Shown here one piece after another: positions 1 through 64,000 of a DNA stretch of 64,000 nt. Under the pieces are notes generated by a model that was not told where the DNA came from, made no database searches, and was given only the letters and a program-made list of their open reading frames with translations. Numbering within the stretch: position 1 is the first letter of the stretch; every line of letters begins with the position of its first letter. A program made the translations under genes and the position numbers. Source of the stretch: Candidatus Omnitrophota bacterium (GTDB lineage: Bacteria > Omnitrophota > Omnitrophia > Omnitrophales > JACROU01); assembly GCA_029261035.1 (NCBI GenBank), contig JAJDCD010000023.1:248001-312000 (forward strand). The letters run 5' to 3'.

Positions 1-31
1 TATCAACACATATTAACAAGTTATACACACC
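1..31. other. Possible DnaA-box cluster at left edge
   Basis: A perfect match to the DnaA-box consensus TTATMCACA (TTATACACA) lies at 21-29. Two looser 9-mers precede it, ATATTAACA at 10-18 and TATCAACA starting at base 1, where a preceding T would complete TTATCAACA. The sites are 10-11 bases apart, about one helical turn, as in many oriC arrays. A complete parS and the rpmH-rnpA-yidDC and mnmG-parAB genes lie within 23 kb, so an origin just left of the window is plausible. The array is cut by the window edge. Confidence 0.35.
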
Positions 32-90
32 CGATAAAGAAGCCTAATTGAATGGGAAATTATACCAAATTTAAGCAATATAAACCAGAG

Positions 91-109
91 AAAAAAGGGT
101 CTAACCCTT
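91..109 (-). terminator. Possible terminator overlapping the cysH stop
   Basis: On the minus strand AAGGGT and ACCCTT form a 6-bp stem whose three-base loop is the cysH stop codon, TAG. A short T-run follows. The stem is short, so efficiency is uncertain. Confidence 0.4.
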
Positions 110-817
110 ATCTTCAGGATCTTTCTTTTTTTGCAGAAAAGTATGAATGCCACACTCTTTTTTTTGGCTTCCGGACCACCGTCCTGAACGCTCATGTTCC
201 CCAGGAACAACAGCTCGAGTGCAGGGTGCACAACCAATAGAAACAAAGCCTTCATCAAAAAGGGGGTGATATGGAAGTTTATATTTTTTTAAGTATTCCC
301 ACATATCTTTAGCATTCCAGTCGCGAAGAGGGTTTATTTTAATAATACCGCCTTCATACTCTTCAACATAATCTACCAAAGTGCGCGTATCGCTTTGTGA
401 GCGACGAATCCCTGTGATCCAGCCTTTAACGCCCACAAGAGCTTTTTTTAAGGGAGCCACTTTGTTAAGGTAACAACATTTATCAGGATCTCGTTCATAA
501 AGGTTCCCGTGGACCTGCTTAAACTCTTCTCTTGGCATTTCAGAGGTAAGCTCATCTATATTTAGGTTTAAACGTTTAACAAGGTCATTTTTAAAATTGA
601 TCGTTTCTGGAAAGTGAAAACCTGTTTCTAAAAATAAAATACGAAGATCAGGTTTTATCTGAGAGGCCATATGAAGCAAGACGGCACTTGTAGACCCAAA
701 AGATGTAGATAGAGCAACTTCTGGAGAAAAAGTATCTACAGCCCATTGCACAATTTCATGCGGAGGCTTTCCATCAAAATCTTTATTGAGCTGTTTTAAA
801 TCTAAAGGTTTACTCAT
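101..817 (-). CDS. cysH: Assimilatory APS reductase (CysH family, Fe-S type)
   Basis: Reduces adenylyl sulfate (APS), or possibly PAPS, to sulfite in cytoplasmic sulfate assimilation. The 238-residue protein has the PP-loop nucleotide-binding fold; STSFGSTSAV lies at about residues 37-46. It carries both cysteine pairs that mark the [4Fe-4S] APS-reductase branch, CC at 114-115 and C-x2-C at 196-199, plus the catalytic ECGIH cysteine at 222. PAPS-specific enzymes lack the two pairs, so APS is the likelier substrate. The start codon overlaps the end of the APS kinase gene by four bases (ATGA), so the two are translationally coupled. No ATP sulfurylase gene is in the window; it may lie further left. 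Confidence 0.93.
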   Translation of the reverse strand: MSKPLDLKQLNKDFDGKPPHEIVQWAVDTFSPEVALSTSFGSTSAVLLHMASQIKPDLRILFLETGFHFPETINFKNDLVKRLNLNIDELTSEMPREEFKQVHGNLYERDPDKCCYLNKVAPLKKALVGVKGWITGIRRSQSDTRTLVDYVEEYEGGIIKINPLRDWNAKDMWEYLKKYKLPYHPLFDEGFVSIGCAPCTRAVVPGEHERSGRWSGSQKKECGIHTFLQKKKDPEDKG

Positions 818-1347
818 TGTTTATCTATGTATCCAAACTCTTCTAACTTAAGAACAATTTTTTGTGCCGACTCTTCTGGAGTTTCGTTTTCTGTTTCACA
901 AATAACATCTGGGTTTTCTGGCTCTTCATAAGGGTCTGAAACTCCAGTAAAGTGTTGGATTTCACCCGATTGAGCTTTTTTATATAATCCCTTTGGATCT
1001 CTTTTGGCACAGGCCTCAACGGAGCATTTAGTGTAGACCTCAATGAAGTTCCCAATCAAAGAGCGGTTAGATTCGCGACTCTGTTTGTAGGGCGAAATAA
1101 CAGCGGCAATAACAATCACATTATGGCGTGTTAGTAGTTGGCAAACAAAACCCACACGTTTAATGTTAAGGTCACGATCTTCCTTAGAAAAGCTTAGTCC
1201 CTTACTTAGGTTGGTACGAACAACATCCCCATCAAGGATTTCAACTCTCTCACCTCTTTGACGCAAGGTTTTCTCTAAGATACGTGTGATTGTAGACTTT
1301 CCTGACCCGGAGAGCCCTGTAAACCAAACGGTTACCCCTTTAGACAT
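814..1347 (-). CDS. cysC: Adenylylsulfate (APS) kinase
   Basis: Phosphorylates APS with ATP to give PAPS. The P-loop GLSGSGKST is at residues 10-18. DGDVVR at about 39-44 and the FTGVSDPYEEPENPD segment near 138-152 are typical of CysC. The 177-residue length fits a stand-alone kinase. A good ribosome-binding site, AGGAG, precedes the ATG. It is the first gene of a two-gene operon with the Fe-S APS reductase. That pairing is a little paradoxical, because the kinase removes the reductase's preferred substrate. PAPS may instead supply sulfotransferases, although none is seen here. Confidence 0.96.
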   Translation of the reverse strand: MSKGVTVWFTGLSGSGKSTITRILEKTLRQRGERVEILDGDVVRTNLSKGLSFSKEDRDLNIKRVGFVCQLLTRHNVIVIAAVISPYKQSRESNRSLIGNFIEVYTKCSVEACAKRDPKGLYKKAQSGEIQHFTGVSDPYEEPENPDVICETENETPEESAQKIVLKLEEFGYIDKQ

Positions 1348-1475
1348 AACGAACTCCTATAAATAATGCATTTATTCTATAGTGTAAAGAACGAGTATAG
1401 CGAAGATGGATTCTTTTGTCTAGGCAATGGTAATGTTAAAAATAAAGGGACGATAGGGGTATGTAAAAAGGGTTA

Positions 1476-2213
1476 TTATGGTTTTAAAATTTCGGAGGCC
1501 GTCTTTTTCTTTTCGATGAACCCCACTACAATGATGGTCGCTTCATAAAGGATAAATAAAGGGACGGCTAACAAAACTTGGGATAGAGCGTCTGGTGAAG
1601 GTGTCATGATAGCAGCCATCACAAAAATGCCAAGAATCACAAATTTTCTTTGATGCCTTAACCAAGGAGCTGTTACGATTCCAAGTTGTGCTAAGGCAAT
1701 GATAACAATGGGTAAGTTAAAGGAGAGCCCAAAGCCAAGAAGCATAAAACAGACGAAAGAAGCATAGCGGCTGACAGAGAGTAAGGGTTGGAAGTATTGA
1801 GTTCCAAAACTAAGAAGAAAATTAAGCGCCGTAGGCAACACTAGAAAATAGCAGAAAGAAATGCCGATTAAAAAAAGACTGACAGAAACAGTAAACAAAG
1901 GAAAAATAGCTTTTTGTTCGTGCTTTAAAAGCCCGGGCTTAATAAACTGCCATAGGTGCCATAAAACAAACGGAATAGTTGCAATAACAGAGAATAACAG
2001 AGAAGCTTTGAGGGCGATTAAAAAACCTTCTGCTGGGGCTGTAAAGTATAAGGACGAATTTAAAGGTTTTAGAGGAAGGGTCAGGATTTCCAGTAAGAGT
2101 TTATGAAATCCTAAACCAATAACAAAAAACACAGCAAGGCACACAGCAATAAATATAATGCGCTTTCTAAGTTCTTCTAAATGATCAACCCATGGGATAA
2201 TTTTTTCAGACAT
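1476..2213 (-). CDS. tatC: Sec-independent translocase subunit TatC
   Basis: Polytopic inner-membrane receptor of the twin-arginine translocase, which recognises RR signal peptides on folded proteins. The 245-residue protein begins with the family signature near residues 8-20 (WVDHLEELRKRII). It has six hydrophobic segments, and the conserved proline-rich stretch TMTPSPDALSQ-like (here MTPSPDALSQ) sits before the last ones. It lies just downstream of tatA in the same direction, a minimal TatAC system with no tatB in view. The ribosome-binding site is weak, so coupling to tatA is possible. Confidence 0.96.
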   Translation of the reverse strand: MSEKIIPWVDHLEELRKRIIFIAVCLAVFFVIGLGFHKLLLEILTLPLKPLNSSLYFTAPAEGFLIALKASLLFSVIATIPFVLWHLWQFIKPGLLKHEQKAIFPLFTVSVSLFLIGISFCYFLVLPTALNFLLSFGTQYFQPLLSVSRYASFVCFMLLGFGLSFNLPIVIIALAQLGIVTAPWLRHQRKFVILGIFVMAAIMTPSPDALSQVLLAVPLFILYEATIIVVGFIEKKKTASEILKP

Positions 2214-2236
2214 GATTTTAAATCAGAAGGCAGAGA

Positions 2237-2401
2237 TTATTCGGGTTTATCTTTTTTCTCTGGAGAGCCTGCCAGCCCTTCTTTAAATTCTTGTATGGTT
2301 TTACCTAAAGAACGCCCAATTTCAGGTAGTTTTGCAGCCCCAAAAACTACGAGGGCAACAAGTAGAATAACAACAAGTTCAAACGGTCCAGGTAGTGACA
2401 T
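2237..2401 (-). CDS. tatA: Sec-independent translocase subunit TatA
   Basis: Single-span pore-forming Tat component. The protein has a short N-terminus, one membrane helix (ELVVILLVALVVFGAAKLPE), then the FGAAKLPEIGRSLG hinge and an amphipathic helix, all classic TatA/E. I chose the ATG at 2401, giving 54 residues beginning MSLPGPFEL, over a TTG seven codons upstream. The ATG start gives the usual TatA N-terminus and has TAGGAG upstream, although the spacing of about 11 bases is long. The C-terminal tail is short for TatA. It is followed by tatC. Confidence 0.92.
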   Translation of the reverse strand: MSLPGPFELVVILLVALVVFGAAKLPEIGRSLGKTIQEFKEGLAGSPEKKDKPE

Positions 2402-2487
2402 GTTTGTAGTATCTCCTATCAATTTAATAAGTTTATATTATACACCTGGATTTCAAGCTGTAAAGCAGGGGTTGTTCTCCTCTTTCT

Positions 2488-5400
2488 TTATTTCTCCCAT
2501 ACAGGGCAAATAGACTTATAGTCACACATTTTACACTTCATAAACTGGTCGGACTCACTACAGGCGGGAAAGTCTCCAATCCGTATTTTTTGAGAAGTGT
2601 CTTCTATTTTTTTTCTTGTTTCTTCAATGCGGTCGGGGGCGACTTGTGTCGAAACCCGCTCTCGAGCCTCTAAATAGTAAAAGGTAAGACGTTCAATTTC
2701 AAGTTCTGTCATTTGTTTCAGCGCCATTGCATAAATAGATAATTGGAGGCTTGCGTCGGCATATTTTTGATCTTTAGCTTTTCCTGTTTTGTAATCGATC
2801 ACTTCGATTTTATTGTCCGGAGTTTTTTGAACCCGATCAATCTTTCCTCTAATTTCAAGGAGATCGTTGATTTTAATTGTGAAGCCTTCCTCGATAAAAG
2901 GAGAGCTTAAGTTGAAGAGAGCTTGATTGTCCTCAAAGTAGTTTTTTAAAATCGAGTAACCTTTTTCTTTATACTCTGCTTCTTGAAATTGATTTTTAAA
3001 CCCTTGGCTTCCCCAACTATTTTCATAGAGCTCGATTAATTTTTCAACCTTTCCCTCTTTTCCATCTTCAATTTCACGGTAGAAATCTTCAAGCGCTTTA
3101 TGGACATTGTTTCCAAAAGCGAGATGAGGGTTTTTTCTTTCTGGAATACGATAAATATAATGGAATTTGTATTTTAAAGGACACCACTCGTAAGACTCTA
3201 TTTGGGAATGGCTTAAAACGAGCTTTTCATTAAGGGGTTGTTCTGGTTTGTTTTCTTGCTCTGGCTGGGCAACTTTTATCTGGACCGAAGGGTTTTTTGC
3301 GATAGCTCTCAAAGCTTGTTTGGCTTTTTCTTCATCAAAAGCGCTTCCCGCTTTCTTCGTGTCAAAATATATTTCAAGGAGATCTTTCAATTCTTTTTCC
3401 ATGTTCTCTGCAGAAGATTTTTCTAAGGAGCGAATAAATTTAAATAAAGTCTCAAAAGAAGGACCTTCTTCTTGGACGGAAGAAACTTTTGTTTTTTTCT
3501 TTGTTTCTTCATGTTCTTTTACGACTACTTTATCTTGAGCGGAGGAATTAAAAAGCTCTTGAATGAAAACAGAGGTTTTAACCCTTGGTTTTTCCACAGA
3601 GCTTAAAATCAAATTTGTTTGAGCTCGGGTAAGCCCCACATAAAAAAGTCGCCTCTCTTCTTCTATATGAAAGTCGCCTTGTGGAAGCTCTTCTTTCATT
3701 AAGGTGTCTGGAAAAGGAAGAAACTCTCTTTTTTTCCTTGTTGGGAATCGTCCTTGAGTTAGAGAGGGCATAAAAACAATAGGGAACTCAAGCCCTTTAG
3801 CCGCATGCACGGTGAGCAACTTAACGCTATTTGTTTCTTGTCGGCTTTCCTCTGTTTCTGGGTCAAGCGAAAGCTCTTCGGCAAGAGACAGATGTTTTAA
3901 CAGTTTTCTGAGAGAAGGGGTTTTTTTGTCATTTTCTTCAAAGCTTTTTACATAAGCAAGAAACTGACTCATATAGAGAACAGTTTTTTCAGCTTTTTCT
4001 GTCCCGTTTTTTAAATAGGCAGAAAAAACTTTAAATTCTTTTGCCACTTCCCACAACAAGTCGCTGGGGGAGAGTTTTTTTATTTTGGATTTAATTCGAG
4101 AACTTTTTTCATTGAAAGCCATAAGTTTTATTTGAGAGCCTTTTGTAATGGAAGGGCACTTATCTGCTTTGCCTAATAAGTAAACAAAAGGAGTTTTCAT
4201 CTCTTTTCGAGACCAATCTTGAAAAAGACGATATTCTTGTGGCGGCAAATTTACGTAGCCCCCTAAAAGAAGTCGAGCTAACGAAATGTCCTCATCGTCT
4301 TCAGAAAGAAATTTTAAAAAAGCGAGGAGGTCTCGAACAGATTCTTGTTCTAAGAGCTTTTTTCCATTTAAATCAGAATAAGGAACTCCTTCGGATTCGA
4401 GAGCTTCTTTGATCTTCACACCATGACTATGCGCACGTATAAGAATGGCCGCTTGTGAAAAATCTTTTTTGGCTCTTTTTTTTATTTCTTTGGCAATCCA
4501 CAGAGCTTCGTCATCATAATTTGTGAAAGTGTGGTGTTCTACAGGAGCGCCTTCTGGGAGCTCTGCTTTTAGTTCCTTGATTTCATCGTATCGATCTTTT
4601 CCATTGAGTGTTATTGAAGCGCTAGCAACTCCAAGAATATTTCCTGAAGAGCGGTAGTTGCGAATAAGCTTTAATACGGAAGCGTCTTTAAATAAATCTC
4701 TAAATTTTTTAAAGCTAGCATATGATGCCCCGCGAAACCTATAAATAGCCTGATCGTCGTCCCCTACAACACAGAGGTTCTTATGATGCTGGGAGAAGAG
4801 GTATAGAAGTTGAATTTGTGAGATGTTCGTATCTTGAAATTCGTCTACCAAAACATATTGAAACTGTTCTGCTATTTTTTTTGAGACAGAAGCATTGTTC
4901 TGTAGCAGTTGAACACTTGCCTGAATAAGCCCACCAAAATCTAAAACCTCATTTTCTTTTAAGGTTTCTTCATAGCGTTTATAAACTTCACAGATTTCTT
5001 TAAAGGGCTCTGTGTTTTCCGTGGCGCTTTGATTTTTAATAAATTCGGAGAATAAGTCGGGTGTAACCAACTCATCTTTACAACGATCAATGAACCTTAA
5101 GAATGGAATAACTAAACTTTCTTTACTCGAAATATGAGAAAAAGACTTTAGAGGAAGTTCCCACAACAAAGGCTCTAAGAAGGCGGCGCGTTCTAAGGTT
5201 TGGCTTAAAAGTTTTATGCGAGGAGATAGACCCATTTGCAATGCATATTCTTGCACTAAATCCAAAGCAAAAGAATGAAAGGTCTTTACCTGTGGGATGC
5301 TCGCCAAGTCAGGCATCAACGCGCTAATACGCTGCTCCATTTCTTCCGTCGCTTTTTTTGTGTAAGTTAGAGCAAGAATGTTTTCTGCGTGAAGATTTTC

Positions 5401-5580
5401 TTTTGTTGCTAGAAGGTAGGCCAAGCGATGTGTAATTACTTTGGTCTTCCCCGTTCCAGCACCTGCCAAAATTAAAGAAGGGCCTTCTGTTTGTGTTACA
5501 GCTTCAAGCTGTTCTGGATTTAAACCTTCCAGAAGATGGTTGGCTGAGGTGTTTGATTTAGAAGAGGTTTTAATCGTCAT
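2488..5580 (-). CDS. UvrD/PcrA-type helicase with C-terminal Fe-S PD-(D/E)XK nuclease
   Basis: A 1,030-residue superfamily-1A DNA helicase. Walker A AGAGTGKT is at 39-46, the DEFQDTN Walker B and the GDDDQAIYRFRGA motif follow, and the VKLLTVHAAKGLEFP motif lies further on. The last ~270 residues form a RecB/Cas4-like nuclease. There is one cysteine early (YEWCPLKYKF), an acidic metal site (KIDRVQ, VIDYKTGK) and a C-terminal C-x2-C-x5-C cluster (CKMCDYKSIC). That is the four-cysteine Fe-S staple of AddB/AdnAB/Cas4 nucleases. The layout matches AddA/AdnA-like or stand-alone UvrD-nuclease fusions. No addB or adnB partner is adjacent. Likely role: double-strand break end processing. Confidence 0.9.
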   Translation of the reverse strand: MTIKTSSKSNTSANHLLEGLNPEQLEAVTQTEGPSLILAGAGTGKTKVITHRLAYLLATKENLHAENILALTYTKKATEEMEQRISALMPDLASIPQVKTFHSFALDLVQEYALQMGLSPRIKLLSQTLERAAFLEPLLWELPLKSFSHISSKESLVIPFLRFIDRCKDELVTPDLFSEFIKNQSATENTEPFKEICEVYKRYEETLKENEVLDFGGLIQASVQLLQNNASVSKKIAEQFQYVLVDEFQDTNISQIQLLYLFSQHHKNLCVVGDDDQAIYRFRGASYASFKKFRDLFKDASVLKLIRNYRSSGNILGVASASITLNGKDRYDEIKELKAELPEGAPVEHHTFTNYDDEALWIAKEIKKRAKKDFSQAAILIRAHSHGVKIKEALESEGVPYSDLNGKKLLEQESVRDLLAFLKFLSEDDEDISLARLLLGGYVNLPPQEYRLFQDWSRKEMKTPFVYLLGKADKCPSITKGSQIKLMAFNEKSSRIKSKIKKLSPSDLLWEVAKEFKVFSAYLKNGTEKAEKTVLYMSQFLAYVKSFEENDKKTPSLRKLLKHLSLAEELSLDPETEESRQETNSVKLLTVHAAKGLEFPIVFMPSLTQGRFPTRKKREFLPFPDTLMKEELPQGDFHIEEERRLFYVGLTRAQTNLILSSVEKPRVKTSVFIQELFNSSAQDKVVVKEHEETKKKTKVSSVQEEGPSFETLFKFIRSLEKSSAENMEKELKDLLEIYFDTKKAGSAFDEEKAKQALRAIAKNPSVQIKVAQPEQENKPEQPLNEKLVLSHSQIESYEWCPLKYKFHYIYRIPERKNPHLAFGNNVHKALEDFYREIEDGKEGKVEKLIELYENSWGSQGFKNQFQEAEYKEKGYSILKNYFEDNQALFNLSSPFIEEGFTIKINDLLEIRGKIDRVQKTPDNKIEVIDYKTGKAKDQKYADASLQLSIYAMALKQMTELEIERLTFYYLEARERVSTQVAPDRIEETRKKIEDTSQKIRIGDFPACSESDQFMKCKMCDYKSICPVWEK

Positions 5581-5619
5581 AGGTATAAAACCAGCGGTTT
5601 ATCTCACTTGGAGAATTTA

Positions 5620-5693
5620 GATTCATACTGAATAGCTTTGTTTGGTACCACGGAGCTCAGTACCGAGCGTGTCGGGTCTTTAGACCTGGCACG
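5620..5693. repeat. Two-hairpin dispersed repeat, copy 1
   Basis: Collinear, without gaps, with 48490-48563. Both copies start GATTCATA, have 13 AT-rich bases, then TTTGG(T/C)ACCAC, and end in a hairpin built from GGGTC-TTTA-GACC extended by GTG(T/C)C and GGCAC. The first half can also pair (GGTAC with GTACC). It occupies the gap between the ROK gene stop and the helicase start. Confidence 0.75.
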
Positions 5694-5718
5694 CCCACCC
5701 ACAGAGAATTATGAGTAT

Positions 5719-6945
5719 TTATGCTTGTGCGAAAACTTCTCTAGCAACAATGCCGACAACACCAAGCGCAACAGAGTTTTCTCCAAAAGCAGAAGGGATA
5801 ATTTTTACATAATTTGCGGATTCTTCTACAGCCCATTCTTTCACTTCTTGCTTTACAGCTTCCATGAAAATGCCACCGCAGTCCTCAATCCCCCCACCAA
5901 TGACAACAATTTCAGGGTTTAGAAGGTTTACAAGAAATGCAATTTTTCGTCCAAGGTTACGACCCCCTTCTTGAATAACTTCTTGTGCAACAGGGTCATT
6001 TTCTTTAAAAGCTTGGAGAACTTCTTTGACAGAAATTTTGTCTGGGTCTCCACCGGCGAGATCTAAAATCCTAGAGCTTTTCCCTTTGGAAATAATTTCT
6101 CTTGCAGCGTTTGCCATTCCCAAATCCATTTCCCAGCGACCTAATTGGGAAGCAGCAGACGGGGTTTCTTCAGAAGTGTACTTTGGATTTTGAGAAGCGA
6201 TTCCAAGCTCTCCTGCGGCACCTGTAGCACCACGAAAAATTTCTCCATTAATCATGATTCCACAACCAACACCAGAAAACATATAAACCATGTGTTTTAC
6301 ATCTCTATCCAAACCTAACCACTTTTCTCCTAATACAGCTGCATTAGCATCATTTTCAACAAAGGTTGGAATATTCAAACGCTTTTCAAAAAGATCTTTA
6401 ATAGAAATGCAAATAGAAACATCTTTTGTTCCTAAAGCTCCGGGCCAACGAATTGTTCTTCCACGCTCATCAATAATTCCAGGGATTGCAACGCCAAGTC
6501 CAGCAATTTTATCTTTGTCTACATCTGATTTTTCTATAATTTCTTCCGCGAGAAGAATAAGCTCTTCCATCATGGATTCAGAGTTCTCTGGTTTTCTTTC
6601 TTTTTTAACTTCATAAATCACGTTGGTCTCTAAATCAACAAGAACGCCTACCATAGATAGCATGTTCAAACCGATACCAATGATATAAGCCGATTTTGGG
6701 TTGAGCTCTACTAGAACAGGTTTGCGACCGCCTGTGGATTCATCTAACTCACCTTCTACAACGAGGCTTTTTTTGATGTAATGGTTTACATAGTTGGAAA
6801 CCGTTACAATATTAAATTCTGTGATTTTGGAGATATCTGTACGAGAAATGGGGCCGTTCTTACGAATCACTTCTAAAATAGCTAAATTTTTTCTTTCTTT
6901 ATCCGTTAACGTCCGATCTTTTAAAAGAGTTTGTTTAATGAGCAT
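5719..6945 (-). CDS. ROK-family transcriptional regulator (NagC/XylR-like)
   Basis: A 408-residue protein. An N-terminal winged helix-turn-helix (about 15-75, ISRTDISKITEFNIVTVSNY) is fused to a ROK sugar-kinase-like domain with VENDANAAVLGE and a C-terminal GGG(I)E phosphate-binding loop. The cysteine-rich zinc motif usual in ROK proteins (C-x-C-G-x2-G-C) is absent: after GELGIASQ comes a serine/threonine-rich stretch without cysteine. It probably represses sugar genes and senses a sugar or sugar phosphate. The beta-glucan genes immediately upstream on the same strand are candidate targets. GGAGG precedes the ATG, and a good promoter lies at 7066-7094. Confidence 0.88.
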   Translation of the reverse strand: MLIKQTLLKDRTLTDKERKNLAILEVIRKNGPISRTDISKITEFNIVTVSNYVNHYIKKSLVVEGELDESTGGRKPVLVELNPKSAYIIGIGLNMLSMVGVLVDLETNVIYEVKKERKPENSESMMEELILLAEEIIEKSDVDKDKIAGLGVAIPGIIDERGRTIRWPGALGTKDVSICISIKDLFEKRLNIPTFVENDANAAVLGEKWLGLDRDVKHMVYMFSGVGCGIMINGEIFRGATGAAGELGIASQNPKYTSEETPSAASQLGRWEMDLGMANAAREIISKGKSSRILDLAGGDPDKISVKEVLQAFKENDPVAQEVIQEGGRNLGRKIAFLVNLLNPEIVVIGGGIEDCGGIFMEAVKQEVKEWAVEESANYVKIIPSAFGENSVALGVVGIVAREVFAQA

Positions 6946-7065
6946 GTTGTTTTTCCTCCGAATGGGATTGACCGTTTATAGGCCTTTTTGGCTCTTAAAT
7001 GTTACATTTCAAAGCCTTTAGTTGAGCAAAATGTACCACGTCTGTTTGCCCGTAAAAACACGCAA

Positions 7066-7094
7066 AATATAGCAGATTTATTATTTATTTGCAA
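7066..7094 (-). promoter_or_regulatory. Sigma70-like promoter of the ROK gene
   Basis: On the minus strand TTGCAA (-35) is followed after exactly 17 bases by TATATT (-10). This lies about 120 bases ahead of the ROK start, leaving a leader that could hold an operator. I saw no clear operator dyad. Confidence 0.6.
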
Positions 7095-7210
7095 GGACTT
7101 ATGAAAATTTGAGAAGAACTCTTTTTAGGGCTTTTTTTAAAGATAAGAAAGGCAGTTATTAAAGCATGTTAATAAAGGAGTTATGAAAAGTCGAATCGGA
7201 ACTCTTTTTC

Positions 7211-9172
7211 TTAAAAAAACTCTTCGTCTTTGAGGAGGGCTTGAACTTTTCTTCCTATGGGGTCTCTTCCGAATAGCTGTTGGATTGAGCCGTTATTGAG
7301 GTAATTGACCAAAGCAATAAAGCTCATTCCTTGATCTAAGGCGAGATATTGTCTGGTAATAGTTCTTCCTCGAGCTTGAAGGGCATCATAAAAGCCATAC
7401 TCTCCATAAACATCATAACGACGAATCATTTGCTTAATATTTTCAATAGCATCTTCCGGGATAGTTTCTAAAGCAAGGAACGTTGCGTGAGGGGTAACAA
7501 TGCCAGCATCATTATAGCCCTTAACCCCTAATGCTTTAATTCCAAATTCTCCATAGTGAGTTTCTTTACCACGAGAATAAGAGCAAGGAGAAATTCCCCA
7601 AACAGGATACTTTCTTTCTTTAAGAGCATAATCTCTTTGAATTTCCGAAGCAATTTTATTGTTTAAGCCTAAGCCTAAAGGGGCCCACTTTTTTTCAGAA
7701 ACAATAATGGTAGGCATTAGAAATTCAAACATAGAGCCACCCCAACTTGGAATGAAGCGACGCTGCTTGTATTTATAAAAACCTGTTCGCACATCAAAAC
7801 CTCCAAAACTTTCAGCTTTCTCTTTTCCTTTTTGAGTTTGCCAATCCCACTTGGTTGGAGGGATGCGGTATAAATGGAACCAGTGCTCTTTTGGAACATC
7901 GCCTTTTCCAATAGCAAGCATGCTGAGCATGCGCGTTTCTGTTGAAAGCAAACTATAATGAAAGGAAGAGTAGGCTTTTTTTGCTTCGTCATACCCAATA
8001 GACATTTGTCCTACTCCGGGGTCATAAAAGAAATCGAAATCCATTTGGTTTAAGAAAGAAGAAGCTTGGCCACCCAACTCTTTTTTAAAAGCAGAGCGAA
8101 TAACGACATAAGAAACAGCAAGCCACGCGTTATCGATGGAAGAAATAAAGCTACTTGTGGGATGCATGTGAGTCGTGTTGTAGTAGTTATATAAAAAGTT
8201 CTTATGTTTTTTTAGTTTTTGGATTGTGGCAAAGGAACGTTGAATTCTTCTGAGGGCTTCTGCTCTTGGAATAAAACCCAAATGATAAGCGCCGATACAA
8301 GAAATGTGGTAAAGGCCTATGTTTGTTGGAGATGTGTAATCGCCTAGAAAGCGATTTGTATCTAATTTAACATGATCTACAATCAGTTCGTTTCTGGAAT
8401 CAACGAAATTATCAAAGTATTTCCAGGTGTCTTTTGCAATTTGTTTAAGCATCAAACGGGAGTCTAATTTGAGTAAACTTTTTCTTCTTTGTAAATTACT
8501 GATTTGTTTAGGGAACCCTTTAAGATTATCTTTAAGAGAAGCAAAACTCAGGTCGGCAGGGCCGGAAAATTCAACTTGGTCTATAATAACTTGACCCACC
8601 ATTCCCAAAAATCCCGAATGAAGATTTATTTGAAGCTCTTTAAGATAATTAAGATCTACCCCCTCAAATTTTTCTAAAGGGATCAATACAGGCTTCCACT
8701 TATTTTTTTCTTTTTGGCCAACATAAGGGGAAATAGCAATTTCTTTTTGATTGTTGTTTATATCCACTAAACGAACTCGGAGACTTTCTTTAACCCCAAA
8801 AGTTCCTTGATACCAAAAACTAATATTTTTTGCTTGGCTTATGTCTAGAGGTTCGAGTTGCGTTTTCCATTGGAATTGGTTTTTTCCCAGAAGACCAAAG
8901 ATGACTTCCAAACTTCTTCCTTGTTTGTATATAGCATCTTCATCTCTATAGGTTTTTCGTAAGTGCGTGTTCTCAGGAGATGTTAGCGTAGATTCGGCGC
9001 CTATTTTGTTTCTGCCAACAGTAGAAAAATTATCAATTGTTAATTTTTGATTTTGAGAGAGGCCAGATAAGTATTGATTAATAGAGCTTGTGGTACTAGA
9101 TTTGGAAAAAGAAGGATTTGGAAAAAGAAAAAGAAGAATGAGAAAAAGGGAGATGGTTTTTATTAACTTCAT
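7211..9172 (-). CDS. Exported glucoamylase-fold protein, possible endo-beta-glucanase
   Basis: A 653-residue protein with a signal peptide (about 1-24, ending PSFSKS). Residues ~40-210 form a beta-rich region that looks like a carbohydrate-binding jelly-roll (DNFSTVGR, then the FWYQGTFG and VIIDQVEFSGP strands). The rest is an (alpha/alpha)6 glucoamylase-like domain (PF10091 type), recognisable from SFISSIDNAWL, DFFYDPG, RTGFYKYK and the C-terminal TPHATFLALE and YGFYDALQ segments. This fold is known from GH144 endo-beta-1,2-glucanases and from the middle of cyclic beta-1,2-glucan synthases, which is the basis for the suggested substrate. It follows the GH94 gene but after a strong terminator, so it may have its own promoter. 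Family-level call only. Confidence 0.7.
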   Translation of the reverse strand: MKLIKTISLFLILLFLFPNPSFSKSSTTSSINQYLSGLSQNQKLTIDNFSTVGRNKIGAESTLTSPENTHLRKTYRDEDAIYKQGRSLEVIFGLLGKNQFQWKTQLEPLDISQAKNISFWYQGTFGVKESLRVRLVDINNNQKEIAISPYVGQKEKNKWKPVLIPLEKFEGVDLNYLKELQINLHSGFLGMVGQVIIDQVEFSGPADLSFASLKDNLKGFPKQISNLQRRKSLLKLDSRLMLKQIAKDTWKYFDNFVDSRNELIVDHVKLDTNRFLGDYTSPTNIGLYHISCIGAYHLGFIPRAEALRRIQRSFATIQKLKKHKNFLYNYYNTTHMHPTSSFISSIDNAWLAVSYVVIRSAFKKELGGQASSFLNQMDFDFFYDPGVGQMSIGYDEAKKAYSSFHYSLLSTETRMLSMLAIGKGDVPKEHWFHLYRIPPTKWDWQTQKGKEKAESFGGFDVRTGFYKYKQRRFIPSWGGSMFEFLMPTIIVSEKKWAPLGLGLNNKIASEIQRDYALKERKYPVWGISPCSYSRGKETHYGEFGIKALGVKGYNDAGIVTPHATFLALETIPEDAIENIKQMIRRYDVYGEYGFYDALQARGRTITRQYLALDQGMSFIALVNYLNNGSIQQLFGRDPIGRKVQALLKDEEFF

Positions 9173-9192
9173 AGATCAAGTTTTCTCTTAGA

Positions 9193-9234
9193 TTAAAAAA
9201 ATGGGAAGCAGAAAACGCGTTTCCGCTTCCCATT
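9193..9234 (-). terminator. Rho-independent terminator after the GH94 gene
   Basis: On the minus strand AATGGGAAGC (from 9234) pairs with GCTTCCCATT, a 10-bp stem. A run of T's follows, encoded by the A-run at 9194-9201. It lies just past the GH94 stop and before the glucoamylase-fold gene. Confidence 0.85.
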
Positions 9235-9248
9235 AGGAATGTGTTGCT

Positions 9249-11693
9249 TTAACCCATTATTACTTCAACGATGTGATTCTTCCCATCGTCGAATGCTTTT
9301 ACTACAGTTCCTTCGATGACATTACCGTCTACTTTTACTTCTTTAACACCCGTTTCAAGCTCATTTGGGTTCGAGAAAGAAATATCATAAGTACAACCAC
9401 GGAATAAGCGGTGTGTCTTAAATTCTTTCCACTTAGGGACACAAGGATCAATTTCAAGTCCTTCTGCACAAGAACGAACACCTATGATCCAGTCTAAAGA
9501 GACTCGGAATAACCATGTTCCAGAGCCGGTATACCAAGTCCAACCCCCACGACCAAAGTTAGGAGAATCGGGACCGTCGGTGTTTCCTGGAGTCACATAA
9601 GGTTCTACAAAGTAGCTGTCTGGGTCTTTACCTCTTTCAAGAGGGCTAAAGCTCTTGTAAGTTTCGAACCCTTTAAGTCCTTTGCGTCTCATTAAGATGG
9701 CTTGAAGCCCCCAACAAGCTGCATGAGTATAAACGCCTCCGTTTTCTCTAAGACCTGGAGCGTAACGAGTGATATACCCAATTTTTGGATCTGTTACAGA
9801 ATAAGCAGGATTTAAAAGAAGAGGACCGTGTTCGCGGTAAAGAACCTCTTCTGCAGTATCCATACATTTATCTGCGCGATCTTTTGGAGCAACATTATTG
9901 ATAAGAGCCCATACTTGACCCATAAGATCAATTTTACCTTGATCTACGGTCTTACTACCCATTGGAACTCCATCGTCACGAGTTGCGCGAATATAACGAT
10001 CGTCTTCCCAAGCGTGCTCGTTGATATCTTTAACGAGCTGTTCTGCGCGCTGTGAGTAGTTGTCTCCACGATCTTTTTCGCCAAACTTTTCACAAAGAGG
10101 AGCAAAACGTCTCATAATTCCTACCATGAAATGTCCCAACCAAATAGATTCACCCTTCCACTCTGGACCTACGTGACTGAAGCCATCATTCCAGTCTCCT
10201 TCACCAATAAGAGGTAAGCCTCTTGGCGACCAACGAGAAAGAACTTTATCTATCGCACGACAACAGTGATCATATAAACTTCCTTCTGTTGCTGGTTTGT
10301 CTTTTTCTTTTGGATCTTTTAAGAAAGGAATGCTTTCTTTTAAAAGATCAAAATCTTGAGTTTCGTCTAAATAATTTAATGTGATGTAAGCAAGCCACAC
10401 TAAATCATCCGTCATTTCGGTAATAGCTCCCATGCCTGTTCCTGGATGCCACCAATGATGCACGGTACCATCTGGGAATTGTTGTTCTGCATGAGTGACG
10501 ATTTGGCTTCGAGCTAGTTCTGGTTTTAATGGGAAGAATACCTGACAGTCTTGCAACTGATCTCTAAACCCAATACCACCACTAGATTGATAGTAAGCAC
10601 ACTTAGCCCAGATACGACCAGCAATCGCCTGGTATTTGAGCCAACGGTTTGTTAAGAAGTTGAATCCTTCATCTGGAGTTTCAACGGTTGTTTTGTCCAA
10701 AAGATCATTCCAGAACTTTTTTGTATTTTCAAGTTCTGCACTTGCTGTCTTTGGGTCTAAATATTTTTTAATTAAAACTTCAGAAGCTTTTCTGTCATGA
10801 GTTGCACCGAGAACAAAAATAATTTCCTTTTCTTCTCCTGGAGCTAACTCTATATTTGAATTTAAAGAAGCAACAGAATCACACCATTTTCCTTGAGTGT
10901 TTTTTAACTTACCTTCTTTAACTGCTCTTGGAGCCATAATGTTTCCATACATTCCGAAGAACGCTTCTTTGTCCCCTTCATAACCCGCAGGTTTTACATT
11001 AATAGCATGGAAAGCTTCTAATGGTTTTTCTGCAAGCCCTGTAGAGATAAAATGAGGAATCAAAGCAGGTCTCTTTAGACCATAAATTGCATTATTTGCT
11101 TCATCAATTTCGGTTTCGATAAAGGTTTTGTGGAATTCTCTATGGGTATCCGCAGCGTTTCCAAGGCACCATTCAAAATAAGAAAAAACACCTATGTTTC
11201 TTTTTTTGTCACTTTCGTTAACTAAGCGGAGTTTCCAAACTTCGATCGGATCTTTAGCAGCAACGAAAACTGTTTTTTCGGCATAGATTCCATTAAGTTT
11301 TGATTTCAAAATCGTGTAACCTTGTCCGTAACGCGCTTCAAAGAAATCAAAGTCAGGACAGGTTGGCTTCCAAGACTGACTCCAGAATTCTCCGGTGTCA
11401 TTATCGCGAAGATAAATGTAAGAACCCCATTCATCTTTGATTAAGTCTTGTTCCCAACGGGTAATACGAGAAAGGTTTGAATTTTCCTTCCAAGAAAAAG
11501 AACCCCCCGTTTGAGAGATTACAGTTCCATAATCTCCGTTACACATAACATTCACCCAAGGACGCGGGGTGTCTGGACGTGTGATGACATACTCATGACC
11601 GTTTTCGGTGAAGTAGCCATACTTGTTTTCAAACTTTCTTACTTCTGTTGCAGACTGCTGAGATGAATTCGTTTGTATTGTATTTTGACTCAT
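9249..11693 (-). CDS. GH94 phosphorylase, cellobiose phosphorylase-like
   Basis: Inverting phosphorolysis of a beta-linked glucose disaccharide or oligosaccharide to alpha-glucose-1-phosphate. The 814-residue length matches cellobiose phosphorylases. Visible family hallmarks are the N-terminal beta-sandwich domain, GIGFRDQLQDCQ near 370, HHWWHPGTGMGAITEMTDD, the catalytic-acid region GEGDWNDGFSHVG, and the C-terminal GGWTWYTGSGTWLFR. Specificity cannot be read from sequence. The neighbouring glucoamylase-fold protein leaves beta-1,2-glucan as an alternative to cellobiose, but the known 1,2-beta-oligoglucan phosphorylases are considerably longer. No signal peptide is seen, so it acts in the cytoplasm on imported sugar. 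It lies 33 bases after the solute-binding-protein gene. Confidence 0.87.
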   Translation of the reverse strand: MSQNTIQTNSSQQSATEVRKFENKYGYFTENGHEYVITRPDTPRPWVNVMCNGDYGTVISQTGGSFSWKENSNLSRITRWEQDLIKDEWGSYIYLRDNDTGEFWSQSWKPTCPDFDFFEARYGQGYTILKSKLNGIYAEKTVFVAAKDPIEVWKLRLVNESDKKRNIGVFSYFEWCLGNAADTHREFHKTFIETEIDEANNAIYGLKRPALIPHFISTGLAEKPLEAFHAINVKPAGYEGDKEAFFGMYGNIMAPRAVKEGKLKNTQGKWCDSVASLNSNIELAPGEEKEIIFVLGATHDRKASEVLIKKYLDPKTASAELENTKKFWNDLLDKTTVETPDEGFNFLTNRWLKYQAIAGRIWAKCAYYQSSGGIGFRDQLQDCQVFFPLKPELARSQIVTHAEQQFPDGTVHHWWHPGTGMGAITEMTDDLVWLAYITLNYLDETQDFDLLKESIPFLKDPKEKDKPATEGSLYDHCCRAIDKVLSRWSPRGLPLIGEGDWNDGFSHVGPEWKGESIWLGHFMVGIMRRFAPLCEKFGEKDRGDNYSQRAEQLVKDINEHAWEDDRYIRATRDDGVPMGSKTVDQGKIDLMGQVWALINNVAPKDRADKCMDTAEEVLYREHGPLLLNPAYSVTDPKIGYITRYAPGLRENGGVYTHAACWGLQAILMRRKGLKGFETYKSFSPLERGKDPDSYFVEPYVTPGNTDGPDSPNFGRGGWTWYTGSGTWLFRVSLDWIIGVRSCAEGLEIDPCVPKWKEFKTHRLFRGCTYDISFSNPNELETGVKEVKVDGNVIEGTVVKAFDDGKNHIVEVIMG

Positions 11694-11726
11694 GGGATTA
11701 AAAAACTCCTTTTATCTATTTTATTT

Positions 11727-13046
11727 TTATTTGTCTTTATCTTTGGCAAGAACAGCGTCTATCCTTGGAACTACTTTACCAACAACAACTTCGACGGTTT
11801 CTTTGCCATTAAACATAAGGTCGAAACCTTCATTAATATACTTACTTTCTATTTCTCTCCATTTTGGATGAAACGGATCGTAAGTTACGTACTTTACTGC
11901 TTTGTTCAACATACCTTTATTGAGCGGTGGGTTGGAATCCCCTGCCCAATCAGGCCCTTTAGCTATTGCTTGTAAAGCCGGTTGAGCCAGCCCACGTTTT
12001 GCTAATTCTTTTTGTCCTGTTGCACCTGTTAGTGCTTTTACTACTTCCCAAGCAGCTTCTTTATTCTTAGAACTTTTCAAAATACAATAACCGGAACCGC
12101 CTGTACCAAAACCCCGAAGGCCTTTTGCATTTTTGGGAAACATAGCAACATCCCAATTAAAATCTCTTTTTCTCAAAGAAGGAGTTTCCCAAACGCCCGA
12201 AAGAAACATTCCCAATCTTCCCGTTGTAAACATCGTGTCTACACCCATCCCTGAATTGGTTAAAGCAACAGGTGTTGGCATTACTTTATGTTTGTTAATA
12301 AGGTCTACATAAAACTGGAGACCTTCAATGCTTTCAGGCGAATTCAAAATAGATCTTGTTGGGTTCTTCACATTATCTACAAGACCGCCGCCGTTACCAT
12401 AAACAAAATTTTTCCAAGCCCAGCCATAAAAACCGTATTGAGTGATGCGGCCATTTTCTCTTTTGGTCAAAGCTTGTGCTTTTTCTAACATATCTTGCCA
12501 TGTCCAATCATCTGTTGGGTACGACAAACCTTCTTGATCAAACAAATCCTTGTTGTAAAACACACAAGCAAATGGAGCGGTGTCTCTTGGAATGGCCAAG
12601 ATTTCCTCATTTACTGTGAACCGGTCTAAAACCTCTGGAAAAAAAGTAGATGTTTTAAATGTAGAATCATTTTCAATAAAAGGATTTAAATTTTCTAAAA
12701 CATTTTTACTCGCAAAACTTACAAAATAATTTACTTCGGTACAAATAATATCAGGAGCTGCACCTCCAGCAATACGGGTTAAGATCTTGCTAACATATCC
12801 TCCATAAGGTGTATGCTCAAAACGTACTTTAATGTCTGGGTGCAACACTTGCCAATCACTAATCGAATTCGTGATGATGTCAATTTCATCGGGGCTACCC
12901 CAAAAAGCAACTTTAACTAGTGTCTTTCCATCGTCTTCTGCGTTAGAACCACTACAGCCTGTTACAAAAAGAAAACTCAAACACATTATACAAACAAAAA
13001 ATTTTGATGCCAAAGAACGTTCAAAGCGCTTTCGAACTACTTCCAT
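11727..13046 (-). CDS. ABC sugar-binding lipoprotein (family 1 solute-binding protein)
   Basis: A 439-residue extracytoplasmic binding protein. The lipoprotein signal peptide ends FLFVTGC (cysteine near residue 31). The mature part has the family-1 pattern: VKVAFWGSPDE, later IAGGAAPDIICTEV, AIPRDTAPFACVFYNKDLF, and the hinge FGTGGSGYCI. It probably captures oligosaccharides for the GH94 phosphorylase encoded directly downstream. No permease or ATPase genes are adjacent, so the transporter core must be elsewhere. Its start codon lies inside the 3' end of ndk (10-base overlap in another frame) with AGGA upstream, so it appears cotranscribed with ndk. Confidence 0.9.
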   Translation of the reverse strand: MEVVRKRFERSLASKFFVCIMCLSFLFVTGCSGSNAEDDGKTLVKVAFWGSPDEIDIITNSISDWQVLHPDIKVRFEHTPYGGYVSKILTRIAGGAAPDIICTEVNYFVSFASKNVLENLNPFIENDSTFKTSTFFPEVLDRFTVNEEILAIPRDTAPFACVFYNKDLFDQEGLSYPTDDWTWQDMLEKAQALTKRENGRITQYGFYGWAWKNFVYGNGGGLVDNVKNPTRSILNSPESIEGLQFYVDLINKHKVMPTPVALTNSGMGVDTMFTTGRLGMFLSGVWETPSLRKRDFNWDVAMFPKNAKGLRGFGTGGSGYCILKSSKNKEAAWEVVKALTGATGQKELAKRGLAQPALQAIAKGPDWAGDSNPPLNKGMLNKAVKYVTYDPFHPKWREIESKYINEGFDLMFNGKETVEVVVGKVVPRIDAVLAKDKDK

Positions 13047-13558
13047 GTGAGATGTCCTATACTGTTGTCTGACTCAGTTGTTGGATAAAGACTTTTAATT
13101 ATTTCTTCTGGCTGAAACCAAAGTTTAATTTCTCGCTCTGCATCTTCACAAGAATCCGAAGCATGAACTACATTTTCATAAACGCCTTTTGTAGTGATTC
13201 GACCATAAGATCCTCGAATTGTATGAGGGTCTGCTTCTTCAGGATCCGTTGCTCCAACAATTGCGCGTACTTTTTTAATAGCATCCTTGCCGACGTAAAC
13301 AAACGCAAGCACTTTGTTGTTCTCGTAATGCTCTCCCATAATAAAACGGATAAGTTCATCAAAGAAAGGCTTGTCCTTTAAATCACGGTAATGCTCTTCA
13401 GCTAACTCGCGGCTAACAACCACGCACTTAGCTCCAACAATTTCTAGTTTTGTTTCTGATAACCGACTTAAGATATTGCCTGTTAACGATTTTGAGAGTC
13501 CATCAGGTTTAATTAAAACTAATGTTTGGTTATTTTTCGTAGGCATGAAGGCCATCAT
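13037..13558 (-). CDS. ndk: Nucleoside diphosphate kinase
   Basis: Transfers the gamma-phosphate from NTPs to NDPs through a phosphohistidine. TLVLIKPDG at the start, the NTP-binding GATDPEEADPHTIRGSYG stretch and the active-site histidine motif NVVHASDSCEDAEREI are all present. The C-terminal extension after residue ~150 is slightly longer than usual. Several in-frame ATGs occur at the start (codons 1, 2 and 5); the exact one is uncertain. Confidence 0.97.
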   Translation of the reverse strand: MMAFMPTKNNQTLVLIKPDGLSKSLTGNILSRLSETKLEIVGAKCVVVSRELAEEHYRDLKDKPFFDELIRFIMGEHYENNKVLAFVYVGKDAIKKVRAIVGATDPEEADPHTIRGSYGRITTKGVYENVVHASDSCEDAEREIKLWFQPEEIIKSLYPTTESDNSIGHLTWK

Positions 13559-13656
13559 TAATTACCAACTCTCTTTTTATAGGGTATTCCTTTAATAGGT
13601 AAAAAGTCTGAAAATTTTATCACAGTTGGAAATAGAGTCAATGTTCTTCTAGAGAA

Positions 13657-13708
13657 AGGCATTACTGGGAGGCATTGGACCCATGAACCACGGCAATCTC
13701 AGATATTG
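13657..13708. repeat. Degraded CATTGCGAGG-family repeat
   Basis: Contains GGGAGGCATTGGACCC and CACGGCAATCTCAG, recognisable as a decayed left half of the repeat seen complete at 31416-31532 and 57895-58009. Confidence 0.45.
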
Positions 13709-13710
13709 AG

Positions 13711-14613
13711 CTAGTCTTTTTCCACCCCAACTACTTGGAGCACATGTTCTAGCTGATCTAGAGAAAAATATCTAATTTCTAAACGACCTTTTCCTTTATG
13801 ATCAAAAATACGAACCTGGGTCCCGAGCTTTTGTTCTAGCTTTGTTTCTAAATCTACGATTTGTGAATCCAAACGACGAAGTTTTTTAGCCCGCCTTTTA
13901 CCCTCAGGAGCCTTTTGAATCAGTTCTTCCACCTGTCTTACCGAAAGACCTTCGCTGATAACTCTTTTAGCCATAAGTATTTGCGCAGATTCTGAAGATA
14001 AAGCGAGGATGGCTCGAGCATGACCTTGTGAGATATCCCCTTTAATTAAAGATTCTCTAACTTCATTAGGAAGGCCCAGTAAACGCAAACTGTTTGCCAC
14101 AGTGGACCTCTTTTTTCCGACGCGTTTTGCTATTTCTTCTTGAGAATAACCTCTTTCTTCTACCAAGCGTAAATAGGCTCGGGCTTCTTCGAAAGCATTT
14201 AAATCTTCTCTTTGGATATTTTCAATAAGAGCAACTTCTAGAAGCGCCTCTTCAGCAATGTCTTTAACAATAATAGGTATTTTTTCTAATCCTAATTTTT
14301 GAGAAGCTCGGAAACGTCTTTCTCCACAAATAATTTCAAATTGATCCCCTTTTCTTTTAACAACAAGGGGCTGTAAAATTCCTTGCTCTTGAATGGATTG
14401 AGAGAGTTCTTCTATTTGCTCTTCTTTAAAATCAGTTCTAGGCTGATCTGGGTTTGGAATAATTTGAGAGAGTTCAGCAAGCAAAACCCCTTCTTTGGGT
14501 TCGGAAGACGTTTCTTTCTTTGATTTCAGACTATCAACATAAGTGTCTGGTATTAAAGCGCTTAAACCTTTTCCAAGGCCTCGTTTAGGTTTGTTTGATT
14601 TATTGTCAGCCAT
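13711..14613 (-). CDS. parB: Chromosome-partitioning protein ParB
   Basis: CTP-dependent DNA clamp that loads at parS and spreads. The 300-residue protein opens with KRGLGKGLSALIP. It then has the N-terminal CTPase domain (NPDQPRTDF, CGERRFRAS with the GERR box near 117-120), a helix-turn-helix (YSQEEIAKRVGKKRSTVANSLRLLGLP) and a C-terminal dimerisation region. It is 9 bases downstream of parA with AAGGA ahead of the ATG. A perfect parS lies just upstream of parA. Confidence 0.97.
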   Translation of the reverse strand: MADNKSNKPKRGLGKGLSALIPDTYVDSLKSKKETSSEPKEGVLLAELSQIIPNPDQPRTDFKEEQIEELSQSIQEQGILQPLVVKRKGDQFEIICGERRFRASQKLGLEKIPIIVKDIAEEALLEVALIENIQREDLNAFEEARAYLRLVEERGYSQEEIAKRVGKKRSTVANSLRLLGLPNEVRESLIKGDISQGHARAILALSSESAQILMAKRVISEGLSVRQVEELIQKAPEGKRRAKKLRRLDSQIVDLETKLEQKLGTQVRIFDHKGKGRLEIRYFSLDQLEHVLQVVGVEKD

Positions 14614-14622
14614 GAGTTTTCC

Positions 14623-15522
14623 TTACGGTTGTGATGGAGACTCGACAGAAGTTTCAGAACTTTGAGCTTCTTCCGTTTGCGTTGTAGTCTCAGTGGATTC
14701 AATAATAGGAGTTGTTTTTTTAGGTTCAGATGAACCCGCTTCTTTTTTTGATTCTTGTAAGCCCAGACGAGTTAAAAACTCTTCTGTTAAACTGATAAAA
14801 GCTTTTGTTCCTTTTCCGGAAGGATCGTATTCAATTAAAGGCGTTCCAAAACTAGGAGCTTCACTAATTCGAACAGCTCTTGGAATAGCCGACTTAAATA
14901 CCTTATCCCCAAAAAAAGAGGTTACTTCAGAAATTACTTGTTCTGCTAGTTTGGTTCTGCGATCTACCATTGTTAATACAACGCCTGCTATCTCTATATC
15001 TGGATTCAGTTTAGAGCGAATTAATTCGAAGGTTTGTACCAGCTGCCCTAACCCTTCAAGAGCATAGTACTCACATTGTAATGGGATAACAAGCTTTGAA
15101 GAAGAACATAAGCCGTTTATAGTCAATAGGTTAAGGGATGGCGGGCAGTCCAAAATAATTAAATCGTACTCACCTTCTATGTCTTTAAGGCTGTTTTTCA
15201 GCCTATACTCTCTATTTTCTATATCAATCAGCTCTAACTCAGCACCCGTCAGCTCCGCTTTAGACGGAAGAACATAAAGGTTTTTAAATGAGGTGCTTAC
15301 AATACATTCTTTTATAGAATTTTGGCCCATTAAAAGATGATAAACAGATAGTTCTAAGCTGTTTTTATCAACTCCAACGCCGCTAGTAGCATTTCCCTGC
15401 GGATCTAAATCAATTAGGAGTGTTTTTATCCCTTTGTCTGCAGCTATAGCGGACACATTGACAGCGGTAGTTGTTTTTCCGACGCCACCTTTTTGATTAC
15501 AAAATGCAACAATATCAGACAT
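14623..15522 (-). CDS. parA: Chromosome-partitioning ATPase ParA (Soj)
   Basis: Deviant Walker ATPase that positions ParB-parS complexes on the nucleoid. KGGVGKTTTAVN lies near the start, LLIDLDPQGNATSG follows, and LIILDCPPSLNLLT is the Walker B region. I chose the ATG at 15522 (MSDIVAFC), which has AGGAG five bases upstream, over one ten codons earlier. The C-terminal ~50 residues are a low-complexity Ser/Thr/Glu tail not normal for Soj. It is the first gene of parAB. Confidence 0.97.
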   Translation of the reverse strand: MSDIVAFCNQKGGVGKTTTAVNVSAIAADKGIKTLLIDLDPQGNATSGVGVDKNSLELSVYHLLMGQNSIKECIVSTSFKNLYVLPSKAELTGAELELIDIENREYRLKNSLKDIEGEYDLIILDCPPSLNLLTINGLCSSSKLVIPLQCEYYALEGLGQLVQTFELIRSKLNPDIEIAGVVLTMVDRRTKLAEQVISEVTSFFGDKVFKSAIPRAVRISEAPSFGTPLIEYDPSGKGTKAFISLTEEFLTRLGLQESKKEAGSSEPKKTTPIIESTETTTQTEEAQSSETSVESPSQP

Positions 15523-15612
15523 AAAAACTCCTGTTTGGAAAGATATCGACACTTTATTTTCGAAGTTGAGACATATTATAACGATTTGAATTATTAAAGC
15601 AAACAGAATGTC

Positions 15613-15628
15613 TGTTTCACGTGAAACA
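15613..15628. promoter_or_regulatory. parS centromere site
   Basis: Perfect 16-base parS palindrome, TGTTTCACGTGAAACA, in the gap between mnmG and parA. This is the ParB nucleation site. Such sites cluster near oriC in most bacteria. Confidence 0.96.
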
Positions 15629-15629
15629 C

Positions 15630-17444
15630 TTAATTTTTAGATTCGTTAAGGACAGTCACTAAAAGGACGGATAAATCGGCAGATGTAATTCCTGGGATTC
15701 TTGCTGCTTGACCTATAGATTGTGGGCGGATTTTTAAGAATTTTTCTCTAGCTTCTCGGCTAAGGCTTTTAACTAGGCTAAAGTCGAAACCTTCAGGAAT
15801 ATGTCTTTTTTCTAGTTTTCGGAATTTAGCGACTTCTTGGTTTTGCCGGTTGATGTAGCCTTCATATTTTACATTGAGCTCTACTTGATTAAGGATATAG
15901 TCCGGTTGATTTAGAATTTCATTATCAATGCCTGGTAAATTTTGAATTTTCATTTCCGGGCGTCTTAAATACTTATCTAAGGGTTTGCTGTCAAAGTGAG
16001 AATTTTTAAGTTGTTTTACTAATTCCTGAATTTTCCCCTGGTTGTTCACAAGTTGTTGATAAGTACTTTCATCAATCAGGCCAAACTCATATCCGTATTT
16101 CATCAGACGTTCATCGGCATTATCTTGTCTTAGTAATAAACGAAACTCTGCTCTTGAGGTTAACATTCGATAAGGTTCATTTGTTCCACGTGTAACAAGG
16201 TCGTCAATTAAAACTCCAATATAGGCTTCTGAACGATCCAGCAAAAAAGGTTCTTGGTTTTTTAATTTTCTGATGACGTTGAGGCCAGCAATGAGCCCTT
16301 GAGCCGCGGCTTCTTCATACCCAGAACTTCCATTGATTTGGCCGGCTAAAAACAGATTTTCTACCGCCTTTGTTTCAAGGCTCAACTTCAATTGAGTAGG
16401 GGGTGAATAGTCGTATTCGATAGCATAAGCCAGGCGAATTAACTCTGCTTTTTCAAGTCCTTTCATTGATCTAACTATTTGGTACTGAACATCTTGTGGC
16501 ATACTCATAGACAGCCCATTAACATAAACCTCATCGCTATCAAGCCCTTCGGGCTCAAGATAAATTTGGTGTCTATCTTTGTCTGCAAATTTTACAACCT
16601 TGTCTTCAATGCTTGGACAATACCGAGGTCCTATGCCTTGGATTCGCCCAGCGTAAAGAGGGGATTGATGTAAATTGTCTCGAATAATTTGGTGTGTATT
16701 CTCATTTGTGTAAGTTAGCCAGCAGTCGACTTGAGGGCGGTCTAGTTTTTTCGAACGAAAAGAAAAAGCGCTTTGAACAGCATCTCCTTTAGCAACCTCA
16801 ATGGCATTATAATCAATGCTGTTAATATGAAGTCGAGGAGGTGTTCCTGTTTTAAATCGTTTCAATTCAATTCCGTTATCCACAAGGCTGTCAGATAAGT
16901 TCAGTGAAGGGGCTTCGCCTCCGCGGCCTCCAGGAGTCTTTTTTTCTCCGATATGAATCAAGCCTTTCATAAAGGTGCCTGAAGAAATGATTACAGATTT
17001 TGCATAAACCTTTTCTCCAGAATGAGTTACAACTCCTTTAACTTTTTTATTTTCGACAATGAGAGATTCGACTAAGGCTTGTTCAAGGTCAATATTAGGC
17101 TCAGAGGTAACAATTTGTTTCATTAAGAGAGCGTACTGCTTTTTGTCTGCTTGTGCGCGAGGCGCCCAGACAGCAGGCCCTTTGGACTTATTCAGCATTC
17201 GGAATTGAATGGAGGTCTGGTCAATGGTTAAACCCATTTGACCACCTAGAGCGTCAATCTCACGAACTATATGGCCTTTGGCAAGACCACCGATAGCTGG
17301 GTTACAGGACATTTTTCCAATGGTTTCTATATTTGCTGTCAGAAAGAGGACTGGAAAACCGGCTCGCGCAATACTGAGAGCGGCTTCGATACCTGCATGA
17401 CCTGCGCCTACAACAATTGAAGCGTATTCTTTTTCTGTTTTCAT
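15630..17444 (-). CDS. mnmG: tRNA uridine-34 carboxymethylaminomethyl enzyme MnmG (GidA)
   Basis: FAD-dependent partner of MnmE that installs (c)mnm5 at U34 of several tRNAs. The 604-residue protein has the N-terminal FAD dinucleotide motif VVGAGHAGIEAA, then CNPAIGGLAKGH, GTFMKGLIHIG, the RYCPSIEDK signature near 275 and the DDLVTRGTNEPYRMLTSRAE segment. The two conserved active-site cysteines of the family are recognisable (CNP and RYCP). It heads mnmG-parA-parB. The usual neighbours mnmE and rsmG are missing here. Confidence 0.98.
   Translation of the reverse strand: MKTEKEYASIVVGAGHAGIEAALSIARAGFPVLFLTANIETIGKMSCNPAIGGLAKGHIVREIDALGGQMGLTIDQTSIQFRMLNKSKGPAVWAPRAQADKKQYALLMKQIVTSEPNIDLEQALVESLIVENKKVKGVVTHSGEKVYAKSVIISSGTFMKGLIHIGEKKTPGGRGGEAPSLNLSDSLVDNGIELKRFKTGTPPRLHINSIDYNAIEVAKGDAVQSAFSFRSKKLDRPQVDCWLTYTNENTHQIIRDNLHQSPLYAGRIQGIGPRYCPSIEDKVVKFADKDRHQIYLEPEGLDSDEVYVNGLSMSMPQDVQYQIVRSMKGLEKAELIRLAYAIEYDYSPPTQLKLSLETKAVENLFLAGQINGSSGYEEAAAQGLIAGLNVIRKLKNQEPFLLDRSEAYIGVLIDDLVTRGTNEPYRMLTSRAEFRLLLRQDNADERLMKYGYEFGLIDESTYQQLVNNQGKIQELVKQLKNSHFDSKPLDKYLRRPEMKIQNLPGIDNEILNQPDYILNQVELNVKYEGYINRQNQEVAKFRKLEKRHIPEGFDFSLVKSLSREAREKFLKIRPQSIGQAARIPGITSADLSVLLVTVLNESKN
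16182..16197. promoter_or_regulatory. Degenerate parS-like site inside mnmG
   Basis: TGTTCCACGTGTAACA matches parS at 14 of 16 positions and keeps the CACGTG core. It lies in the mnmG segment encoding the conserved VTRGTNEP motif, so coding constraint alone may explain it. Confidence 0.3.
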
Positions 17445-17463
17445 AGCCGCGCATTATATCATG

Positions 17464-17514
17464 GGGGTAGCTGTGCTACCACCGTTAGAGAATGCCTACC
17501 TAACGGTAGGCAGA
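17464..17514. other. Nested hairpins between mnmG and higBA
   Basis: GGTAGCTGTGCTACC folds on itself. Downstream, TGCCTACC pairs with GGTAGGCA around TAAC. An alternative pairing, ACCGTTAG with CTAACGGT, would compete with the second hairpin. It lies in the mnmG leader (minus strand) and ahead of higB (plus strand). It may be a decayed palindromic repeat or an attenuator. Confidence 0.4.
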
Positions 17515-17525
17515 GATATTATCGT

Positions 17526-17554
17526 TTGCACAACATACGTTAATGTGTTAATAT
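17526..17554 (+). promoter_or_regulatory. higBA promoter with possible HigA operator
   Basis: TTGCAC and TAATAT are exactly 17 bases apart. The spacer carries ACAT-N6-ATGT, a short dyad well placed for autorepression by HigA. The toxin start is 28 bases downstream. Confidence 0.6.
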
Positions 17555-17581
17555 TTGGATGAACTTCAAAGGACAGGATGA

Positions 17582-17872
17582 ATGATAAAAGAATTTGGAA
17601 CAAAAGCGACAGAAGATATTTATAATGGTATAACCTCAAAAAAAGCAAAAGAAGTACCTAATAATATTCATAAAATTACTTGTCGCCAATTAGATATGAT
17701 TAATTCTGCTTTTGTTTTGGAAGACTTAAAAATTCCTCCAGGAAATAGATTGGAGAAACTTAAGGGCGATCTGAAAGGGAAATACAGTATTAGAATTAAC
17801 GATCAATTTAGAATTATTTTTGAATTTAGAGATGTAAATGCATATCAAGTAAAAATAGTAGACTATCATTAA
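17582..17872 (+). CDS. higB: HigB-type toxin (RelE superfamily mRNA interferase)
   Basis: A 96-residue RelE-fold toxin that cleaves mRNA at the ribosome when freed from HigA. The family ending is clear: LKGDLKGKYSIRINDQFRIIFEF, then VKIVDYH. The toxin-first gene order is characteristic of higBA. A good ribosome-binding site (AGGACAGGATGA) precedes the ATG, and the antitoxin gene starts 13 bases after the stop. Confidence 0.92.
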   Translation: MIKEFGTKATEDIYNGITSKKAKEVPNNIHKITCRQLDMINSAFVLEDLKIPPGNRLEKLKGDLKGKYSIRINDQFRIIFEFRDVNAYQVKIVDYH

Positions 17873-17885
17873 AGGGGAAAATACA

Positions 17886-18161
17886 ATGATTCCTAAAAAT
17901 AGAAAACCCACACATCCTGGCGAAATACTATTGGAAGAATTTTTAAAGCCAGCTAAGATGACACAAAGTAGCCTAGCAGACTTAATGGACGTTCCTATAC
18001 AGAGAATAAATACGATTATTAATGAGAAAAGAGATATAACTCCAGAAACAGCTATTTTACTGTCTCAAGTTTTAAAAACTAGTCCTGAGTTTTGGATGAA
18101 TTTACAAATGACTTTTGATTTATACAATGCAAAATTAAAAATCACAAACAAAGCAGCTTAA
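17886..18161 (+). CDS. higA: HigA-type antitoxin (XRE-family DNA-binding)
   Basis: A 91-residue antitoxin and autorepressor. The family opening PTHPGEILLEEFLKP is followed by an XRE helix-turn-helix (MTQSSLADLMDVPIQRINTIINEKRDITPETAILLSQ) and the FWMNLQMTFDLY C-terminal signature. It neutralises HigB and probably binds the dyad at 17526-17554. The pair forms part of a plus-strand island inside an otherwise minus-strand origin-proximal gene block, consistent with a mobile addiction module. Confidence 0.93.
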   Translation: MIPKNRKPTHPGEILLEEFLKPAKMTQSSLADLMDVPIQRINTIINEKRDITPETAILLSQVLKTSPEFWMNLQMTFDLYNAKLKITNKAA

Positions 18162-18206
18162 AAAATTTTTAGCCAATAGCTAACAGCTATAGACAAAGGA
18201 TTTGTT

Positions 18207-19196
18207 ATGAGTGCAGAAACACAAAAAGCATCTTCAATCAAAGAATTTATTAAGAATAACTATCGTCACTTTAATTCCGCTGTTGTGGTAGACGCATCAG
18301 AAGCTTGGATTGATTTGCTTAATCAAGGTGGAAAAATGTTTCTGACTATGGCAGGAGCTATGAGTACGGCAGAGCTTGGCATTTCACTTGCAGAACTGAT
18401 TCGACAAGATAAGGTTCATGGAATTTGCACGACAGGGGCTAATTTAGAGGAAGACGTTTTTAATTTAGTGGCGCATGATTACTATAAAAGAGTTCCTGGA
18501 TATAGACATTTAACAGCAGAACAAGAACTTGAACTGTGTGCCCAAGGCTTGAATAGAGTGACAGATACCTGCATTCCAGAAGAAGAAGCGATGCGTCGAA
18601 TAGAAAAACGGGTTTTGAAATTATGGAAAAAAGCCGAAGCAGAGGGAAAGCGCTATTTTCCATATGAATATATGTACCAATTACTGGACCAAGAAGATTT
18701 GGTAGATATTTTTCAAATAGACCCTAAAGATTCTTGGCTGATTGCGGCTAAAGAAAAAAATCTCCCCATCTTTACTCCAGGCTGGGAAGATTCTACATTG
18801 GGAAATATTTTTGTTTCTAACTTTCAAAGAAAAAAAATTAACTCCTTACAATTAGTGAAGTCGGGGTTGGAGCAAATGGATGTGTTGATCGGCTGGTATA
18901 AAGAAATGACCAAAGATAAGCTTTTAGGTTTTTTTCAAATTGGAGGGGGCATTGCTGGCGACTTTCCTATTTGTGTGGTTCCTTTAATACAACAAGACCT
19001 TAAAGAGGAGTGTCGTTTGTGGGGTTACTTTTGTCAGATTAGTGACAGCACCACTTCTTATGGTTCTTATAGCGGAGCGGTTCCAAACGAAAAAATTACT
19101 TGGGGGAAATTGGATAAAGATACTCCAAGTTTTATTATCGAATCCGATGCCACGATCGTGGCACCTCTTATTTTTAATTATGTTCTAGGAAATTAA
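18207..19196 (+). CDS. Deoxyhypusine synthase-like protein
   Basis: A 329-residue NAD-fold protein of the deoxyhypusine synthase family. It has MAGAMSTAELGISLAELIRQ, the GICTTGANLEEDVFN segment, and the C-terminal SDSTTSYGSYSGAVPNEKITWGKL resembling the eukaryotic GSDSGA-WGK region. The catalytic lysine (K329 in the human enzyme, in GGGVVKHH) is missing: here the loop reads GGGIAGDF at residues 246-253. Other bacterial family members look similar from memory. Bacterial eIF5A is absent, so a polyamine transfer reaction such as homospermidine formation is more likely than true hypusination. The ribosome-binding site AAAGGA is good. Confidence 0.82.
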   Translation: MSAETQKASSIKEFIKNNYRHFNSAVVVDASEAWIDLLNQGGKMFLTMAGAMSTAELGISLAELIRQDKVHGICTTGANLEEDVFNLVAHDYYKRVPGYRHLTAEQELELCAQGLNRVTDTCIPEEEAMRRIEKRVLKLWKKAEAEGKRYFPYEYMYQLLDQEDLVDIFQIDPKDSWLIAAKEKNLPIFTPGWEDSTLGNIFVSNFQRKKINSLQLVKSGLEQMDVLIGWYKEMTKDKLLGFFQIGGGIAGDFPICVVPLIQQDLKEECRLWGYFCQISDSTTSYGSYSGAVPNEKITWGKLDKDTPSFIIESDATIVAPLIFNYVLGN

Positions 19197-19218
19197 AAAT
19201 TACTTAGGGAAGAGTCTA

Positions 19219-20175
19219 TTGCGATATCAAAGTTTATTTCTTTTTATACTCCTGTTTTTCACCTCCTGTTCTGGAGCTAAAAACCCCGTAACTCAAAGTG
19301 AAAAAATTGTAGAGAATATCGAACAAATGTTTATCGAGCAGGGTGTGGACTATTCCGCAGCTGCTCTGGTTTCGGTTTTGATGGAAAAGCGAGACAGTCT
19401 TGTTAATTTGAAGGGCTCTCTTTCTGTAGAAGAGGAAATGGAAGGGGTTCAAAAAAGCATAGAAAAAATAGATTGCTTTAGAGGGTTGTTAGCCATCGAT
19501 GTTTTTCAAAGCGGGCGGTTGCCCACAGGGGTTTCTCTAGAAGAAGGGGAGAGTCTAGGCCAATTTCGAAGGATCGCGCCGGAAATACAATCTTTGTTTG
19601 ATTTCCTCCCTCAAGAGGAGGGGCTTATTTCTGTAAGGGGTGTCTTGCGCTTTTATGAGACAATTCAAAACGAAATCCCTGATTATTCTTTTGCTTATTC
19701 CGCACCGGCTTTCTTTTCTCTTTTTTATGGAGACATGGAGGAAGCTATCCGTTTGGCAGAGGCGGCCTTGAAGTTAAACGAAAAAGATTTTCTAGCACTG
19801 AGAACGCTTTTAGTTGCTTTGTATGGGAAAGAAGAACATGAAAAAGATTTTGAATATTTTGTAAAACAATACAAAAAAATTGTTCCCGATTCTTTTCTTG
19901 TTGATTATTTCCTTAGCAGAATTGCACGAGTACAGGGAGATATGAAAGATGCGATTCGGTTTGCAGAAAATTCCATTAGTAAAATTAGAAGTGGCCAGCT
20001 TATATTTTATCTTGCAGAGCTTTATGAAGAAGACGGCAATTTAGAAAAGGCTCGATACCACTACGCTTCACTTCTGGCGATATCAAAGTATGCTGGAAAA
20101 CCTTTTTATTTGAAAGCCGCACAAGAAGTAGAACGCATAGCAAAGCTCATGGAAGAAGAGAAGAAGAATTCTTGA
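19219..20175 (+). CDS. TPR-repeat lipoprotein, unknown function
   Basis: A 318-residue protein starting at TTG, with AGGGAAGAG upstream. The lipoprotein signal peptide ends LFFTSC, with the lipid-bearing cysteine near residue 17. The C-terminal half has tetratricopeptide-like helical pairs (EEAIRLAEAALKLNEKDFLALRTLL; DAIRFAENSI; GNLEKARYHYASLL). The N-terminal half is not recognised. It probably acts as a scaffold at the envelope, as a guess from the TPRs. It follows the deoxyhypusine-synthase-like gene by 22 bases and is likely cotranscribed with it. Confidence 0.75.
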   Translation: MRYQSLFLFILLFFTSCSGAKNPVTQSEKIVENIEQMFIEQGVDYSAAALVSVLMEKRDSLVNLKGSLSVEEEMEGVQKSIEKIDCFRGLLAIDVFQSGRLPTGVSLEEGESLGQFRRIAPEIQSLFDFLPQEEGLISVRGVLRFYETIQNEIPDYSFAYSAPAFFSLFYGDMEEAIRLAEAALKLNEKDFLALRTLLVALYGKEEHEKDFEYFVKQYKKIVPDSFLVDYFLSRIARVQGDMKDAIRFAENSISKIRSGQLIFYLAELYEEDGNLEKARYHYASLLAISKYAGKPFYLKAAQEVERIAKLMEEEKKNS

Positions 20176-20210
20176 AGAAGGGACAACCCCATAGGACTGC
20201 CCCTTAGTTT

Positions 20211-21857
20211 TTAATCGTGATGTGGAATAGGAATATGAATTTTCTTGATTACACCTTGATGCAAAATGGTTAAGAAATTACTAACAGTCCAATAAAGCAC
20301 CAATCCTGATGGTAAGTTATAAAAAATCACCCCAAAAATAAGAGGCATGAACATCATCATTTTTTCTTGTTCAGGCGACATTCCGCTGGCTGGATTTAAT
20401 TTTTGCTGCCATATCATAGACCCAAGCATAATAAGGGGCAAGATGTTGACCCCGTCACCGAGAAGGGGCAGTGTGAATGGAAGTGTAAATAATTTATCGG
20501 GTTCTGATAGATCTTTGATCCACCAAATAAAAGGGGCCTCCCTAAGTTGAACTGCTTGGGACAACCCTTGATAAAGAGCAATAAAGATAGGCATTTGAAG
20601 CAACATAGGCAAGCAACCGCTAAGGGGGTTTACTTTATGTTTTTTGTAAAGTCCCATCATTTCTTTTTGCAGCTTTTTTGGATCTTCTTTATGTTGCGCT
20701 TGAAGCGCTTTTATTTTGGGCTGAAGCTCCGCCATTCTTCTCATGGAAACAAAACTAATATGTGTTAGAGGTGTAAATAAAAGTTTAATGAGCATGGTTA
20801 ATAATATAATCGCAACTCCGTAGTTAGGAATCCAGTTATAACACCAGTCCATAATAAAAATCATTCCAATACGAAGTGGACCAAAGAAACCTTTAGAGAT
20901 CAGTTTTTGAAAACCAAATCCGTAAGAACGAAGTTCGGGATAACTATTAGGCCCTGCATAAACAAGATAGCTATGTTCTACAGTGCTGCCTGCAGGAATG
21001 TTGAAGCGCTCTGTCATAAAAATGGATTGCATTTCTTCAGGAGAGACTTCTTTTGCTTTTATTTCACTAATAACGACGTTGGAGCTCGGCTTAATAATAA
21101 GAGAAAGATACTTTCGGTTTAATGAGAACCAATCTAAATCACCTTCTAGTTCAAAGGACTTCTTCTTTAATTTAGCTGCTTTTTTCGACTCTATTTTTTC
21201 CGCCGCATAAACATTAAACTCTACGTAGCTCGCAGCATATCCTTTTTCATTATGAAATAACTGAGAAGACATTTCATAACGTGTTGTAATAGATTGATCC
21301 GTTAAGTTCTTAAAAGAAAGAACCACATCAAAGGAGTGTGAGTTTGGATTAAAGATAAACTCTTTTTTCATTTCAATTTTTTCATCTAGAGTGTTCTTAA
21401 AAATAATTTCATTAGTTCTGGATTTTTCTCGAGAGAATTCGCTTGTAGAAGATGCGGATTCGAAACCTTCGAGCCAAACTTGGAAAGCTCCTGGCCCATC
21501 TTCGGATTTAATTAAAGTGCCTTCATCTTTGTTTTTTAGAGCAAATTCATCCAAATAAAAATTTTGTATTAATCCGCCTCGAGGAGATAACGTTAAGTGG
21601 TAGCCTTCAATTTCTGCTTTTTCCAAGTTGGTTTTAAAGATAGGCGCTCTTAAAGCAGGTGCATTGAACCCCGAAGACGAGGCTCTAAGAGTCTCTTTTG
21701 CAGTTTGTTGAGTTGTTTGTACTTGTTCTTGAGATATGTTTTTAGTTACAGGCTGTGGTGCTAATGACGGGAAAAATATTTTCAAAACATAAGGGTAAAA
21801 AATAATTAAAAGGAAACTTAAAACCAAAGCTAAAATTAATCTTTTTTCTGTACTCAT
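20211..21857 (-). CDS. yidC: Membrane protein insertase YidC
   Basis: Inserts membrane proteins with or without Sec. The 548-residue protein has an N-terminal anchor (RLILALVLSFLLIIFYPYVL), a large periplasmic beta domain (about 60-330) typical of diderm YidC, then the five-helix insertase core. The core includes the cytoplasmic hairpin LQPKIKALQAQHKEDPKKLQ, GCLPMLLQMPIFIALY and the final LPSGLVLYWTVSNFL. Its start overlaps the end of yidD by four bases. The jag/khpB gene that often follows yidC is absent. Confidence 0.97.
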   Translation of the reverse strand: MSTEKRLILALVLSFLLIIFYPYVLKIFFPSLAPQPVTKNISQEQVQTTQQTAKETLRASSSGFNAPALRAPIFKTNLEKAEIEGYHLTLSPRGGLIQNFYLDEFALKNKDEGTLIKSEDGPGAFQVWLEGFESASSTSEFSREKSRTNEIIFKNTLDEKIEMKKEFIFNPNSHSFDVVLSFKNLTDQSITTRYEMSSQLFHNEKGYAASYVEFNVYAAEKIESKKAAKLKKKSFELEGDLDWFSLNRKYLSLIIKPSSNVVISEIKAKEVSPEEMQSIFMTERFNIPAGSTVEHSYLVYAGPNSYPELRSYGFGFQKLISKGFFGPLRIGMIFIMDWCYNWIPNYGVAIILLTMLIKLLFTPLTHISFVSMRRMAELQPKIKALQAQHKEDPKKLQKEMMGLYKKHKVNPLSGCLPMLLQMPIFIALYQGLSQAVQLREAPFIWWIKDLSEPDKLFTLPFTLPLLGDGVNILPLIMLGSMIWQQKLNPASGMSPEQEKMMMFMPLIFGVIFYNLPSGLVLYWTVSNFLTILHQGVIKKIHIPIPHHD

Positions 21858-22093
21858 ACTAAATCCTTTGTGCTTTTAACATCTGTGATTATAGGATCAT
21901 AGCCCCCTTTACAAAAGGGCTGACACCGTAAAATTCTAAAGAGAGTTTTTAAGCTTCCTTGAAGAAAGCCTTTTTTTTCATAAGCTTCGTGAGCATACTC
22001 TGAACAAGTTGGAACAAACCGACAGTGGTTTCCAAGGAGCGGGGAAATTAAAAAGCGATATGCTTCAATGAGTTTAAGAGCAATCCATTTCAT
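21854..22093 (-). CDS. yidD: Membrane protein insertion efficiency factor YidD
   Basis: A 79-residue amphipathic inner-membrane-associated protein that aids YidC-dependent insertion. It has the signature CRFVPTCSEYAHEA, then RILRCQPFCKGGYDP, close to the family pattern RC-P---GG-DPV. The first base of its start codon is also the last base of the rnpA frame, and its end overlaps yidC. The four genes rpmH-rnpA-yidD-yidC are therefore tightly coupled. Confidence 0.96.
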   Translation of the reverse strand: MKWIALKLIEAYRFLISPLLGNHCRFVPTCSEYAHEAYEKKGFLQGSLKTLFRILRCQPFCKGGYDPIITDVKSTKDLV

Positions 22094-22491
22094 TAAAGCA
22101 CCCTTGCTTTTTTTAGTAGAGAAATTAACTCTTTTTGTATCTCGTTTAATGACGGAGATACTAAAGGTTTATTTAGCCGGACCATTAAATCAAAAGGTTT
22201 ATTTAAGCCATGTTTATGCAACCGAAAAACTTCTCTAACGAGACGCTTTATTCGATTACGCTCATGTGCTTTTTTCAAAACCCGTTTACTAACGACAATT
22301 CCTAAGCGAGAATTTTGTGGAAGAGCTGATTTAGAGCGCCCAGTTGATTGGGTTAACGAAGAGAGAGGGGGTCTTTCTTTATAATAAAGAGACAACAGTG
22401 TGCCTCTTAATTTATTTCCGCCTCTTAAAACCTTTAGGATTTCAGAATTTTTCTTTAACCGTTCCGTTTTTGAAAACTTATATGTTTCCAC
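22093..22491 (-). CDS. rnpA: Ribonuclease P protein component
   Basis: Basic protein cofactor of RNase P in tRNA 5' maturation. The 132-residue protein carries the RNA-binding signature [18 protein letters not shown] in the second half and [13 protein letters not shown] before it. A ~20-residue insertion (around [19 protein letters not shown]) lengthens the centre relative to the usual ~115 residues. It starts two bases after the rpmH stop. Confidence 0.95.
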
Positions 22492-22493
22492 AA

Positions 22494-22631
22494 CTATACA
22501 ACAGCTAAACGCTTACGTCCTTTGCGTCTTCGATTTGCTAAAATTTTAGCTCCACCGCGAGTGCTTTTTCTCTTAAGGAAACCGTGCTTGTTTCTCTTTT
22601 TTCTATTGGATGGTTGGTATGTTCTTTTCAT
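22494..22631 (-). CDS. rpmH: 50S ribosomal protein L34
   Basis: A 45-residue, highly basic protein read directly from the minus strand. It begins [18 protein letters not shown], has [18 protein letters not shown] and ends RLAVV, the standard L34 pattern. It is the first gene of rpmH-rnpA-yidD-yidC. In many bacteria dnaA sits divergently upstream, but here an Rrf2 regulator gene takes that place. Confidence 0.97.
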
Positions 22632-22683
22632 AGCCCGAAGATTATATCAGAGACACTAGGGACAGGCTACTTTATTTTCACTC

Positions 22684-22733
22684 ATTCAGGCCCGGGCCTC
22701 TTTTTTTCAGAAAAAGGAGGCCCGGGCCTGAAT
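22684..22733. repeat. GC-rich perfect inverted repeat (REP-like)
   Basis: ATTCAGGCCCGGGCCTC (22684-22700) is perfectly repeated in inverse at 22717-22733, a 17-bp stem. The loop is T-rich then A-rich and can extend the stem with one bulge. It is strikingly GC-rich against an AT-rich background. There is no T-run, so it is not an ordinary terminator. It lies between the rpmH promoter region and the Rrf2 promoter. Confidence 0.8.
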
Positions 22734-22751
22734 AGAGAAATGAAAGGATAT

Positions 22752-22780
22752 TTGACTAAATCTACATCGCAGGTTAAAAT
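22752..22780 (+). promoter_or_regulatory. Promoter of the Rrf2 gene
   Basis: TTGACT, a 17-base spacer, then TAAAAT, about 30 bases before the ATG. A close match to the sigma70 consensus. Confidence 0.75.
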
Positions 22781-22809
22781 CCTCTTAATCAGATAGGAGT
22801 AATAGGAGT

Positions 22810-23253
22810 ATGAAGATATCCAAACGAGGTGAATACGCTTTAAGGTGTTTATTAGCATTAACTTACAACTATGGAAAAGGTGTGCTTAAACTCAGTGAAA
22901 TCGCCAATGAGCATGAGATTCCTTATAAATTCTTAGAACAAATCATGATTCTTTTAAAACAGGCAGAGTTAGTAAAAAGCCAAAAAGGAAAAAAGGGAGG
23001 GTATGAACTGGCCAGAAACCCTAACGAAATTCTTTTAGGAGAAATAGTTCGTTTGACGGATGGACCTTTGGCCCCTATTCATGACGAGAGAAGTTTGAAG
23101 CATTTGGTTGATGAGGGAGGTCCTCAGGCAGGGCTCTTTGACTTATTCCTCGAAGTTCGAAACTCCGTCTCATCTATATTAGATCATCGAACCCTCCAAG
23201 ACTTAGCTCAAAGGAATATGGAGCTTCAACAAAAAGAGATGTACTTCATTTGA
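22810..23253 (+). CDS. Rrf2-family transcriptional regulator
   Basis: A 147-residue winged-helix regulator. The family start MKISKRGEYALRCLLAL is followed by LSEIANEHEIPYKFLEQIMILLKQAELVKSQKGKKGGY, the helix-turn-helix and wing. The three clustered cysteines that hold the Fe-S cluster in IscR/NsrR are absent, so this is the CymR/non-cluster type or senses something else. A double AGGAG precedes the ATG. The giant gene starts 226 bases downstream on the same strand and is a plausible target or cotranscript. Confidence 0.9.
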   Translation: MKISKRGEYALRCLLALTYNYGKGVLKLSEIANEHEIPYKFLEQIMILLKQAELVKSQKGKKGGYELARNPNEILLGEIVRLTDGPLAPIHDERSLKHLVDEGGPQAGLFDLFLEVRNSVSSILDHRTLQDLAQRNMELQQKEMYFI

Positions 23254-23385
23254 GGATAAAGCTATCAAATGAAAGAGAACAGAGAACAGAGAGCAGAGTA
23301 CAGAGATTCCGTAAATCGTTGACAATAATTTGATGATTTCCCCTAAGTTCTTTGTATAAAACTCCTTATGAATAAGCAGTAAAAA

Positions 23386-23414
23386 AACCTCTAAAAATTG
23401 TGGTTTCAGAGGTT
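23386..23414 (+). other. Leader hairpin before the first giant gene
   Basis: AACCTCT and AGAGGTT (7 bp, 15-base loop) lie between the Rrf2 gene and the giant gene. A -10-like TATAAA at 23355-23360 lies upstream with no well-spaced -35, so this may be a leader hairpin. Confidence 0.35.
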
Positions 23415-23479
23415 GTAAGAAGTGCTCCTACCAGGTATGATTCATAAAATTTACTCTTTTAAAGGTGTTTTCTAATTTT

Positions 23480-26400
23480 ATGATCAAGTTCAAAAAACCG
23501 ATCGCTTTTTTTACTTTTTTACTTTTTACGATGAATACGTTTGCTTATGCTGCGCCGGAAATCTCTTTGTCTTCTTTAAAGGCTAAAGACAATATTCTTC
23601 TCCCATTAAATATTCAAATACCAGAAACCTTAGGCGTCGTTGAAGAAGAAATTTTAGGTTCTGGCCCTATAGTTATTCATATAGAAGATGCTCATGCAGA
23701 TTACCAAGCCCAGAAAAACATACAAGCAATTATTGAACACTTAGAAAAGACCCAAGATTTTAACCAGCTTTTTCTTGAGGGTGGAGCAGGAGAATTGACC
23801 CCCGAAAGCTTTCATTTCTTTGAAGAACATTCGTTAAATCAAAAGGTTGTCGATGACTTAATGCAACAAGGCTTGTTTTCGGGAGCCGAAGCGTTCTTGG
23901 TCGATAATACTGAGACAGCCCAAGGTTTCGGCATTGAGGACATTGATACGTATCGAAAGAACTTACAACAATTTCGAGAAGTGATTCAAACAAAAGAAAC
24001 GCATGTTTGGACTGAAGAACAAAAACAAATCCTTTCCACTCAAATTTCAAAAACATTCCCCAAAGAATTAAGAGAGATTGTTTCTCTTAGACAGAAGCTC
24101 GACCTAAATCAAATATCACTGTTAAGTTATGTAAACCTTTTGAATCATTTAGTAAAAAAACATCTTTCCATCGATTTACAAGACAAGAAACATCAATGGG
24201 ATTACCCCTCTTTAGTTCGACTTGTTCGACTTAAGGAGATGAAAACAACAAACCTCGAACAAATCCAATCAGAAAAGAAAGCGTGGCTCGAAAAACTTGA
24301 AGAGCTTAACTTAGATAACGAATTGATGGAAAAGCTAGAGAATATAGAAAAACAAAAATTCCCAAGATTTGTCTTAGAACAACTGCACCAAGCAAAGGGA
24401 GGGAAGCTTTCTTTAGAGGATTTCCCAGCATGGAAAAATTATCTTCAACAATTAATGTATCAAACAGAAGTTGATAGCAAAGGGTTGTTTCAGGAAATAG
24501 AGAGCCTTTCAGGGAAACTCTATAAGGGGTTAGTCCAAACACCAGCGCAACAAAGTCTTCTTAAAAAGATAAAGAGTTTTCATCTTTTCGAAAAGCTTCT
24601 CTTGCTCGAGCTTACCCGAGAGGAGTATGGGAAACTTAAGATAGAAAATCTAGATGTTATGTTACCTGAAGAAATTGAAACTGTGTTGGAAGGGGCAAAA
24701 TCTTTTTATAGGGAGGCTATAAAAAGAGAATTCTTTTTCACTCAAAATTTATTATCTCAAATGAAAGAAAATAAAAACCCAAAATCTATTTTAGTTACAG
24801 GAGGGTTTCATTCTGAAGGAATAAAAAAGAAAATAAGGGAATTAAATTTCTCTTATGTCCGAATTCGCCCTCACGTAGGATCTTCCATTGAATCACGAAA
24901 AATTTATTTAAATACGTTGCTTGAAGAAAATAAAACAAAAATAGCTTCCATTGCTAACGTACTTCAGATTATGCCTGAAGCCACACAGCAAAAAATGGGC
25001 GTTTCTGTTAAGAGAAGATTTTTTGTTAATGCAGCAGTGAGCCGAGCAGCATCTTTGGGTGAGGAGGAGCTTCCCAAAATTCCTGGAGCCAAGATTTTGA
25101 CTTTATCTTTAGGGGAGCTTGCGGATTACCTTGCTGAGAATCTTGAATCTCAATTTGAAGAGGCTGGGCGCAATTTTAGAACAAAAAAACCCAATGCGGT
25201 TTTAGATAGTTTTGAAATTATGGCGAATGCCCGATTTATTGATGCGGACACGGTTCGATTTATTTCACAACCTAGATTAGCCACAGGAGAAGATGGGGCT
25301 ATTGTTAATACATCCCATGGGTTGTTGTCCAACATCATAGGCTTGGAGCCTAATGACTTTCAATCTCATTGGATGCGATTGATATTTTATTTATATCCTA
25401 ACGATAAAATAGTTATTAATTTTATTCACAATGGGTTTGTGCGAGAGCTCATCAGAAAAAGAAATGCGCACAAGTCACAAAAAGAATTTGATTATGATTT
25501 ATCCATACGGGATGAGTACATTAAATTAGCTCGAGTCTTTGTCGAGGCGTTTCGAAAAACACCTTATGGTTCTTCTGAAGAAAAGATTGAAAGCGTAAGA
25601 ATTATAGAAGCGATAGGGGTTCCTTGGTTTTCATCTGAAGAGCAAAGCACCATTAAAATAGGAAATCAGGTTTCCTTGTATCTGTTATCGCAGTTACAGC
25701 TTTTAAGTGAGAAAATTGAAGGGGCATCTCTGGGAGAAACAAATCAAATAGAAAAGAGCACCTTCTTTCAAAAATTTTGGGAGGCTCCTCTGTGGTTTAA
25801 GGTTCCTGTCAGTGTGGGTGTCATTAGTACTGCAGCAGCCCTTCTTTTTGGTTTAGGCTTGCCGGAGGCTTTTAAAAATCCAATAGCTTCTTTTTTTAAT
25901 AACATCACTATCTTTGGATTTTTTGTTGCACTTGCAGATATTTTAGGTCAATGGATTTCGGGGGCAAAATATAATTTAAAACAAACTTTTCTTTCTTTTT
26001 TTCCTTTGGGGTTAGCGTTAGGAACAATGACTTTTGTAGGTTACGGAATTATTAATTACTTAGTTCCTCAAGACTCTCAACTGACGGTCTGGATTTGGGG
26101 CGTTTTGCTTAGTGTTAGCGCTTTAATGGGCTTCAAGTTAGCCAATTTTTATAACAGTTTTAAGGAAGATGTGAGCCAACTTCAACATTGGGCTTTTCGT
26201 ATTGCGGGTATCGCGTTCCCACTTATTCTAATTTGGCACTATCTGCCACGCGAAGAACCTCTTCCTGAGTTTGTTGTGGGCATTGTGCGTGTGTTGGGAA
26301 CTTGGGTTGTGATACGGAGTAGAACGATTCCTTATGCCTGGCTTGTCAAAAGAGTCAGAAATCAAATTAAAAAAGAAGAAGCAACGACATCTGCAGATAA

Positions 26401-29400
26401 AGAGGACGCAAAAGAAGCCTTAGATGCTCAAGAAAAACAATACGAATCTTTTTGGATGTCGCGAGTTCCTTCCTTCATTAAAAATTATGTTGTGATGATG
26501 TTTTTCCCTCCACATTTAGCAGTTATTTTAGAAGGCATTGCTACGCAATATTTCCAATTGTTTTACTCTTGGTCTGTAAATAAAAAAGGATTCATGATTA
26601 AAAAGGAAAATCTAAGAGGAAACCGAATGTTTCTTTTCTTTTTAGGGTTTATTTGGTGGTTAGGTGTTCAGCGTTTTACAAAAACAGAAACTAAGAAAGA
26701 GCCAAAAGAAGAAATAGAAGCAAAAAGTTTAGGAGCGATTTCGGATAAAGATAACAAAATTACGCGCCTTAATTTCTATAAGAAAGTTCGCCCTTATTTA
26801 GCTTATCTTGCCAGAAAAAATGTTTCGGCACCTTTTGCTGCAAAGACACCGGATTTGTTCTTACTTTTAGGCCATGGAGACCCTAGAACTTTCTATGAAT
26901 TTTCTGGAGTTTGGAGAGATGCCAGTTTGAAAGGGCATCAAGTTCCCATTGTGATTGCTGGCGGTAGGGGTAGGGGAACGGATCTGTTGGTTCAAAAAAT
27001 TATGCTCTATGCCCAAGATAACAAAATTCCTTTTACCGAAGAAGAGCGAGCGTTGATTCTTAAAAGCGATATTTCTGAAGCTGAGATCATTAAAATGGTT
27101 CTTGTGAAACAAGAGATTCCTGAAGAGTTAATCACTGTTGAAACAAAATCCACAAATACACCCGAAAACTTTGTTAACAGCCTTGCTTTTGTTAAGCAGC
27201 TTGTGGGCCAAGATGCGTTAATTCAAGTCGTAACAAATCCACCTCTTAATTTAAGAGCCCATCAAACAGGATTAAAAAAATGGGAAGATATCATTAAAAG
27301 TCAGTCGTGGCAGTTGCGCACAACGCCTGTTTACATGCCTCGTTTACAAAAAATGACAGAAGAGGACACTTTAGAGTTTATCGCTTATGTTTTAGGCTTA
27401 CCTTCGGGTTATCAACCTAAGAATACGTCTGTGAATCGTAAAAGTGAAACAGAGCGAATTGCAGAGTATGGAACAAAAGAAACCCCAGATCTAATTCCTC
27501 TAGATTTTTCCGAAACAGAATGGAGCTTAGATGCTGTAAGGGAATTAAGAGAAACACATTTCAGAGACTTTCTTCAGCAAAAAGGCGACGTTCCGAAAGA
27601 CAAGTGGAGCAAAGGCATTTGGGCTCTTTTATTCTTTATTCCATCTTTCTTTATTGCTTTAGGGGTTGTCCCCGACTTTTTCTATAATGCGCGAGCGTTG
27701 TCCCCAACTTTTTACCTTCATGAATTTTTGCATGGCAGTAATAGTTGGAATTTAGAAAACTTAAATATTCCTCTTTGGGCCAAAACAATGACTCATTGGG
27801 GCCCTATTTATTATGTGTTGTATGCGCTTGAATATGTTGCTCATGGTATTTCCGATGGACTTGTCTCTGTTTTTTCTTGGGCACTTTCTTTTTTTGGCAT
27901 GGAAGAAGAAGGGGGTAAGCTTTCGTATATTATTCCAGATGCTGTTGATTTAATGATAGGTTTTACGGGCTTAAAAGTTGGACAAACACTATACTCTTTA
28001 AAGAATCAAACCCGCCTTTCGAGATTTGGAATGTGGTCCAGCTTTACGGTTGCTTTTGGTTACTTTGCTTTTCACACACTCTATATTTTGCATGATGCCT
28101 TTCGCATCGGAGATTTTTCTAAAGTACACCATCCTGAGAATGGAGACTACCGTATGTTTGCCAGCATTTTTTCTTCAGGTGCAGCGAGTCCAGGTCAAAT
28201 ATTTTTAACAGGCCTTTTCGTAGCAAGTTTTTCTTATCTTTTTGTTACTGCAGGCCATTGGCTTTTAAGTGGGATTAAAAACAGGTTACAACTAGGTTCT
28301 ATTCGAGAGAGTTTTAGAAAAAGAGTAAGTGAAAAAATAATTTCTACTTACAAATCTACGGTTTTGGCTCTTTCCATTTTTATTGTTAGTTTTACAGCAC
28401 TTTTAACAAGCGCAAGTTACTCCACTCCCAAAATAACACCTGCTTCACCAGAGGTAAAAGAAACAGACCCAGAAAAATCCACCAAGAAAAGAGAACGCAA
28501 AGAGGACTATGTTGCCAACCCGGCAAAAGGAGATAGTTTAGGAAAGAGTATAGAAATAGCTCGAAGCGCCTCTAGACCGAACAGTGTAGAAGCGGCTTCT
28601 TTGGGATCTCAACAGGAAAAAATTGATGAGAGAAGATTAAGAAGAGCTCAGCGAAGCCATAGACGATATAAAGATCCATTAGTATCTTTGATTCATATGG
28701 TGGTTACAGCGGATCAGAATCGTTTACTTATGGTTAAGTCGGTGGAAGGGGCTCGTTGGTCGTTGTTGGAAGGGGCTCCTGTTCTTGGTGAAACTGTTTT
28801 TGAGGCTTCTAAGAGAATTCTACCTCTCTGGATTAATATGGCAGCCCAAACAACGAAGGCAATTGGGATTGTTTCTGACCCAGAACTTCATGATGTTTAT
28901 GTTTATTCTCCTGTTATGAAAGTTGTTTTAAGGGATCAACAGCTTTTAAAAGATTCGAATCAGTTTTTTGATGCTCGTTTATTTTCCCGAGAAGAATTAA
29001 AGTCTATTTATCTTAAAATGTTTGTAAACCCAAATCATCGAAGCCTTGTTGAGGCTTTTGTTAATGATCCTCAGCTATCACATATCCCTGTTAAAGCAGA
29101 AAGTTTAAAATTTGCTGATCCGGACAAACGTTTAATTGAAACGCCTTCTTTTGACCAAGCTAAAGCTAGAAGAACCAAAGAAGAACATAATTACCATATA
29201 GAGCAGGGGAAAACACAACACAATTTAACATCGGTTGGATTGGTGGAGGTAACGAAGCCAAACGGAGAATATTTAGGAGTTATGCTTCAACAAATTAAAA
29301 AAGGAGCATATAAAGGGCAGTGGTCTTTAAGTGGAGGGCATCCCTCTCATGGTGAAAGTGCTGTTTATGCGGGCATGCGAGAGATATATGAGGAAACTAG

Positions 29401-31360
29401 TTTGGTTGCAACCAAGCCGCACTTTTTAGGCATTTTGCCTCCAAGTTATCCTGGTAGTCCTGAAAGTTACATTCAATCTTTATATAGTTTTCAAGCAAAA
29501 GGTTATCCTAACCCTGATAATAAAGAAGTTTCCGCCATTGCTTTTGTTAAGAATTTTGAAGAGCTCAATGAGTTTGCGCGAAATAATATACTTGCGTGGA
29601 GTGTGTATGGGACCGTAGCTAAATTTCTATTAGAAAAAGAAGGTGTAAAACTACCGGAAGAAATAACAACATTAGTGAAATCCCTTTTTTCAAAATATGC
29701 GTTTGATTCAAAGCGACTTCACTCGGTAACTCTTGCATTAACTTACTTAATTCCAGAAATTATTAAAACACAGCTGCAGAATGTTAACTTAGAGAACTCG
29801 AATTTTATTTTAAGTTCTATGTTCCATTATTACTTATCCAAGATGTTGCTAGACACACTACAAAGTAACCCCCGGTTTGAAGCAGGCGCGTTGCTGCGAT
29901 TTATGCAATTGGGCGATCAAGATATATATGACCCTAAAGCTTCTGGCGGAGGAGCGTACTTTACACAGGAGATTCCCGAAGAATTTAAAGCGGCGTATGA
30001 GAAGCAAGAACAAGAAAATGGACGATTATTAGCAGATAAATGGTTGTTAGAAGAAAAAGGGATTTTTTGTTTTAGAAAGAAACAAGGTGAGGAGATGCGT
30101 TATGAAACTTGGTATTGGAGAGTGAATCCTTGGAACGATGGAGCAACTTTAAAATTAGAGGATGAGGAGTATCAAGGGTTAGAGGCTCTATCCTTAACGT
30201 TGCAACAAGCAACTCATTTTGTTCTTAATGATCGCAATGCCAATGGCTTTTTACTCATAGACCCAAAAAGTCCTTTAGCTCAAATCGCAGAGGCTTCAAG
30301 AGAGGAGAGCAACTCTGCTGCTATTGAAGGGAGACCCGTACTTCCATCGGAATATTTGGTTCCAGAACTTCAACTATTATTAGGCGAACAGGTTCAAGAT
30401 ATGAATGAAACCTTAGATGCAATGGCAGAAGAAATGCTCCAATTTCTAGGAAAATCAATTTTACCTTCTACGCATGAAAACTTAAAACAACGCTTGCGAC
30501 TCGAACTCTTTAAAATTTTATATGTAACACAAATGGCGGAGATCTCTCACCTCGAAACTGTTGGAGCAGCTTCTCTAGGTAGTATAAAAGAAAGAGAAGT
30601 AGACGCTATTATTTATGTGACAGAAACTGTTGCCGGAGGGATTTATTATTTACCAGAGGCAGATCAAACACTTCTTGTGTTGTTTAAAGAAAATGCTAAG
30701 GATGGAAAGACAGAAATAAAAACTTCATCTGCTGTAAATGCTTTTAATAGGGATATAACGCCGGTTTTGAATCTAGTACCACAAAATGTAAGGGGCCCTC
30801 AATCCAGACTGCCGCTCATTGTTTTTGATGATGTTCTTAAGAAGAGAAAAGAAACGGCACGTCAAATGGCGCATCAACTTTCTTCCGCGCTAAAGCCAGG
30901 CGACTTATTTGTAGCTGTTTGGGAGGGAGACGATAAACCTTCAGTGCTGAGCCAGCTTTATCGAGAAGCAAATACATCCGAGTTTCAGGTGCGGGATATT
31001 CCAAAAGCGCTTATTTCTGAAGCGCGTGTTCAGTCTTTGACGCGAAAAATAGAAACAGCTCCTGTGGCAATTAGTTCGTTATACGATACTTCAGATTTAG
31101 AACTGGAATTGCGAGGAGGCGATAAAATTAAATTAGATTTAAGCTCATTAATTGAAAAGGGGGTTAACCCGATTCAAGTCGTGAAATTAATTCGAGCGCT
31201 TTCAGATAATTTAGAAGCCCGAAAGGTGCTTTTTGAACGTATTGGATTTAAGTGGAACGAAAAAGAAGGTTTTTGGACCGTTGGAAAAGACTTTACTCAA
31301 TTCCTCGAAACAATCTACACACAATCTCTCACACAACAGCTAGTCCTTCAAGCAGCTTAG
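23480..31360 (+). CDS. Giant exported multidomain protein 1 (SLG-motif polyprotein-like)
   Basis: About 2,626 residues from the ATG at 23480 (AAAGGTG 12 bases upstream; signal peptide MIKFKKP...FAYAAPE). A GTG five codons earlier is possible, and residue numbers here count from it. Modules: 1-527, an N-terminal domain homologous to that of giant protein 2 (H72, E74, H77; TGGFH 445-449); 533-752, unknown; 758-1085, several membrane helices; 1091-1688, a DUF218/YdcF-like domain (LLLGHGDPRTF, IAGGRGRGTD, ETKSTNTPENFVNS), then more membrane helices with HEFLH at 1419-1423; 1715-2367, a degenerate Nudix-like and an intact Nudix domain (box at ~1958-1980, REIYEE); 2373-end, unknown. SLG motifs lie at 528, 753, 1086, 1689, 1710 and 2368. 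No frameshift seen. Function unknown; processing into pieces is inference. Confidence 0.9.
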   Translation: MIKFKKPIAFFTFLLFTMNTFAYAAPEISLSSLKAKDNILLPLNIQIPETLGVVEEEILGSGPIVIHIEDAHADYQAQKNIQAIIEHLEKTQDFNQLFLEGGAGELTPESFHFFEEHSLNQKVVDDLMQQGLFSGAEAFLVDNTETAQGFGIEDIDTYRKNLQQFREVIQTKETHVWTEEQKQILSTQISKTFPKELREIVSLRQKLDLNQISLLSYVNLLNHLVKKHLSIDLQDKKHQWDYPSLVRLVRLKEMKTTNLEQIQSEKKAWLEKLEELNLDNELMEKLENIEKQKFPRFVLEQLHQAKGGKLSLEDFPAWKNYLQQLMYQTEVDSKGLFQEIESLSGKLYKGLVQTPAQQSLLKKIKSFHLFEKLLLLELTREEYGKLKIENLDVMLPEEIETVLEGAKSFYREAIKREFFFTQNLLSQMKENKNPKSILVTGGFHSEGIKKKIRELNFSYVRIRPHVGSSIESRKIYLNTLLEENKTKIASIANVLQIMPEATQQKMGVSVKRRFFVNAAVSRAASLGEEELPKIPGAKILTLSLGELADYLAENLESQFEEAGRNFRTKKPNAVLDSFEIMANARFIDADTVRFISQPRLATGEDGAIVNTSHGLLSNIIGLEPNDFQSHWMRLIFYLYPNDKIVINFIHNGFVRELIRKRNAHKSQKEFDYDLSIRDEYIKLARVFVEAFRKTPYGSSEEKIESVRIIEAIGVPWFSSEEQSTIKIGNQVSLYLLSQLQLLSEKIEGASLGETNQIEKSTFFQKFWEAPLWFKVPVSVGVISTAAALLFGLGLPEAFKNPIASFFNNITIFGFFVALADILGQWISGAKYNLKQTFLSFFPLGLALGTMTFVGYGIINYLVPQDSQLTVWIWGVLLSVSALMGFKLANFYNSFKEDVSQLQHWAFRIAGIAFPLILIWHYLPREEPLPEFVVGIVRVLGTWVVIRSRTIPYAWLVKRVRNQIKKEEATTSADKEDAKEALDAQEKQYESFWMSRVPSFIKNYVVMMFFPPHLAVILEGIATQYFQLFYSWSVNKKGFMIKKENLRGNRMFLFFLGFIWWLGVQRFTKTETKKEPKEEIEAKSLGAISDKDNKITRLNFYKKVRPYLAYLARKNVSAPFAAKTPDLFLLLGHGDPRTFYEFSGVWRDASLKGHQVPIVIAGGRGRGTDLLVQKIMLYAQDNKIPFTEEERALILKSDISEAEIIKMVLVKQEIPEELITVETKSTNTPENFVNSLAFVKQLVGQDALIQVVTNPPLNLRAHQTGLKKWEDIIKSQSWQLRTTPVYMPRLQKMTEEDTLEFIAYVLGLPSGYQPKNTSVNRKSETERIAEYGTKETPDLIPLDFSETEWSLDAVRELRETHFRDFLQQKGDVPKDKWSKGIWALLFFIPSFFIALGVVPDFFYNARALSPTFYLHEFLHGSNSWNLENLNIPLWAKTMTHWGPIYYVLYALEYVAHGISDGLVSVFSWALSFFGMEEEGGKLSYIIPDAVDLMIGFTGLKVGQTLYSLKNQTRLSRFGMWSSFTVAFGYFAFHTLYILHDAFRIGDFSKVHHPENGDYRMFASIFSSGAASPGQIFLTGLFVASFSYLFVTAGHWLLSGIKNRLQLGSIRESFRKRVSEKIISTYKSTVLALSIFIVSFTALLTSASYSTPKITPASPEVKETDPEKSTKKRERKEDYVANPAKGDSLGKSIEIARSASRPNSVEAASLGSQQEKIDERRLRRAQRSHRRYKDPLVSLIHMVVTADQNRLLMVKSVEGARWSLLEGAPVLGETVFEASKRILPLWINMAAQTTKAIGIVSDPELHDVYVYSPVMKVVLRDQQLLKDSNQFFDARLFSREELKSIYLKMFVNPNHRSLVEAFVNDPQLSHIPVKAESLKFADPDKRLIETPSFDQAKARRTKEEHNYHIEQGKTQHNLTSVGLVEVTKPNGEYLGVMLQQIKKGAYKGQWSLSGGHPSHGESAVYAGMREIYEETSLVATKPHFLGILPPSYPGSPESYIQSLYSFQAKGYPNPDNKEVSAIAFVKNFEELNEFARNNILAWSVYGTVAKFLLEKEGVKLPEEITTLVKSLFSKYAFDSKRLHSVTLALTYLIPEIIKTQLQNVNLENSNFILSSMFHYYLSKMLLDTLQSNPRFEAGALLRFMQLGDQDIYDPKASGGGAYFTQEIPEEFKAAYEKQEQENGRLLADKWLLEEKGIFCFRKKQGEEMRYETWYWRVNPWNDGATLKLEDEEYQGLEALSLTLQQATHFVLNDRNANGFLLIDPKSPLAQIAEASREESNSAAIEGRPVLPSEYLVPELQLLLGEQVQDMNETLDAMAEEMLQFLGKSILPSTHENLKQRLRLELFKILYVTQMAEISHLETVGAASLGSIKEREVDAIIYVTETVAGGIYYLPEADQTLLVLFKENAKDGKTEIKTSSAVNAFNRDITPVLNLVPQNVRGPQSRLPLIVFDDVLKKRKETARQMAHQLSSALKPGDLFVAVWEGDDKPSVLSQLYREANTSEFQVRDIPKALISEARVQSLTRKIETAPVAISSLYDTSDLELELRGGDKIKLDLSSLIEKGVNPIQVVKLIRALSDNLEARKVLFERIGFKWNEKEGFWTVGKDFTQFLETIYTQSLTQQLVLQAA
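25046..30580 (+). other. Set of SLG boundary motifs in giant protein 1
   Basis: Motif starts: 25046 (AASLG), 25721 (GASLG), 26720 (AKSLG), 28529 (GDSLG), 28592 (AASLG), 30566 (AASLG). Each lies at a change between recognisable modules. The codons differ from copy to copy (for example gca gca tct ttg ggt versus gca gct tct cta ggt). A further LSLG at about residue 548 lies inside a predicted helix and looks incidental. Confidence 0.75.
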
Positions 31361-31365
31361 AGCAT

Positions 31366-31532
31366 TGTCATCCCGTACTTGATACGGGATCCAGTGTCTT
31401 TATCTTTTCTTTAATCGTCATTGCGAGGCGTCGAACAAAGAGCCGCGGCAATCTCAGGATTTTGAATAAGAATGGAAGATGCCCATTTTCTTGAGATTGC
31501 CGCAGCTTTTTTGTCAAAGCTTCGCAATGACA
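31366..31532. repeat. Two adjacent dispersed palindromic repeats
   Basis: 31366-31400 is a left part of the TGTCATCCCG...CGGGATCCAG family. 31416-31532 is a complete CATTGCGAGG element: CGTCATTGCGAGGC and GCGGCAATCTCAGG on the left are mirrored by TTGAGATTGCCGC and CTTCGCAATGACAG on the right. Together with the inverted-repeat element at 31581-31768 they fill most of the 499-base gap between the giant gene and the pilin gene, in which I see no gene. Confidence 0.85.
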
Positions 31533-31580
31533 GATTTAGAATTATGTTTAGGGTTTTTGCTGATAGCTTAAAGCTAAATA

Positions 31581-31768
31581 GAAAACGCCAAAAATTTAGA
31601 TAATTATTTCTTGGCCTTGTGCGGGATGGTTTTCATCTTAACTCCTTATGTGGTTCCGGACATGTCTTTCAAATAACTTCGGGCCCCATAGGATTAAGAA
31701 GTTTTGCCTTTATGACAACTGATTATCCTCGCCGCCATTGAATTGCTATCTAAGTTTTTGGCGTTTTC
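31581..31768. mobile_element. 188-base element bounded by 22-base inverted repeats (MITE-like)
   Basis: GAAAACGCCAAAAATTTAGATA at 31581-31602 is inverted at 31747-31768 with one mismatch. The 144-base interior is non-coding apart from an 11-codon minus-strand reading frame (31604-31636) that has a good AAGGAG. The similar AAATAGAAAA flanks make the exact ends unclear. No target duplication is obvious. Confidence 0.45.
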
Positions 31769-31859
31769 TTATTTTCTATTTCTAATTATGTTTCTATAAA
31801 AACTCTAACACATCCTCACAACTTTACTAGTCGATGTCTTACAAAAAAATTTTAAGGAG

Positions 31860-32306
31860 TTACACGTTTACAATTTCTCCGGCCTCTGTGATTTGAAATG
31901 AGCGGTTTCCTGTAACATTAACTTGTTGGGGAGACGCCGTAATGGTGTAAGTGGCTTGAGTTACATTAGATAACGCAAAGTTGTATCCTTGTCGTGAGCC
32001 GCTTGTCAGTGCAGTATCGCAAAAGGGAGGATTACTGGAAGAAAGAGCCCCCAAGGTTATGGGATAGCCCGTAAAGATAATTCGATATTGTTCCATAGCT
32101 TGTCTTAATGTATTTAGAGCTGTCTGAGCTCCTGTTTCATTGGCTGTAACTCGGGCGCTTCTGAAATTGACGAAAGACACAACGACCACAATAGCAATGA
32201 TAGAGAAAACCACAATAATTTCCAGAAGAGTAAAACCTTTTTTGCTTTTGCTATGTTTTCGACTCCAAAATTTTACAAACACTGCGAGCGCCTCCGTAAG
32301 TAGCAT
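31860..32306 (-). CDS. Type IV pilin-like / pseudopilin protein
   Basis: The class III prepilin signal KKG|FTLLEIIVVFSIIAIVVVVSF, with the invariant glutamate at +5 of the mature protein, is clear. A prepilin peptidase would cut after the glycine near residue 24. The C-terminal part (ITLGALSS, NFALSNVTQATYTITASPQ) resembles minor pilins or type II secretion pseudopilins. The ~24-residue leader is long, and an internal start is possible. It is divergently arranged with giant gene 2 and lies between the two giant genes. No other pilus genes are in the window. Confidence 0.75.
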   Translation of the reverse strand: MLLTEALAVFVKFWSRKHSKSKKGFTLLEIIVVFSIIAIVVVVSFVNFRSARVTANETGAQTALNTLRQAMEQYRIIFTGYPITLGALSSSNPPFCDTALTSGSRQGYNFALSNVTQATYTITASPQQVNVTGNRSFQITEAGEIVNV

Positions 32307-32509
32307 CCTTATTAAACCAGCTCTATATATAAATTTAACACAAATATGGACGACACAAAAATTTAAGCTATATAACTTTCTAAACAGAGCATGATTAGTA
32401 TATCGCCCTAATAAGTAGAAACTTTAAACCTGAATAATCGTAAATCACTATAAATAAAGGGCTTAAGTTGTTTATTTAATTTAGAGTAAGACAGCTTTCA
32501 GAAACGTCC

Positions 32510-32515
32510 TATAAT
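32510..32515 (+). promoter_or_regulatory. -10 box upstream of giant gene 2
   Basis: A perfect TATAAT lies 43 bases before the ATG at 32558 and 94 before the TTG at 32609. I see no convincing -35 at 16-18 bases upstream. Confidence 0.4.
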
Positions 32516-32557
32516 TACTTGTTTATATTAAAAGGGTGCTTGAAATTTCAGAGTTAA

Positions 32558-35500
32558 ATGTTATTCTTTTTAAAATCTTTTATTCTGTTTCAAGAAAGGC
32601 CTACTCGGTTGAAATTTTTATACAAAACTCGGAGATTCTTATCTTCTCTAGTTCTATTTACATTTCTGTTCTCGCTTATCCAGGTTTCAGACTTAAAGAA
32701 TGCAAATGCAGCTACGATAGTGCCACAAAGTCCTCTCTTTGTTTTTGATTTTGATTTACCAAGAAATCTGGGAGAGCTTACGCACATTTCTCCAAAAGTT
32801 CTTCTTGATCCAACTTCGGATGAGCCCCTATTTTTTCATATTCAGTCCTCACATCGTCACTACGAAACAGAAACAAACATAAAAGAAATACTCCGTTTTC
32901 TTACTAAAGAATATGACATAAAACATATTTTTTTAGAAGGAGGAGCTTATCGTCTTCATCCTGAAAATTTTCAATTTTTTCCAGAAGATCCAGAAATGAA
33001 TAAAAAAGTCGTTCAGACATTACTTCAAAAGGGGGAGCTTACGGGCGCAGAAGCTTTTTTAATTGAATCGGAACAAAATGTTTCTGGTTGGGGACTTGAA
33101 GATGCAAAGCTCTATAAAGAAAACAGAGATCTATTTAAGAAAATTATAAAATTACAGCCGCAAGCGCAAACTTATTTAGATTTCCTAATTTTAGAATTAA
33201 ACAGCATTAATTCTGTAGTTTTAAATAACACTTTAAAAAAGTGGCTCCAGCAAAAGAAACGGCACAAAGAGCAGACAACACCCCTTTCTGAGAGACTTCG
33301 TTATTTAAAAAAACAAGCTAAGAAACAGCTAGATCTTGATTTAAGCACCCCTATTTCTCAAAACTTATTCCCCACATTAGTGCGTTATTTTCAATTAGAA
33401 AAAAGCTTAAAAGAATTTAATTTAGAGCACTGGAAAAAAGAAAAAGATCTATTTCTCCATGAGTTAAAAAAAATGGAATTAGAGCCCAATTTAGCGAAGG
33501 AGATTCATTCTTTTTTAGATAAGACCCCTGGTTTCTTAAAAGAAAATTATGGCTACGATTCAAAAACCTCACAAATCTTTAGTTTGCCAAAGCTTCGATT
33601 TGTTTTTGAAAGACTTTACGATGCCCTTCCAGAGGATTTTGACATTAAACGATTTCCAAGTGTAGCGCAGTATATACAAATAGAAATATTGAAAGACGAA
33701 GTAAAAGGAAAACAAATGTTTCAAGAAATAAAAATTTTGGAAGAAAAGGTTCTTTCTTCTTTAATTCAAACCCCTGAAGAGAAAGAGCACATTAATCTTC
33801 TGGAGGAAATCACCCGTTTAAAAAAACTAATACGGCTTGAATTAACTCGAGAAGAATATAATCGTTATTTTGACAATAGCTCTCAGCAAAACAAGCCAGA
33901 GCATATTTTAGATTCCACTCATCAAACGATTTCTCAAACCATTAAAAACAAAAAGACATCCTTAGACATTTTGAAGCAAAAGTTGCTAGAAACGGGCATC
34001 TTTGATTTGACGCTTTCTTTTTATCGTGCAGCCATTGATCGAGAAGAGGCTATGACAAACAAATTGTTGAAGCATGCAAAAGAGGTGCTAAAAGAAAAGA
34101 CTATTTTTATTACAGGAGGTTTTCACTCTGAAATTTTTGAAAGCACTCTTAAAAAAAATAATTTAAATTATGTTCAGATTTCTCCACACATGGGAGATGG
34201 CTCCGATTTCAGTGAAGAAACTTATTTGAAAGCTTCATTAGGAAAATCATTTATTGAAACGGCTCATAAAGAAGCCCCTCTTCGCACGGACCCCTTGTTG
34301 TTATCCGAGTTAAATGACCCTATGTTTTTGGCAGATATAAAAGCTGTTGTTGATGAGACTGTTTTAGAAGTCAGCGGAAAAAGTTTAGGAGGCCTCTATG
34401 ATAAAGATAAAACAAAAACAGTAGGTGAAGTGAGCTTTACGGGAGATGTAGAAAAAGATTTTCATCAAATTACAGAATGGTTCCAAACTATTTTTTCAAA
34501 CCAGGAGGATGTGGATTTATTTTTAAAGCAGAATTATATTGTTTATGGAAAACGCGGAGAGGGGTGGATTTTAAGAATTGAGAAAAACTCTGACCACACA
34601 CTTTCATTTGATTTTGAAGGAGTTTTAATGGGAGGTTTGAACACTCCTACTTTGGCGAAATATCAATTTGTTTTTGATTATCAGGAATCATCGGTTCAAC
34701 TTTTTGTCTATGCAAATTGGCTACTTGATCTCCCTTACATAAGCGATGATCAACTTATTTTGAAAAAGAAAATCTATTTTAATTCCGAAGAACTCAGTTC
34801 TTTAAAATTTGAAAATAACAAATTTTATATCGAAGTTCCTGAAAAAGTGAGACAACAACTGTGGAACTTAGAAATTCTCGAGCGTTTTGAGAAAGAGGGG
34901 GTCGCATCAGAGCATTTACAGCTAGTGAGCGAGGCTCAGGGAATAGTGCTCCCGAAAAGCGGAGATGTTATGCCGTCAATGGCATCGAGCTTAGGAAAAG
35001 CTAAATCGGTTGACCCTGAGGAACTTGCTCAGAGAATTTTAACAAGCAAACGTTTTATTATCCGAAAAGGCGCTATTGATAGGCTGACGGGGATAGCGAG
35101 TCAGATGGTATTTAATTTACCCGAAGGCAAAGAAGCTGAAACCCAAAGACGTGCTTTTGATATTTTGGCCCGCTTATCTGTTCCACAAGAGGAAGGAGAA
35201 GAAGTTCTTCCAACGGAAGTTTATGAATTATTACATTTAGCACTAGCACATATCGCTTTACAGAGAACTCTTCCTTACTCTACAGAAGCTTTGGAACAAT
35301 TAAAAAACAACCTTTTATCTTCTAATATTAGTGAAGAAAGATTTTTCAAGAGTGTAACAAACGCATTTTGGAATATCATTTATTTAGATGCAAGAAAGGA
35401 ACATGGCTATCGAAAAGATTTTATTTTAGAAGTATTATCTTTTATTGAATCTACGATCCTGTCTAAGTCGCCGCAACTGAGAAGCCTGGTTTACCCTTTG

Positions 35501-38500
35501 TTGTTTGAATTTTTAAAAAGATTAGCTTATGAGGTTGGAAACCAAACAAAGTCTAGTGAACATTTTGGCGTTGTAACAGCACCTATTTTAAATAAAATTT
35601 TTGATATTTATAAACACGTTTTCTCCACACCTAATTTTGAAAAAAAAGTATATAAAGATGCTGTTATCCATTCATTTTTGCATATTTATTGGGGAGTCAA
35701 AGGGGATTATTCTCCACTGCCATTAATGCAACGGCGAATAGATGATTTTCAACCTGTGGTGAACTTTATTCAAGACGCATGGAATGAGTCCAGAGAAGAG
35801 GAGAGAAGGAATGGAATTAAAGATTTGTATGACAACTTTGTTCAATATCAAGATGAGGGCTCTGCCTCTAGTTTAGGCAATGCTCATAGACCCCCTTTTT
35901 CTTTTAAAAACGGTATATTTCGTTTGAATTGGAATTACCCTGGAAAGGCGGATGTTTATCCATGGGCACCTAAAGAGAGGGGCAGTTTTGCGGAAGCCTT
36001 AAATTATTGGTATGGCCGTGCCATATTCTTTACGGTGGACGAAAGAGAACCTCTTCATTATGAAGAAGCAATAACAGAGCGCTTGAGTTCTGCTGTTGGA
36101 GATTTTGAAAAAATATATAGAGGGCTTGCTGCCTATCCTCAGTTACGATTATCCAATGTTCTGATTCAAAGAAACTTGGATAAACCCACAGCAGAAGTTG
36201 TGGAAATGATAAAGCCACTTATATTTGATGCAGCAAAAGCTTTTGGGGAGGCTCCTGAGTCAAGAGCTTTTCGTGTTGATCGAAAGGCAGACCACGACTC
36301 CTTGATGGTTTTGTATCATAATGCAGAACAATTTGTTGATACTGTAACTCCGTTTTATCGAGCGCATCAATCCAAAGCCTCTAGTTTGGGTTTACGACCT
36401 GTCGAAGAGAAAAAAGTTTCAACATTTGATAGGTTTCCTACAGACAAAGATTATTGGGATCTTTTTTGGAAAGAAGCTAAGCTTTCCTCTTCTTCTGTTA
36501 ATGGGGATTACCCTCCATCAATTTCGGGTTTTCTAGAACGGTTTTTTTCAAAATTACCTAACAATTTTAAATCAGGACTGGATTTAGGCACAGGAAATTT
36601 TCATGCCTTAAGAAAGGCGAGGGAACACTTTGATTCTAGAGCAATGACACCTATTCTTATAGGTACAGACTTTGCTCAGCCAGGAATGAGCCCTCCCGAA
36701 GGGGTGGTTTTTAGGAAAGTTGCGGGAGAACATCTTTCCGATCTATTAATAGATGATGAGCTAGACCTTCAGCATATAGAGGCTATTTTCGGAGTGCATT
36801 CGTTACTTTATATGAATGTGGAAGGCACCCTAAGACAAATGAATGCTGTTATGCCAATGGGAGGACAAATTGGATTTGTTTTACATCATGCAGAATCAAC
36901 CTATGTTTTTTCTGAAAAGTATTATTTGGAAATGTTGTTATTACTTGAACGCTTAGATTTATTTGCAACTTTGCGGCAATTCATAAAAGACCCTAGACCT
37001 AAAACGTTACGCGTTGTTTATAAAAAAACAAAAGTACTCATAGACATTATTCTCCAAAAACAAGAAGAAGACCGTGCTTTTAGCGACTCCCCAACAGGAA
37101 AGATGATTGGAGAACTGATAGGGTTGTCTAGCTATGTTACCCAACAAGTGCTTAGTGATTGGCTTAAAAACTCATCTTATGCACATAAGGTCCCAGAATT
37201 TTCTACCCCTTTTGATATGATTTATATGATGGAGTTTCTTTCTTTAGATGAAATGGAGGGTTTTCGCGAGGAAGGTTTGGATGATTATATTTATGAAGTT
37301 ATGAGTCAATATAAAAAATTGAAAGTGGAGCTAAACCAAACTCACACGGAATATTTGGAAAGAATAGAGGGGCGTTTTTACGGAAGAAAAAAGAAAGCCG
37401 CTTTGCTTAAAGAAGCTGCTATTTATGGAATGCAGCATAAAGACGAACTTATGGACTTGTTCAAACGCAATGGTTTTGAAGTTGAAGTTGAAGAGCTTCA
37501 TGATACCCAAAGTAACGGAAGGTCGTTGTTGGGTTGGGGAGTTACGGGAACAAAAATTTCGGAAGCAATGGAAAAAAAACCTGTTTTGAAAAGAGTTAAT
37601 TCAGAAATGCCCAAACTTGATTTTGATGAAATAAAAATGAAAATCCCAGATTTTAACGATGACTTTTTTGAAAGCGTACAAAACCAACTGGAGCAGTTAG
37701 AACTGTTAGAACGCATTGGTTTTCTTAAAGCGGCGTATGCTATTTTGCAGGACCCTTCAAATTTGTGGGCACAAAACACATTAAATCACGCAGTATACAT
37801 ATTAGATCTATATGCACATTTTATTTCAGGGATGAAAAAATTTATAGGTGATTATGCTTTTTTTAACCCTTCAACTATTTTAAGTTTGTATTACCAGACT
37901 TTAAAAGGCTTAGAAACCAGACTTTTGCCAGGAGAGCTTCTAGATCACATATTATGGATTCAATCCCAGATAAGGATGAATCAAATAGAAAAAGTATTAT
38001 TAAGAAGAATTTTAGAATTAAGGCCTGAAGAAAAAGTAAGGCGTCCAGGGAAAATTGTTCAAAGAGCTCTGTCGGAGTTAGGTTATGAACTTACCCTTTT
38101 TGGACAAACTAGCTTTTCTAAAGACAACACATACTGGGAGATCGAAATAGAAAAAACCACTGCAGCGAGTTTGGGGAGACTGAGGTCCATGACAACCCAT
38201 AGGGTGTTTAGTAAGGAAGAAAAAGAACTAAAAACCAATGAGATCGTTCCCGCAGCCAGTTTAGGTCAAGTGAGGAATCAAAAGTCCGTCTTGATTGATA
38301 GAATCCGAGCAGGGTATGAAAAACTAAAGGAAGAAGAGAAAGTAGAGATTGGTGATATAAGTCTTTTGGTAGACAAGAAAGAGGGAAGGTTTTACAAAAC
38401 ATTTCCTCATCCAGGTGGGAAGAATAAAGGAAGTAGAGAGCCGGTTAGACTGGGAGCTAACATTGAAGAGCTTGAGCTTAGGCTTCTAAGAGAAGAAGAA

Positions 38501-41500
38501 GCTATTGTTTTAGAATTTATATATACAAAAAAAGGAAAAAAGGGAGTTGCCAAGCTTTATTGGACCGGAAAAAAATATGAGACCGAGTACGAAAGAAAGG
38601 TCCGCGAGATGCGAGAAGCATTTAAAAATCTAGAGGAAGAAAAGGTAGTAGCGGTAGGGGATGTGAGTTTGCTGGTGAATAAGTCGCAAGGAAAATTACA
38701 ACACGGTTTTCCAACGCCAAATGGAAACACATTAAATAAACTCCAACCAATAGGAACAGGAATGAAGGGTGCGCGTCAAGAAACTGTTGCTTCGAGTCTT
38801 GGGGTACAACTCAATAAAGAAATGCTGATCATGAAAATAAGAGAAGGGTTTAGGGATTTAGAAGTTGGAAATACCAAGATGGTGAGCATAGGCGATGTGA
38901 GCCTTTTGGTAGATAAAAAACGAGGAAGATTTTACCAGACGTTTCCGACACCCGATGGAGGTACGGTAGAGAGGGGACAAGGAATAGGAGCAGGAAAGGG
39001 CATAAAAGACATTTATTTAAAAATGATAAAAGAAGAGCAGGAAATTGTTTTAGAATTTTGGTTTAAAAAAGGGAACAGTGAAACAGAAGATAGAGTAAAG
39101 TTTTATTGGAATGGAAAAGAGTATAAACAGGAAAAAGACAGAAAGAAAAAAGAGTTAATCAAGCGGATCAAAAAAGGATTTAAAAAAGCAAAAAAAGGCC
39201 AGTCTACAGAGATTGGAGATGTAAGTTTGTTGGTTAACAAAAAATACGGAAGGCTCCAGTCGGTTTTTCCGATGCCTAATGGCGAAAAAGTTGCGGGGAT
39301 AGGTTTATCCTTTGGAGCGAAATTAAACCTCAAAAAGATTAGTTTAAAGATACAAAATGAAGAAGGGCAGATCGTTTTAAAATTCCTTTATAGAGTAAAG
39401 GGGAAAAAGGAACAAGAAACAGCAAAACTCTATTGGAATGGAAAAAAATATGAAACAGAGGAAAAGAAAAAAAGCAGTAATAAGGAACAAAAAGAGTTAA
39501 TCAAGAAAATCCGAAAAGGATTTAAGGATTTGGAGTCTGGAAAAAGCGAAGCAATAGAAGTTGGTGATGTGAGTCTTTTGATAAAGAAAAAAAGAGGCCT
39601 TTTTAAAGGAAGTTTCCCAACACCTAACGGAGGAAAGGTGGGGGCCTCTCAGGCGCTTGGAACGAGTGGGAACCTCAGTGAAATTTTTCTAACAATAAGA
39701 AAAGAAGGAAATCAAATAGTTTTAGAATTTCGATATACGAAAATGATTTCAAATACAGGAGATAGAAAAGAAAAAATTGTTGGAAAAGAAAGGCTTTATT
39801 GGAATGGAACAAAATATCTGAACAAGTTTAATACAGGAGAAAGAAAAAAGAGAGAAGAAAGACTAATCAAACAAATCCGAAACGGATTTAAGAGTTTAAA
39901 ATTGGGGAGGAAGCAAGAGGTTGAAATCGAAGATATTAGTTTGCTGATATATAAAAAATACGGGACCCTTAAACCCATCTTTCCAACACCTGACGGAGGA
40001 CAAGTTAGAAAAGGATATCCGTTTGGGGGCACTAAGCACATTAAAGAGATAGCGTTAAGGATAAAGAAAGAAGAAGGCCAAATTGTTCTCGAGTTTTTCT
40101 ATAAAATAGAAGGAGAGGAAAAGAAAAGTGTCAGAAAGGTGTACTGGCACGAAGGAAAATATGAGTCAGAGGTGGGGAGAAAAAAAAGAGAAATTCACGA
40201 AGGGTTTAAAAACTTACAGTCTGGAGAAAAAGAAAAAATAGAAATCGAAGATATCAGTTTGTTAGTAAACATGAGACACGGGGTATTCAAACCCGACTTT
40301 CCTACGCCCGATGGAGGTCGAATAGGTAAAAGTCGAGGAATGGGAGTAGGAAAAAATCTTAAAGCCATATCTTTAAGGGCAAGTAAAGTAAAAGGAAAAA
40401 TTGTTTTAGAATATTTCTATAAGACAAAAGGAAGTAAGAAAGAAAAATTCGCAAAAGTGTATTGGTTCGAGGGTAAATATGAAGTAGAGATAGATAGAAA
40501 GAGAAGAGAAATCCGAGAAGGGTTTCAAAAGTTACAGCTTGGAGAACAAGAAGAAATAGAAATTGGAGATGTGAGCCTCTTGGTGAATAAAAGATATGGA
40601 AACTTCCAAATGACGTTTCCAACCCCTGATGGAAGTCAGGTTGGCAGGGTAGGAGCCATTGGAATAGGAAAAAATCTCAAAGAGGTCACTTTAACCATAA
40701 GGAAAGAAAATGGCGAAATCATCCTAGTCTTTTTCTCTAAGACCAAAGGAAGCAAGAAAGAAAAGCAAACAAAACTATACTGGTACGAGGAGAAATACGA
40801 GTCTGAGACAGATAGAAAAAGAAGAGAAATACGAGAAGGATTTCAAAAGTTACAGCTTGGAGAACAAGAAGAAATAGAAATTGGAGATGTGAATCTTCTG
40901 GTGAACAAAAAAGCAGGGAACTTCAAATTCCGCTTTCCGACACCTGATGGAGGGCAGGTTGGAAAGCAATATGCAATTGGAATGGGGGGGGACTCCATAG
41001 AGATTGATCTGAAGATAAAAAGAGAAAAAGAAACAGGAAAAATCTTGTTAGAATTTAGATATCAAAAACAAGGCCGAGCAACTTTTGAGAAAGTGCCTGT
41101 TACCTTAGCCTGGAATCCCACGACAAAAACCTACGAGCCTTATGTCCCCGAAACCCAACAAGATGTTTATGAGTTTGACCTCGATACGGAAGGGTTTAGT
41201 TTGGGAAGACAGATGTTAGAAGTCGGAAGTCAGAAAATGCCAAAAGCTAAAGGCTATGAGCTGACAGCTATAGAAGCGTCGAGCTTGGGAGAACAACAAG
41301 CATTAGAGGAAGCCTGGAAGGCATTTCAGTTACAACGTCCTCAGCTGATTGCAAAGATTGAAGCATGGAAAGCTGGAAAGCGAGGCGAAGAAACAGCACG
41401 GCAATTAAGAGATCAAATTTATAAGATCGAACGAGCAGATTTAATTGCTTGGGATTTAGATAAGTATATGCACAAAAAATCCTCCCAAAAAGTTTTTTCT

Positions 41501-44500
41501 GGTTATAAAGAACTGCTGATTGCTCTTTTTTCCGATCTTCAGTTAAACCCTTTAGGTTTTCAATTAGATTTTGTGAAAAAACCTCTAGAATCGATTCGTT
41601 TTCGATTTGCTCAAAAGGTTCCTTCTGTTATGGAGCGTTATGCTCGGGTTGAAACTTTATCTGAAGAGGAAAAAGATTTGTTAAGAGAGGAAGTATATGA
41701 AATTGATTCGTCGAGGCTTAAAGAGTGGCAGCTAGAAAGAGTTCTTCATCGAAAAGAAGTTCCTTTGTTTGATGGGGATTACAGGCAGGTTCTTATTTTG
41801 TCTCTTCCAGACTTAAAATTAAACCCTCTAGGTTTTGGGCTTGATTTTACTACTTTAGAAAAAGCATTAGAATCAATGCGTTTTATTTTTGAAAAAGAAA
41901 TTCTGGAAATTTTAAAACGTTATGAGCAATTGAAGGGGCTGTCGGAACTAAAAGTAGAACAGTTAAGAGAAGAAATTTATGCCATTCGAGGAAGGCATCT
42001 AACAGCTTGGGGTTTAGAAGGGTTAGGAGATAGAAGTGCGGCCCCTTATTTTAAGGGAAGTACTTTTAATGCATTGAATACTTTTTTTTCGGAGTTGAAT
42101 TTGAACTCCTTAGACTATGAATTGGACTGGTCCAGCCCAGAACAGGCTACGGCATCGGTTCATCATGTCTTTAATAAAGAATTTCCAGAGCTTATGGAAC
42201 GGTATCGACGCTTTGAAGAGTTGAGCTTTTCTCAACAAAACAGGTTAAGAGATGAGTTTTATCAATTTACTCAGAATCAAATGCAAGCGTTAAACTTAAG
42301 AGCCGCAACTCAAGAATATTTTCAAAACACACATGCTATAGCCATGCAGGCTATTTTTCCTAAGCTGGAACTTAATGTATTGGGTTTTAGTCTGGATTGG
42401 AGTTCTCCTGAGCAAGCGAGAGCCTCCCTGAGATTTGTTTTTCAGAGACACATTCCGTCTATTATGGAACGTTATGAAAAAATAGATCAGTTAGATGCAG
42501 AAATGATTGAAAGATTAAGAAGAGATATCTATCACAACATTTCAAATGCGCATTTTCGATTATGGAAAATACAAAATTTGATTCGCACTAAAGTTTTGGG
42601 TGAAAACTATCTTGAGGTTTTGGACGTTTTTTTTAATGATCCTCGATTAGGTTTCTCTATCTTAGGTATGAGACAGTATCGTAAACAAAACACAACAACA
42701 AAATATCAATGGAAAGATTTGCAACAAGCAAAAACAAGTATTAAAGAAGCGATGAGAGAAAATATGCCAGAACTTGTGGATCAGTATGAAGCATGGGAAA
42801 GCTTAAGTCTTTTTGAACAAAATAACTTACGCGATGATTTTTACGCAATAACAGCAGGGCATATTGCTGTTTGGGGATTAAATAGCGCTTTAAATAATAG
42901 AGCAGTTCCTTTTTTTAAAGGAAAAATTTTTAATGTCTTGAATGAAACTTTTCCTAACCTTAAGTTAAATCCTTTAGGGTTTGCTTTGGATTACACTACA
43001 ACAGATAGAGCTCTAGAGTCTATTCGGTATGTGTTAAGCAAGAAAAAACCAAAGGTGATCGAGGAGTATGATCGCAGACACGAATTGAGTCAGGACGAAA
43101 TAGAAGCGCTAAAAGAGAAAATATATCAAATAAATTCAAGGAGTCTTCTTTTGTGGGGTTTAAGAGGCGCTTTTTCTAAAAAAGAATCTCCACAATTTGA
43201 AGGAAGTTATGTTCGAGCTTTACAGACTTTCTTTTCTGGTTTGGAGTTAAACCCGCTTCGATTCAGGACAGATTTTACAACGGAAGAAAATGCGATTAAC
43301 TCGGTGTTATCCAAGTTTGAGAGATACAAGCCTCAACTTTTTAGTAAATATCAAAGTATTGAAGACTTAACGGAAGAAGAAGTGGAGACTTTAAGAGAGC
43401 AAATTTATCGAATTCAGCCGGAACAACTTAAATTGTGGGGTTTAAGAGGGGCTTTTAGTTATTTTAAGGGAGGGTATCGTGCAATTCTTATGGCTGTTTT
43501 TAACCACTCTCGATTAAATTTAGAAAAAGAAAGTTTTAAGAGAAAACGCAAAAGAAGACGCATCTCAGAATCAGGACGGATTCCAACGGTAGGTCTCAAC
43601 GTACAAACAGATGAGGAATCGTCTGCTTCAAGTCTAGGCGAGGATATGTCTGACACGGAAGTTTGGAAATATGGTTTTAAGACGGTCAAAGGAAGCGCGG
43701 AGTATAACCCGGAGCTTAAGAAAGCTATACGAGAATTTTTCCGAGCTTTAAAAGGAAGCAACCCGGACAAACTAAAAATAATATCTGTGGATACAGGAAC
43801 AGGTGCTTATACAGCAATTAATGAGGCAAGAAACTATTTAGAAGAGCAAGGTTGGTTACATCGATTTGAGCTGGTGGGTACAGATATTTTCGAACCAGAA
43901 GAAAAGGCCCCAAAAGGGGTTCGATTCGAAAAAGTAGCTACAGAAAGCTTGTCTGACAGTTTTGCTTTAGAGTCTCTGGATGGCGTTATGAGTGTGCGGT
44001 CACTTTTATACACAGATGTTAAAGACAGTCTTTTTGTATTGAATCAAGTATTAAAAGTTGGCGGAGAAGGTCTTTTTATTCTCCATCATAAATATTCAGA
44101 GATTCTTGCATTTGATAGAGATTTTCAAGAACAGGTAGATATTTTAAAAGGTTTAAAGTTATTCGCACATTTAGAAACTTTTGTGAAACAGCCCAATTAT
44201 AGGAATTTAAGGCAGTTGCTGATAGTAAGAAAAATTATTTCTAATGCAATCCATGAGAGAAAAACAAGAAAAGACTTTCCTCATATTTTAAATAGAGAGA
44301 TTGGCCTTTTGCAAAAGTTTCAAGCAGCCATTGACTATTCTGTTTATCTTGTTTTAAGAGACGGGTTAAAGAAAAAGATTACTACGAAGGAAATAGATGA
44401 GGTTCTAAGCTTTTTGGAAGTACCAACAAACATGGAAGAAGAGTTTCTTCCTTATTTTAACGACCTTATGACTCTATATATCCGTCAATATAGCGGTTTT

Positions 44501-46198
44501 GATGTACAGACGTATGAGCATTCAGCACATAGCTTTTTAAAGCTTATAAGAAAAAATCTTGCGATTAAAAAGAAGAGAATGGATTTACTTCAATATAAAG
44601 CAGCTGTTTATGGTTCTGAAGATGAAGCTCTGTTGAGAAAGCTTTGGGAAGAGTCTGGTTTTAAAATTGTGTCTTTAGAACCTTTGAAAGAGAACGAGCA
44701 AGATATTGATTACCCTCTTCCTGAGAGTGCATTAAAAACATATGGATGGAAAGTAAGGGTTGTCAAAGAGAGAACCTTGTCTCAGCGTAGTGAGGCAATA
44801 GAAGCCATCAAATTGCCATCAGATCAGTTGCGTAACAAGGATAAATCTTTGGTTTTGTCGCCTGAAACAAGGGCTATGCTAGAAATTCCTTATAAAGAAA
44901 AACGAGTTTCTAAAAAAGAGATCCAAAAAATGCTAGCTCAACGGGAATTTTTTAAAGATGCACGTGTGTTTGAATATATAGAACGGTATTTTGACAATCC
45001 GTCACGTGAAAGGAAGCACGACTTAGAAATTGTTCTTAGCCGAATTAATAATTTAGTTGGCTTAGCGTTTAGAACAAAAGGAATGGATGGTGAAGAAGAC
45101 TTGTTGAGAGTAGAGGACTTAATGGCTGTTCAGAGAGTCTTAAACCAAGTTTTTTTTGGTAAAGGAATCAAACAAAAAAAGAACAGAAAAAAATGGCAAG
45201 CCCTCAAAGGGCAACTTCAAATGAAGTATGGGATCTATCAACTTATTCTTAACCATCAGACCTTAAGTACTCCTATTCACGAAAGGCTTCAAGGTTTATT
45301 GAAAAAATTTGATGTTATTTCAGAGATTGAGGTAGATGAAGATAGAGAGGTCTTACGAATAAAAGCGAAAATCGAGAGAGAGTTTGTTTCTTCAAACGCT
45401 GAAAGTTTGGGAAGACAAGCCGTTGTGGGCTTTTATGATCTTAATCAACAGTTGGGTGGGGGAACCCGTCTCGGGTTTGACCGGGTTACCTATGAACTGA
45501 CAAAAGGCCTTTTATCTCCGGTTCTTCGTTTAGATAGAGAGACTTATGATGAGGCGTATTCTTCTCTTTTTCCTGAAGAAATTTTAGAGAGTTTTAGTTT
45601 GCCTAAAGACAAACTAGATCAAATGGGTCTTTGGGGAAGAGTTTTAGCGGCAGGACAAGAAGGGCCCTCAAGGCATGTGTTTGACTATAGGAGTTTGCCA
45701 AAAAATATTGAAAGTCTAGATGCATTGATTCTTTATTTGTTGCAACACAAAAAATTAACCTACACCTTACTAACGATAGCGCCTATCGAAGAAGTTAGAG
45801 AGTTTAAATTATTATTAAAAAAATATATTTCGGATAAATATCAAACCAGTTTAGGTGAACGTTTTAATTTACAAGGGGTCCATTCAGAAAAGGAATTGAA
45901 AGCTTCTGTTCATAAACTTGTTTCTGATAATCAAAAGAGTGCTTTAGCTTTTGTATCTGAGGATGCAGAACAATCTTGGGTTGGTTTTACACGTAATAAT
46001 TTGTTACAAGTAGCTGGATCTAAAGATGCCTCCACTCAAAATGCTTCTGTTATTGTTGCAGCTCAAAAATTATTAGAACCTTTACCAACGCATCTTTTTT
46101 GGGAAGTTCAAAAACCAGAAGATTTAACAACGACTTTTATTTGGAATGAATTACTGATTCGATTTCAAGCAGATACAATGCTTCGAATTGCGGCTTAA
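32558..46198 (+). CDS. Giant exported multidomain protein 2 (SLG-motif polyprotein-like)
   Basis: 4,546 codons without interruption. The true start may be TTG at 32609 (AAGAAAGG nine bases upstream), which leaves a clean signal peptide ending KNANAA; numbers here count from 32558. Modules: 1-606, an N-terminal domain homologous to giant protein 1 (H94; TGGFH 519-523); 612-808 and 814-1102, a beta-rich and a helical region, unknown; 1108-1273, unknown; 1279-1868, a methyltransferase-like module (DLGTGN 1342-1347, GTDF); 1904-2862, nine repeats of ~106 residues; 2912-3689, eight repeats of ~95; 3695-4280, a second methyltransferase-like module (DTGTGA 3745-3750, GTDI); 4286-4546, a C-terminal domain ending LRIAA. 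Exact A[A/S]SLG motifs lie at 809, 1103, 1274, 1869, 1899, 2078, 2907 and 3690; looser ones at 607, 2879, 4281 and 4429. Function unknown. Confidence 0.9.
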   Translation: MLFFLKSFILFQERPTRLKFLYKTRRFLSSLVLFTFLFSLIQVSDLKNANAATIVPQSPLFVFDFDLPRNLGELTHISPKVLLDPTSDEPLFFHIQSSHRHYETETNIKEILRFLTKEYDIKHIFLEGGAYRLHPENFQFFPEDPEMNKKVVQTLLQKGELTGAEAFLIESEQNVSGWGLEDAKLYKENRDLFKKIIKLQPQAQTYLDFLILELNSINSVVLNNTLKKWLQQKKRHKEQTTPLSERLRYLKKQAKKQLDLDLSTPISQNLFPTLVRYFQLEKSLKEFNLEHWKKEKDLFLHELKKMELEPNLAKEIHSFLDKTPGFLKENYGYDSKTSQIFSLPKLRFVFERLYDALPEDFDIKRFPSVAQYIQIEILKDEVKGKQMFQEIKILEEKVLSSLIQTPEEKEHINLLEEITRLKKLIRLELTREEYNRYFDNSSQQNKPEHILDSTHQTISQTIKNKKTSLDILKQKLLETGIFDLTLSFYRAAIDREEAMTNKLLKHAKEVLKEKTIFITGGFHSEIFESTLKKNNLNYVQISPHMGDGSDFSEETYLKASLGKSFIETAHKEAPLRTDPLLLSELNDPMFLADIKAVVDETVLEVSGKSLGGLYDKDKTKTVGEVSFTGDVEKDFHQITEWFQTIFSNQEDVDLFLKQNYIVYGKRGEGWILRIEKNSDHTLSFDFEGVLMGGLNTPTLAKYQFVFDYQESSVQLFVYANWLLDLPYISDDQLILKKKIYFNSEELSSLKFENNKFYIEVPEKVRQQLWNLEILERFEKEGVASEHLQLVSEAQGIVLPKSGDVMPSMASSLGKAKSVDPEELAQRILTSKRFIIRKGAIDRLTGIASQMVFNLPEGKEAETQRRAFDILARLSVPQEEGEEVLPTEVYELLHLALAHIALQRTLPYSTEALEQLKNNLLSSNISEERFFKSVTNAFWNIIYLDARKEHGYRKDFILEVLSFIESTILSKSPQLRSLVYPLLFEFLKRLAYEVGNQTKSSEHFGVVTAPILNKIFDIYKHVFSTPNFEKKVYKDAVIHSFLHIYWGVKGDYSPLPLMQRRIDDFQPVVNFIQDAWNESREEERRNGIKDLYDNFVQYQDEGSASSLGNAHRPPFSFKNGIFRLNWNYPGKADVYPWAPKERGSFAEALNYWYGRAIFFTVDEREPLHYEEAITERLSSAVGDFEKIYRGLAAYPQLRLSNVLIQRNLDKPTAEVVEMIKPLIFDAAKAFGEAPESRAFRVDRKADHDSLMVLYHNAEQFVDTVTPFYRAHQSKASSLGLRPVEEKKVSTFDRFPTDKDYWDLFWKEAKLSSSSVNGDYPPSISGFLERFFSKLPNNFKSGLDLGTGNFHALRKAREHFDSRAMTPILIGTDFAQPGMSPPEGVVFRKVAGEHLSDLLIDDELDLQHIEAIFGVHSLLYMNVEGTLRQMNAVMPMGGQIGFVLHHAESTYVFSEKYYLEMLLLLERLDLFATLRQFIKDPRPKTLRVVYKKTKVLIDIILQKQEEDRAFSDSPTGKMIGELIGLSSYVTQQVLSDWLKNSSYAHKVPEFSTPFDMIYMMEFLSLDEMEGFREEGLDDYIYEVMSQYKKLKVELNQTHTEYLERIEGRFYGRKKKAALLKEAAIYGMQHKDELMDLFKRNGFEVEVEELHDTQSNGRSLLGWGVTGTKISEAMEKKPVLKRVNSEMPKLDFDEIKMKIPDFNDDFFESVQNQLEQLELLERIGFLKAAYAILQDPSNLWAQNTLNHAVYILDLYAHFISGMKKFIGDYAFFNPSTILSLYYQTLKGLETRLLPGELLDHILWIQSQIRMNQIEKVLLRRILELRPEEKVRRPGKIVQRALSELGYELTLFGQTSFSKDNTYWEIEIEKTTAASLGRLRSMTTHRVFSKEEKELKTNEIVPAASLGQVRNQKSVLIDRIRAGYEKLKEEEKVEIGDISLLVDKKEGRFYKTFPHPGGKNKGSREPVRLGANIEELELRLLREEEAIVLEFIYTKKGKKGVAKLYWTGKKYETEYERKVREMREAFKNLEEEKVVAVGDVSLLVNKSQGKLQHGFPTPNGNTLNKLQPIGTGMKGARQETVASSLGVQLNKEMLIMKIREGFRDLEVGNTKMVSIGDVSLLVDKKRGRFYQTFPTPDGGTVERGQGIGAGKGIKDIYLKMIKEEQEIVLEFWFKKGNSETEDRVKFYWNGKEYKQEKDRKKKELIKRIKKGFKKAKKGQSTEIGDVSLLVNKKYGRLQSVFPMPNGEKVAGIGLSFGAKLNLKKISLKIQNEEGQIVLKFLYRVKGKKEQETAKLYWNGKKYETEEKKKSSNKEQKELIKKIRKGFKDLESGKSEAIEVGDVSLLIKKKRGLFKGSFPTPNGGKVGASQALGTSGNLSEIFLTIRKEGNQIVLEFRYTKMISNTGDRKEKIVGKERLYWNGTKYLNKFNTGERKKREERLIKQIRNGFKSLKLGRKQEVEIEDISLLIYKKYGTLKPIFPTPDGGQVRKGYPFGGTKHIKEIALRIKKEEGQIVLEFFYKIEGEEKKSVRKVYWHEGKYESEVGRKKREIHEGFKNLQSGEKEKIEIEDISLLVNMRHGVFKPDFPTPDGGRIGKSRGMGVGKNLKAISLRASKVKGKIVLEYFYKTKGSKKEKFAKVYWFEGKYEVEIDRKRREIREGFQKLQLGEQEEIEIGDVSLLVNKRYGNFQMTFPTPDGSQVGRVGAIGIGKNLKEVTLTIRKENGEIILVFFSKTKGSKKEKQTKLYWYEEKYESETDRKRREIREGFQKLQLGEQEEIEIGDVNLLVNKKAGNFKFRFPTPDGGQVGKQYAIGMGGDSIEIDLKIKREKETGKILLEFRYQKQGRATFEKVPVTLAWNPTTKTYEPYVPETQQDVYEFDLDTEGFSLGRQMLEVGSQKMPKAKGYELTAIEASSLGEQQALEEAWKAFQLQRPQLIAKIEAWKAGKRGEETARQLRDQIYKIERADLIAWDLDKYMHKKSSQKVFSGYKELLIALFSDLQLNPLGFQLDFVKKPLESIRFRFAQKVPSVMERYARVETLSEEEKDLLREEVYEIDSSRLKEWQLERVLHRKEVPLFDGDYRQVLILSLPDLKLNPLGFGLDFTTLEKALESMRFIFEKEILEILKRYEQLKGLSELKVEQLREEIYAIRGRHLTAWGLEGLGDRSAAPYFKGSTFNALNTFFSELNLNSLDYELDWSSPEQATASVHHVFNKEFPELMERYRRFEELSFSQQNRLRDEFYQFTQNQMQALNLRAATQEYFQNTHAIAMQAIFPKLELNVLGFSLDWSSPEQARASLRFVFQRHIPSIMERYEKIDQLDAEMIERLRRDIYHNISNAHFRLWKIQNLIRTKVLGENYLEVLDVFFNDPRLGFSILGMRQYRKQNTTTKYQWKDLQQAKTSIKEAMRENMPELVDQYEAWESLSLFEQNNLRDDFYAITAGHIAVWGLNSALNNRAVPFFKGKIFNVLNETFPNLKLNPLGFALDYTTTDRALESIRYVLSKKKPKVIEEYDRRHELSQDEIEALKEKIYQINSRSLLLWGLRGAFSKKESPQFEGSYVRALQTFFSGLELNPLRFRTDFTTEENAINSVLSKFERYKPQLFSKYQSIEDLTEEEVETLREQIYRIQPEQLKLWGLRGAFSYFKGGYRAILMAVFNHSRLNLEKESFKRKRKRRRISESGRIPTVGLNVQTDEESSASSLGEDMSDTEVWKYGFKTVKGSAEYNPELKKAIREFFRALKGSNPDKLKIISVDTGTGAYTAINEARNYLEEQGWLHRFELVGTDIFEPEEKAPKGVRFEKVATESLSDSFALESLDGVMSVRSLLYTDVKDSLFVLNQVLKVGGEGLFILHHKYSEILAFDRDFQEQVDILKGLKLFAHLETFVKQPNYRNLRQLLIVRKIISNAIHERKTRKDFPHILNREIGLLQKFQAAIDYSVYLVLRDGLKKKITTKEIDEVLSFLEVPTNMEEEFLPYFNDLMTLYIRQYSGFDVQTYEHSAHSFLKLIRKNLAIKKKRMDLLQYKAAVYGSEDEALLRKLWEESGFKIVSLEPLKENEQDIDYPLPESALKTYGWKVRVVKERTLSQRSEAIEAIKLPSDQLRNKDKSLVLSPETRAMLEIPYKEKRVSKKEIQKMLAQREFFKDARVFEYIERYFDNPSRERKHDLEIVLSRINNLVGLAFRTKGMDGEEDLLRVEDLMAVQRVLNQVFFGKGIKQKKNRKKWQALKGQLQMKYGIYQLILNHQTLSTPIHERLQGLLKKFDVISEIEVDEDREVLRIKAKIEREFVSSNAESLGRQAVVGFYDLNQQLGGGTRLGFDRVTYELTKGLLSPVLRLDRETYDEAYSSLFPEEILESFSLPKDKLDQMGLWGRVLAAGQEGPSRHVFDYRSLPKNIESLDALILYLLQHKKLTYTLLTIAPIEEVREFKLLLKKYISDKYQTSLGERFNLQGVHSEKELKASVHKLVSDNQKSALAFVSEDAEQSWVGFTRNNLLQVAGSKDASTQNASVIVAAQKLLEPLPTHLFWEVQKPEDLTTTFIWNELLIRFQADTMLRIAA
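38267..41143 (+). repeat. Nine-unit array of ~106-residue Lys/Glu-rich repeats
   Basis: Unit pattern: IREGF-x2-L, then (I/V)GD(V/I)SLLV-x-K-x2-G, FPTPDGG, a variable glycine-rich turn, then a beta pair ending IVLEF-Y and YW-GKYE. Unit 2 is cut in half and ends exactly at an ASSLG motif (38789). Units 8 and 9 begin with an almost identical 72-base stretch (40503-40574 and 40821-40892, 318 bases apart, two mismatches), a sign of recent duplication or conversion. Confidence 0.85.
41291..43560 (+). repeat. Eight-unit array of ~95-residue helical repeats
   Basis: Unit pattern: F-G-Y--AL---F--L-LNPLGF-LDW, then A--SIR, P-(V/L)MERY, LS-E----LR--IY-I, and W-L. Units are diverged (one at ~42550-42750 has a longer insertion). 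The family is not recognised. It lies between SLG motifs at 41276 and 43625. Confidence 0.8.
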
Positions 46199-46206
46199 TG
46201 AAAATT

Positions 46207-48156
46207 TTAAACTTTTAGTTGTTTTTCGGCGTCGACAACGTCGCGATTCATTCGGCTCATTGCTTTTATGGCTTTGTCTTTGAGATGGTCGGAGACATTT
46301 GGGGCATGGATTAATTGGCGTAATAATTGAACGATCATCCGAAAACATCTTACTAACTCCCCTTCAGCTACAGTGGCATTCTTCATTACTTTTTCAAACG
46401 AATGGTTTTGATACCAAGCTTCGACATATTCTGTCAGATGAAAAAAGGCAGGTTTGGTAAAGGGATGAATTTCAAATTTTCTTTCTTTTTTGTAAACGTG
46501 TTTATTGCAACTTGTAGCCAGATTTTCTACATTTCTGAATCGTTTATGGAGATCAGGCATTTCGTCGTTCTTTCTAGGTTCATAAACGAGAGCTGCTAAT
46601 ATAACACAAAGTTCTAAAGGGTTGATCGCATCTAAGTGGCCGTCCCCTTGCATTTCTCCAAGCAGAAGTTCGTAGCCATAGAGTCGTGAAGCAAATTTAC
46701 CTTTTTCTGAAATTTTATTTTTTTCAATATAACCCATATCTTTAAGCAAACTGATTTTGGATTGCATTAACTCTAGAGCCAACCGTTTATTTCTTTTACT
46801 GCTTTGATAAGCATGAAATGATTTTGGGTAAATCTCTAGCAGTCTTTCTCCGAAAATTTCGTAAAGATTGAGGACGGTAGCGTAGCCCGTATTAAACTGA
46901 CTGCGCACAGATTCATTTTCTCGAAAGATAATGCGTTTCACTTCTTCATGATCTATTTCATGAGGATTAACGCGAGTATAAACAAAACCTTCTTTATCCA
47001 TTCCTCTTCGACCTGCACGACCTGCCATTTGGTAGAAATCGCGGGTTTTTAAAGGTCCAAAATGAGTGCCATGATACTTTCTTAAACAGTCGAAGACAAC
47101 GGTTCGAGCGGGCATATTGATGCCTATTGCAAATGTTTCGGTGGTAAAGATCAGTTTAATCAGTTTGCTGGTAAATAAAACTTCAATCACTTCCTTTAAT
47201 GTAGGAAGCATCCCTGCATGGTGAAAAGCCACACCTCTTTCGATCATGGTAACCATCCAAAGAGCAGAGCGTTCCTCAGAGAGATTGTATTTTTGTAATA
47301 AACTATTAAAGAGATCTAAAACCTTACTTCTTTCATCATCGCTTAGGAAATTATAATTAGATAGTTCTAAGGCCAAAGATTCGCAGCGTTTTCTGCCGAA
47401 AGTGAAGTAAATACAAGGCAGTTTTTCTTCTGCCTTTAGGGTTTCGACCAAGGTTTCTATTCGGTTCGCTTTTGCTTTAGGCCGATCGATTCGATTGCGC
47501 TTGTATCGATCTCTCATGGATAAGCGCCAATCTTCTCTGTTTTCATAGCCTTGTTTTTTTAATCTTGGCATGTCTTCGAAAAATTTATTTTGGCATTGAA
47601 AAATATGGTGAAGCTTAACAGGCCTATGTTCTTCGATAATAACTTCTACAGGACGCTCATGAACTTCGCGAATCCAAGAGGCCAGTTCGTCCACATTGGG
47701 AATGGTTGCTGACAGGCATAAAAAATTGATGTGTTTAGGGGTGAACATAATTGCTTCTTCCCACACAGTGCCTCTTTCGGGGTCGTCTAAATAATGGATT
47801 TCATCAAAAATAACCCAAGAAATATTTTCAAAGCGTTTTGGGTTTTCGAAAAGAGTATTACGAAAAATTTCTGTAGTCATTATGAGAAGAGAGCCTTTAG
47901 GGTTGATTGAGACATCTCCCGTTAAAATCCCTACTTCATTTTCGTATTTGTGTGTAAAATCTCTAAACTTTTGATTGCTAAGAGCTTTGATAGGAGAGGT
48001 GTAGATTACCCCTTCGTTTCGGCTCATAGCCATTTCGATGGCGTATTCTGCAATTGCGGTTTTCCCAGCACCGGTAGGAGCTGATACAAAAACAGATTCT
48101 TCTTTTTTGATGATTTTGATGGCTTCTTCTTGAAACGCATCATATTTAAAAGACAC
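46207..48156 (-). CDS. Ski2-like DEAD/DEAH-box RNA helicase
   Basis: Superfamily-2 helicase of the Ski2/Mtr4 type. SAPTGAGKT (motif I), TSPIKALSNQKF (Ia), IFDEIHYLDD (II, DEIH rather than DEVH), LSATIPN (III), GINMPARTVVFD and QMAGRAGRRG (VI) are in order, followed by a C-terminal domain matching the DSHCT region. I chose the GTG at 48156, with AAAGGAG five bases upstream, rather than an upstream ATG. Bacterial members of this group are thought to act in RNA turnover or remodelling. It converges on giant gene 2, with only eight bases between the stops. Confidence 0.9.
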   Translation of the reverse strand: MSFKYDAFQEEAIKIIKKEESVFVSAPTGAGKTAIAEYAIEMAMSRNEGVIYTSPIKALSNQKFRDFTHKYENEVGILTGDVSINPKGSLLIMTTEIFRNTLFENPKRFENISWVIFDEIHYLDDPERGTVWEEAIMFTPKHINFLCLSATIPNVDELASWIREVHERPVEVIIEEHRPVKLHHIFQCQNKFFEDMPRLKKQGYENREDWRLSMRDRYKRNRIDRPKAKANRIETLVETLKAEEKLPCIYFTFGRKRCESLALELSNYNFLSDDERSKVLDLFNSLLQKYNLSEERSALWMVTMIERGVAFHHAGMLPTLKEVIEVLFTSKLIKLIFTTETFAIGINMPARTVVFDCLRKYHGTHFGPLKTRDFYQMAGRAGRRGMDKEGFVYTRVNPHEIDHEEVKRIIFRENESVRSQFNTGYATVLNLYEIFGERLLEIYPKSFHAYQSSKRNKRLALELMQSKISLLKDMGYIEKNKISEKGKFASRLYGYELLLGEMQGDGHLDAINPLELCVILAALVYEPRKNDEMPDLHKRFRNVENLATSCNKHVYKKERKFEIHPFTKPAFFHLTEYVEAWYQNHSFEKVMKNATVAEGELVRCFRMIVQLLRQLIHAPNVSDHLKDKAIKAMSRMNRDVVDAEKQLKV

Positions 48157-48224
48157 GAGAACTCCTTTGCATGCTAGCGTAGAGCGCATAGCGTTTAGCG
48201 TATAGTAAAAACAGAAAGACTCTG

Positions 48225-48405
48225 GGTCCCGGCTCGGTGGCCGGGATCCAGTGTCTTTCTATATCTCTGGATTCCCCCGCCCAACAAGACGGCAGGCAGG
48301 CGACAATAGATTTCGGGAATGACCTTGCACCACGTAGGGTGCATAGTAAAGCAATTATGGATGTCATTGCGAGGGAGGACAAAGGACCCGTGGCAATCTC
48401 GGATT
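48225..48405. repeat. Palindromic repeat cluster upstream of the DUF6178-like gene
   Basis: 48225-48330 is the TGTCATCCCG/GGGATCCAG...TTTCGGGAATGAC family, here with an embedded GCCTGC-rich unit (48277-48302, minus orientation). 48361-48405 is a left half of the CATTGCGAGG family (TGTCATTGCGAGG ... GTGGCAATCTCGG). The 485-base gap holds these and the two-hairpin element at 48490; no gene is seen. Confidence 0.8.
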
Positions 48406-48489
48406 TTTCTGACTTCCGACTTCTGACATCTGGTATATAATATATAGTATACATGAATCCCAGAGGTCTATCTCAAATGATCCAAGTTT

Positions 48490-48563
48490 GATTCATATCT
48501 ATTTATTTTATTTGGCACCACAGCGTTTTGTACCCAGTGTGCCGGGTCTTTAGACCTGGCACA
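48490..48563. repeat. Two-hairpin dispersed repeat, copy 2
   Basis: Second copy of the 74-base element at 5620-5693, same internal spacing. Here the 3' hairpin is better: GTGTGCC and GGCACAC flank the GGTC-TTTA-GACC core. It ends about 80 bases before the next gene. Confidence 0.75.
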
Positions 48564-48641
48564 CATATACTATTACATTTTACAACTTTCTGACAGAGTT
48601 CAAATTTACTTTATGAATAGAAACGTAAGTTAGGAAAGATA

Positions 48642-50339
48642 ATGACAGACCCATCTCAAGATGCAGATTTTAATGAATTGGATTTCGAAGAACAAAAGGC
48701 TATTTTTTTTAAAAGCTCTTTTGAAGAGAAGGGAGATCTCCTACTTCGAAGCCAAGATCCCGACCAACTTGCCAATGTGATGTCTTGTGAAGAAATGTAT
48801 TTGATGACTCGGAATATGGATATTGATTTGCGAGCTGAGATTTTGAAACACGCCAATTTACCCCAACTTTTTTTTGTTGCCGATTTAGATTGTTGGTCTA
48901 AGGACCAAATTAACCCTAAAAACTTTTTAGATTGGTTGGAATGTCTTTTTCTTGCCGACCCGGAGAAGCTTGCGGGCTGGTTATCCCATATTGATTATGA
49001 AATGTTGGTTGCAGGTTTTAAGAAATATGTGGGAGTCATCAAGCCCGAAAGAGAATATCCCGCAGATGAAATTTTAGGGGACCGCGCTTATTTTACATTA
49101 GATATGATGTATTACGTTTTGTGTGATGAAGATAATTTAGATTTGGTTAAAAGAGCGTTGCATCTTATTTATGAAACCGAAAAACGTCTTTATGTTAATT
49201 TGCTTGAAGGTTTAATTTCAGAGTTGGATTACGAGATGGAAGAGGAAGCTTTTCGTCATCGTAATGTACGTTTAAGTGAACGCGGTTTTCCTGAAGAAGA
49301 CTCTGCAATGCAAATATATCGCCCTATCTCTGAGGATGAGTGGAAGAAGTTGCCTAAGAAGGAAATAAATATGGATTCGGTTCGAGAAGGCCAGGTGATG
49401 CCCGCAAATTATCCTGTGCTTTGGTCTGAAGAGAAATTGTTTTTAGATGATGTTTTAGGGAGTTTGGCGAGTGAGTCTATCGAAGTCATCCATTCTCTTC
49501 AAGAAGAATTGGTTTGGCTTTCAAATAAGGTGTTGTCTTGCAGTGGTATTCAGATGGCGTCTGAACAGAAAGTTCGAAATGGGATCGAGCGTGTGAGGCG
49601 GTTTGTGAACATCGGCTTGGAAGAAGTTAGTCAGTCTGACGTCGAAGTGGCGCGTCCTCTTGTTTTGAGCACTTGGCTTGAATTTTTATTCCGAAAAGGG
49701 TTCACAGAGATTATTGATGTGCGTAGTGAGTTGACGAAATGCATCCAACAGTTTTGGAAAAAGAACAATGATGCGTTTCTAAATTTTCTGGGAATTCCCT
49801 ATGAAAATATGTGTCGCGGGTTGCTGAAGACACAGCCACAATGTTTTGATACGGCTGAAACGCACGACTTAGAACAGCTACGAGATTTTAAGAATATGGA
49901 CGAAATTAAAGCGTCTCGCGTTTTTGTTCAGGTATTAAACGAGTTACATGAGTGTCTCGTTAAGCAATGCCCTAACCTTTTCTCTGTTCTTTTAATCGAG
50001 GCAGATGGAAAGGATGACCCAACAACACTTTTGGAGCTTATAGGGACTCTTTTGGTGAGATCTATTTTAGATGAAAAAATTCAATTTAAAGAAATAACAA
50101 AAAAAGAATTAGACCAGTTTCTTAAAAAAGGCGGAGAACAGGCTGGGATAGAATTTTTAATTCATAAAAAATTTATAGAAACATTTGTTGCTCAGATGAC
50201 CGAAGGGCATCAAGACAATAAGAAATTAGAACAATTTTTGTATCAAATCATCGAGACCCTCCAATCAGAGTTACATACCCTTTCCATTGCTTCCGACATC
50301 AACTACAAATATGTTCGCTGCGTTAAGTTGAAGGACTAG
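48642..50339 (+). CDS. DUF6178-like protein
   Basis: A 565-residue acidic, mostly helical cytoplasmic protein with no signal peptide or membrane helices. The central segment (YEMEEEAFRHRNVRLSERGF, followed by IYRPISEDEW) matches my recollection of DUF6178, a family of unknown function known from deltaproteobacteria and candidate phyla. Nothing visible is catalytic. It stands alone between repeat clusters. Oppositely oriented half-copies of the CATTGCGAGG repeat lie on either side of it. Confidence 0.6.
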   Translation: MTDPSQDADFNELDFEEQKAIFFKSSFEEKGDLLLRSQDPDQLANVMSCEEMYLMTRNMDIDLRAEILKHANLPQLFFVADLDCWSKDQINPKNFLDWLECLFLADPEKLAGWLSHIDYEMLVAGFKKYVGVIKPEREYPADEILGDRAYFTLDMMYYVLCDEDNLDLVKRALHLIYETEKRLYVNLLEGLISELDYEMEEEAFRHRNVRLSERGFPEEDSAMQIYRPISEDEWKKLPKKEINMDSVREGQVMPANYPVLWSEEKLFLDDVLGSLASESIEVIHSLQEELVWLSNKVLSCSGIQMASEQKVRNGIERVRRFVNIGLEEVSQSDVEVARPLVLSTWLEFLFRKGFTEIIDVRSELTKCIQQFWKKNNDAFLNFLGIPYENMCRGLLKTQPQCFDTAETHDLEQLRDFKNMDEIKASRVFVQVLNELHECLVKQCPNLFSVLLIEADGKDDPTTLLELIGTLLVRSILDEKIQFKEITKKELDQFLKKGGEQAGIEFLIHKKFIETFVAQMTEGHQDNKKLEQFLYQIIETLQSELHTLSIASDINYKYVRCVKLKD

Positions 50340-50356
50340 TTGTTGATCATGATCGT

Positions 50357-50400
50357 CTGAGATTGCCGCGACTCACTGGTTTTAGTCTCGCAATGACGTT
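50357..50400. repeat. Right half of a CATTGCGAGG-family repeat
   Basis: TGAGATTGCCGCG ... TCTCGCAATGACG, the mirror of the left half at 48361-48405. Confidence 0.75.
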
Positions 50401-50541
50401 TGTCCTAATCCCTTAGGCAGAGGAAGCTCTTTGCTAAAGGCCTCTTTTTGCCCCCAATCCTCCTATGTGTTAGGCTTCTTTAAAGAGGTCTGTACTGTTC
50501 TTTGAAACGAGTTTAAACGCATAAAAAGGGAGGTTCGTCCT

Positions 50542-51672
50542 ATGTTTTCGCATAAAGAAATAGAACGTTTGGGCCATATGGAGCATTTAGAAACCCCTAT
50601 GGTGAGTTGCTACCTTAGCTTTACATCAAGTAATCAGTGGAAAAAAGAACTAGAAATAAACCTGAAAGATTGCATTAAAGAAGGTAAAGAAAAACTTGGA
50701 AAGTTTCGCTTATCAGAAGATGATCACGGATTTTTAAGTACTGATTTAAATCGAGTTAAACACTACTTTGATGACTATCAACGAAATGGGGAACGTGGTG
50801 TTATCGTATTCAGTCATGCAAAAAAAGATTTTTTCTTAGCTAAACCTATTTACCACCCCATCCATAATCGTGTTGTTATTGATTTTGATATTTACTTAAA
50901 ACCCCTTATGAATTTGTTTCAGCAAAATAGAAGATATTGTGTTGTTTGTGTCAGCCAGAAAAAAGCCCATGTCTTTGAATTTTTTATGGGACATTTGGAG
51001 CGGCAAGAGGAAATTTTTGATGTAATTCCTAAAAAAGTAAAATCCGGTGGATTTCATGGTTATGAAGGGAAAAAAATTGAGAGGCACAATCATGAAGAGG
51101 TTCGGCACCATTTTAAAACAGTGGCAAATAAAGCCTTTGAGTTATTTATGCAGGATCATTATGAAGATTTGATTTTAGTGGGAGAACAACACACTGTTAA
51201 AGAGTTTGAAACAAACCTCCACTCTTACTTGAAAGAACGTGTTGTGGGGCGCCTCCATTTAAATCCAGAAACGGAGCTTTCTGCGATTAAGGGAATGGCA
51301 CAAATCATGGAGAGTGATATTAAGAGAAAAAAGGATTACCAGATTATTGATCAGCTAATGACCTCAAATCATGAGAAAGGCCTTGGTGTAATCGGCCTAA
51401 GCGGAGTGCTTAGAGCTTTGGAACGAGGAAGTGTTCAACGTCTGATTGTGTCCGAGGACTATTCTCAACCTGGATGGATGTGTTTTGACTGCTCTGTTCT
51501 TCGTGCGGATGGGTCTCAGTGCCCTATGTGTGGAAAGGAGCTGACTCTTATTCGAGATATTGTGAATCAAGCAGTAGAAGAAGCCATTCATCAAAGAGCT
51601 CAAGTGCATCACTTAGCTCCTGATATTCCAATTCCAGAACATATTGGAGCACTTCTTCGATTTGCTGTTTAA
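50542..51672 (+). CDS. Bacterial eRF1-like (baeRF) family protein
   Basis: A 376-residue protein laid out like archaeal/eukaryal release factor 1. An N-terminal alpha/beta domain (VSCYLSFTSS, then GVIVFSH) is followed by a middle domain (YCVVCVSQKKAHVFEFFMG, then LILVGEQHTVKEFETNL) and a C-terminal domain with a two-pair zinc ribbon (CFDC and CPMCG near 315-335). The middle-domain GGQ peptide-release tripeptide is absent; GGFHGYEGKK occupies a similar place. Known baeRF proteins are suggested to act on ribosomes, for instance in stress. It has its own good ribosome-binding site (GGGAGG) and no obvious operon partners. Confidence 0.62.
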   Translation: MFSHKEIERLGHMEHLETPMVSCYLSFTSSNQWKKELEINLKDCIKEGKEKLGKFRLSEDDHGFLSTDLNRVKHYFDDYQRNGERGVIVFSHAKKDFFLAKPIYHPIHNRVVIDFDIYLKPLMNLFQQNRRYCVVCVSQKKAHVFEFFMGHLERQEEIFDVIPKKVKSGGFHGYEGKKIERHNHEEVRHHFKTVANKAFELFMQDHYEDLILVGEQHTVKEFETNLHSYLKERVVGRLHLNPETELSAIKGMAQIMESDIKRKKDYQIIDQLMTSNHEKGLGVIGLSGVLRALERGSVQRLIVSEDYSQPGWMCFDCSVLRADGSQCPMCGKELTLIRDIVNQAVEEAIHQRAQVHHLAPDIPIPEHIGALLRFAV

Positions 51673-51716
51673 AACATCGAAGTCAGAATTCAGAGGACTG
51701 AAGTCTGAAAAAGTCT

Positions 51717-51812
51717 GTCATCCCCGCGAAAGCGGGGATCCAGGTTTAATAAAGGATATAAAGGTATTTTAAGACCTTATGGATTCCCGACAAAAGATTT
51801 CGGGAATGACAA
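51717..51812. repeat. TGTCATCCCCGCG-family palindromic repeat
   Basis: TGTCATCCCCGCGAAAGCGGGGATCC on the left and GGATTCCCGACAAAAG...TTTCGGGAATGACA on the right, forming nested hairpins in the gap ahead of the CDF gene. Confidence 0.85.
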
Positions 51813-51932
51813 TTTGTCTTATCGTTCTTTCAACGTATTGCCAAGTTTATACAGACAAGGAAGTTCCTTCTTACTTTTTTGCAAATCAAAGCAATTCATA
51901 ATACAATACCCCCTCAACTAAAGAGGTATTGT

Positions 51933-52847
51933 ATGGGATCTCATAATCAAAAACTTACAGGACGTTATCTCACTATTTTTAGAATTATGATTCTAATTTT
52001 AATTTTAAATTGGGGGGTGGCTCTAGCTAAAACCATTTATGGTTGGATGACCCAATCTGCCAGTATGCTAGCAGATGGAATTCACTCTTTCTCAGATGGA
52101 GCGTCTAACCTGATAGGAATGATAGGGATCTGGTGGGCGTCACAACCTCCAGACGAAGATCACCCTTATGGCCATGAAAAATACGAAACTTTTGCCTCTT
52201 TAGCTATTGCGACGTTTTTGTTTATCGTGTGCTTCTTTATTCTTAAAGATGCGGTTTTTAATTTATTCTCACCGCGTGTACCCCAAGTAACTGTTATCAG
52301 TTTTTTCATTATGATTGTAACCATCATAATTAATATTGGTGTTACGATATATGAAAGAAAAAAGGCAAAAGAATTAGGTAGCGACATCCTTATGTCAGAT
52401 TCGATTCATACTCAAAGTGACATTCTGACATCTTTTTCAGTAATAGTGTCCTTAGTTTGTATCCAATTAGGATGGCCCATTGTAGATTCGATTGCATCCT
52501 TCTTTATTGGAGGTTTTATTGGCTGGGCCGCATTTGGAATTATTAAAGAAAGTTCGGATGTTTTGTGTGACCGTGTTGTTTTAAATCATGATGAGATTCG
52601 TCATGTTGTGAATCAGATTGAGGGAGTCGAAGATTGTCATGAGATTCGCACACGGGGCAGGAAAGATCATGTCTATGTTGATCTTCATGTTTTGGTCGAC
52701 CCTAAAATTTCAGTAGAAGAAGGTCATGATGTTGCCAATAGAATAGAAGACAACATAAAAGCAAACCTAAAAGTTGTTTATGATGTTTTTGTCCATATAG
52801 AACCATCCACCCATCATCATCCGCCTACGTCGTTAGATAAGAATTAA
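51933..52847 (+). CDS. Cation diffusion facilitator transporter
   Basis: Metal/proton antiporter (Zn, Fe, Mn or Co class) in the inner membrane. Start at ATG 51933 (MGSHNQ), with AAAGAGG six bases upstream; an ATG 18 codons earlier lacks a site. Six membrane helices. The metal-binding acids are visible in two HSxxD-like motifs: ADGIHSFSDGASN in helix 2 and SDSIHTQSDILTS in helix 5. The C-terminal ferredoxin-like domain (VEDCHEIRTRGRKDHVYVDLH) ends in a His-rich tail. The following methyltransferase gene is 10 bases away. Confidence 0.93.
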   Translation: MGSHNQKLTGRYLTIFRIMILILILNWGVALAKTIYGWMTQSASMLADGIHSFSDGASNLIGMIGIWWASQPPDEDHPYGHEKYETFASLAIATFLFIVCFFILKDAVFNLFSPRVPQVTVISFFIMIVTIIINIGVTIYERKKAKELGSDILMSDSIHTQSDILTSFSVIVSLVCIQLGWPIVDSIASFFIGGFIGWAAFGIIKESSDVLCDRVVLNHDEIRHVVNQIEGVEDCHEIRTRGRKDHVYVDLHVLVDPKISVEEGHDVANRIEDNIKANLKVVYDVFVHIEPSTHHHPPTSLDKN

Positions 52848-52857
52848 AAGGACAATA

Positions 52858-53574
52858 ATGGAAACAAAAGACCCTATTGGAAAAGAAACTTTGGAACGTC
52901 TTTCGCAAGTGGACGCTTACAGTGCTTGGCAATATAAAGCGATAAAACGTTATGTGGGTAATCGTGTGATGGAGATTGGTTCTGGTATTGGGAATATCTC
53001 TTCGTTTTTACTCGATTCAGAGAAACTGGTTCTTACGGATGTGAACGAAGAGTACCTTTCTATTCTGAGTAAAAGATTTAAGAGTAAAAAAAATGTAAAG
53101 GTAGGACCCTTTAATTTGGATACGGGACAACCTTCTTATAAAAAAGATAAAATAGATACTATTATTTGTATGAATGTGTTGGAGCATATTAAGGATGATT
53201 TGTTTGCATTACGCCAGCTGCATTCTATGTTAGAAGATGATGGGAAGTTATTGCTTTTGGTTCCTGCCCATCAATTTTTATTTGGGACCTTAGATACAGC
53301 CTTAGGGCATTTCCGCCGTTATAATCATAAAAATTTACCTCCGAAACTTATTCGTTCGGGGTTCGCAATTGAAAAAATGTTTTATTTTAATCGGTTTGCC
53401 ACATTAGGTTGGTGGTTGAATGGACGTGTTTTAAAAAAAGAGATTCTTCCTGAAGGTCAACTGTCCCTTTTTGGACAGTTAGTTCCAGTGCTTTCTATTT
53501 TGGATAAAATCCTCGCTTTTCCTTTTGGTATTTCTATTATTGCTGTTGCTCGTAAAGTAACAGTGAACTACTAG
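52858..53574 (+). CDS. Class I SAM-dependent methyltransferase
   Basis: 238 residues with a Rossmann methyltransferase core: MEIGSGIGNISSFL (SAM loop, ~38-51), LTDVNEEYL, IDTIICMNVLEHIKDD and a GKLLLLVPAHQFLFG strand. This pattern is common in methyltransferases attached to lipid or glycan pathways, but the substrate cannot be assigned. It lies between the CDF and rRNA methyltransferase genes with short gaps and is probably cotranscribed. Confidence 0.85.
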   Translation: METKDPIGKETLERLSQVDAYSAWQYKAIKRYVGNRVMEIGSGIGNISSFLLDSEKLVLTDVNEEYLSILSKRFKSKKNVKVGPFNLDTGQPSYKKDKIDTIICMNVLEHIKDDLFALRQLHSMLEDDGKLLLLVPAHQFLFGTLDTALGHFRRYNHKNLPPKLIRSGFAIEKMFYFNRFATLGWWLNGRVLKKEILPEGQLSLFGQLVPVLSILDKILAFPFGISIIAVARKVTVNY

Positions 53575-53590
53575 TATTGGAGTTCTTCTA

Positions 53591-54856
53591 ATGACAGATG
53601 ACAACATAATAGAATTAACAATAGACGCTTTGGCTTATGGCGGAGAAGGCGTTGCTCGACATGACGGAAAAGTATATTTCGTTTTTGGAGCTCTTCCCGG
53701 AGAAACCGTAAAAGCTCGTCTTACTCAAGAGAAAAAAAGTTTTAATCGTGCAGAAACCGTCGAAGTGGTGAAAGCTTCTCCAGATCGAGTGGAGCCACCG
53801 TGTGCTTATTTTGGGGAGTGTGGGGGGTGTCAATTACAGCATTTGAATTATCATCAGCAAATCGTTTGGAAAGAGAAGTGGCTGAAAGACCTCATAGACA
53901 AAATAGGACATATCTCTGAAATTTCTGTGGAGCCTCTGCAAGCTTCTCCTCGTGAGTATGAATATAGAAATCGAATTAGCTTAACGGTATCTCAAGATAG
54001 AAAAGGATCATTCCGGCAAGGCTTTCTTTCTAGAGACAATAAGTCGTTGGTTCCTATTTCAGGATGTTCTATCGCGCACTCTTCCATCAATCAATTTATG
54101 AAAGAAGTTGCAGAGAAACGGCTTTTCCCAGAGATTGTTGGGCCCCATTTGCGGCACAAATTAAAGTTGGATATTGTGACAAATGAAGATGAAGTGCTTA
54201 TTTTGCCATGGAGAAAAGTGCAGGAAAAAAGAAAGAGCAGATATACTTTTAAAGAGGATGAGATTCTTACTAAAAAAGTGGGACAGTATCAATTTTGTTT
54301 TTCTCCTCATGTTTTTTTTCAAACTAATTTTTACCTCACTCCTCAATTGCTGACAACGGTAGAAAGGTTCCTTTTTCACGGGAAAGAGGCTTCTCCAAGT
54401 GAAGAGTCGGCGCTATTTGATCTTTATTCTGGAGTAGGACTTTTCGGAATATCTCTTTCGCCTTACGTTAAAAAAGTAGTTGGGTTAGAAGAAAATAAAG
54501 GTTCTCACCAATACGCTATTCATAACATAAAGAAAAATAAGATCGAAAATGTATTGGCGTACTCCGGAAAAGTGGAAAGACAGTTCCCTAAATTATTCGA
54601 ACGTCATAAACAAAAAAATAACTACGTAATAGTGGATCCTCCTCGACAAGGGTTAGAAGCGGATTTAGTGGAAGCAATTAAAACCTTAAAAGAAGACATT
54701 CGGTCTATGGTTTATATTTCTTGCGAACCTTCCATTCTGGCAAGAGATCTGGATCGATTAAAAGAAGCAGGGTTTCACCCGAAACAAATAGCCCCATTCG
54801 ACTTATTCCCACAAACGAAATTCTTCGAAACTATTGTCCTCTTAGAAAAGTCTTAG
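53591..54856 (+). CDS. rlmD: 23S rRNA (uracil-C5)-methyltransferase, RlmD/TrmA family
   Basis: A 421-residue 5-methyluridine methyltransferase. It has an N-terminal TRAM OB-fold (IDALAYGGEGVARHDGKVYFV), then the Fe-S cysteines (PPCAYFGECGGCQLQH), the SAM domain (DLYSGVGLFGISLS) and the catalytic cysteine motif YISCEPSILARD near the end. RlmD, RlmC and TrmA cannot be separated with certainty from sequence; TRAM plus the four-cysteine cluster favours the RlmD type. AGTTCTTC precedes the ATG, a weak ribosome-binding site, consistent with coupling to the gene upstream. Confidence 0.88.
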   Translation: MTDDNIIELTIDALAYGGEGVARHDGKVYFVFGALPGETVKARLTQEKKSFNRAETVEVVKASPDRVEPPCAYFGECGGCQLQHLNYHQQIVWKEKWLKDLIDKIGHISEISVEPLQASPREYEYRNRISLTVSQDRKGSFRQGFLSRDNKSLVPISGCSIAHSSINQFMKEVAEKRLFPEIVGPHLRHKLKLDIVTNEDEVLILPWRKVQEKRKSRYTFKEDEILTKKVGQYQFCFSPHVFFQTNFYLTPQLLTTVERFLFHGKEASPSEESALFDLYSGVGLFGISLSPYVKKVVGLEENKGSHQYAIHNIKKNKIENVLAYSGKVERQFPKLFERHKQKNNYVIVDPPRQGLEADLVEAIKTLKEDIRSMVYISCEPSILARDLDRLKEAGFHPKQIAPFDLFPQTKFFETIVLLEKS

Positions 54857-54858
54857 CT

Positions 54859-54928
54859 TGTCATCCTGAACGGAGAGAAGGATTTTAGCCTCAGAGATTC
54901 TTCGTCGTTGCACTCCTCAGAATGACAC
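54859..54928. repeat. TGTCATCCTGA-family palindromic repeat
   Basis: TGTCATCCTGAACGG...GAAGGAT on the left and AGATTCTTCGTCGTTG...CTCAGAATGACA on the right. It fills the gap between two convergent genes and may serve as a bidirectional transcript end. Confidence 0.85.
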
Positions 54929-54939
54929 TATACTGCTGT

Positions 54940-56304
54940 TTAGAGTTCTATAATGGGGTCAGGCTTATGAATCGCCAGAAACTGCCCCATAGAAGCATTT
55001 AGTTCTTCCTTAACACGGGTTAGTTTTCGACGGCTTTTAGTCTCGTACAAACACCAAGACTTAAAAGAACTGCGGACGAGATGGAGTTGATATAAATTCT
55101 TCCATTGTTTGGAAGGAATAGAATAAAGCCCTTTCAGCTCTTCGAATTTTCTCTTACTTTTCCACAACGGAATTCCTAAAAAAGAACTTCTTTTTTCTGC
55201 GATGTGACTTTCTGGAAAAAGGTGGATAGAAGAGTGGCTTAGTATTGCGATTCCTAAAAAGACAGATGTTAGAGCGGGCATAAAATAAATCCAGTTCCAA
55301 TTGTCTTTTTCTAGGAATGGAAATGAGATCCAAGGGAAGACACCCAATCGACTAACAAGTTCTGCAGTAGGATAAGGGAAGAAGCTTAAAAATAAAGAAA
55401 CAAAAAACATCAGAGCAATAATTAAGTGAAGTTTAAAAGAAAAAGAGGGTGAAGATACAACACTATCTTTTTCAATGCGTACATGGGGCTTTGGAAGCAG
55501 AGGGGCTTTAAGTTTCAATTTGTATTTTGCTTTACTCATCTCTTTTGTGATTTTTCTTTGCACTTTTTTAATAGGAACATCGTGTTGAAATTCTCCGTGC
55601 GAAGCAATGGAAACCTCTCCGGTATCGCCAGAAACAATAATCACAAGAGCATCTGTTTTTTCAGACAAACCTAATCCAGCGCGATACCGAGCTCCTAAAG
55701 ATTCTGAAACTTCATGATTTTCCGATTCGGGAAACACACAACGACAAGCTGCAATTCGTTGATGGGCGATGATAACCCCACCTTCATGAGTAGGAGCGTC
55801 CGGAGTAAAAAGGGAAGAAAGAACTTCTTTTGTAATTTCCCCCTTAACTAAAATTCCAGATTCAATATATTTAGAGAGAGAAATGTGTCTTTCAATAGCA
55901 ATTAAAGCACCGGTCTTATTTTTAGAAAGCAATTTTACTGTTTGTTGAATTTCGGAGGCAACCCGAGAGAAAAAAAGTTTTCCAATATATTCTTTTCTCT
56001 TTCTTTCAAATCCATGAATGAAAGGACTAATAACAAAAAAACCCATTACTAAAGAGACCAACAAAATTCGCTTCTCATTTGTTTGTTGCCACAGATCAAA
56101 TTCCCAAATAATAGGAGCGAGAAAAACAGCAGAAGAAGCTATCAAAAGAAGTGGAGTGATCCACGTTTTACGAGTCAGAATATAGCGAGTACAAAAAAGG
56201 GCTACCAATAAGGTAATAAGGCACTGAATCCCTAACGTATAATTTGGATTACTAAAAGACCATGTTTCAAGCGTCATTCTAAACAATCTCCTTTTCAAAT
56301 CCAT
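54940..56304 (-). CDS. Divergent CdaA-like diadenylate cyclase, altered motifs
   Basis: A 454-residue membrane protein. Three N-terminal helices (~20-95) precede a DAC-like domain (~105-240) as in CdaA, with TGALIAIER, RIAACRCVFP and SEKTDALVIIVSGDTGEVS clearly aligned to the family. Both catalytic motifs differ: the DGA motif reads EGG (174-176) and the RHR motif reads RYR (within GARYRAG, 204-210). Two extra membrane helices follow (~295-320 and ~345-365) with a C-terminal soluble tail, which CdaA lacks. It could make c-di-AMP poorly, make another nucleotide, or act only as a sensor. No cdaR-like YbbR gene is adjacent. Confidence 0.72.
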   Translation of the reverse strand: MDLKRRLFRMTLETWSFSNPNYTLGIQCLITLLVALFCTRYILTRKTWITPLLLIASSAVFLAPIIWEFDLWQQTNEKRILLVSLVMGFFVISPFIHGFERKRKEYIGKLFFSRVASEIQQTVKLLSKNKTGALIAIERHISLSKYIESGILVKGEITKEVLSSLFTPDAPTHEGGVIIAHQRIAACRCVFPESENHEVSESLGARYRAGLGLSEKTDALVIIVSGDTGEVSIASHGEFQHDVPIKKVQRKITKEMSKAKYKLKLKAPLLPKPHVRIEKDSVVSSPSFSFKLHLIIALMFFVSLFLSFFPYPTAELVSRLGVFPWISFPFLEKDNWNWIYFMPALTSVFLGIAILSHSSIHLFPESHIAEKRSSFLGIPLWKSKRKFEELKGLYSIPSKQWKNLYQLHLVRSSFKSWCLYETKSRRKLTRVKEELNASMGQFLAIHKPDPIIEL

Positions 56305-56397
56305 TATATCGTCTAAACAGCTATGAATGTTTAATTTAACCTTTTAATTGTGATTCTGAGTGCAGCCGAAGGCCCTTGAGAAAGGAACTATCTGTGC

Positions 56398-56507
56398 CAC
56401 CCCCTCCTTAGAGAGGAGAGGGGATTTGGTCTAGGGCTCCTTGATTTCGTGGTTATGGGAGCTTTACTAGGGGTTTCCTCGTTTTTCCCCTTGAAAGGCG
56501 GGGGGTG
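56398..56507. repeat. Imperfect inverted-repeat element (CACCCCC ends)
   Basis: CACCCCCTCCTTAGAGAGG on the left is mirrored by CCCCTTGAAAGGCGGGGGGTG on the right. The surrounding 305-base gap also holds a faint TGAGTGCAGCCGAAGG fragment and an AT-rich leader; no gene is seen. Confidence 0.5.
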
Positions 56508-56609
56508 TAGGCGTATACTAACCTATCTTTAGATATGGATATCTTGCCGGTTTATCTCAAGGTTTTTGAGGTTTTTAATTAACAATTAAATAATAAGGGA
56601 GTACAAGAG

Positions 56610-57071
56610 ATGAGTATTAGAAAAATGGTTTTATTTCTTGTCGTTGGAGCACTTTCTTTAGGTGTTTCAGGGTGTGTTAGTAATGCAAAATATAATAAAA
56701 ATACCAATTTAATGCGTTCTCAATTACAACTACTTCAAACAGATATTGATAGTTTGAGAACAGGACAACAAAAAGTTGAAGACAACTTGTTAGAAGTCTC
56801 TAAAACAAGCTCTTCAAGTGCAGTTATTTCTGACACAAAAGAAATTTACCGTACTCCTTCTGGATTCACCCTTGCTTCTCGTGACATCCAAGCAGCTTTA
56901 AAAAATTCTGGGTACTACAATGGCCCTGTTGATGGAAAAATTGGTCCTTTAACAAAAACATCTCTCAAACGTTTCCAAGAAGATAACGGTTTAGTTCCTG
57001 ATGGTGTTTGTGGTCGTAACACATGGGACAAGTTAAATGCATTTCTTCAAAGTCCTTCTCGCGTAAAATAA
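56610..57071 (+). CDS. Lipoprotein with peptidoglycan-binding domain
   Basis: 153 residues. The lipoprotein signal ends SLGVSGC (cysteine near residue 22). A short coiled-coil-like stretch (LMRSQLQLLQTDIDSLRTGQQ) follows, then a C-terminal PG_binding_1 domain (DIQAALKNSGYYNGPVDGK, then GPLTKTSLKRFQEDNGL). The layout suggests a membrane-anchored protein gripping the cell wall, in series with the OmpA-type lipoprotein downstream. A strong ribosome-binding site (AAGGGAG) precedes the ATG. Confidence 0.87.
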   Translation: MSIRKMVLFLVVGALSLGVSGCVSNAKYNKNTNLMRSQLQLLQTDIDSLRTGQQKVEDNLLEVSKTSSSSAVISDTKEIYRTPSGFTLASRDIQAALKNSGYYNGPVDGKIGPLTKTSLKRFQEDNGLVPDGVCGRNTWDKLNAFLQSPSRVK

Positions 57072-57090
57072 TTTTTAAGTTTGTCTTAAG

Positions 57091-57130
57091 AGACTTGAGG
57101 AATAAGTGTTTAAACTCATCCTCAAGTCTT
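57091..57130 (+). terminator. Hairpin between the two lipoprotein genes
   Basis: AGACTTGAGGA pairs with TCCTCAAGTCT (11 bp) around an AT-rich 18-base loop. Only three T's follow, so it may attenuate rather than stop transcription or may protect the upstream mRNA. Confidence 0.5.
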
Positions 57131-57153
57131 TGGACATTAGTTTGGAGTATTAG

Positions 57154-57864
57154 ATGAAAACTATTTTTATTCGTTTCTCTTTATTTGTTCTTCCCTTAAT
57201 TTTTCTTACCACAGGTTGTTCCTCTACAAAATCTCAGTTGGAATATGAAAATACACTTCTTAAAGGACGCATCTCTCAGTTAGAGCGTTTACATCAAGAT
57301 GACCTTAGAAGAACCAAGATTGATAAGGAATTACAAATTAATTCGTTAAAGTCTAGTAACCGTGGTTTGATGGATAAAGCATCCGGACTTGAGTTATCCA
57401 GAGATGAGTTAGCACGATCTTTGGCTCAAGAAATAGCGGGTTATCAAGCTAAATTGGAGCTTTCCAACCGAGGGCTCGTAGTTACTTTCTTACAAGATAT
57501 CCTATTTGACTCTGGAAAAGCTGAGATTAAAGAGGGTGCTTTTTCTGCCCTTTCTAATGTGGCGGGAGTTATTCGAGATAAAGCAAAAGACCATATGTTG
57601 GTTATCGAAGGATATACAGACAACACTCCAATCAGGCATTCTAATTGGAAAACAAATTGGGATTTGTCTTCAGCAAGAGCGTTGAGTGTTTTTCATTATT
57701 TTGTTGAAAAAGAATCTATCGATCCTAGTCGCTTATCTGTGATGGGTAATGGCTCTAATCGTCCTCTAGCTTCGAATGATGATGCCGCAGGACGAAAACA
57801 AAATCGACGTGTTGAAATCGTAATTTTTCCTGAAAAAATAAAGCGCGTTGCAGCAGTAAGATAA
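57154..57864 (+). CDS. OmpA/Pal-type lipoprotein
   Basis: 236 residues. The lipoprotein signal ends LTTGC (cysteine near 22). A long coiled coil follows (~28-105, YENTLLKGRISQLERL), then an OmpA C-terminal domain (LFDSGKAEIKEGAFSALSNVA; EGYTDNTPI; SSARALSVFHYF; GRKQNRRVEIV) that binds diaminopimelate in peptidoglycan. It tethers an outer membrane or envelope complex to the wall, in line with a diderm cell. It follows another wall-binding lipoprotein gene by 82 bases. Confidence 0.92.
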   Translation: MKTIFIRFSLFVLPLIFLTTGCSSTKSQLEYENTLLKGRISQLERLHQDDLRRTKIDKELQINSLKSSNRGLMDKASGLELSRDELARSLAQEIAGYQAKLELSNRGLVVTFLQDILFDSGKAEIKEGAFSALSNVAGVIRDKAKDHMLVIEGYTDNTPIRHSNWKTNWDLSSARALSVFHYFVEKESIDPSRLSVMGNGSNRPLASNDDAAGRKQNRRVEIVIFPEKIKRVAAVR

Positions 57865-57894
57865 AAATATTTTTTGTTCAGAGTGTGATAGTCC

Positions 57895-58009
57895 TGTCAT
57901 TGCGAGACTTCAACAATAAGGTCGCGGTAATCTCATACATCGGAAAGATAGAAGCAAAACCGTTTGCATGAGATTGCCACGGCCCTTATGCAGTAGCCTC
58001 GCAATGACG
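57895..58009. repeat. Complete CATTGCGAGG-family palindromic repeat
   Basis: TGTCATTGCGAGAC ... GCGGTAATCTCA on the left, TGAGATTGCCACGG ... CTCGCAATGACGG on the right; same design as 31416-31532. Confidence 0.88.
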
Positions 58010-58036
58010 GATGCTCATGCTGCTAAAATAATGGAT

Positions 58037-58065
58037 AGGCGGGTTTATTTAAACCCGCCTTTTTC
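58037..58065 (+). terminator. Rho-independent terminator after the OmpA-type gene
   Basis: AGGCGGGTTTA and TAAACCCGCCT form an 11-bp stem with a two-base loop, followed by TTTT. It sits just before the next gene, whose ribosome-binding site (GAGG) follows immediately. Confidence 0.85.
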
Positions 58066-58077
58066 TGTTGAGGCCTT

Positions 58078-59919
58078 ATGAAAAAACCTCTTTTGATTTT
58101 TGATGGGGCATGCCACTTTTGTTGTCGGTGGATTCAGTATTGGAAACGTTTAACAGAACCCCATATTAATTTTGCCCCCTATCAAGATGTGTCTTCGGAA
58201 TATCCTCAGATTGAAAAAGAACAATTCAAACAATCTATTATTTTAATTGATGAAACAGGGGCTTCTTACAAAGCTGCGCATGCTGTTTTTAAAATGCTGT
58301 CACGAGTGAAAAAGAAGCCATGGCTTCTAAACTTGTATTACCGACTTCCTGGGTTTAAGCAGGTATCCGAATTTGCCTACCAAGTTGTTGCTCGCTTTAG
58401 ACCTTTCTTCTCTTTATGCACCGATCTTTTTTGGGGAAAAGATGTAGGCCCTTTCAGTTACTCATCTGCGGCATGGCTTTTTTTAAGGGTCATGGGATTA
58501 ATTTATGCGATTGCCTTTATATCCTTAGGAACTCAGATTTTGGGGTTGGTTGGGGCGGAGGGGATATTGCCCGTTAATTTATTGCTAGAGGCGGTTGAAA
58601 CGCAGATGGGACTAGAGAAGTATCTGTTTTTCCCTACGCTGCTTTGGGTGAATACAAGTGATGCTTTTCTGCTTATTTTATGTTTTGGAGGAGCTATTTT
58701 ATCCCTTTTATTGGCGTATGGTTTTGCTCCTGTTTTATTGTCCTTTGTGGTGTGGTTTTTTTATCTTTCTTTAACGGTGGCTGGGGGTGAGTTTTTAACA
58801 TTTCAATGGGATATTTTGTTATTAGAAACAGGATTTTTAACTATTCTTTTAAGTTCTTTTCACCTTTCACCAAAGAAAGCTTCCGATCTTAATTATTCCA
58901 TAGCTATTATTTGGTTGTTTCGGCTGTTGCTTTTTAAACTTATGTTTTTATCAGGGTCTGTAAAGTTATTGAGCGGAGATATTTCGTGGCAAAACCTGAC
59001 AGCTCTTCTTTTTCATTATGAGACACAACCCTTACCCACTGTATTGGGATGGTATGCGCATCAGTTGCCTGTATGGTTTCAAAAAATTTCTGTAGTTCTT
59101 ATGTTTGTGATTGAATTAATAGTACCTTTCTTTATTTTTGGGCCGAGAAGATTACGTTTAATTGCAGCGAGCTTATTTATCTTTTTCCAAATTTTAATTA
59201 TGCTCACCGGAAACTATTGTTTTTTTAACTTGCTAGCGATTGCTTTATGCCTTTTTCTAATCGATGATGACTTCTTCAAAGGGGCCAGGCCCTTTAGGGG
59301 CCTGGCCCCTTTGACGGAGGGGGTTGGGCGGAAAAAATCAGGGGTATGGCCTCAATGGGTTATTCGACCTTTTTTTATTTTAGTTTTGCTTGTAACGATG
59401 TCTCAGTTTACAACTTTATTTAGAATTTCGATTCCTTTTTCTCAACCCTTGATGATTGTTCGAGGTATTTTATCCCCTTTCTATATTACGAATACTTATG
59501 GACTGTTCTCGGTGATGACTCAGGGGAGGCCTGAGATTGAGGTTGAGGGATCTCGAGATGGAACACAATGGTTTCCGTATAAATTTAAATATAAACCAGA
59601 TGATTTATCACAGAGGCCTCGCTTTACCTTATTTCATCAACCTCGGCTTGATTGGCAGCTGTGGTTTGCGGCGTTAGGGCGTTTTCAAGATAATCCTTGG
59701 TTTTTTAATTTTTGTTCCCGTTTGCTGCAAGGTTCTCCAGAGGTTTTGAAGTTATTAGAAGAAAATCCTTTTGAGGAGCGCCCTCCTCGGTATGTGAGAG
59801 CTAGTCTTTACCAGTACCGTTTTTCTAATTTTAAAATAAAAGAAAAAACAGGAAATTGGTGGCAACGAGAATATCTAGGCAGGTACTCTCCCATCCTTCC
59901 TCCTATAGATAAATCATAG
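58078..59919 (+). CDS. DCC thioredoxin-like domain fused to lipase maturation factor-like membrane protein
   Basis: 613 residues. Residues 1-115 are a DCC-family (DUF393) domain with IFDGACHFCCRW, a D-x2-C-x2-C active site. The rest is a multi-helix membrane protein like vertebrate lipase maturation factor LMF1: TFQWDILLLETGFLTILLSSF, MLTGNYCFFNLL, then the soluble end ...PEIEVEGSRDGTQWFPYKFKYKPDDLSQRPRF (broken at natural positions) and LDWQLWFAALGRFQDNPWF. The fusion joins a likely thiol redox domain to a membrane module tied, in animals, to disulphide-dependent folding. That is an inference from the family. Codons ~400-412 derive from a REP-like palindrome inserted in frame. Confidence 0.82.
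   Translation: MKKPLLIFDGACHFCCRWIQYWKRLTEPHINFAPYQDVSSEYPQIEKEQFKQSIILIDETGASYKAAHAVFKMLSRVKKKPWLLNLYYRLPGFKQVSEFAYQVVARFRPFFSLCTDLFWGKDVGPFSYSSAAWLFLRVMGLIYAIAFISLGTQILGLVGAEGILPVNLLLEAVETQMGLEKYLFFPTLLWVNTSDAFLLILCFGGAILSLLLAYGFAPVLLSFVVWFFYLSLTVAGGEFLTFQWDILLLETGFLTILLSSFHLSPKKASDLNYSIAIIWLFRLLLFKLMFLSGSVKLLSGDISWQNLTALLFHYETQPLPTVLGWYAHQLPVWFQKISVVLMFVIELIVPFFIFGPRRLRLIAASLFIFFQILIMLTGNYCFFNLLAIALCLFLIDDDFFKGARPFRGLAPLTEGVGRKKSGVWPQWVIRPFFILVLLVTMSQFTTLFRISIPFSQPLMIVRGILSPFYITNTYGLFSVMTQGRPEIEVEGSRDGTQWFPYKFKYKPDDLSQRPRFTLFHQPRLDWQLWFAALGRFQDNPWFFNFCSRLLQGSPEVLKLLEENPFEERPPRYVRASLYQYRFSNFKIKEKTGNWWQREYLGRYSPILPPIDKS
59276..59314. repeat. Perfect 17-base inverted repeat within a coding sequence
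   Basis: TCAAAGGGGCCAGGCCC, a TTTAG loop, then its exact inverse. The 39 bases equal 13 codons, so the reading frame is kept. GC-rich composition and a TTTA(G) loop resemble the REP-like elements elsewhere in the window. Confidence 0.85.
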
Positions 59920-59939
59920 AGCGAGATTCTATTATAGGA

Positions 59940-60023
59940 ATGTCATCCTGAGTGTAAGGAAGGATCTAAGACAAATTTTAAAGTCATTATAGATTTCTCG
60001 TCGTTATAATCCTCAAAATGACA
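59940..60023. repeat. TGTCATCCTGA-family palindromic repeat
   Basis: TGTCATCCTGAGTG...GAAGGATCT and AGATTTCTCGTCGTT...CTCAAAATGACA, like the copies at 54859 and 62749. Confidence 0.85.
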
Positions 60024-60060
60024 ATAAAAAATGGCATTAAGCATTACAGAAAAGGAAATT

Positions 60061-60867
60061 ATGAATCTTCGTGTTGTTTCATTAAATTGTTGGAGCGAAG
60101 GGAAAGACTATGAAAAACGATGGCCTTTTCTTATTGAGCAATTAATCGGGTTAAAGCCGGATGTTATTTGTCTTCAAGAAGTATTTGAAAGAAGCAAAGC
60201 TATTTTAATCCAAAAAGCTCTTAAGCTACCAACGTTAGTTTATTCGAAAGATAAAGGAGGGCTTTGTCTCCTAAGTCGTTTTCCAAAAGAAAAGAGTAGC
60301 ACCCATTCTTTAAAAACAATTTCTCCTATAGAAAAAGAGTCTCGTTTTGTATTGTGGGCACAACTTAAAATCAAAAGACAGAATTTTGATTTCTATGTTA
60401 CTCATTTAACTTGGCGCCCTAAGGAAGCTTTTATTCGCCAAAAACAAGTTTTAGAGCTAACTCAATGGATAGAGCAAAAGAATGAAGGGGTCAAACGGGC
60501 TGTGCTGACGGGGGATATGAATTCTATTTCCACATCCGATGAAATGTTATTTTTGATTGGGCGAAAGAGTTTAGGCTCGGTTTCAATAGCAAATCCATGG
60601 AAAGACTCCTTTGCTGAAAAGCACCAACTTTATGAGAATAAAAATAAAATAAAAGAAAACAAGAAAACACATACTTGGTCCTATGACAATAAATACACAC
60701 ACCGTGCAGATTTACCCGCAAGACGGATTGATTATTTATATTATTGGTTGCCGGAAACAGAAAAATCCGTTAAATTAAAACAATCTCAAAGGTGTTTTAC
60801 AGATAAGCACCCAGAAGGTTTTTGTGCTTCGGATCATTTTGGTGTTGTGACCGATTTTGAGATGTAG
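60061..60867 (+). CDS. Endonuclease/exonuclease/phosphatase-family hydrolase
   Basis: A metal-dependent phosphodiesterase of the EEP superfamily (DNase I / sphingomyelinase / inositol phosphatase fold). Motifs in order: RVVSLNCW, the metal-binding glutamate in CLQEVF, VTHLTW, TGDMNS, and the C-terminal SDHFGVV histidine. I chose the ATG at 60061, with AAAAGGAAATT upstream, giving 268 residues; ten upstream codons read out of the repeat and look spurious. There is no signal peptide. The substrate is unknown. Confidence 0.86.
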   Translation: MNLRVVSLNCWSEGKDYEKRWPFLIEQLIGLKPDVICLQEVFERSKAILIQKALKLPTLVYSKDKGGLCLLSRFPKEKSSTHSLKTISPIEKESRFVLWAQLKIKRQNFDFYVTHLTWRPKEAFIRQKQVLELTQWIEQKNEGVKRAVLTGDMNSISTSDEMLFLIGRKSLGSVSIANPWKDSFAEKHQLYENKNKIKENKKTHTWSYDNKYTHRADLPARRIDYLYYWLPETEKSVKLKQSQRCFTDKHPEGFCASDHFGVVTDFEM

Positions 60868-60903
60868 CAACAAGAAACGAGTCTTTTTAACCATAGGAAA
60901 TAG

Positions 60904-61281
60904 ATGAAACAACATACAATCTTATTTTTAGCTTTATGGATGCCTTTGATGTTCGGCTGCCAAACCTTGCAGCCTGTAAGTGAAAGTGCTTTTCCAAAAT
61001 TTAAAATTGAGAAGGATAGTGTTGTTAAGGTGTTTTCTGGAACCCCAGAGATTTTATATCCAAAAGCTATGGAAGCGGTGCGTTTTAGAGGGGTTGTCAC
61101 AAAGCAGTATAAAGAGCTCGGAGAATTTGAAGCTTTGATCGAAAATATTAATGTACGCGTACGTATTCAAAGCGTTTCTGATTCTTCCAGTCAGATTAAA
61201 GTATCTGCCAGAAAAGATTTAATTCCTCAGATTAAAACGGCAGAAAATATTCTAACTGTCATTGCTAGCCAAATAAAGTAA
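60904..61281 (+). CDS. Small lipoprotein, DUF3568-like
   Basis: 125 residues. The lipoprotein signal ends PLMFGC (cysteine near 19). The body (YPKAMEAVRFRGVVTKQYKELGEFEALIENINVRVRIQSVSDSSSQIKVSARK) has the alternating beta pattern of the DUF3568 lipoprotein family, by recollection. Function unknown. It follows the EEP hydrolase by 36 bases; the next gene, ygfZ, begins five bases after its stop. Confidence 0.6.
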   Translation: MKQHTILFLALWMPLMFGCQTLQPVSESAFPKFKIEKDSVVKVFSGTPEILYPKAMEAVRFRGVVTKQYKELGEFEALIENINVRVRIQSVSDSSSQIKVSARKDLIPQIKTAENILTVIASQIK

Positions 61282-61285
61282 ACAG

Positions 61286-62326
61286 ATGCCTCAAACTCCT
61301 TTTTCTCAATATTATAAAAAGAATGTTCATAGCTGGACTACTCTTGGTGAGTGGCAATTACCAAAAGAATTCTCGGATTGGGAAGAAGAGTATTCTGTTG
61401 GCATCCAAGACGTTGCTTTGATAGATCTTTCTTTTAGAGGCCATATTAAAATTGAAGGAAGTGATCGCGTTGATTTTCTTCAAAGACTTTTAACTATTGA
61501 TATTAAGGCGATGAATTTAGGGGACTTTAAAACAGGGTGTTGGCTTACTGGGCGTGGTTGTATCCGATTTGTTTTAGACGTTTTGGTTTTAGAAAAAGAA
61601 ATTTGGTTAGATACGCACGAGACAAATCCAGAGGAAGTAAAACAAGCTTTTGAAGCGATGCATTTTTCTGAAGATATTAAATGTGAAACAAACGGAGCTG
61701 TATCTTCAATAATGATTGTAGGAAATAAATCTTCAGAGGTGTTGAAAGAAGTTTTTAATATAGAAGAGCTTCCAAAAGTTCAAGGGAGTAAAAAGGTATT
61801 TTTTGATAATGAACAAATAGTTTTAATTAACGAAAAAAGCATTTCTGAAAATGCTTACCAGCTTTGGGTTTATGAAGAAAGTGCCTCTAAGCTCATATCG
61901 AAGTTGTTAAAACATACAAAGTTGTGGATGGGGTTTAAAGCCTTGAATGCAGTGAGAGTCCAAAAGAAATATCCTCTAATGGGACAAGACATAAAAGAAA
62001 CGACGCAGTTTTCTGATTTAGGTTTTGATGAATGGGCTAACTACAATAAAGGTTGTTATGCGGGACAAGAGGTTGTTAACCGCATTAGAAACTTAGGACA
62101 TCCTGCAAAATTATGGACAGCTATATCTTCTCAGGAAGAAATCTCGTTGGATTCTAAAATGCATGTCGATAATAAAGAGGTTGGGTGGATCACAAGCAGT
62201 ACTTTTTTACCTAAGGAGAAAAACTATTTGTCGCTGGGCTATTTGAAATATGATTACTGTCGTCAGGGGCAGAAACTTCAGGTGTTATCCGAAGCGAAAG
62301 TAATAGAAGCCACTGTCATTGTATGA
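61286..62326 (+). CDS. ygfZ: Folate-binding protein YgfZ (GcvT-like)
   Basis: 346 residues with the GcvT fold and the YgfZ signature KGCYAGQEVVNRIRNLGH near 262-279, whose cysteine matters for Fe-S cluster repair. The N-terminal part (GVQDVALIDLSFRGHIKIEG, DRVDFLQRLLTID) fits aminomethyltransferase relatives, but this is the Fe-S-associated branch. A tetrahydrofolate-dependent role in maintaining certain Fe-S enzymes is known for the family. The ferredoxin gene 49 bases downstream gives a sensible context. Confidence 0.9.
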   Translation: MPQTPFSQYYKKNVHSWTTLGEWQLPKEFSDWEEEYSVGIQDVALIDLSFRGHIKIEGSDRVDFLQRLLTIDIKAMNLGDFKTGCWLTGRGCIRFVLDVLVLEKEIWLDTHETNPEEVKQAFEAMHFSEDIKCETNGAVSSIMIVGNKSSEVLKEVFNIEELPKVQGSKKVFFDNEQIVLINEKSISENAYQLWVYEESASKLISKLLKHTKLWMGFKALNAVRVQKKYPLMGQDIKETTQFSDLGFDEWANYNKGCYAGQEVVNRIRNLGHPAKLWTAISSQEEISLDSKMHVDNKEVGWITSSTFLPKEKNYLSLGYLKYDYCRQGQKLQVLSEAKVIEATVIV

Positions 62327-62375
62327 TGGGGTATAATTAAATTATTAATAACTACAGCAAAAAGGGTAATGACTT

Positions 62376-62714
62376 ATGCCAAAAGTAAGATTTTTAGATC
62401 AAGCGCAAGAAATTGAAGTAATTGAAGGAGCCAACCTTCGAGATGAAGCCCGTAAGGCTGGCATTGAAGTATATGAAGGAATTCATAAATGGGTTAATTG
62501 TATGGGACATGCAACTTGTGGGACTTGTCGAGTCCTTGTAAAAAATGACACTGTTAAAAATTGTTCTCCTAAAACATTTTTAGAAAAAGCTCGACTTGCT
62601 CTAGGGTTTGAAAATATAGGACATGAGGAAGAAATGAGGTTGAGTTGCCAAGTGAAGGTTATGGGAGACCTGGATGTTGAGACAACCCCCGCTTTTAATT
62701 GGAATGGAAAGTAA
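62376..62714 (+). CDS. Plant-type [2Fe-2S] ferredoxin
   Basis: 112 residues. The iron ligands appear as C-x5-C-x2-C (NCMGHATCGTC, ~47-56) and a distal cysteine in LSCQVKV (~92). The longer loop before the last cysteine is usual for cyanobacterial or chlamydial-like ferredoxins. A soluble electron carrier; the partner is unknown. AAAGGGTAATG lies upstream. Confidence 0.9.
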   Translation: MPKVRFLDQAQEIEVIEGANLRDEARKAGIEVYEGIHKWVNCMGHATCGTCRVLVKNDTVKNCSPKTFLEKARLALGFENIGHEEEMRLSCQVKVMGDLDVETTPAFNWNGK

Positions 62715-62748
62715 GGAAGACAGCTTTTAGTGTAGTAACAAAAAATCT

Positions 62749-62843
62749 TGTCATCCTGAACGCAGTGCCTGCCCGCCGTCTTGTTGGGTGGGAAAGATCT
62801 TAGCTGTAGAGATTCTTCGGTGCTTGGCTTTTCAGAAGGACAC
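62749..62843. repeat. TGTCATCCTGA-family repeat with embedded unit
   Basis: Left end TGTCATCCTGAACGC, right end AGATTCTTCGG...TTCAGAAGGACAC. Inside it, 62767-62792 (GCCTGCCCGCCGTCTTG...) matches the inverse of 48277-48302, which lies inside a different repeat family. Confidence 0.75.
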
Positions 62844-62897
62844 TCTTTACCAAAAGCTAAGAACTAAAAACTAATAGCTACAGACAAAGGAAACGCA

Positions 62898-64000
62898 ATG
62901 TTATCCTCACAGGTATATAAACAACGACGTGCAAAGTTGATGAAGCAGATGAAAGAGGGTGCCTGTCTCATTTTTTCCGCCCCTGTTGTTAAGCGGAATA
63001 ACGATGTGGAGTATGATTACCGACAGGATTCCAACTTTTATTATCTAACAGGATTCGAAGAGCCCGAAGCTGCTTTGCTTTTGCTGCCAAAGGCAAAAAA
63101 AGATAAAATTATTTTATTTTGCCGACCTAAAGATAAGGCACAAGAAATTTGGGTGGGACATCGAGAAGGTGTTGCAGGGGCTAAAAAGAATTTTGGCGCG
63201 GATAAAGCGCATCCTATAGCGACACTCCACAAACAACTTTCAACCTATTTACAGGGTTCGAAAGTGCTGTATTACTCTTTGGGCTCTCAAAAATACTGTG
63301 ATGCACTTGTGACTAGACAATTAAATCATTTGCGAGCACAAGTCCGTTCGGGGATGAGCTATCCCACCGAAATCAAAGATCCGGTAGGTTTTATTAGTGA
63401 AATGCGATTATTTAAATCCAAAGAAGAAATAGATGCTTTAAAAGAGGCAACGCAAATTTCATCTGAAGGACACGAGATGGCTATGCGGATGACCGTGCCA
63501 GGAATTAATGAATATGAAATCGATGCCACACTTCAATACTGTTTTAGGTCGAGTGGTTCTGTTCGATTGGGTTATCCTAACATTGTTGCTTCGGGAGTTA
63601 ATGCAACAACCCTCCATTACACAAAGAATAATCGAAAAATGAAATCAGGAGACTTATTGTTAATCGATGCAGGAACAGAAGCGGATTATTTTACAGCAGA
63701 TATCACCCGAACTTTTCCCGTAAATGGAAAATTCACAAAAGAACAAGCGGCTATTTATTCTATTGTGTTAAAGGCGCAAAAAGCAGCAATACACCATGTG
63801 AAGCCGGGGGTTACATTTCAGAGTGTTCATAACGTTGCTGTCAGAAAGCTTTCTGAAGGATTAAAATCATTAGGAGTTTTGAAGGGAACCTTAAAACAAA
63901 TCATCGAAAAAGAATCTTATTCTCGTTTTTATATGCATCGAACAAGCCATTGGTTGGGTATGGATGTGCATGATTGTGGTGCCTATCAGATTAATGGCAA
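62898..64000 (+). CDS. pepP: Xaa-Pro aminopeptidase (aminopeptidase P), partial
   Basis: Removes an N-terminal residue preceding proline; dinuclear metal enzyme. The frame opens MLSSQVYKQRRAKLM, with AAAGGAAACGCA upstream, and runs 367 codons to the window edge without a stop. The N-terminal domain has DSNFYYLTGFEEPEAALLLL. The catalytic domain shows the metal ligands LLIDAGTEADYFTADITRTFP (two aspartates) and HRTSHWLGMDVHD (histidine), typical of PepP. The 3' end, with the remaining glutamate ligands, is outside the window. Confidence 0.93.
   Translation, partial: MLSSQVYKQRRAKLMKQMKEGACLIFSAPVVKRNNDVEYDYRQDSNFYYLTGFEEPEAALLLLPKAKKDKIILFCRPKDKAQEIWVGHREGVAGAKKNFGADKAHPIATLHKQLSTYLQGSKVLYYSLGSQKYCDALVTRQLNHLRAQVRSGMSYPTEIKDPVGFISEMRLFKSKEEIDALKEATQISSEGHEMAMRMTVPGINEYEIDATLQYCFRSSGSVRLGYPNIVASGVNATTLHYTKNNRKMKSGDLLLIDAGTEADYFTADITRTFPVNGKFTKEQAAIYSIVLKAQKAAIHHVKPGVTFQSVHNVAVRKLSEGLKSLGVLKGTLKQIIEKESYSRFYMHRTSHWLGMDVHDCGAYQING

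Follow-up and report, generated by a model that had tools for sequence, protein, structure and literature searches.

A conserved [AG]xSLG linker motif in giant Omnitrophota proteins suggests a bacterial polyprotein system

Giant proteins of a Candidatus Omnitrophota bacterium carry a short peptide motif, [AG]xSLG, in the linkers between their modules, and the sequence evidence makes it probable that they are exported polyproteins cut at this motif. The window, a stretch of 64,000 nucleotides of contig JAJDCD010000023.1, contains two such genes. In the proposed scheme, the giants would belong to a polyprotein family found across the phylum, and an export signal and an N-terminal domain (N-domain) of the TIKI/ChaN/Ere fold would head each giant, followed by a variable string of complete proteins. 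The chain would be exported, fold and then be cut outside the cytoplasm at the linker motif, which would free the modules. A cleavage site releasing separate proteins had been proposed in the first-pass annotation, and every prediction of this proposal that could be tested at the sequence level held.

Motif copies in the window and across the family

Giant gene 1 comprises a signal-like N-terminus, a TIKI-like N-domain, a membrane part, DUF218 and Nudix domains (Pfam matches at 1.3e-8 and 1.8e-12, respectively) and a C-terminal domain ending in LQAA, with TM-like stretches at residues 780, 1383 and 1631 (Table 1). Giant gene 2 also starts with a signal-like N-terminus and an N-domain, followed by methyltransferase-like modules and two repeat arrays, and ends in RIAA. 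Its modules A and B share 28% identity over 411 columns (E 4e-29); their label, ‘methyltransferase-like’, is taken from the first-pass annotation. Elsewhere in the window, the plus strand encodes a bacterial deoxyhypusine synthase family protein (18207-19196; E 9e-42), whose neighbours are YidC (20211-21857) and MnmG (15630-17444).

The eleven exact copies of A[AS]SLG originally reported for the two genes are all present (3 and 8, respectively), where approximately 0.03 are expected in ~7,170 residues from residue frequencies, in keeping with the claim that chance would give far fewer than one. The better description of the motif is [AG]xSLG, which occurs 6 and 11 times in genes 1 and 2. The initial observation is thus confirmed, and it understates the extent of the motif system. 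When copies from 44 large ORFs of the genome are aligned, a fuller motif emerges, [VSAIT]-[ESQK]-[AG]-x-S-L-G, in which x is usually one of S, A, Q, K and N.

At least 47 giants, amounting to 141,680 residues or 15.7% of the 2.7 Mb genome, were found by sampling only around motif matches, so that the count is too low for giants that lack A[AS]SLG. They contain 224 [AG]xSLG copies vs. 9.0 expected (12.5 by a first-order Markov model), whereas 12 copies vs. 8.9 expected, i.e. no excess, occur in 323 other ORFs that together are equally long; both counts come from about 1 Mb around motif sites, and the ratio between them is partly ascertained because the loci were picked by motif. Whole-genome DNA counts, which are independent of locus choice, give 67 A[AS]SLG sites with an AGY serine vs. 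1 for the reversed pattern, and 29 vs. 5 with a TCN serine. Some long chains are poor in motifs, with one copy in a 5,522-residue giant and one in an open 8,680-residue ORF, and such long stretches without the motif count against the polyprotein reading.

The enrichment expected in other giants of the lineage is seen as a strong excess across the family. A pattern search over related genomes finds 44 sites vs. 16 for the reversed pattern in one sister genus (G001) and 35 vs. 1 in the other (G002). Of the 58 genomes compared, only those of the window's own family show a clear excess; in a different family, one genome (G014) has 18 sites vs. 7 reversed. Loci of sister genera that were found by their N-domain alone hold 49 and 21 motifs vs. 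1.2 and 0.9 expected, respectively. The motifs are kept at 33 of 38 positions that can be aligned with these genera, within flanks that are 21% identical and 25% gapped, and among paralogous modules of the genome itself, motif-defined starts are common to 160 of 248 pairs and motif-defined ends to 198.

Judged from these comparisons, it is the peptide rather than the DNA that is conserved, the serine codon box excepted. The earlier statement that the codons vary freely holds for Ala, x and Gly, whose wobble positions are free, and the flanks show no DNA consensus; it fails for the serine, which is AGY in 77-86% of SLG motifs (77% in the genome's own giants) vs. a background of ~30-34%. In a second motif, RSExR (see below), the serine is TCN in 93%; this opposite codon box led us to reject RSExR as a direct ancestor of AxSLG that kept its serine codon. 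The opposite skew would suit a motif that has no function in the protein and is instead a scar of module shuffling, or its target, in the DNA, and so would the identical 15-mer CGCTCCGAGGCGCGG found in 6 of the 14 RSExR motifs of JACPCP (L118 and L106), a repetition that suggests recent copying or conversion. Such a scar is nevertheless extremely improbable: nearly all 15-mers differ in the other genomes, the wobble positions are free as noted, and the peptide is kept in diverged sister genera. A DNA repeat or recombination site was rejected since no consensus extends beyond the codons.

Table 1. Features of the two giant genes, with positions counted from the first nucleotide of the window, and one further giant of the same genome.
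Feature	Position	Strand	Description or basis
Giant gene 1	23465 (GTG; ATG at 23480)-31360	+	ORF, 2631 aa; ~2,626 aa from ATG
Gene 1 N-domain (TIKI/ChaN/Ere fold)	23549..24934	+	AlphaFold2 model, structure comparison, invariant residues
Motif AASLG, after gene 1 N-domain	25046..25060	+	pLDDT <50 in AlphaFold2 model
Motif GASLG, gene 1	25721..25735	+	pattern match
Motif AKSLG, gene 1, before DUF218	26720..26734	+	pattern match
DUF218 domain, gene 1	26990..27268	+	Pfam
Motif GDSLG, gene 1	28529..28543	+	pattern match
Motif AASLG, gene 1, before Nudix module	28592..28606	+	pattern match
Nudix domain, gene 1	29228..29566	+	Pfam
Motif AASLG, gene 1, before C-terminal domain	30566..30580	+	pattern match
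C-terminal domain, gene 1, Rossmann-like, Ala-Ala tail	30581..31357	+	AlphaFold2 mean pLDDT 82.8; alignment
Giant gene 2	32558..46198	+	ORF, 4,546 aa
Gene 2 N-domain	32690..34375	+	HMM match, 571 bits
Motif GKSLG, after gene 2 N-domain	34376..34390	+	pattern match
Motif ASSLG, gene 2	34982..34996	+	pattern match
Motif ASSLG, gene 2	35864..35878	+	pattern match
Motif ASSLG, gene 2	36377..36391	+	pattern match
Methyltransferase-like module A, gene 2	36392..38161	+	paralogue of module B
Motif AASLG, gene 2	38162..38176	+	pattern match
Motif AASLG, gene 2	38252..38266	+	pattern match
Repeat array 1, gene 2, units with GDVSLLVNK..FPTPDGG signature	38267..41191	+	read from translation
Motif ASSLG, gene 2, inside repeat array 1	38789..38803	+	pattern match
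Motif GFSLG, gene 2	41192..41206	+	pattern match
Motif ASSLG, gene 2	41276..41290	+	pattern match
Repeat array 2, gene 2, units with LNPLGF signature	41291..43624	+	read from translation
Motif ASSLG, gene 2	43625..43639	+	pattern match
Methyltransferase-like module B, gene 2	43640..45397	+	paralogue of module A
Motif AESLG, gene 2	45398..45412	+	pattern match
Giant L002	own genome, C4:35443-46203	-	isocitrate lyase + malate synthase, PEPCK and a glutamate-dehydrogenase-like domain between motifs

Motifs lie between complete modules

As first proposed, the motifs are located at module boundaries and outside folded domains. In 18 giants, none of 105 motifs lies inside a Pfam-matched stretch (14.8 expected), and the count rises to 2 (18.5 expected) when each match is extended over the whole model. 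A linker-propensity score peaks nowhere but between about -30 and +15 relative to the motif, and the AlphaFold2 model of the N-domain places the boundary motif in its disordered tail.

Single ORFs encode several complete proteins with a common site between them. In L002, a giant of 3,587 residues, PEPCK starts ~16 residues after a motif and ends 1 residue before the next, and its alignment with stand-alone PEPCKs shows that the module spans the complete native protein, start to stop. In the same giant, isocitrate lyase and malate synthase share one module, and a glutamate dehydrogenase-like domain ends 2 residues before a third motif. The modules of the giants include enzymes, kinases, WD40 propellers, and membrane and lipoprotein modules. 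The motif is located at one or both edges of PPDK, RNase T, WD40, macro, DUF89 and AprA-like modules, while NDK, PPDK_N and GDH end 0-2 residues before it. In genomes that carry RSExR, a TIM lies 6 residues after one RSEAR and 3 residues before the next motif, an NDK ends 0 residues before its motif, and the fit of HAD and aldose-epimerase modules is similar.

The linker placement would also be explained if the giants remained whole and a partner specific to the lineage (a chaperone, translocon, docking or scaffold protein) bound the motif as a conserved linker element, and the same is true of its uniformity within a genome and its switch between lineages (see below). Such uncut mosaics would also agree with the blank drawn in the protease search for C1 and S41 enzymes, and with those parts of PMC10066038 that regard Omnitrophota giants as intact proteins serving as coat or in adhesion. 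They give no account of complete cytosol-type enzymes that start and stop at the motif, nor of the lipoprotein and Tat signals that come right after it, and we regard them as unlikely.

These signals directly follow the motif in several giants: lipoprotein signals in L029, L030, L019 and L076, twin-arginine signals in L058 (SRREFLALIG) and L163 (NRRGFLKAG), and a Sec-type signal in L029. Cysteine makes up 0.023% of the residues in giants vs. 0.95% in other proteins, and the cysteines that are retained belong to the lipobox or are apparently catalytic (GAPDH, UDP-glucose dehydrogenase, isocitrate lyase). The export signals behind motifs and the retained lipobox cysteines therefore argue that the motif marks true N-termini. 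The N-termini of the giants, as read by eye, are hydrophobic and signal-like, from which the giants look exported.

Tat and lipoprotein signals inside a chain with an exported N-terminus nevertheless pose a topology problem and count against the polyprotein reading. They and the Sec-type signal would become functional if the modules were separated in the cytoplasm, during or before export, by a protease or by 2A-like ribosome skipping, with each module's own signal setting its location. However, signal-less PEPCK and isocitrate lyase are equally cysteine-poor, as expected if the whole chain is exported; we know of no 2A-like skipping in bacteria, and we consider separation in the cytoplasm quite improbable. 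A further rival is a transpeptidation or sorting site of sortase- or exosortase-like type, by which modules would be attached to the surface or to each other: a short conserved peptide of lineage-specific form in apparently exported proteins would suit it, but the copies are internal and repeated, and mostly lack a following hydrophobic anchor and basic tail, so that such a site seems highly improbable.

Ordinary GAPDH, TIM and PEPCK genes are also present in the genome, and a shift of essential metabolism into the polyproteins was rejected on this ground. For isocitrate lyase, the only clear copy is the one in L002, and the only other match is a weak one in a 289-residue frame.

A lineage-specific code and the N-domain

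When the giants of other Omnitrophota were searched for over-represented words, with no motif assumed, RSE[LVAM]R emerged in most genomes with enough sequence (observed/expected: JAUYMS 28/0.55, JAFGHI 22/0.23, PLLJ 19/0.15 and JACPCP 14/0.16), usually soon after the N-domain and then between modules. The two motifs are mutually exclusive: giants of the window's own genome have 224 SLG and 0 RSExR (2.7 expected), SLG is near chance level in RSExR genomes, and the giants of Omnitrophus fodinae use SLG and have no RSExR. On a tree of the N-domains, 8 changes of motif type suffice, vs. ~34 with shuffled labels. Neither motif is enriched in the N-domain giants of JACQVP (L096 and L156), which possibly use a third boundary code; the L.SR and NLIQ contexts, considered for this role, resembled ordinary residues. 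The cut site would have switched between lineages, being [AG]xSLG in the window's own family and Omnitrophus fodinae, and RSE[LVAM]R in most others.

In the window's own genome, all N-domain paralogues share a single motif. The code is genome-wide and independent of the adjoining module, and therefore points to a reader in trans. That each genome uses one motif or the other likewise favours a factor acting in trans, for which a processing protease is the simplest candidate. This cutter would act on all polyproteins that the genome encodes. It counts against the polyprotein reading that some motif-bearing giants have no N-domain and would need to be processed in trans; a minority begin with only a signal and a short stretch before the motif.

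In most giants, a single N-domain of ~500 residues is found at the head. Of 285 Omnitrophota genomes, 142 have this domain, and the open frames that contain it reach 13,082 residues; all matches with named records among the best 80 are from Omnitrophota. Its AlphaFold2 model (mean pLDDT 87.7) matches EreC (VIA Z 9.2; 166 residues aligned, rmsd 4.0), ChaN (8.4) and the Ere relatives 2rad (8.3) and 3b55 (8.2) in the PDB; the top five matches all belong to the TIKI/ChaN/Ere superfamily, and the next unrelated structure scores 5.9. Pfam ChaN matches 8 of 46 N-domain members weakly. All 125 sequences have the same four residues, H49, E77, R393 and H421, with spacings of 28 and 28, and these map by spacing and order, rather than by superposed side chains, to H3902/E3930/R4001/H4030 of RRSP. 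The latter is a sequence-specific TIKI endopeptidase that is freed from a MARTX toxin, and its site consists of E3900, H3902, E3930 and H4030 together with the substrate-binding R4001 (PMC6254334). Position 47 of the N-domain, where the counterpart of E3900, two residues before the first His, would lie, is D in 77, E in 12, N in 15, T in 15 and S in 6 of the 125; that it is only mostly acidic (D/E in 89) counts against the polyprotein explanation.

The N-domain keeps the His/Glu...Arg/His layout of TIKI endopeptidases, and in the best-supported scheme, it would cut at the motif both in cis and in trans. Our analysis makes the N-domain itself the likeliest candidate for the processing protease, an assignment that we put forward tentatively. 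Other enzymes were rejected. A papain-like C1 protease would fit both motifs (hydrophobic P2, G or R at P1); none of the family's three genomes has one. The S41 C-terminal processing peptidase, hinted at by the Ala-Ala tail, is missing from many near-complete genomes that carry giants. A site for signal peptidase I is suggested by the -3/-1-like [VSAIT]x[AG], but the 25 residues upstream are hydrophilic and linker-like, and RSExR has no -3/-1 pattern.

At the opposite end of the chains, the last residue is Ala in 43 of 43 giants sampled and is preceded by Ala in 38. The final A is invariant in the alignment of the C-terminal domain, which ends in a conserved helix followed by Ala-Ala; no specific relative of this domain was found in the PDB (best VIA Z 7.9). 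Separately, four loci (L102, L105, L128 and L171; MAG AM-lipid-02-D9_bin-1187) contain peptide insertions, VRSTEYG...RTPYAV/TPSA, scattered inside their N-domain ORFs, and these look like an in-frame palindromic DNA element.

Significance and comparison with known systems

Kinases, WD40 proteins and modules of central metabolism would make sense outside the cytoplasm if they were delivered into another cell. The broadest reading, which as a whole is doubtful, is of a phylum-wide exported polyprotein system with its own TIKI-type protease and a code that changed between lineages, delivering cysteine-purged enzymes outside the cell, perhaps to a host or prey; the delivered set would comprise glyoxylate-shunt, PEPCK and glutamate dehydrogenase enzymes, kinases and WD40 proteins. 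If the giants are indeed polyproteins, 16% of the genome would encode several times more proteins than its annotation suggests, which would bear on the riddle of domain-poor giant ORFs in Omnitrophota, and co-evolved protease/site pairs would be on offer.

It is a hallmark of viruses to encode genome-scale polyproteins that share one cleavage code, and we know of nothing comparable in cellular organisms. In the open-access literature searched, we found no paper on a bacterial polyprotein, and none on Omnitrophota that deals with a polyprotein or isocitrate lyase. The giants resemble viral polyproteins in that one ORF holds several complete proteins separated by short repeated linker sites, and in that the site is specific to the lineage. 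They differ in being encoded at dozens of loci in a cellular genome, in carrying an export signal and in having no recognised viral protease, and their cleavage is predicted from sequence.

Within the phylum, Velamenicoccus archaeovorus likewise has a giant ORF, of 39,678 residues with few annotated domains, and host-dependent lifestyles have been proposed for Omnitrophota, both according to PMC10066038; a term search of that paper finds neither ‘polyprotein’ nor ‘Tiki’. The TIKI/ChaN/Ere superfamily (EreC, ChaN, Bcr135, Tiki and RRSP) shares with the N-domain its fold and the invariant His/Glu...Arg/His. The H-28-E spacing is common to the N-domain and RRSP, while R-28-H in the former is R-29-H in the latter. 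Unlike these relatives, the N-domain has a large helical insertion (~residues 130-393) and heads a giant.

The MARTX toxins, e.g. of Vibrio vulnificus, are, like the giants, exported chains of independent modules, and their effectors are freed by site-specific processing (PMC6315884, PMC6254334). One of these effectors, RRSP, is an endopeptidase with the TIKI fold, which is also the fold of the N-domain (PMC6254334). A MARTX toxin, in contrast, is encoded by one gene and has RTX repeats and a C80 protease domain triggered by InsP6, for neither of which Pfam gives a match in the window proteins (E<=0.01) or in the other scanned giants (E<=0.001), whereas the giants are encoded by dozens of genes per genome, have a common boundary peptide and include metabolic enzymes as modules.
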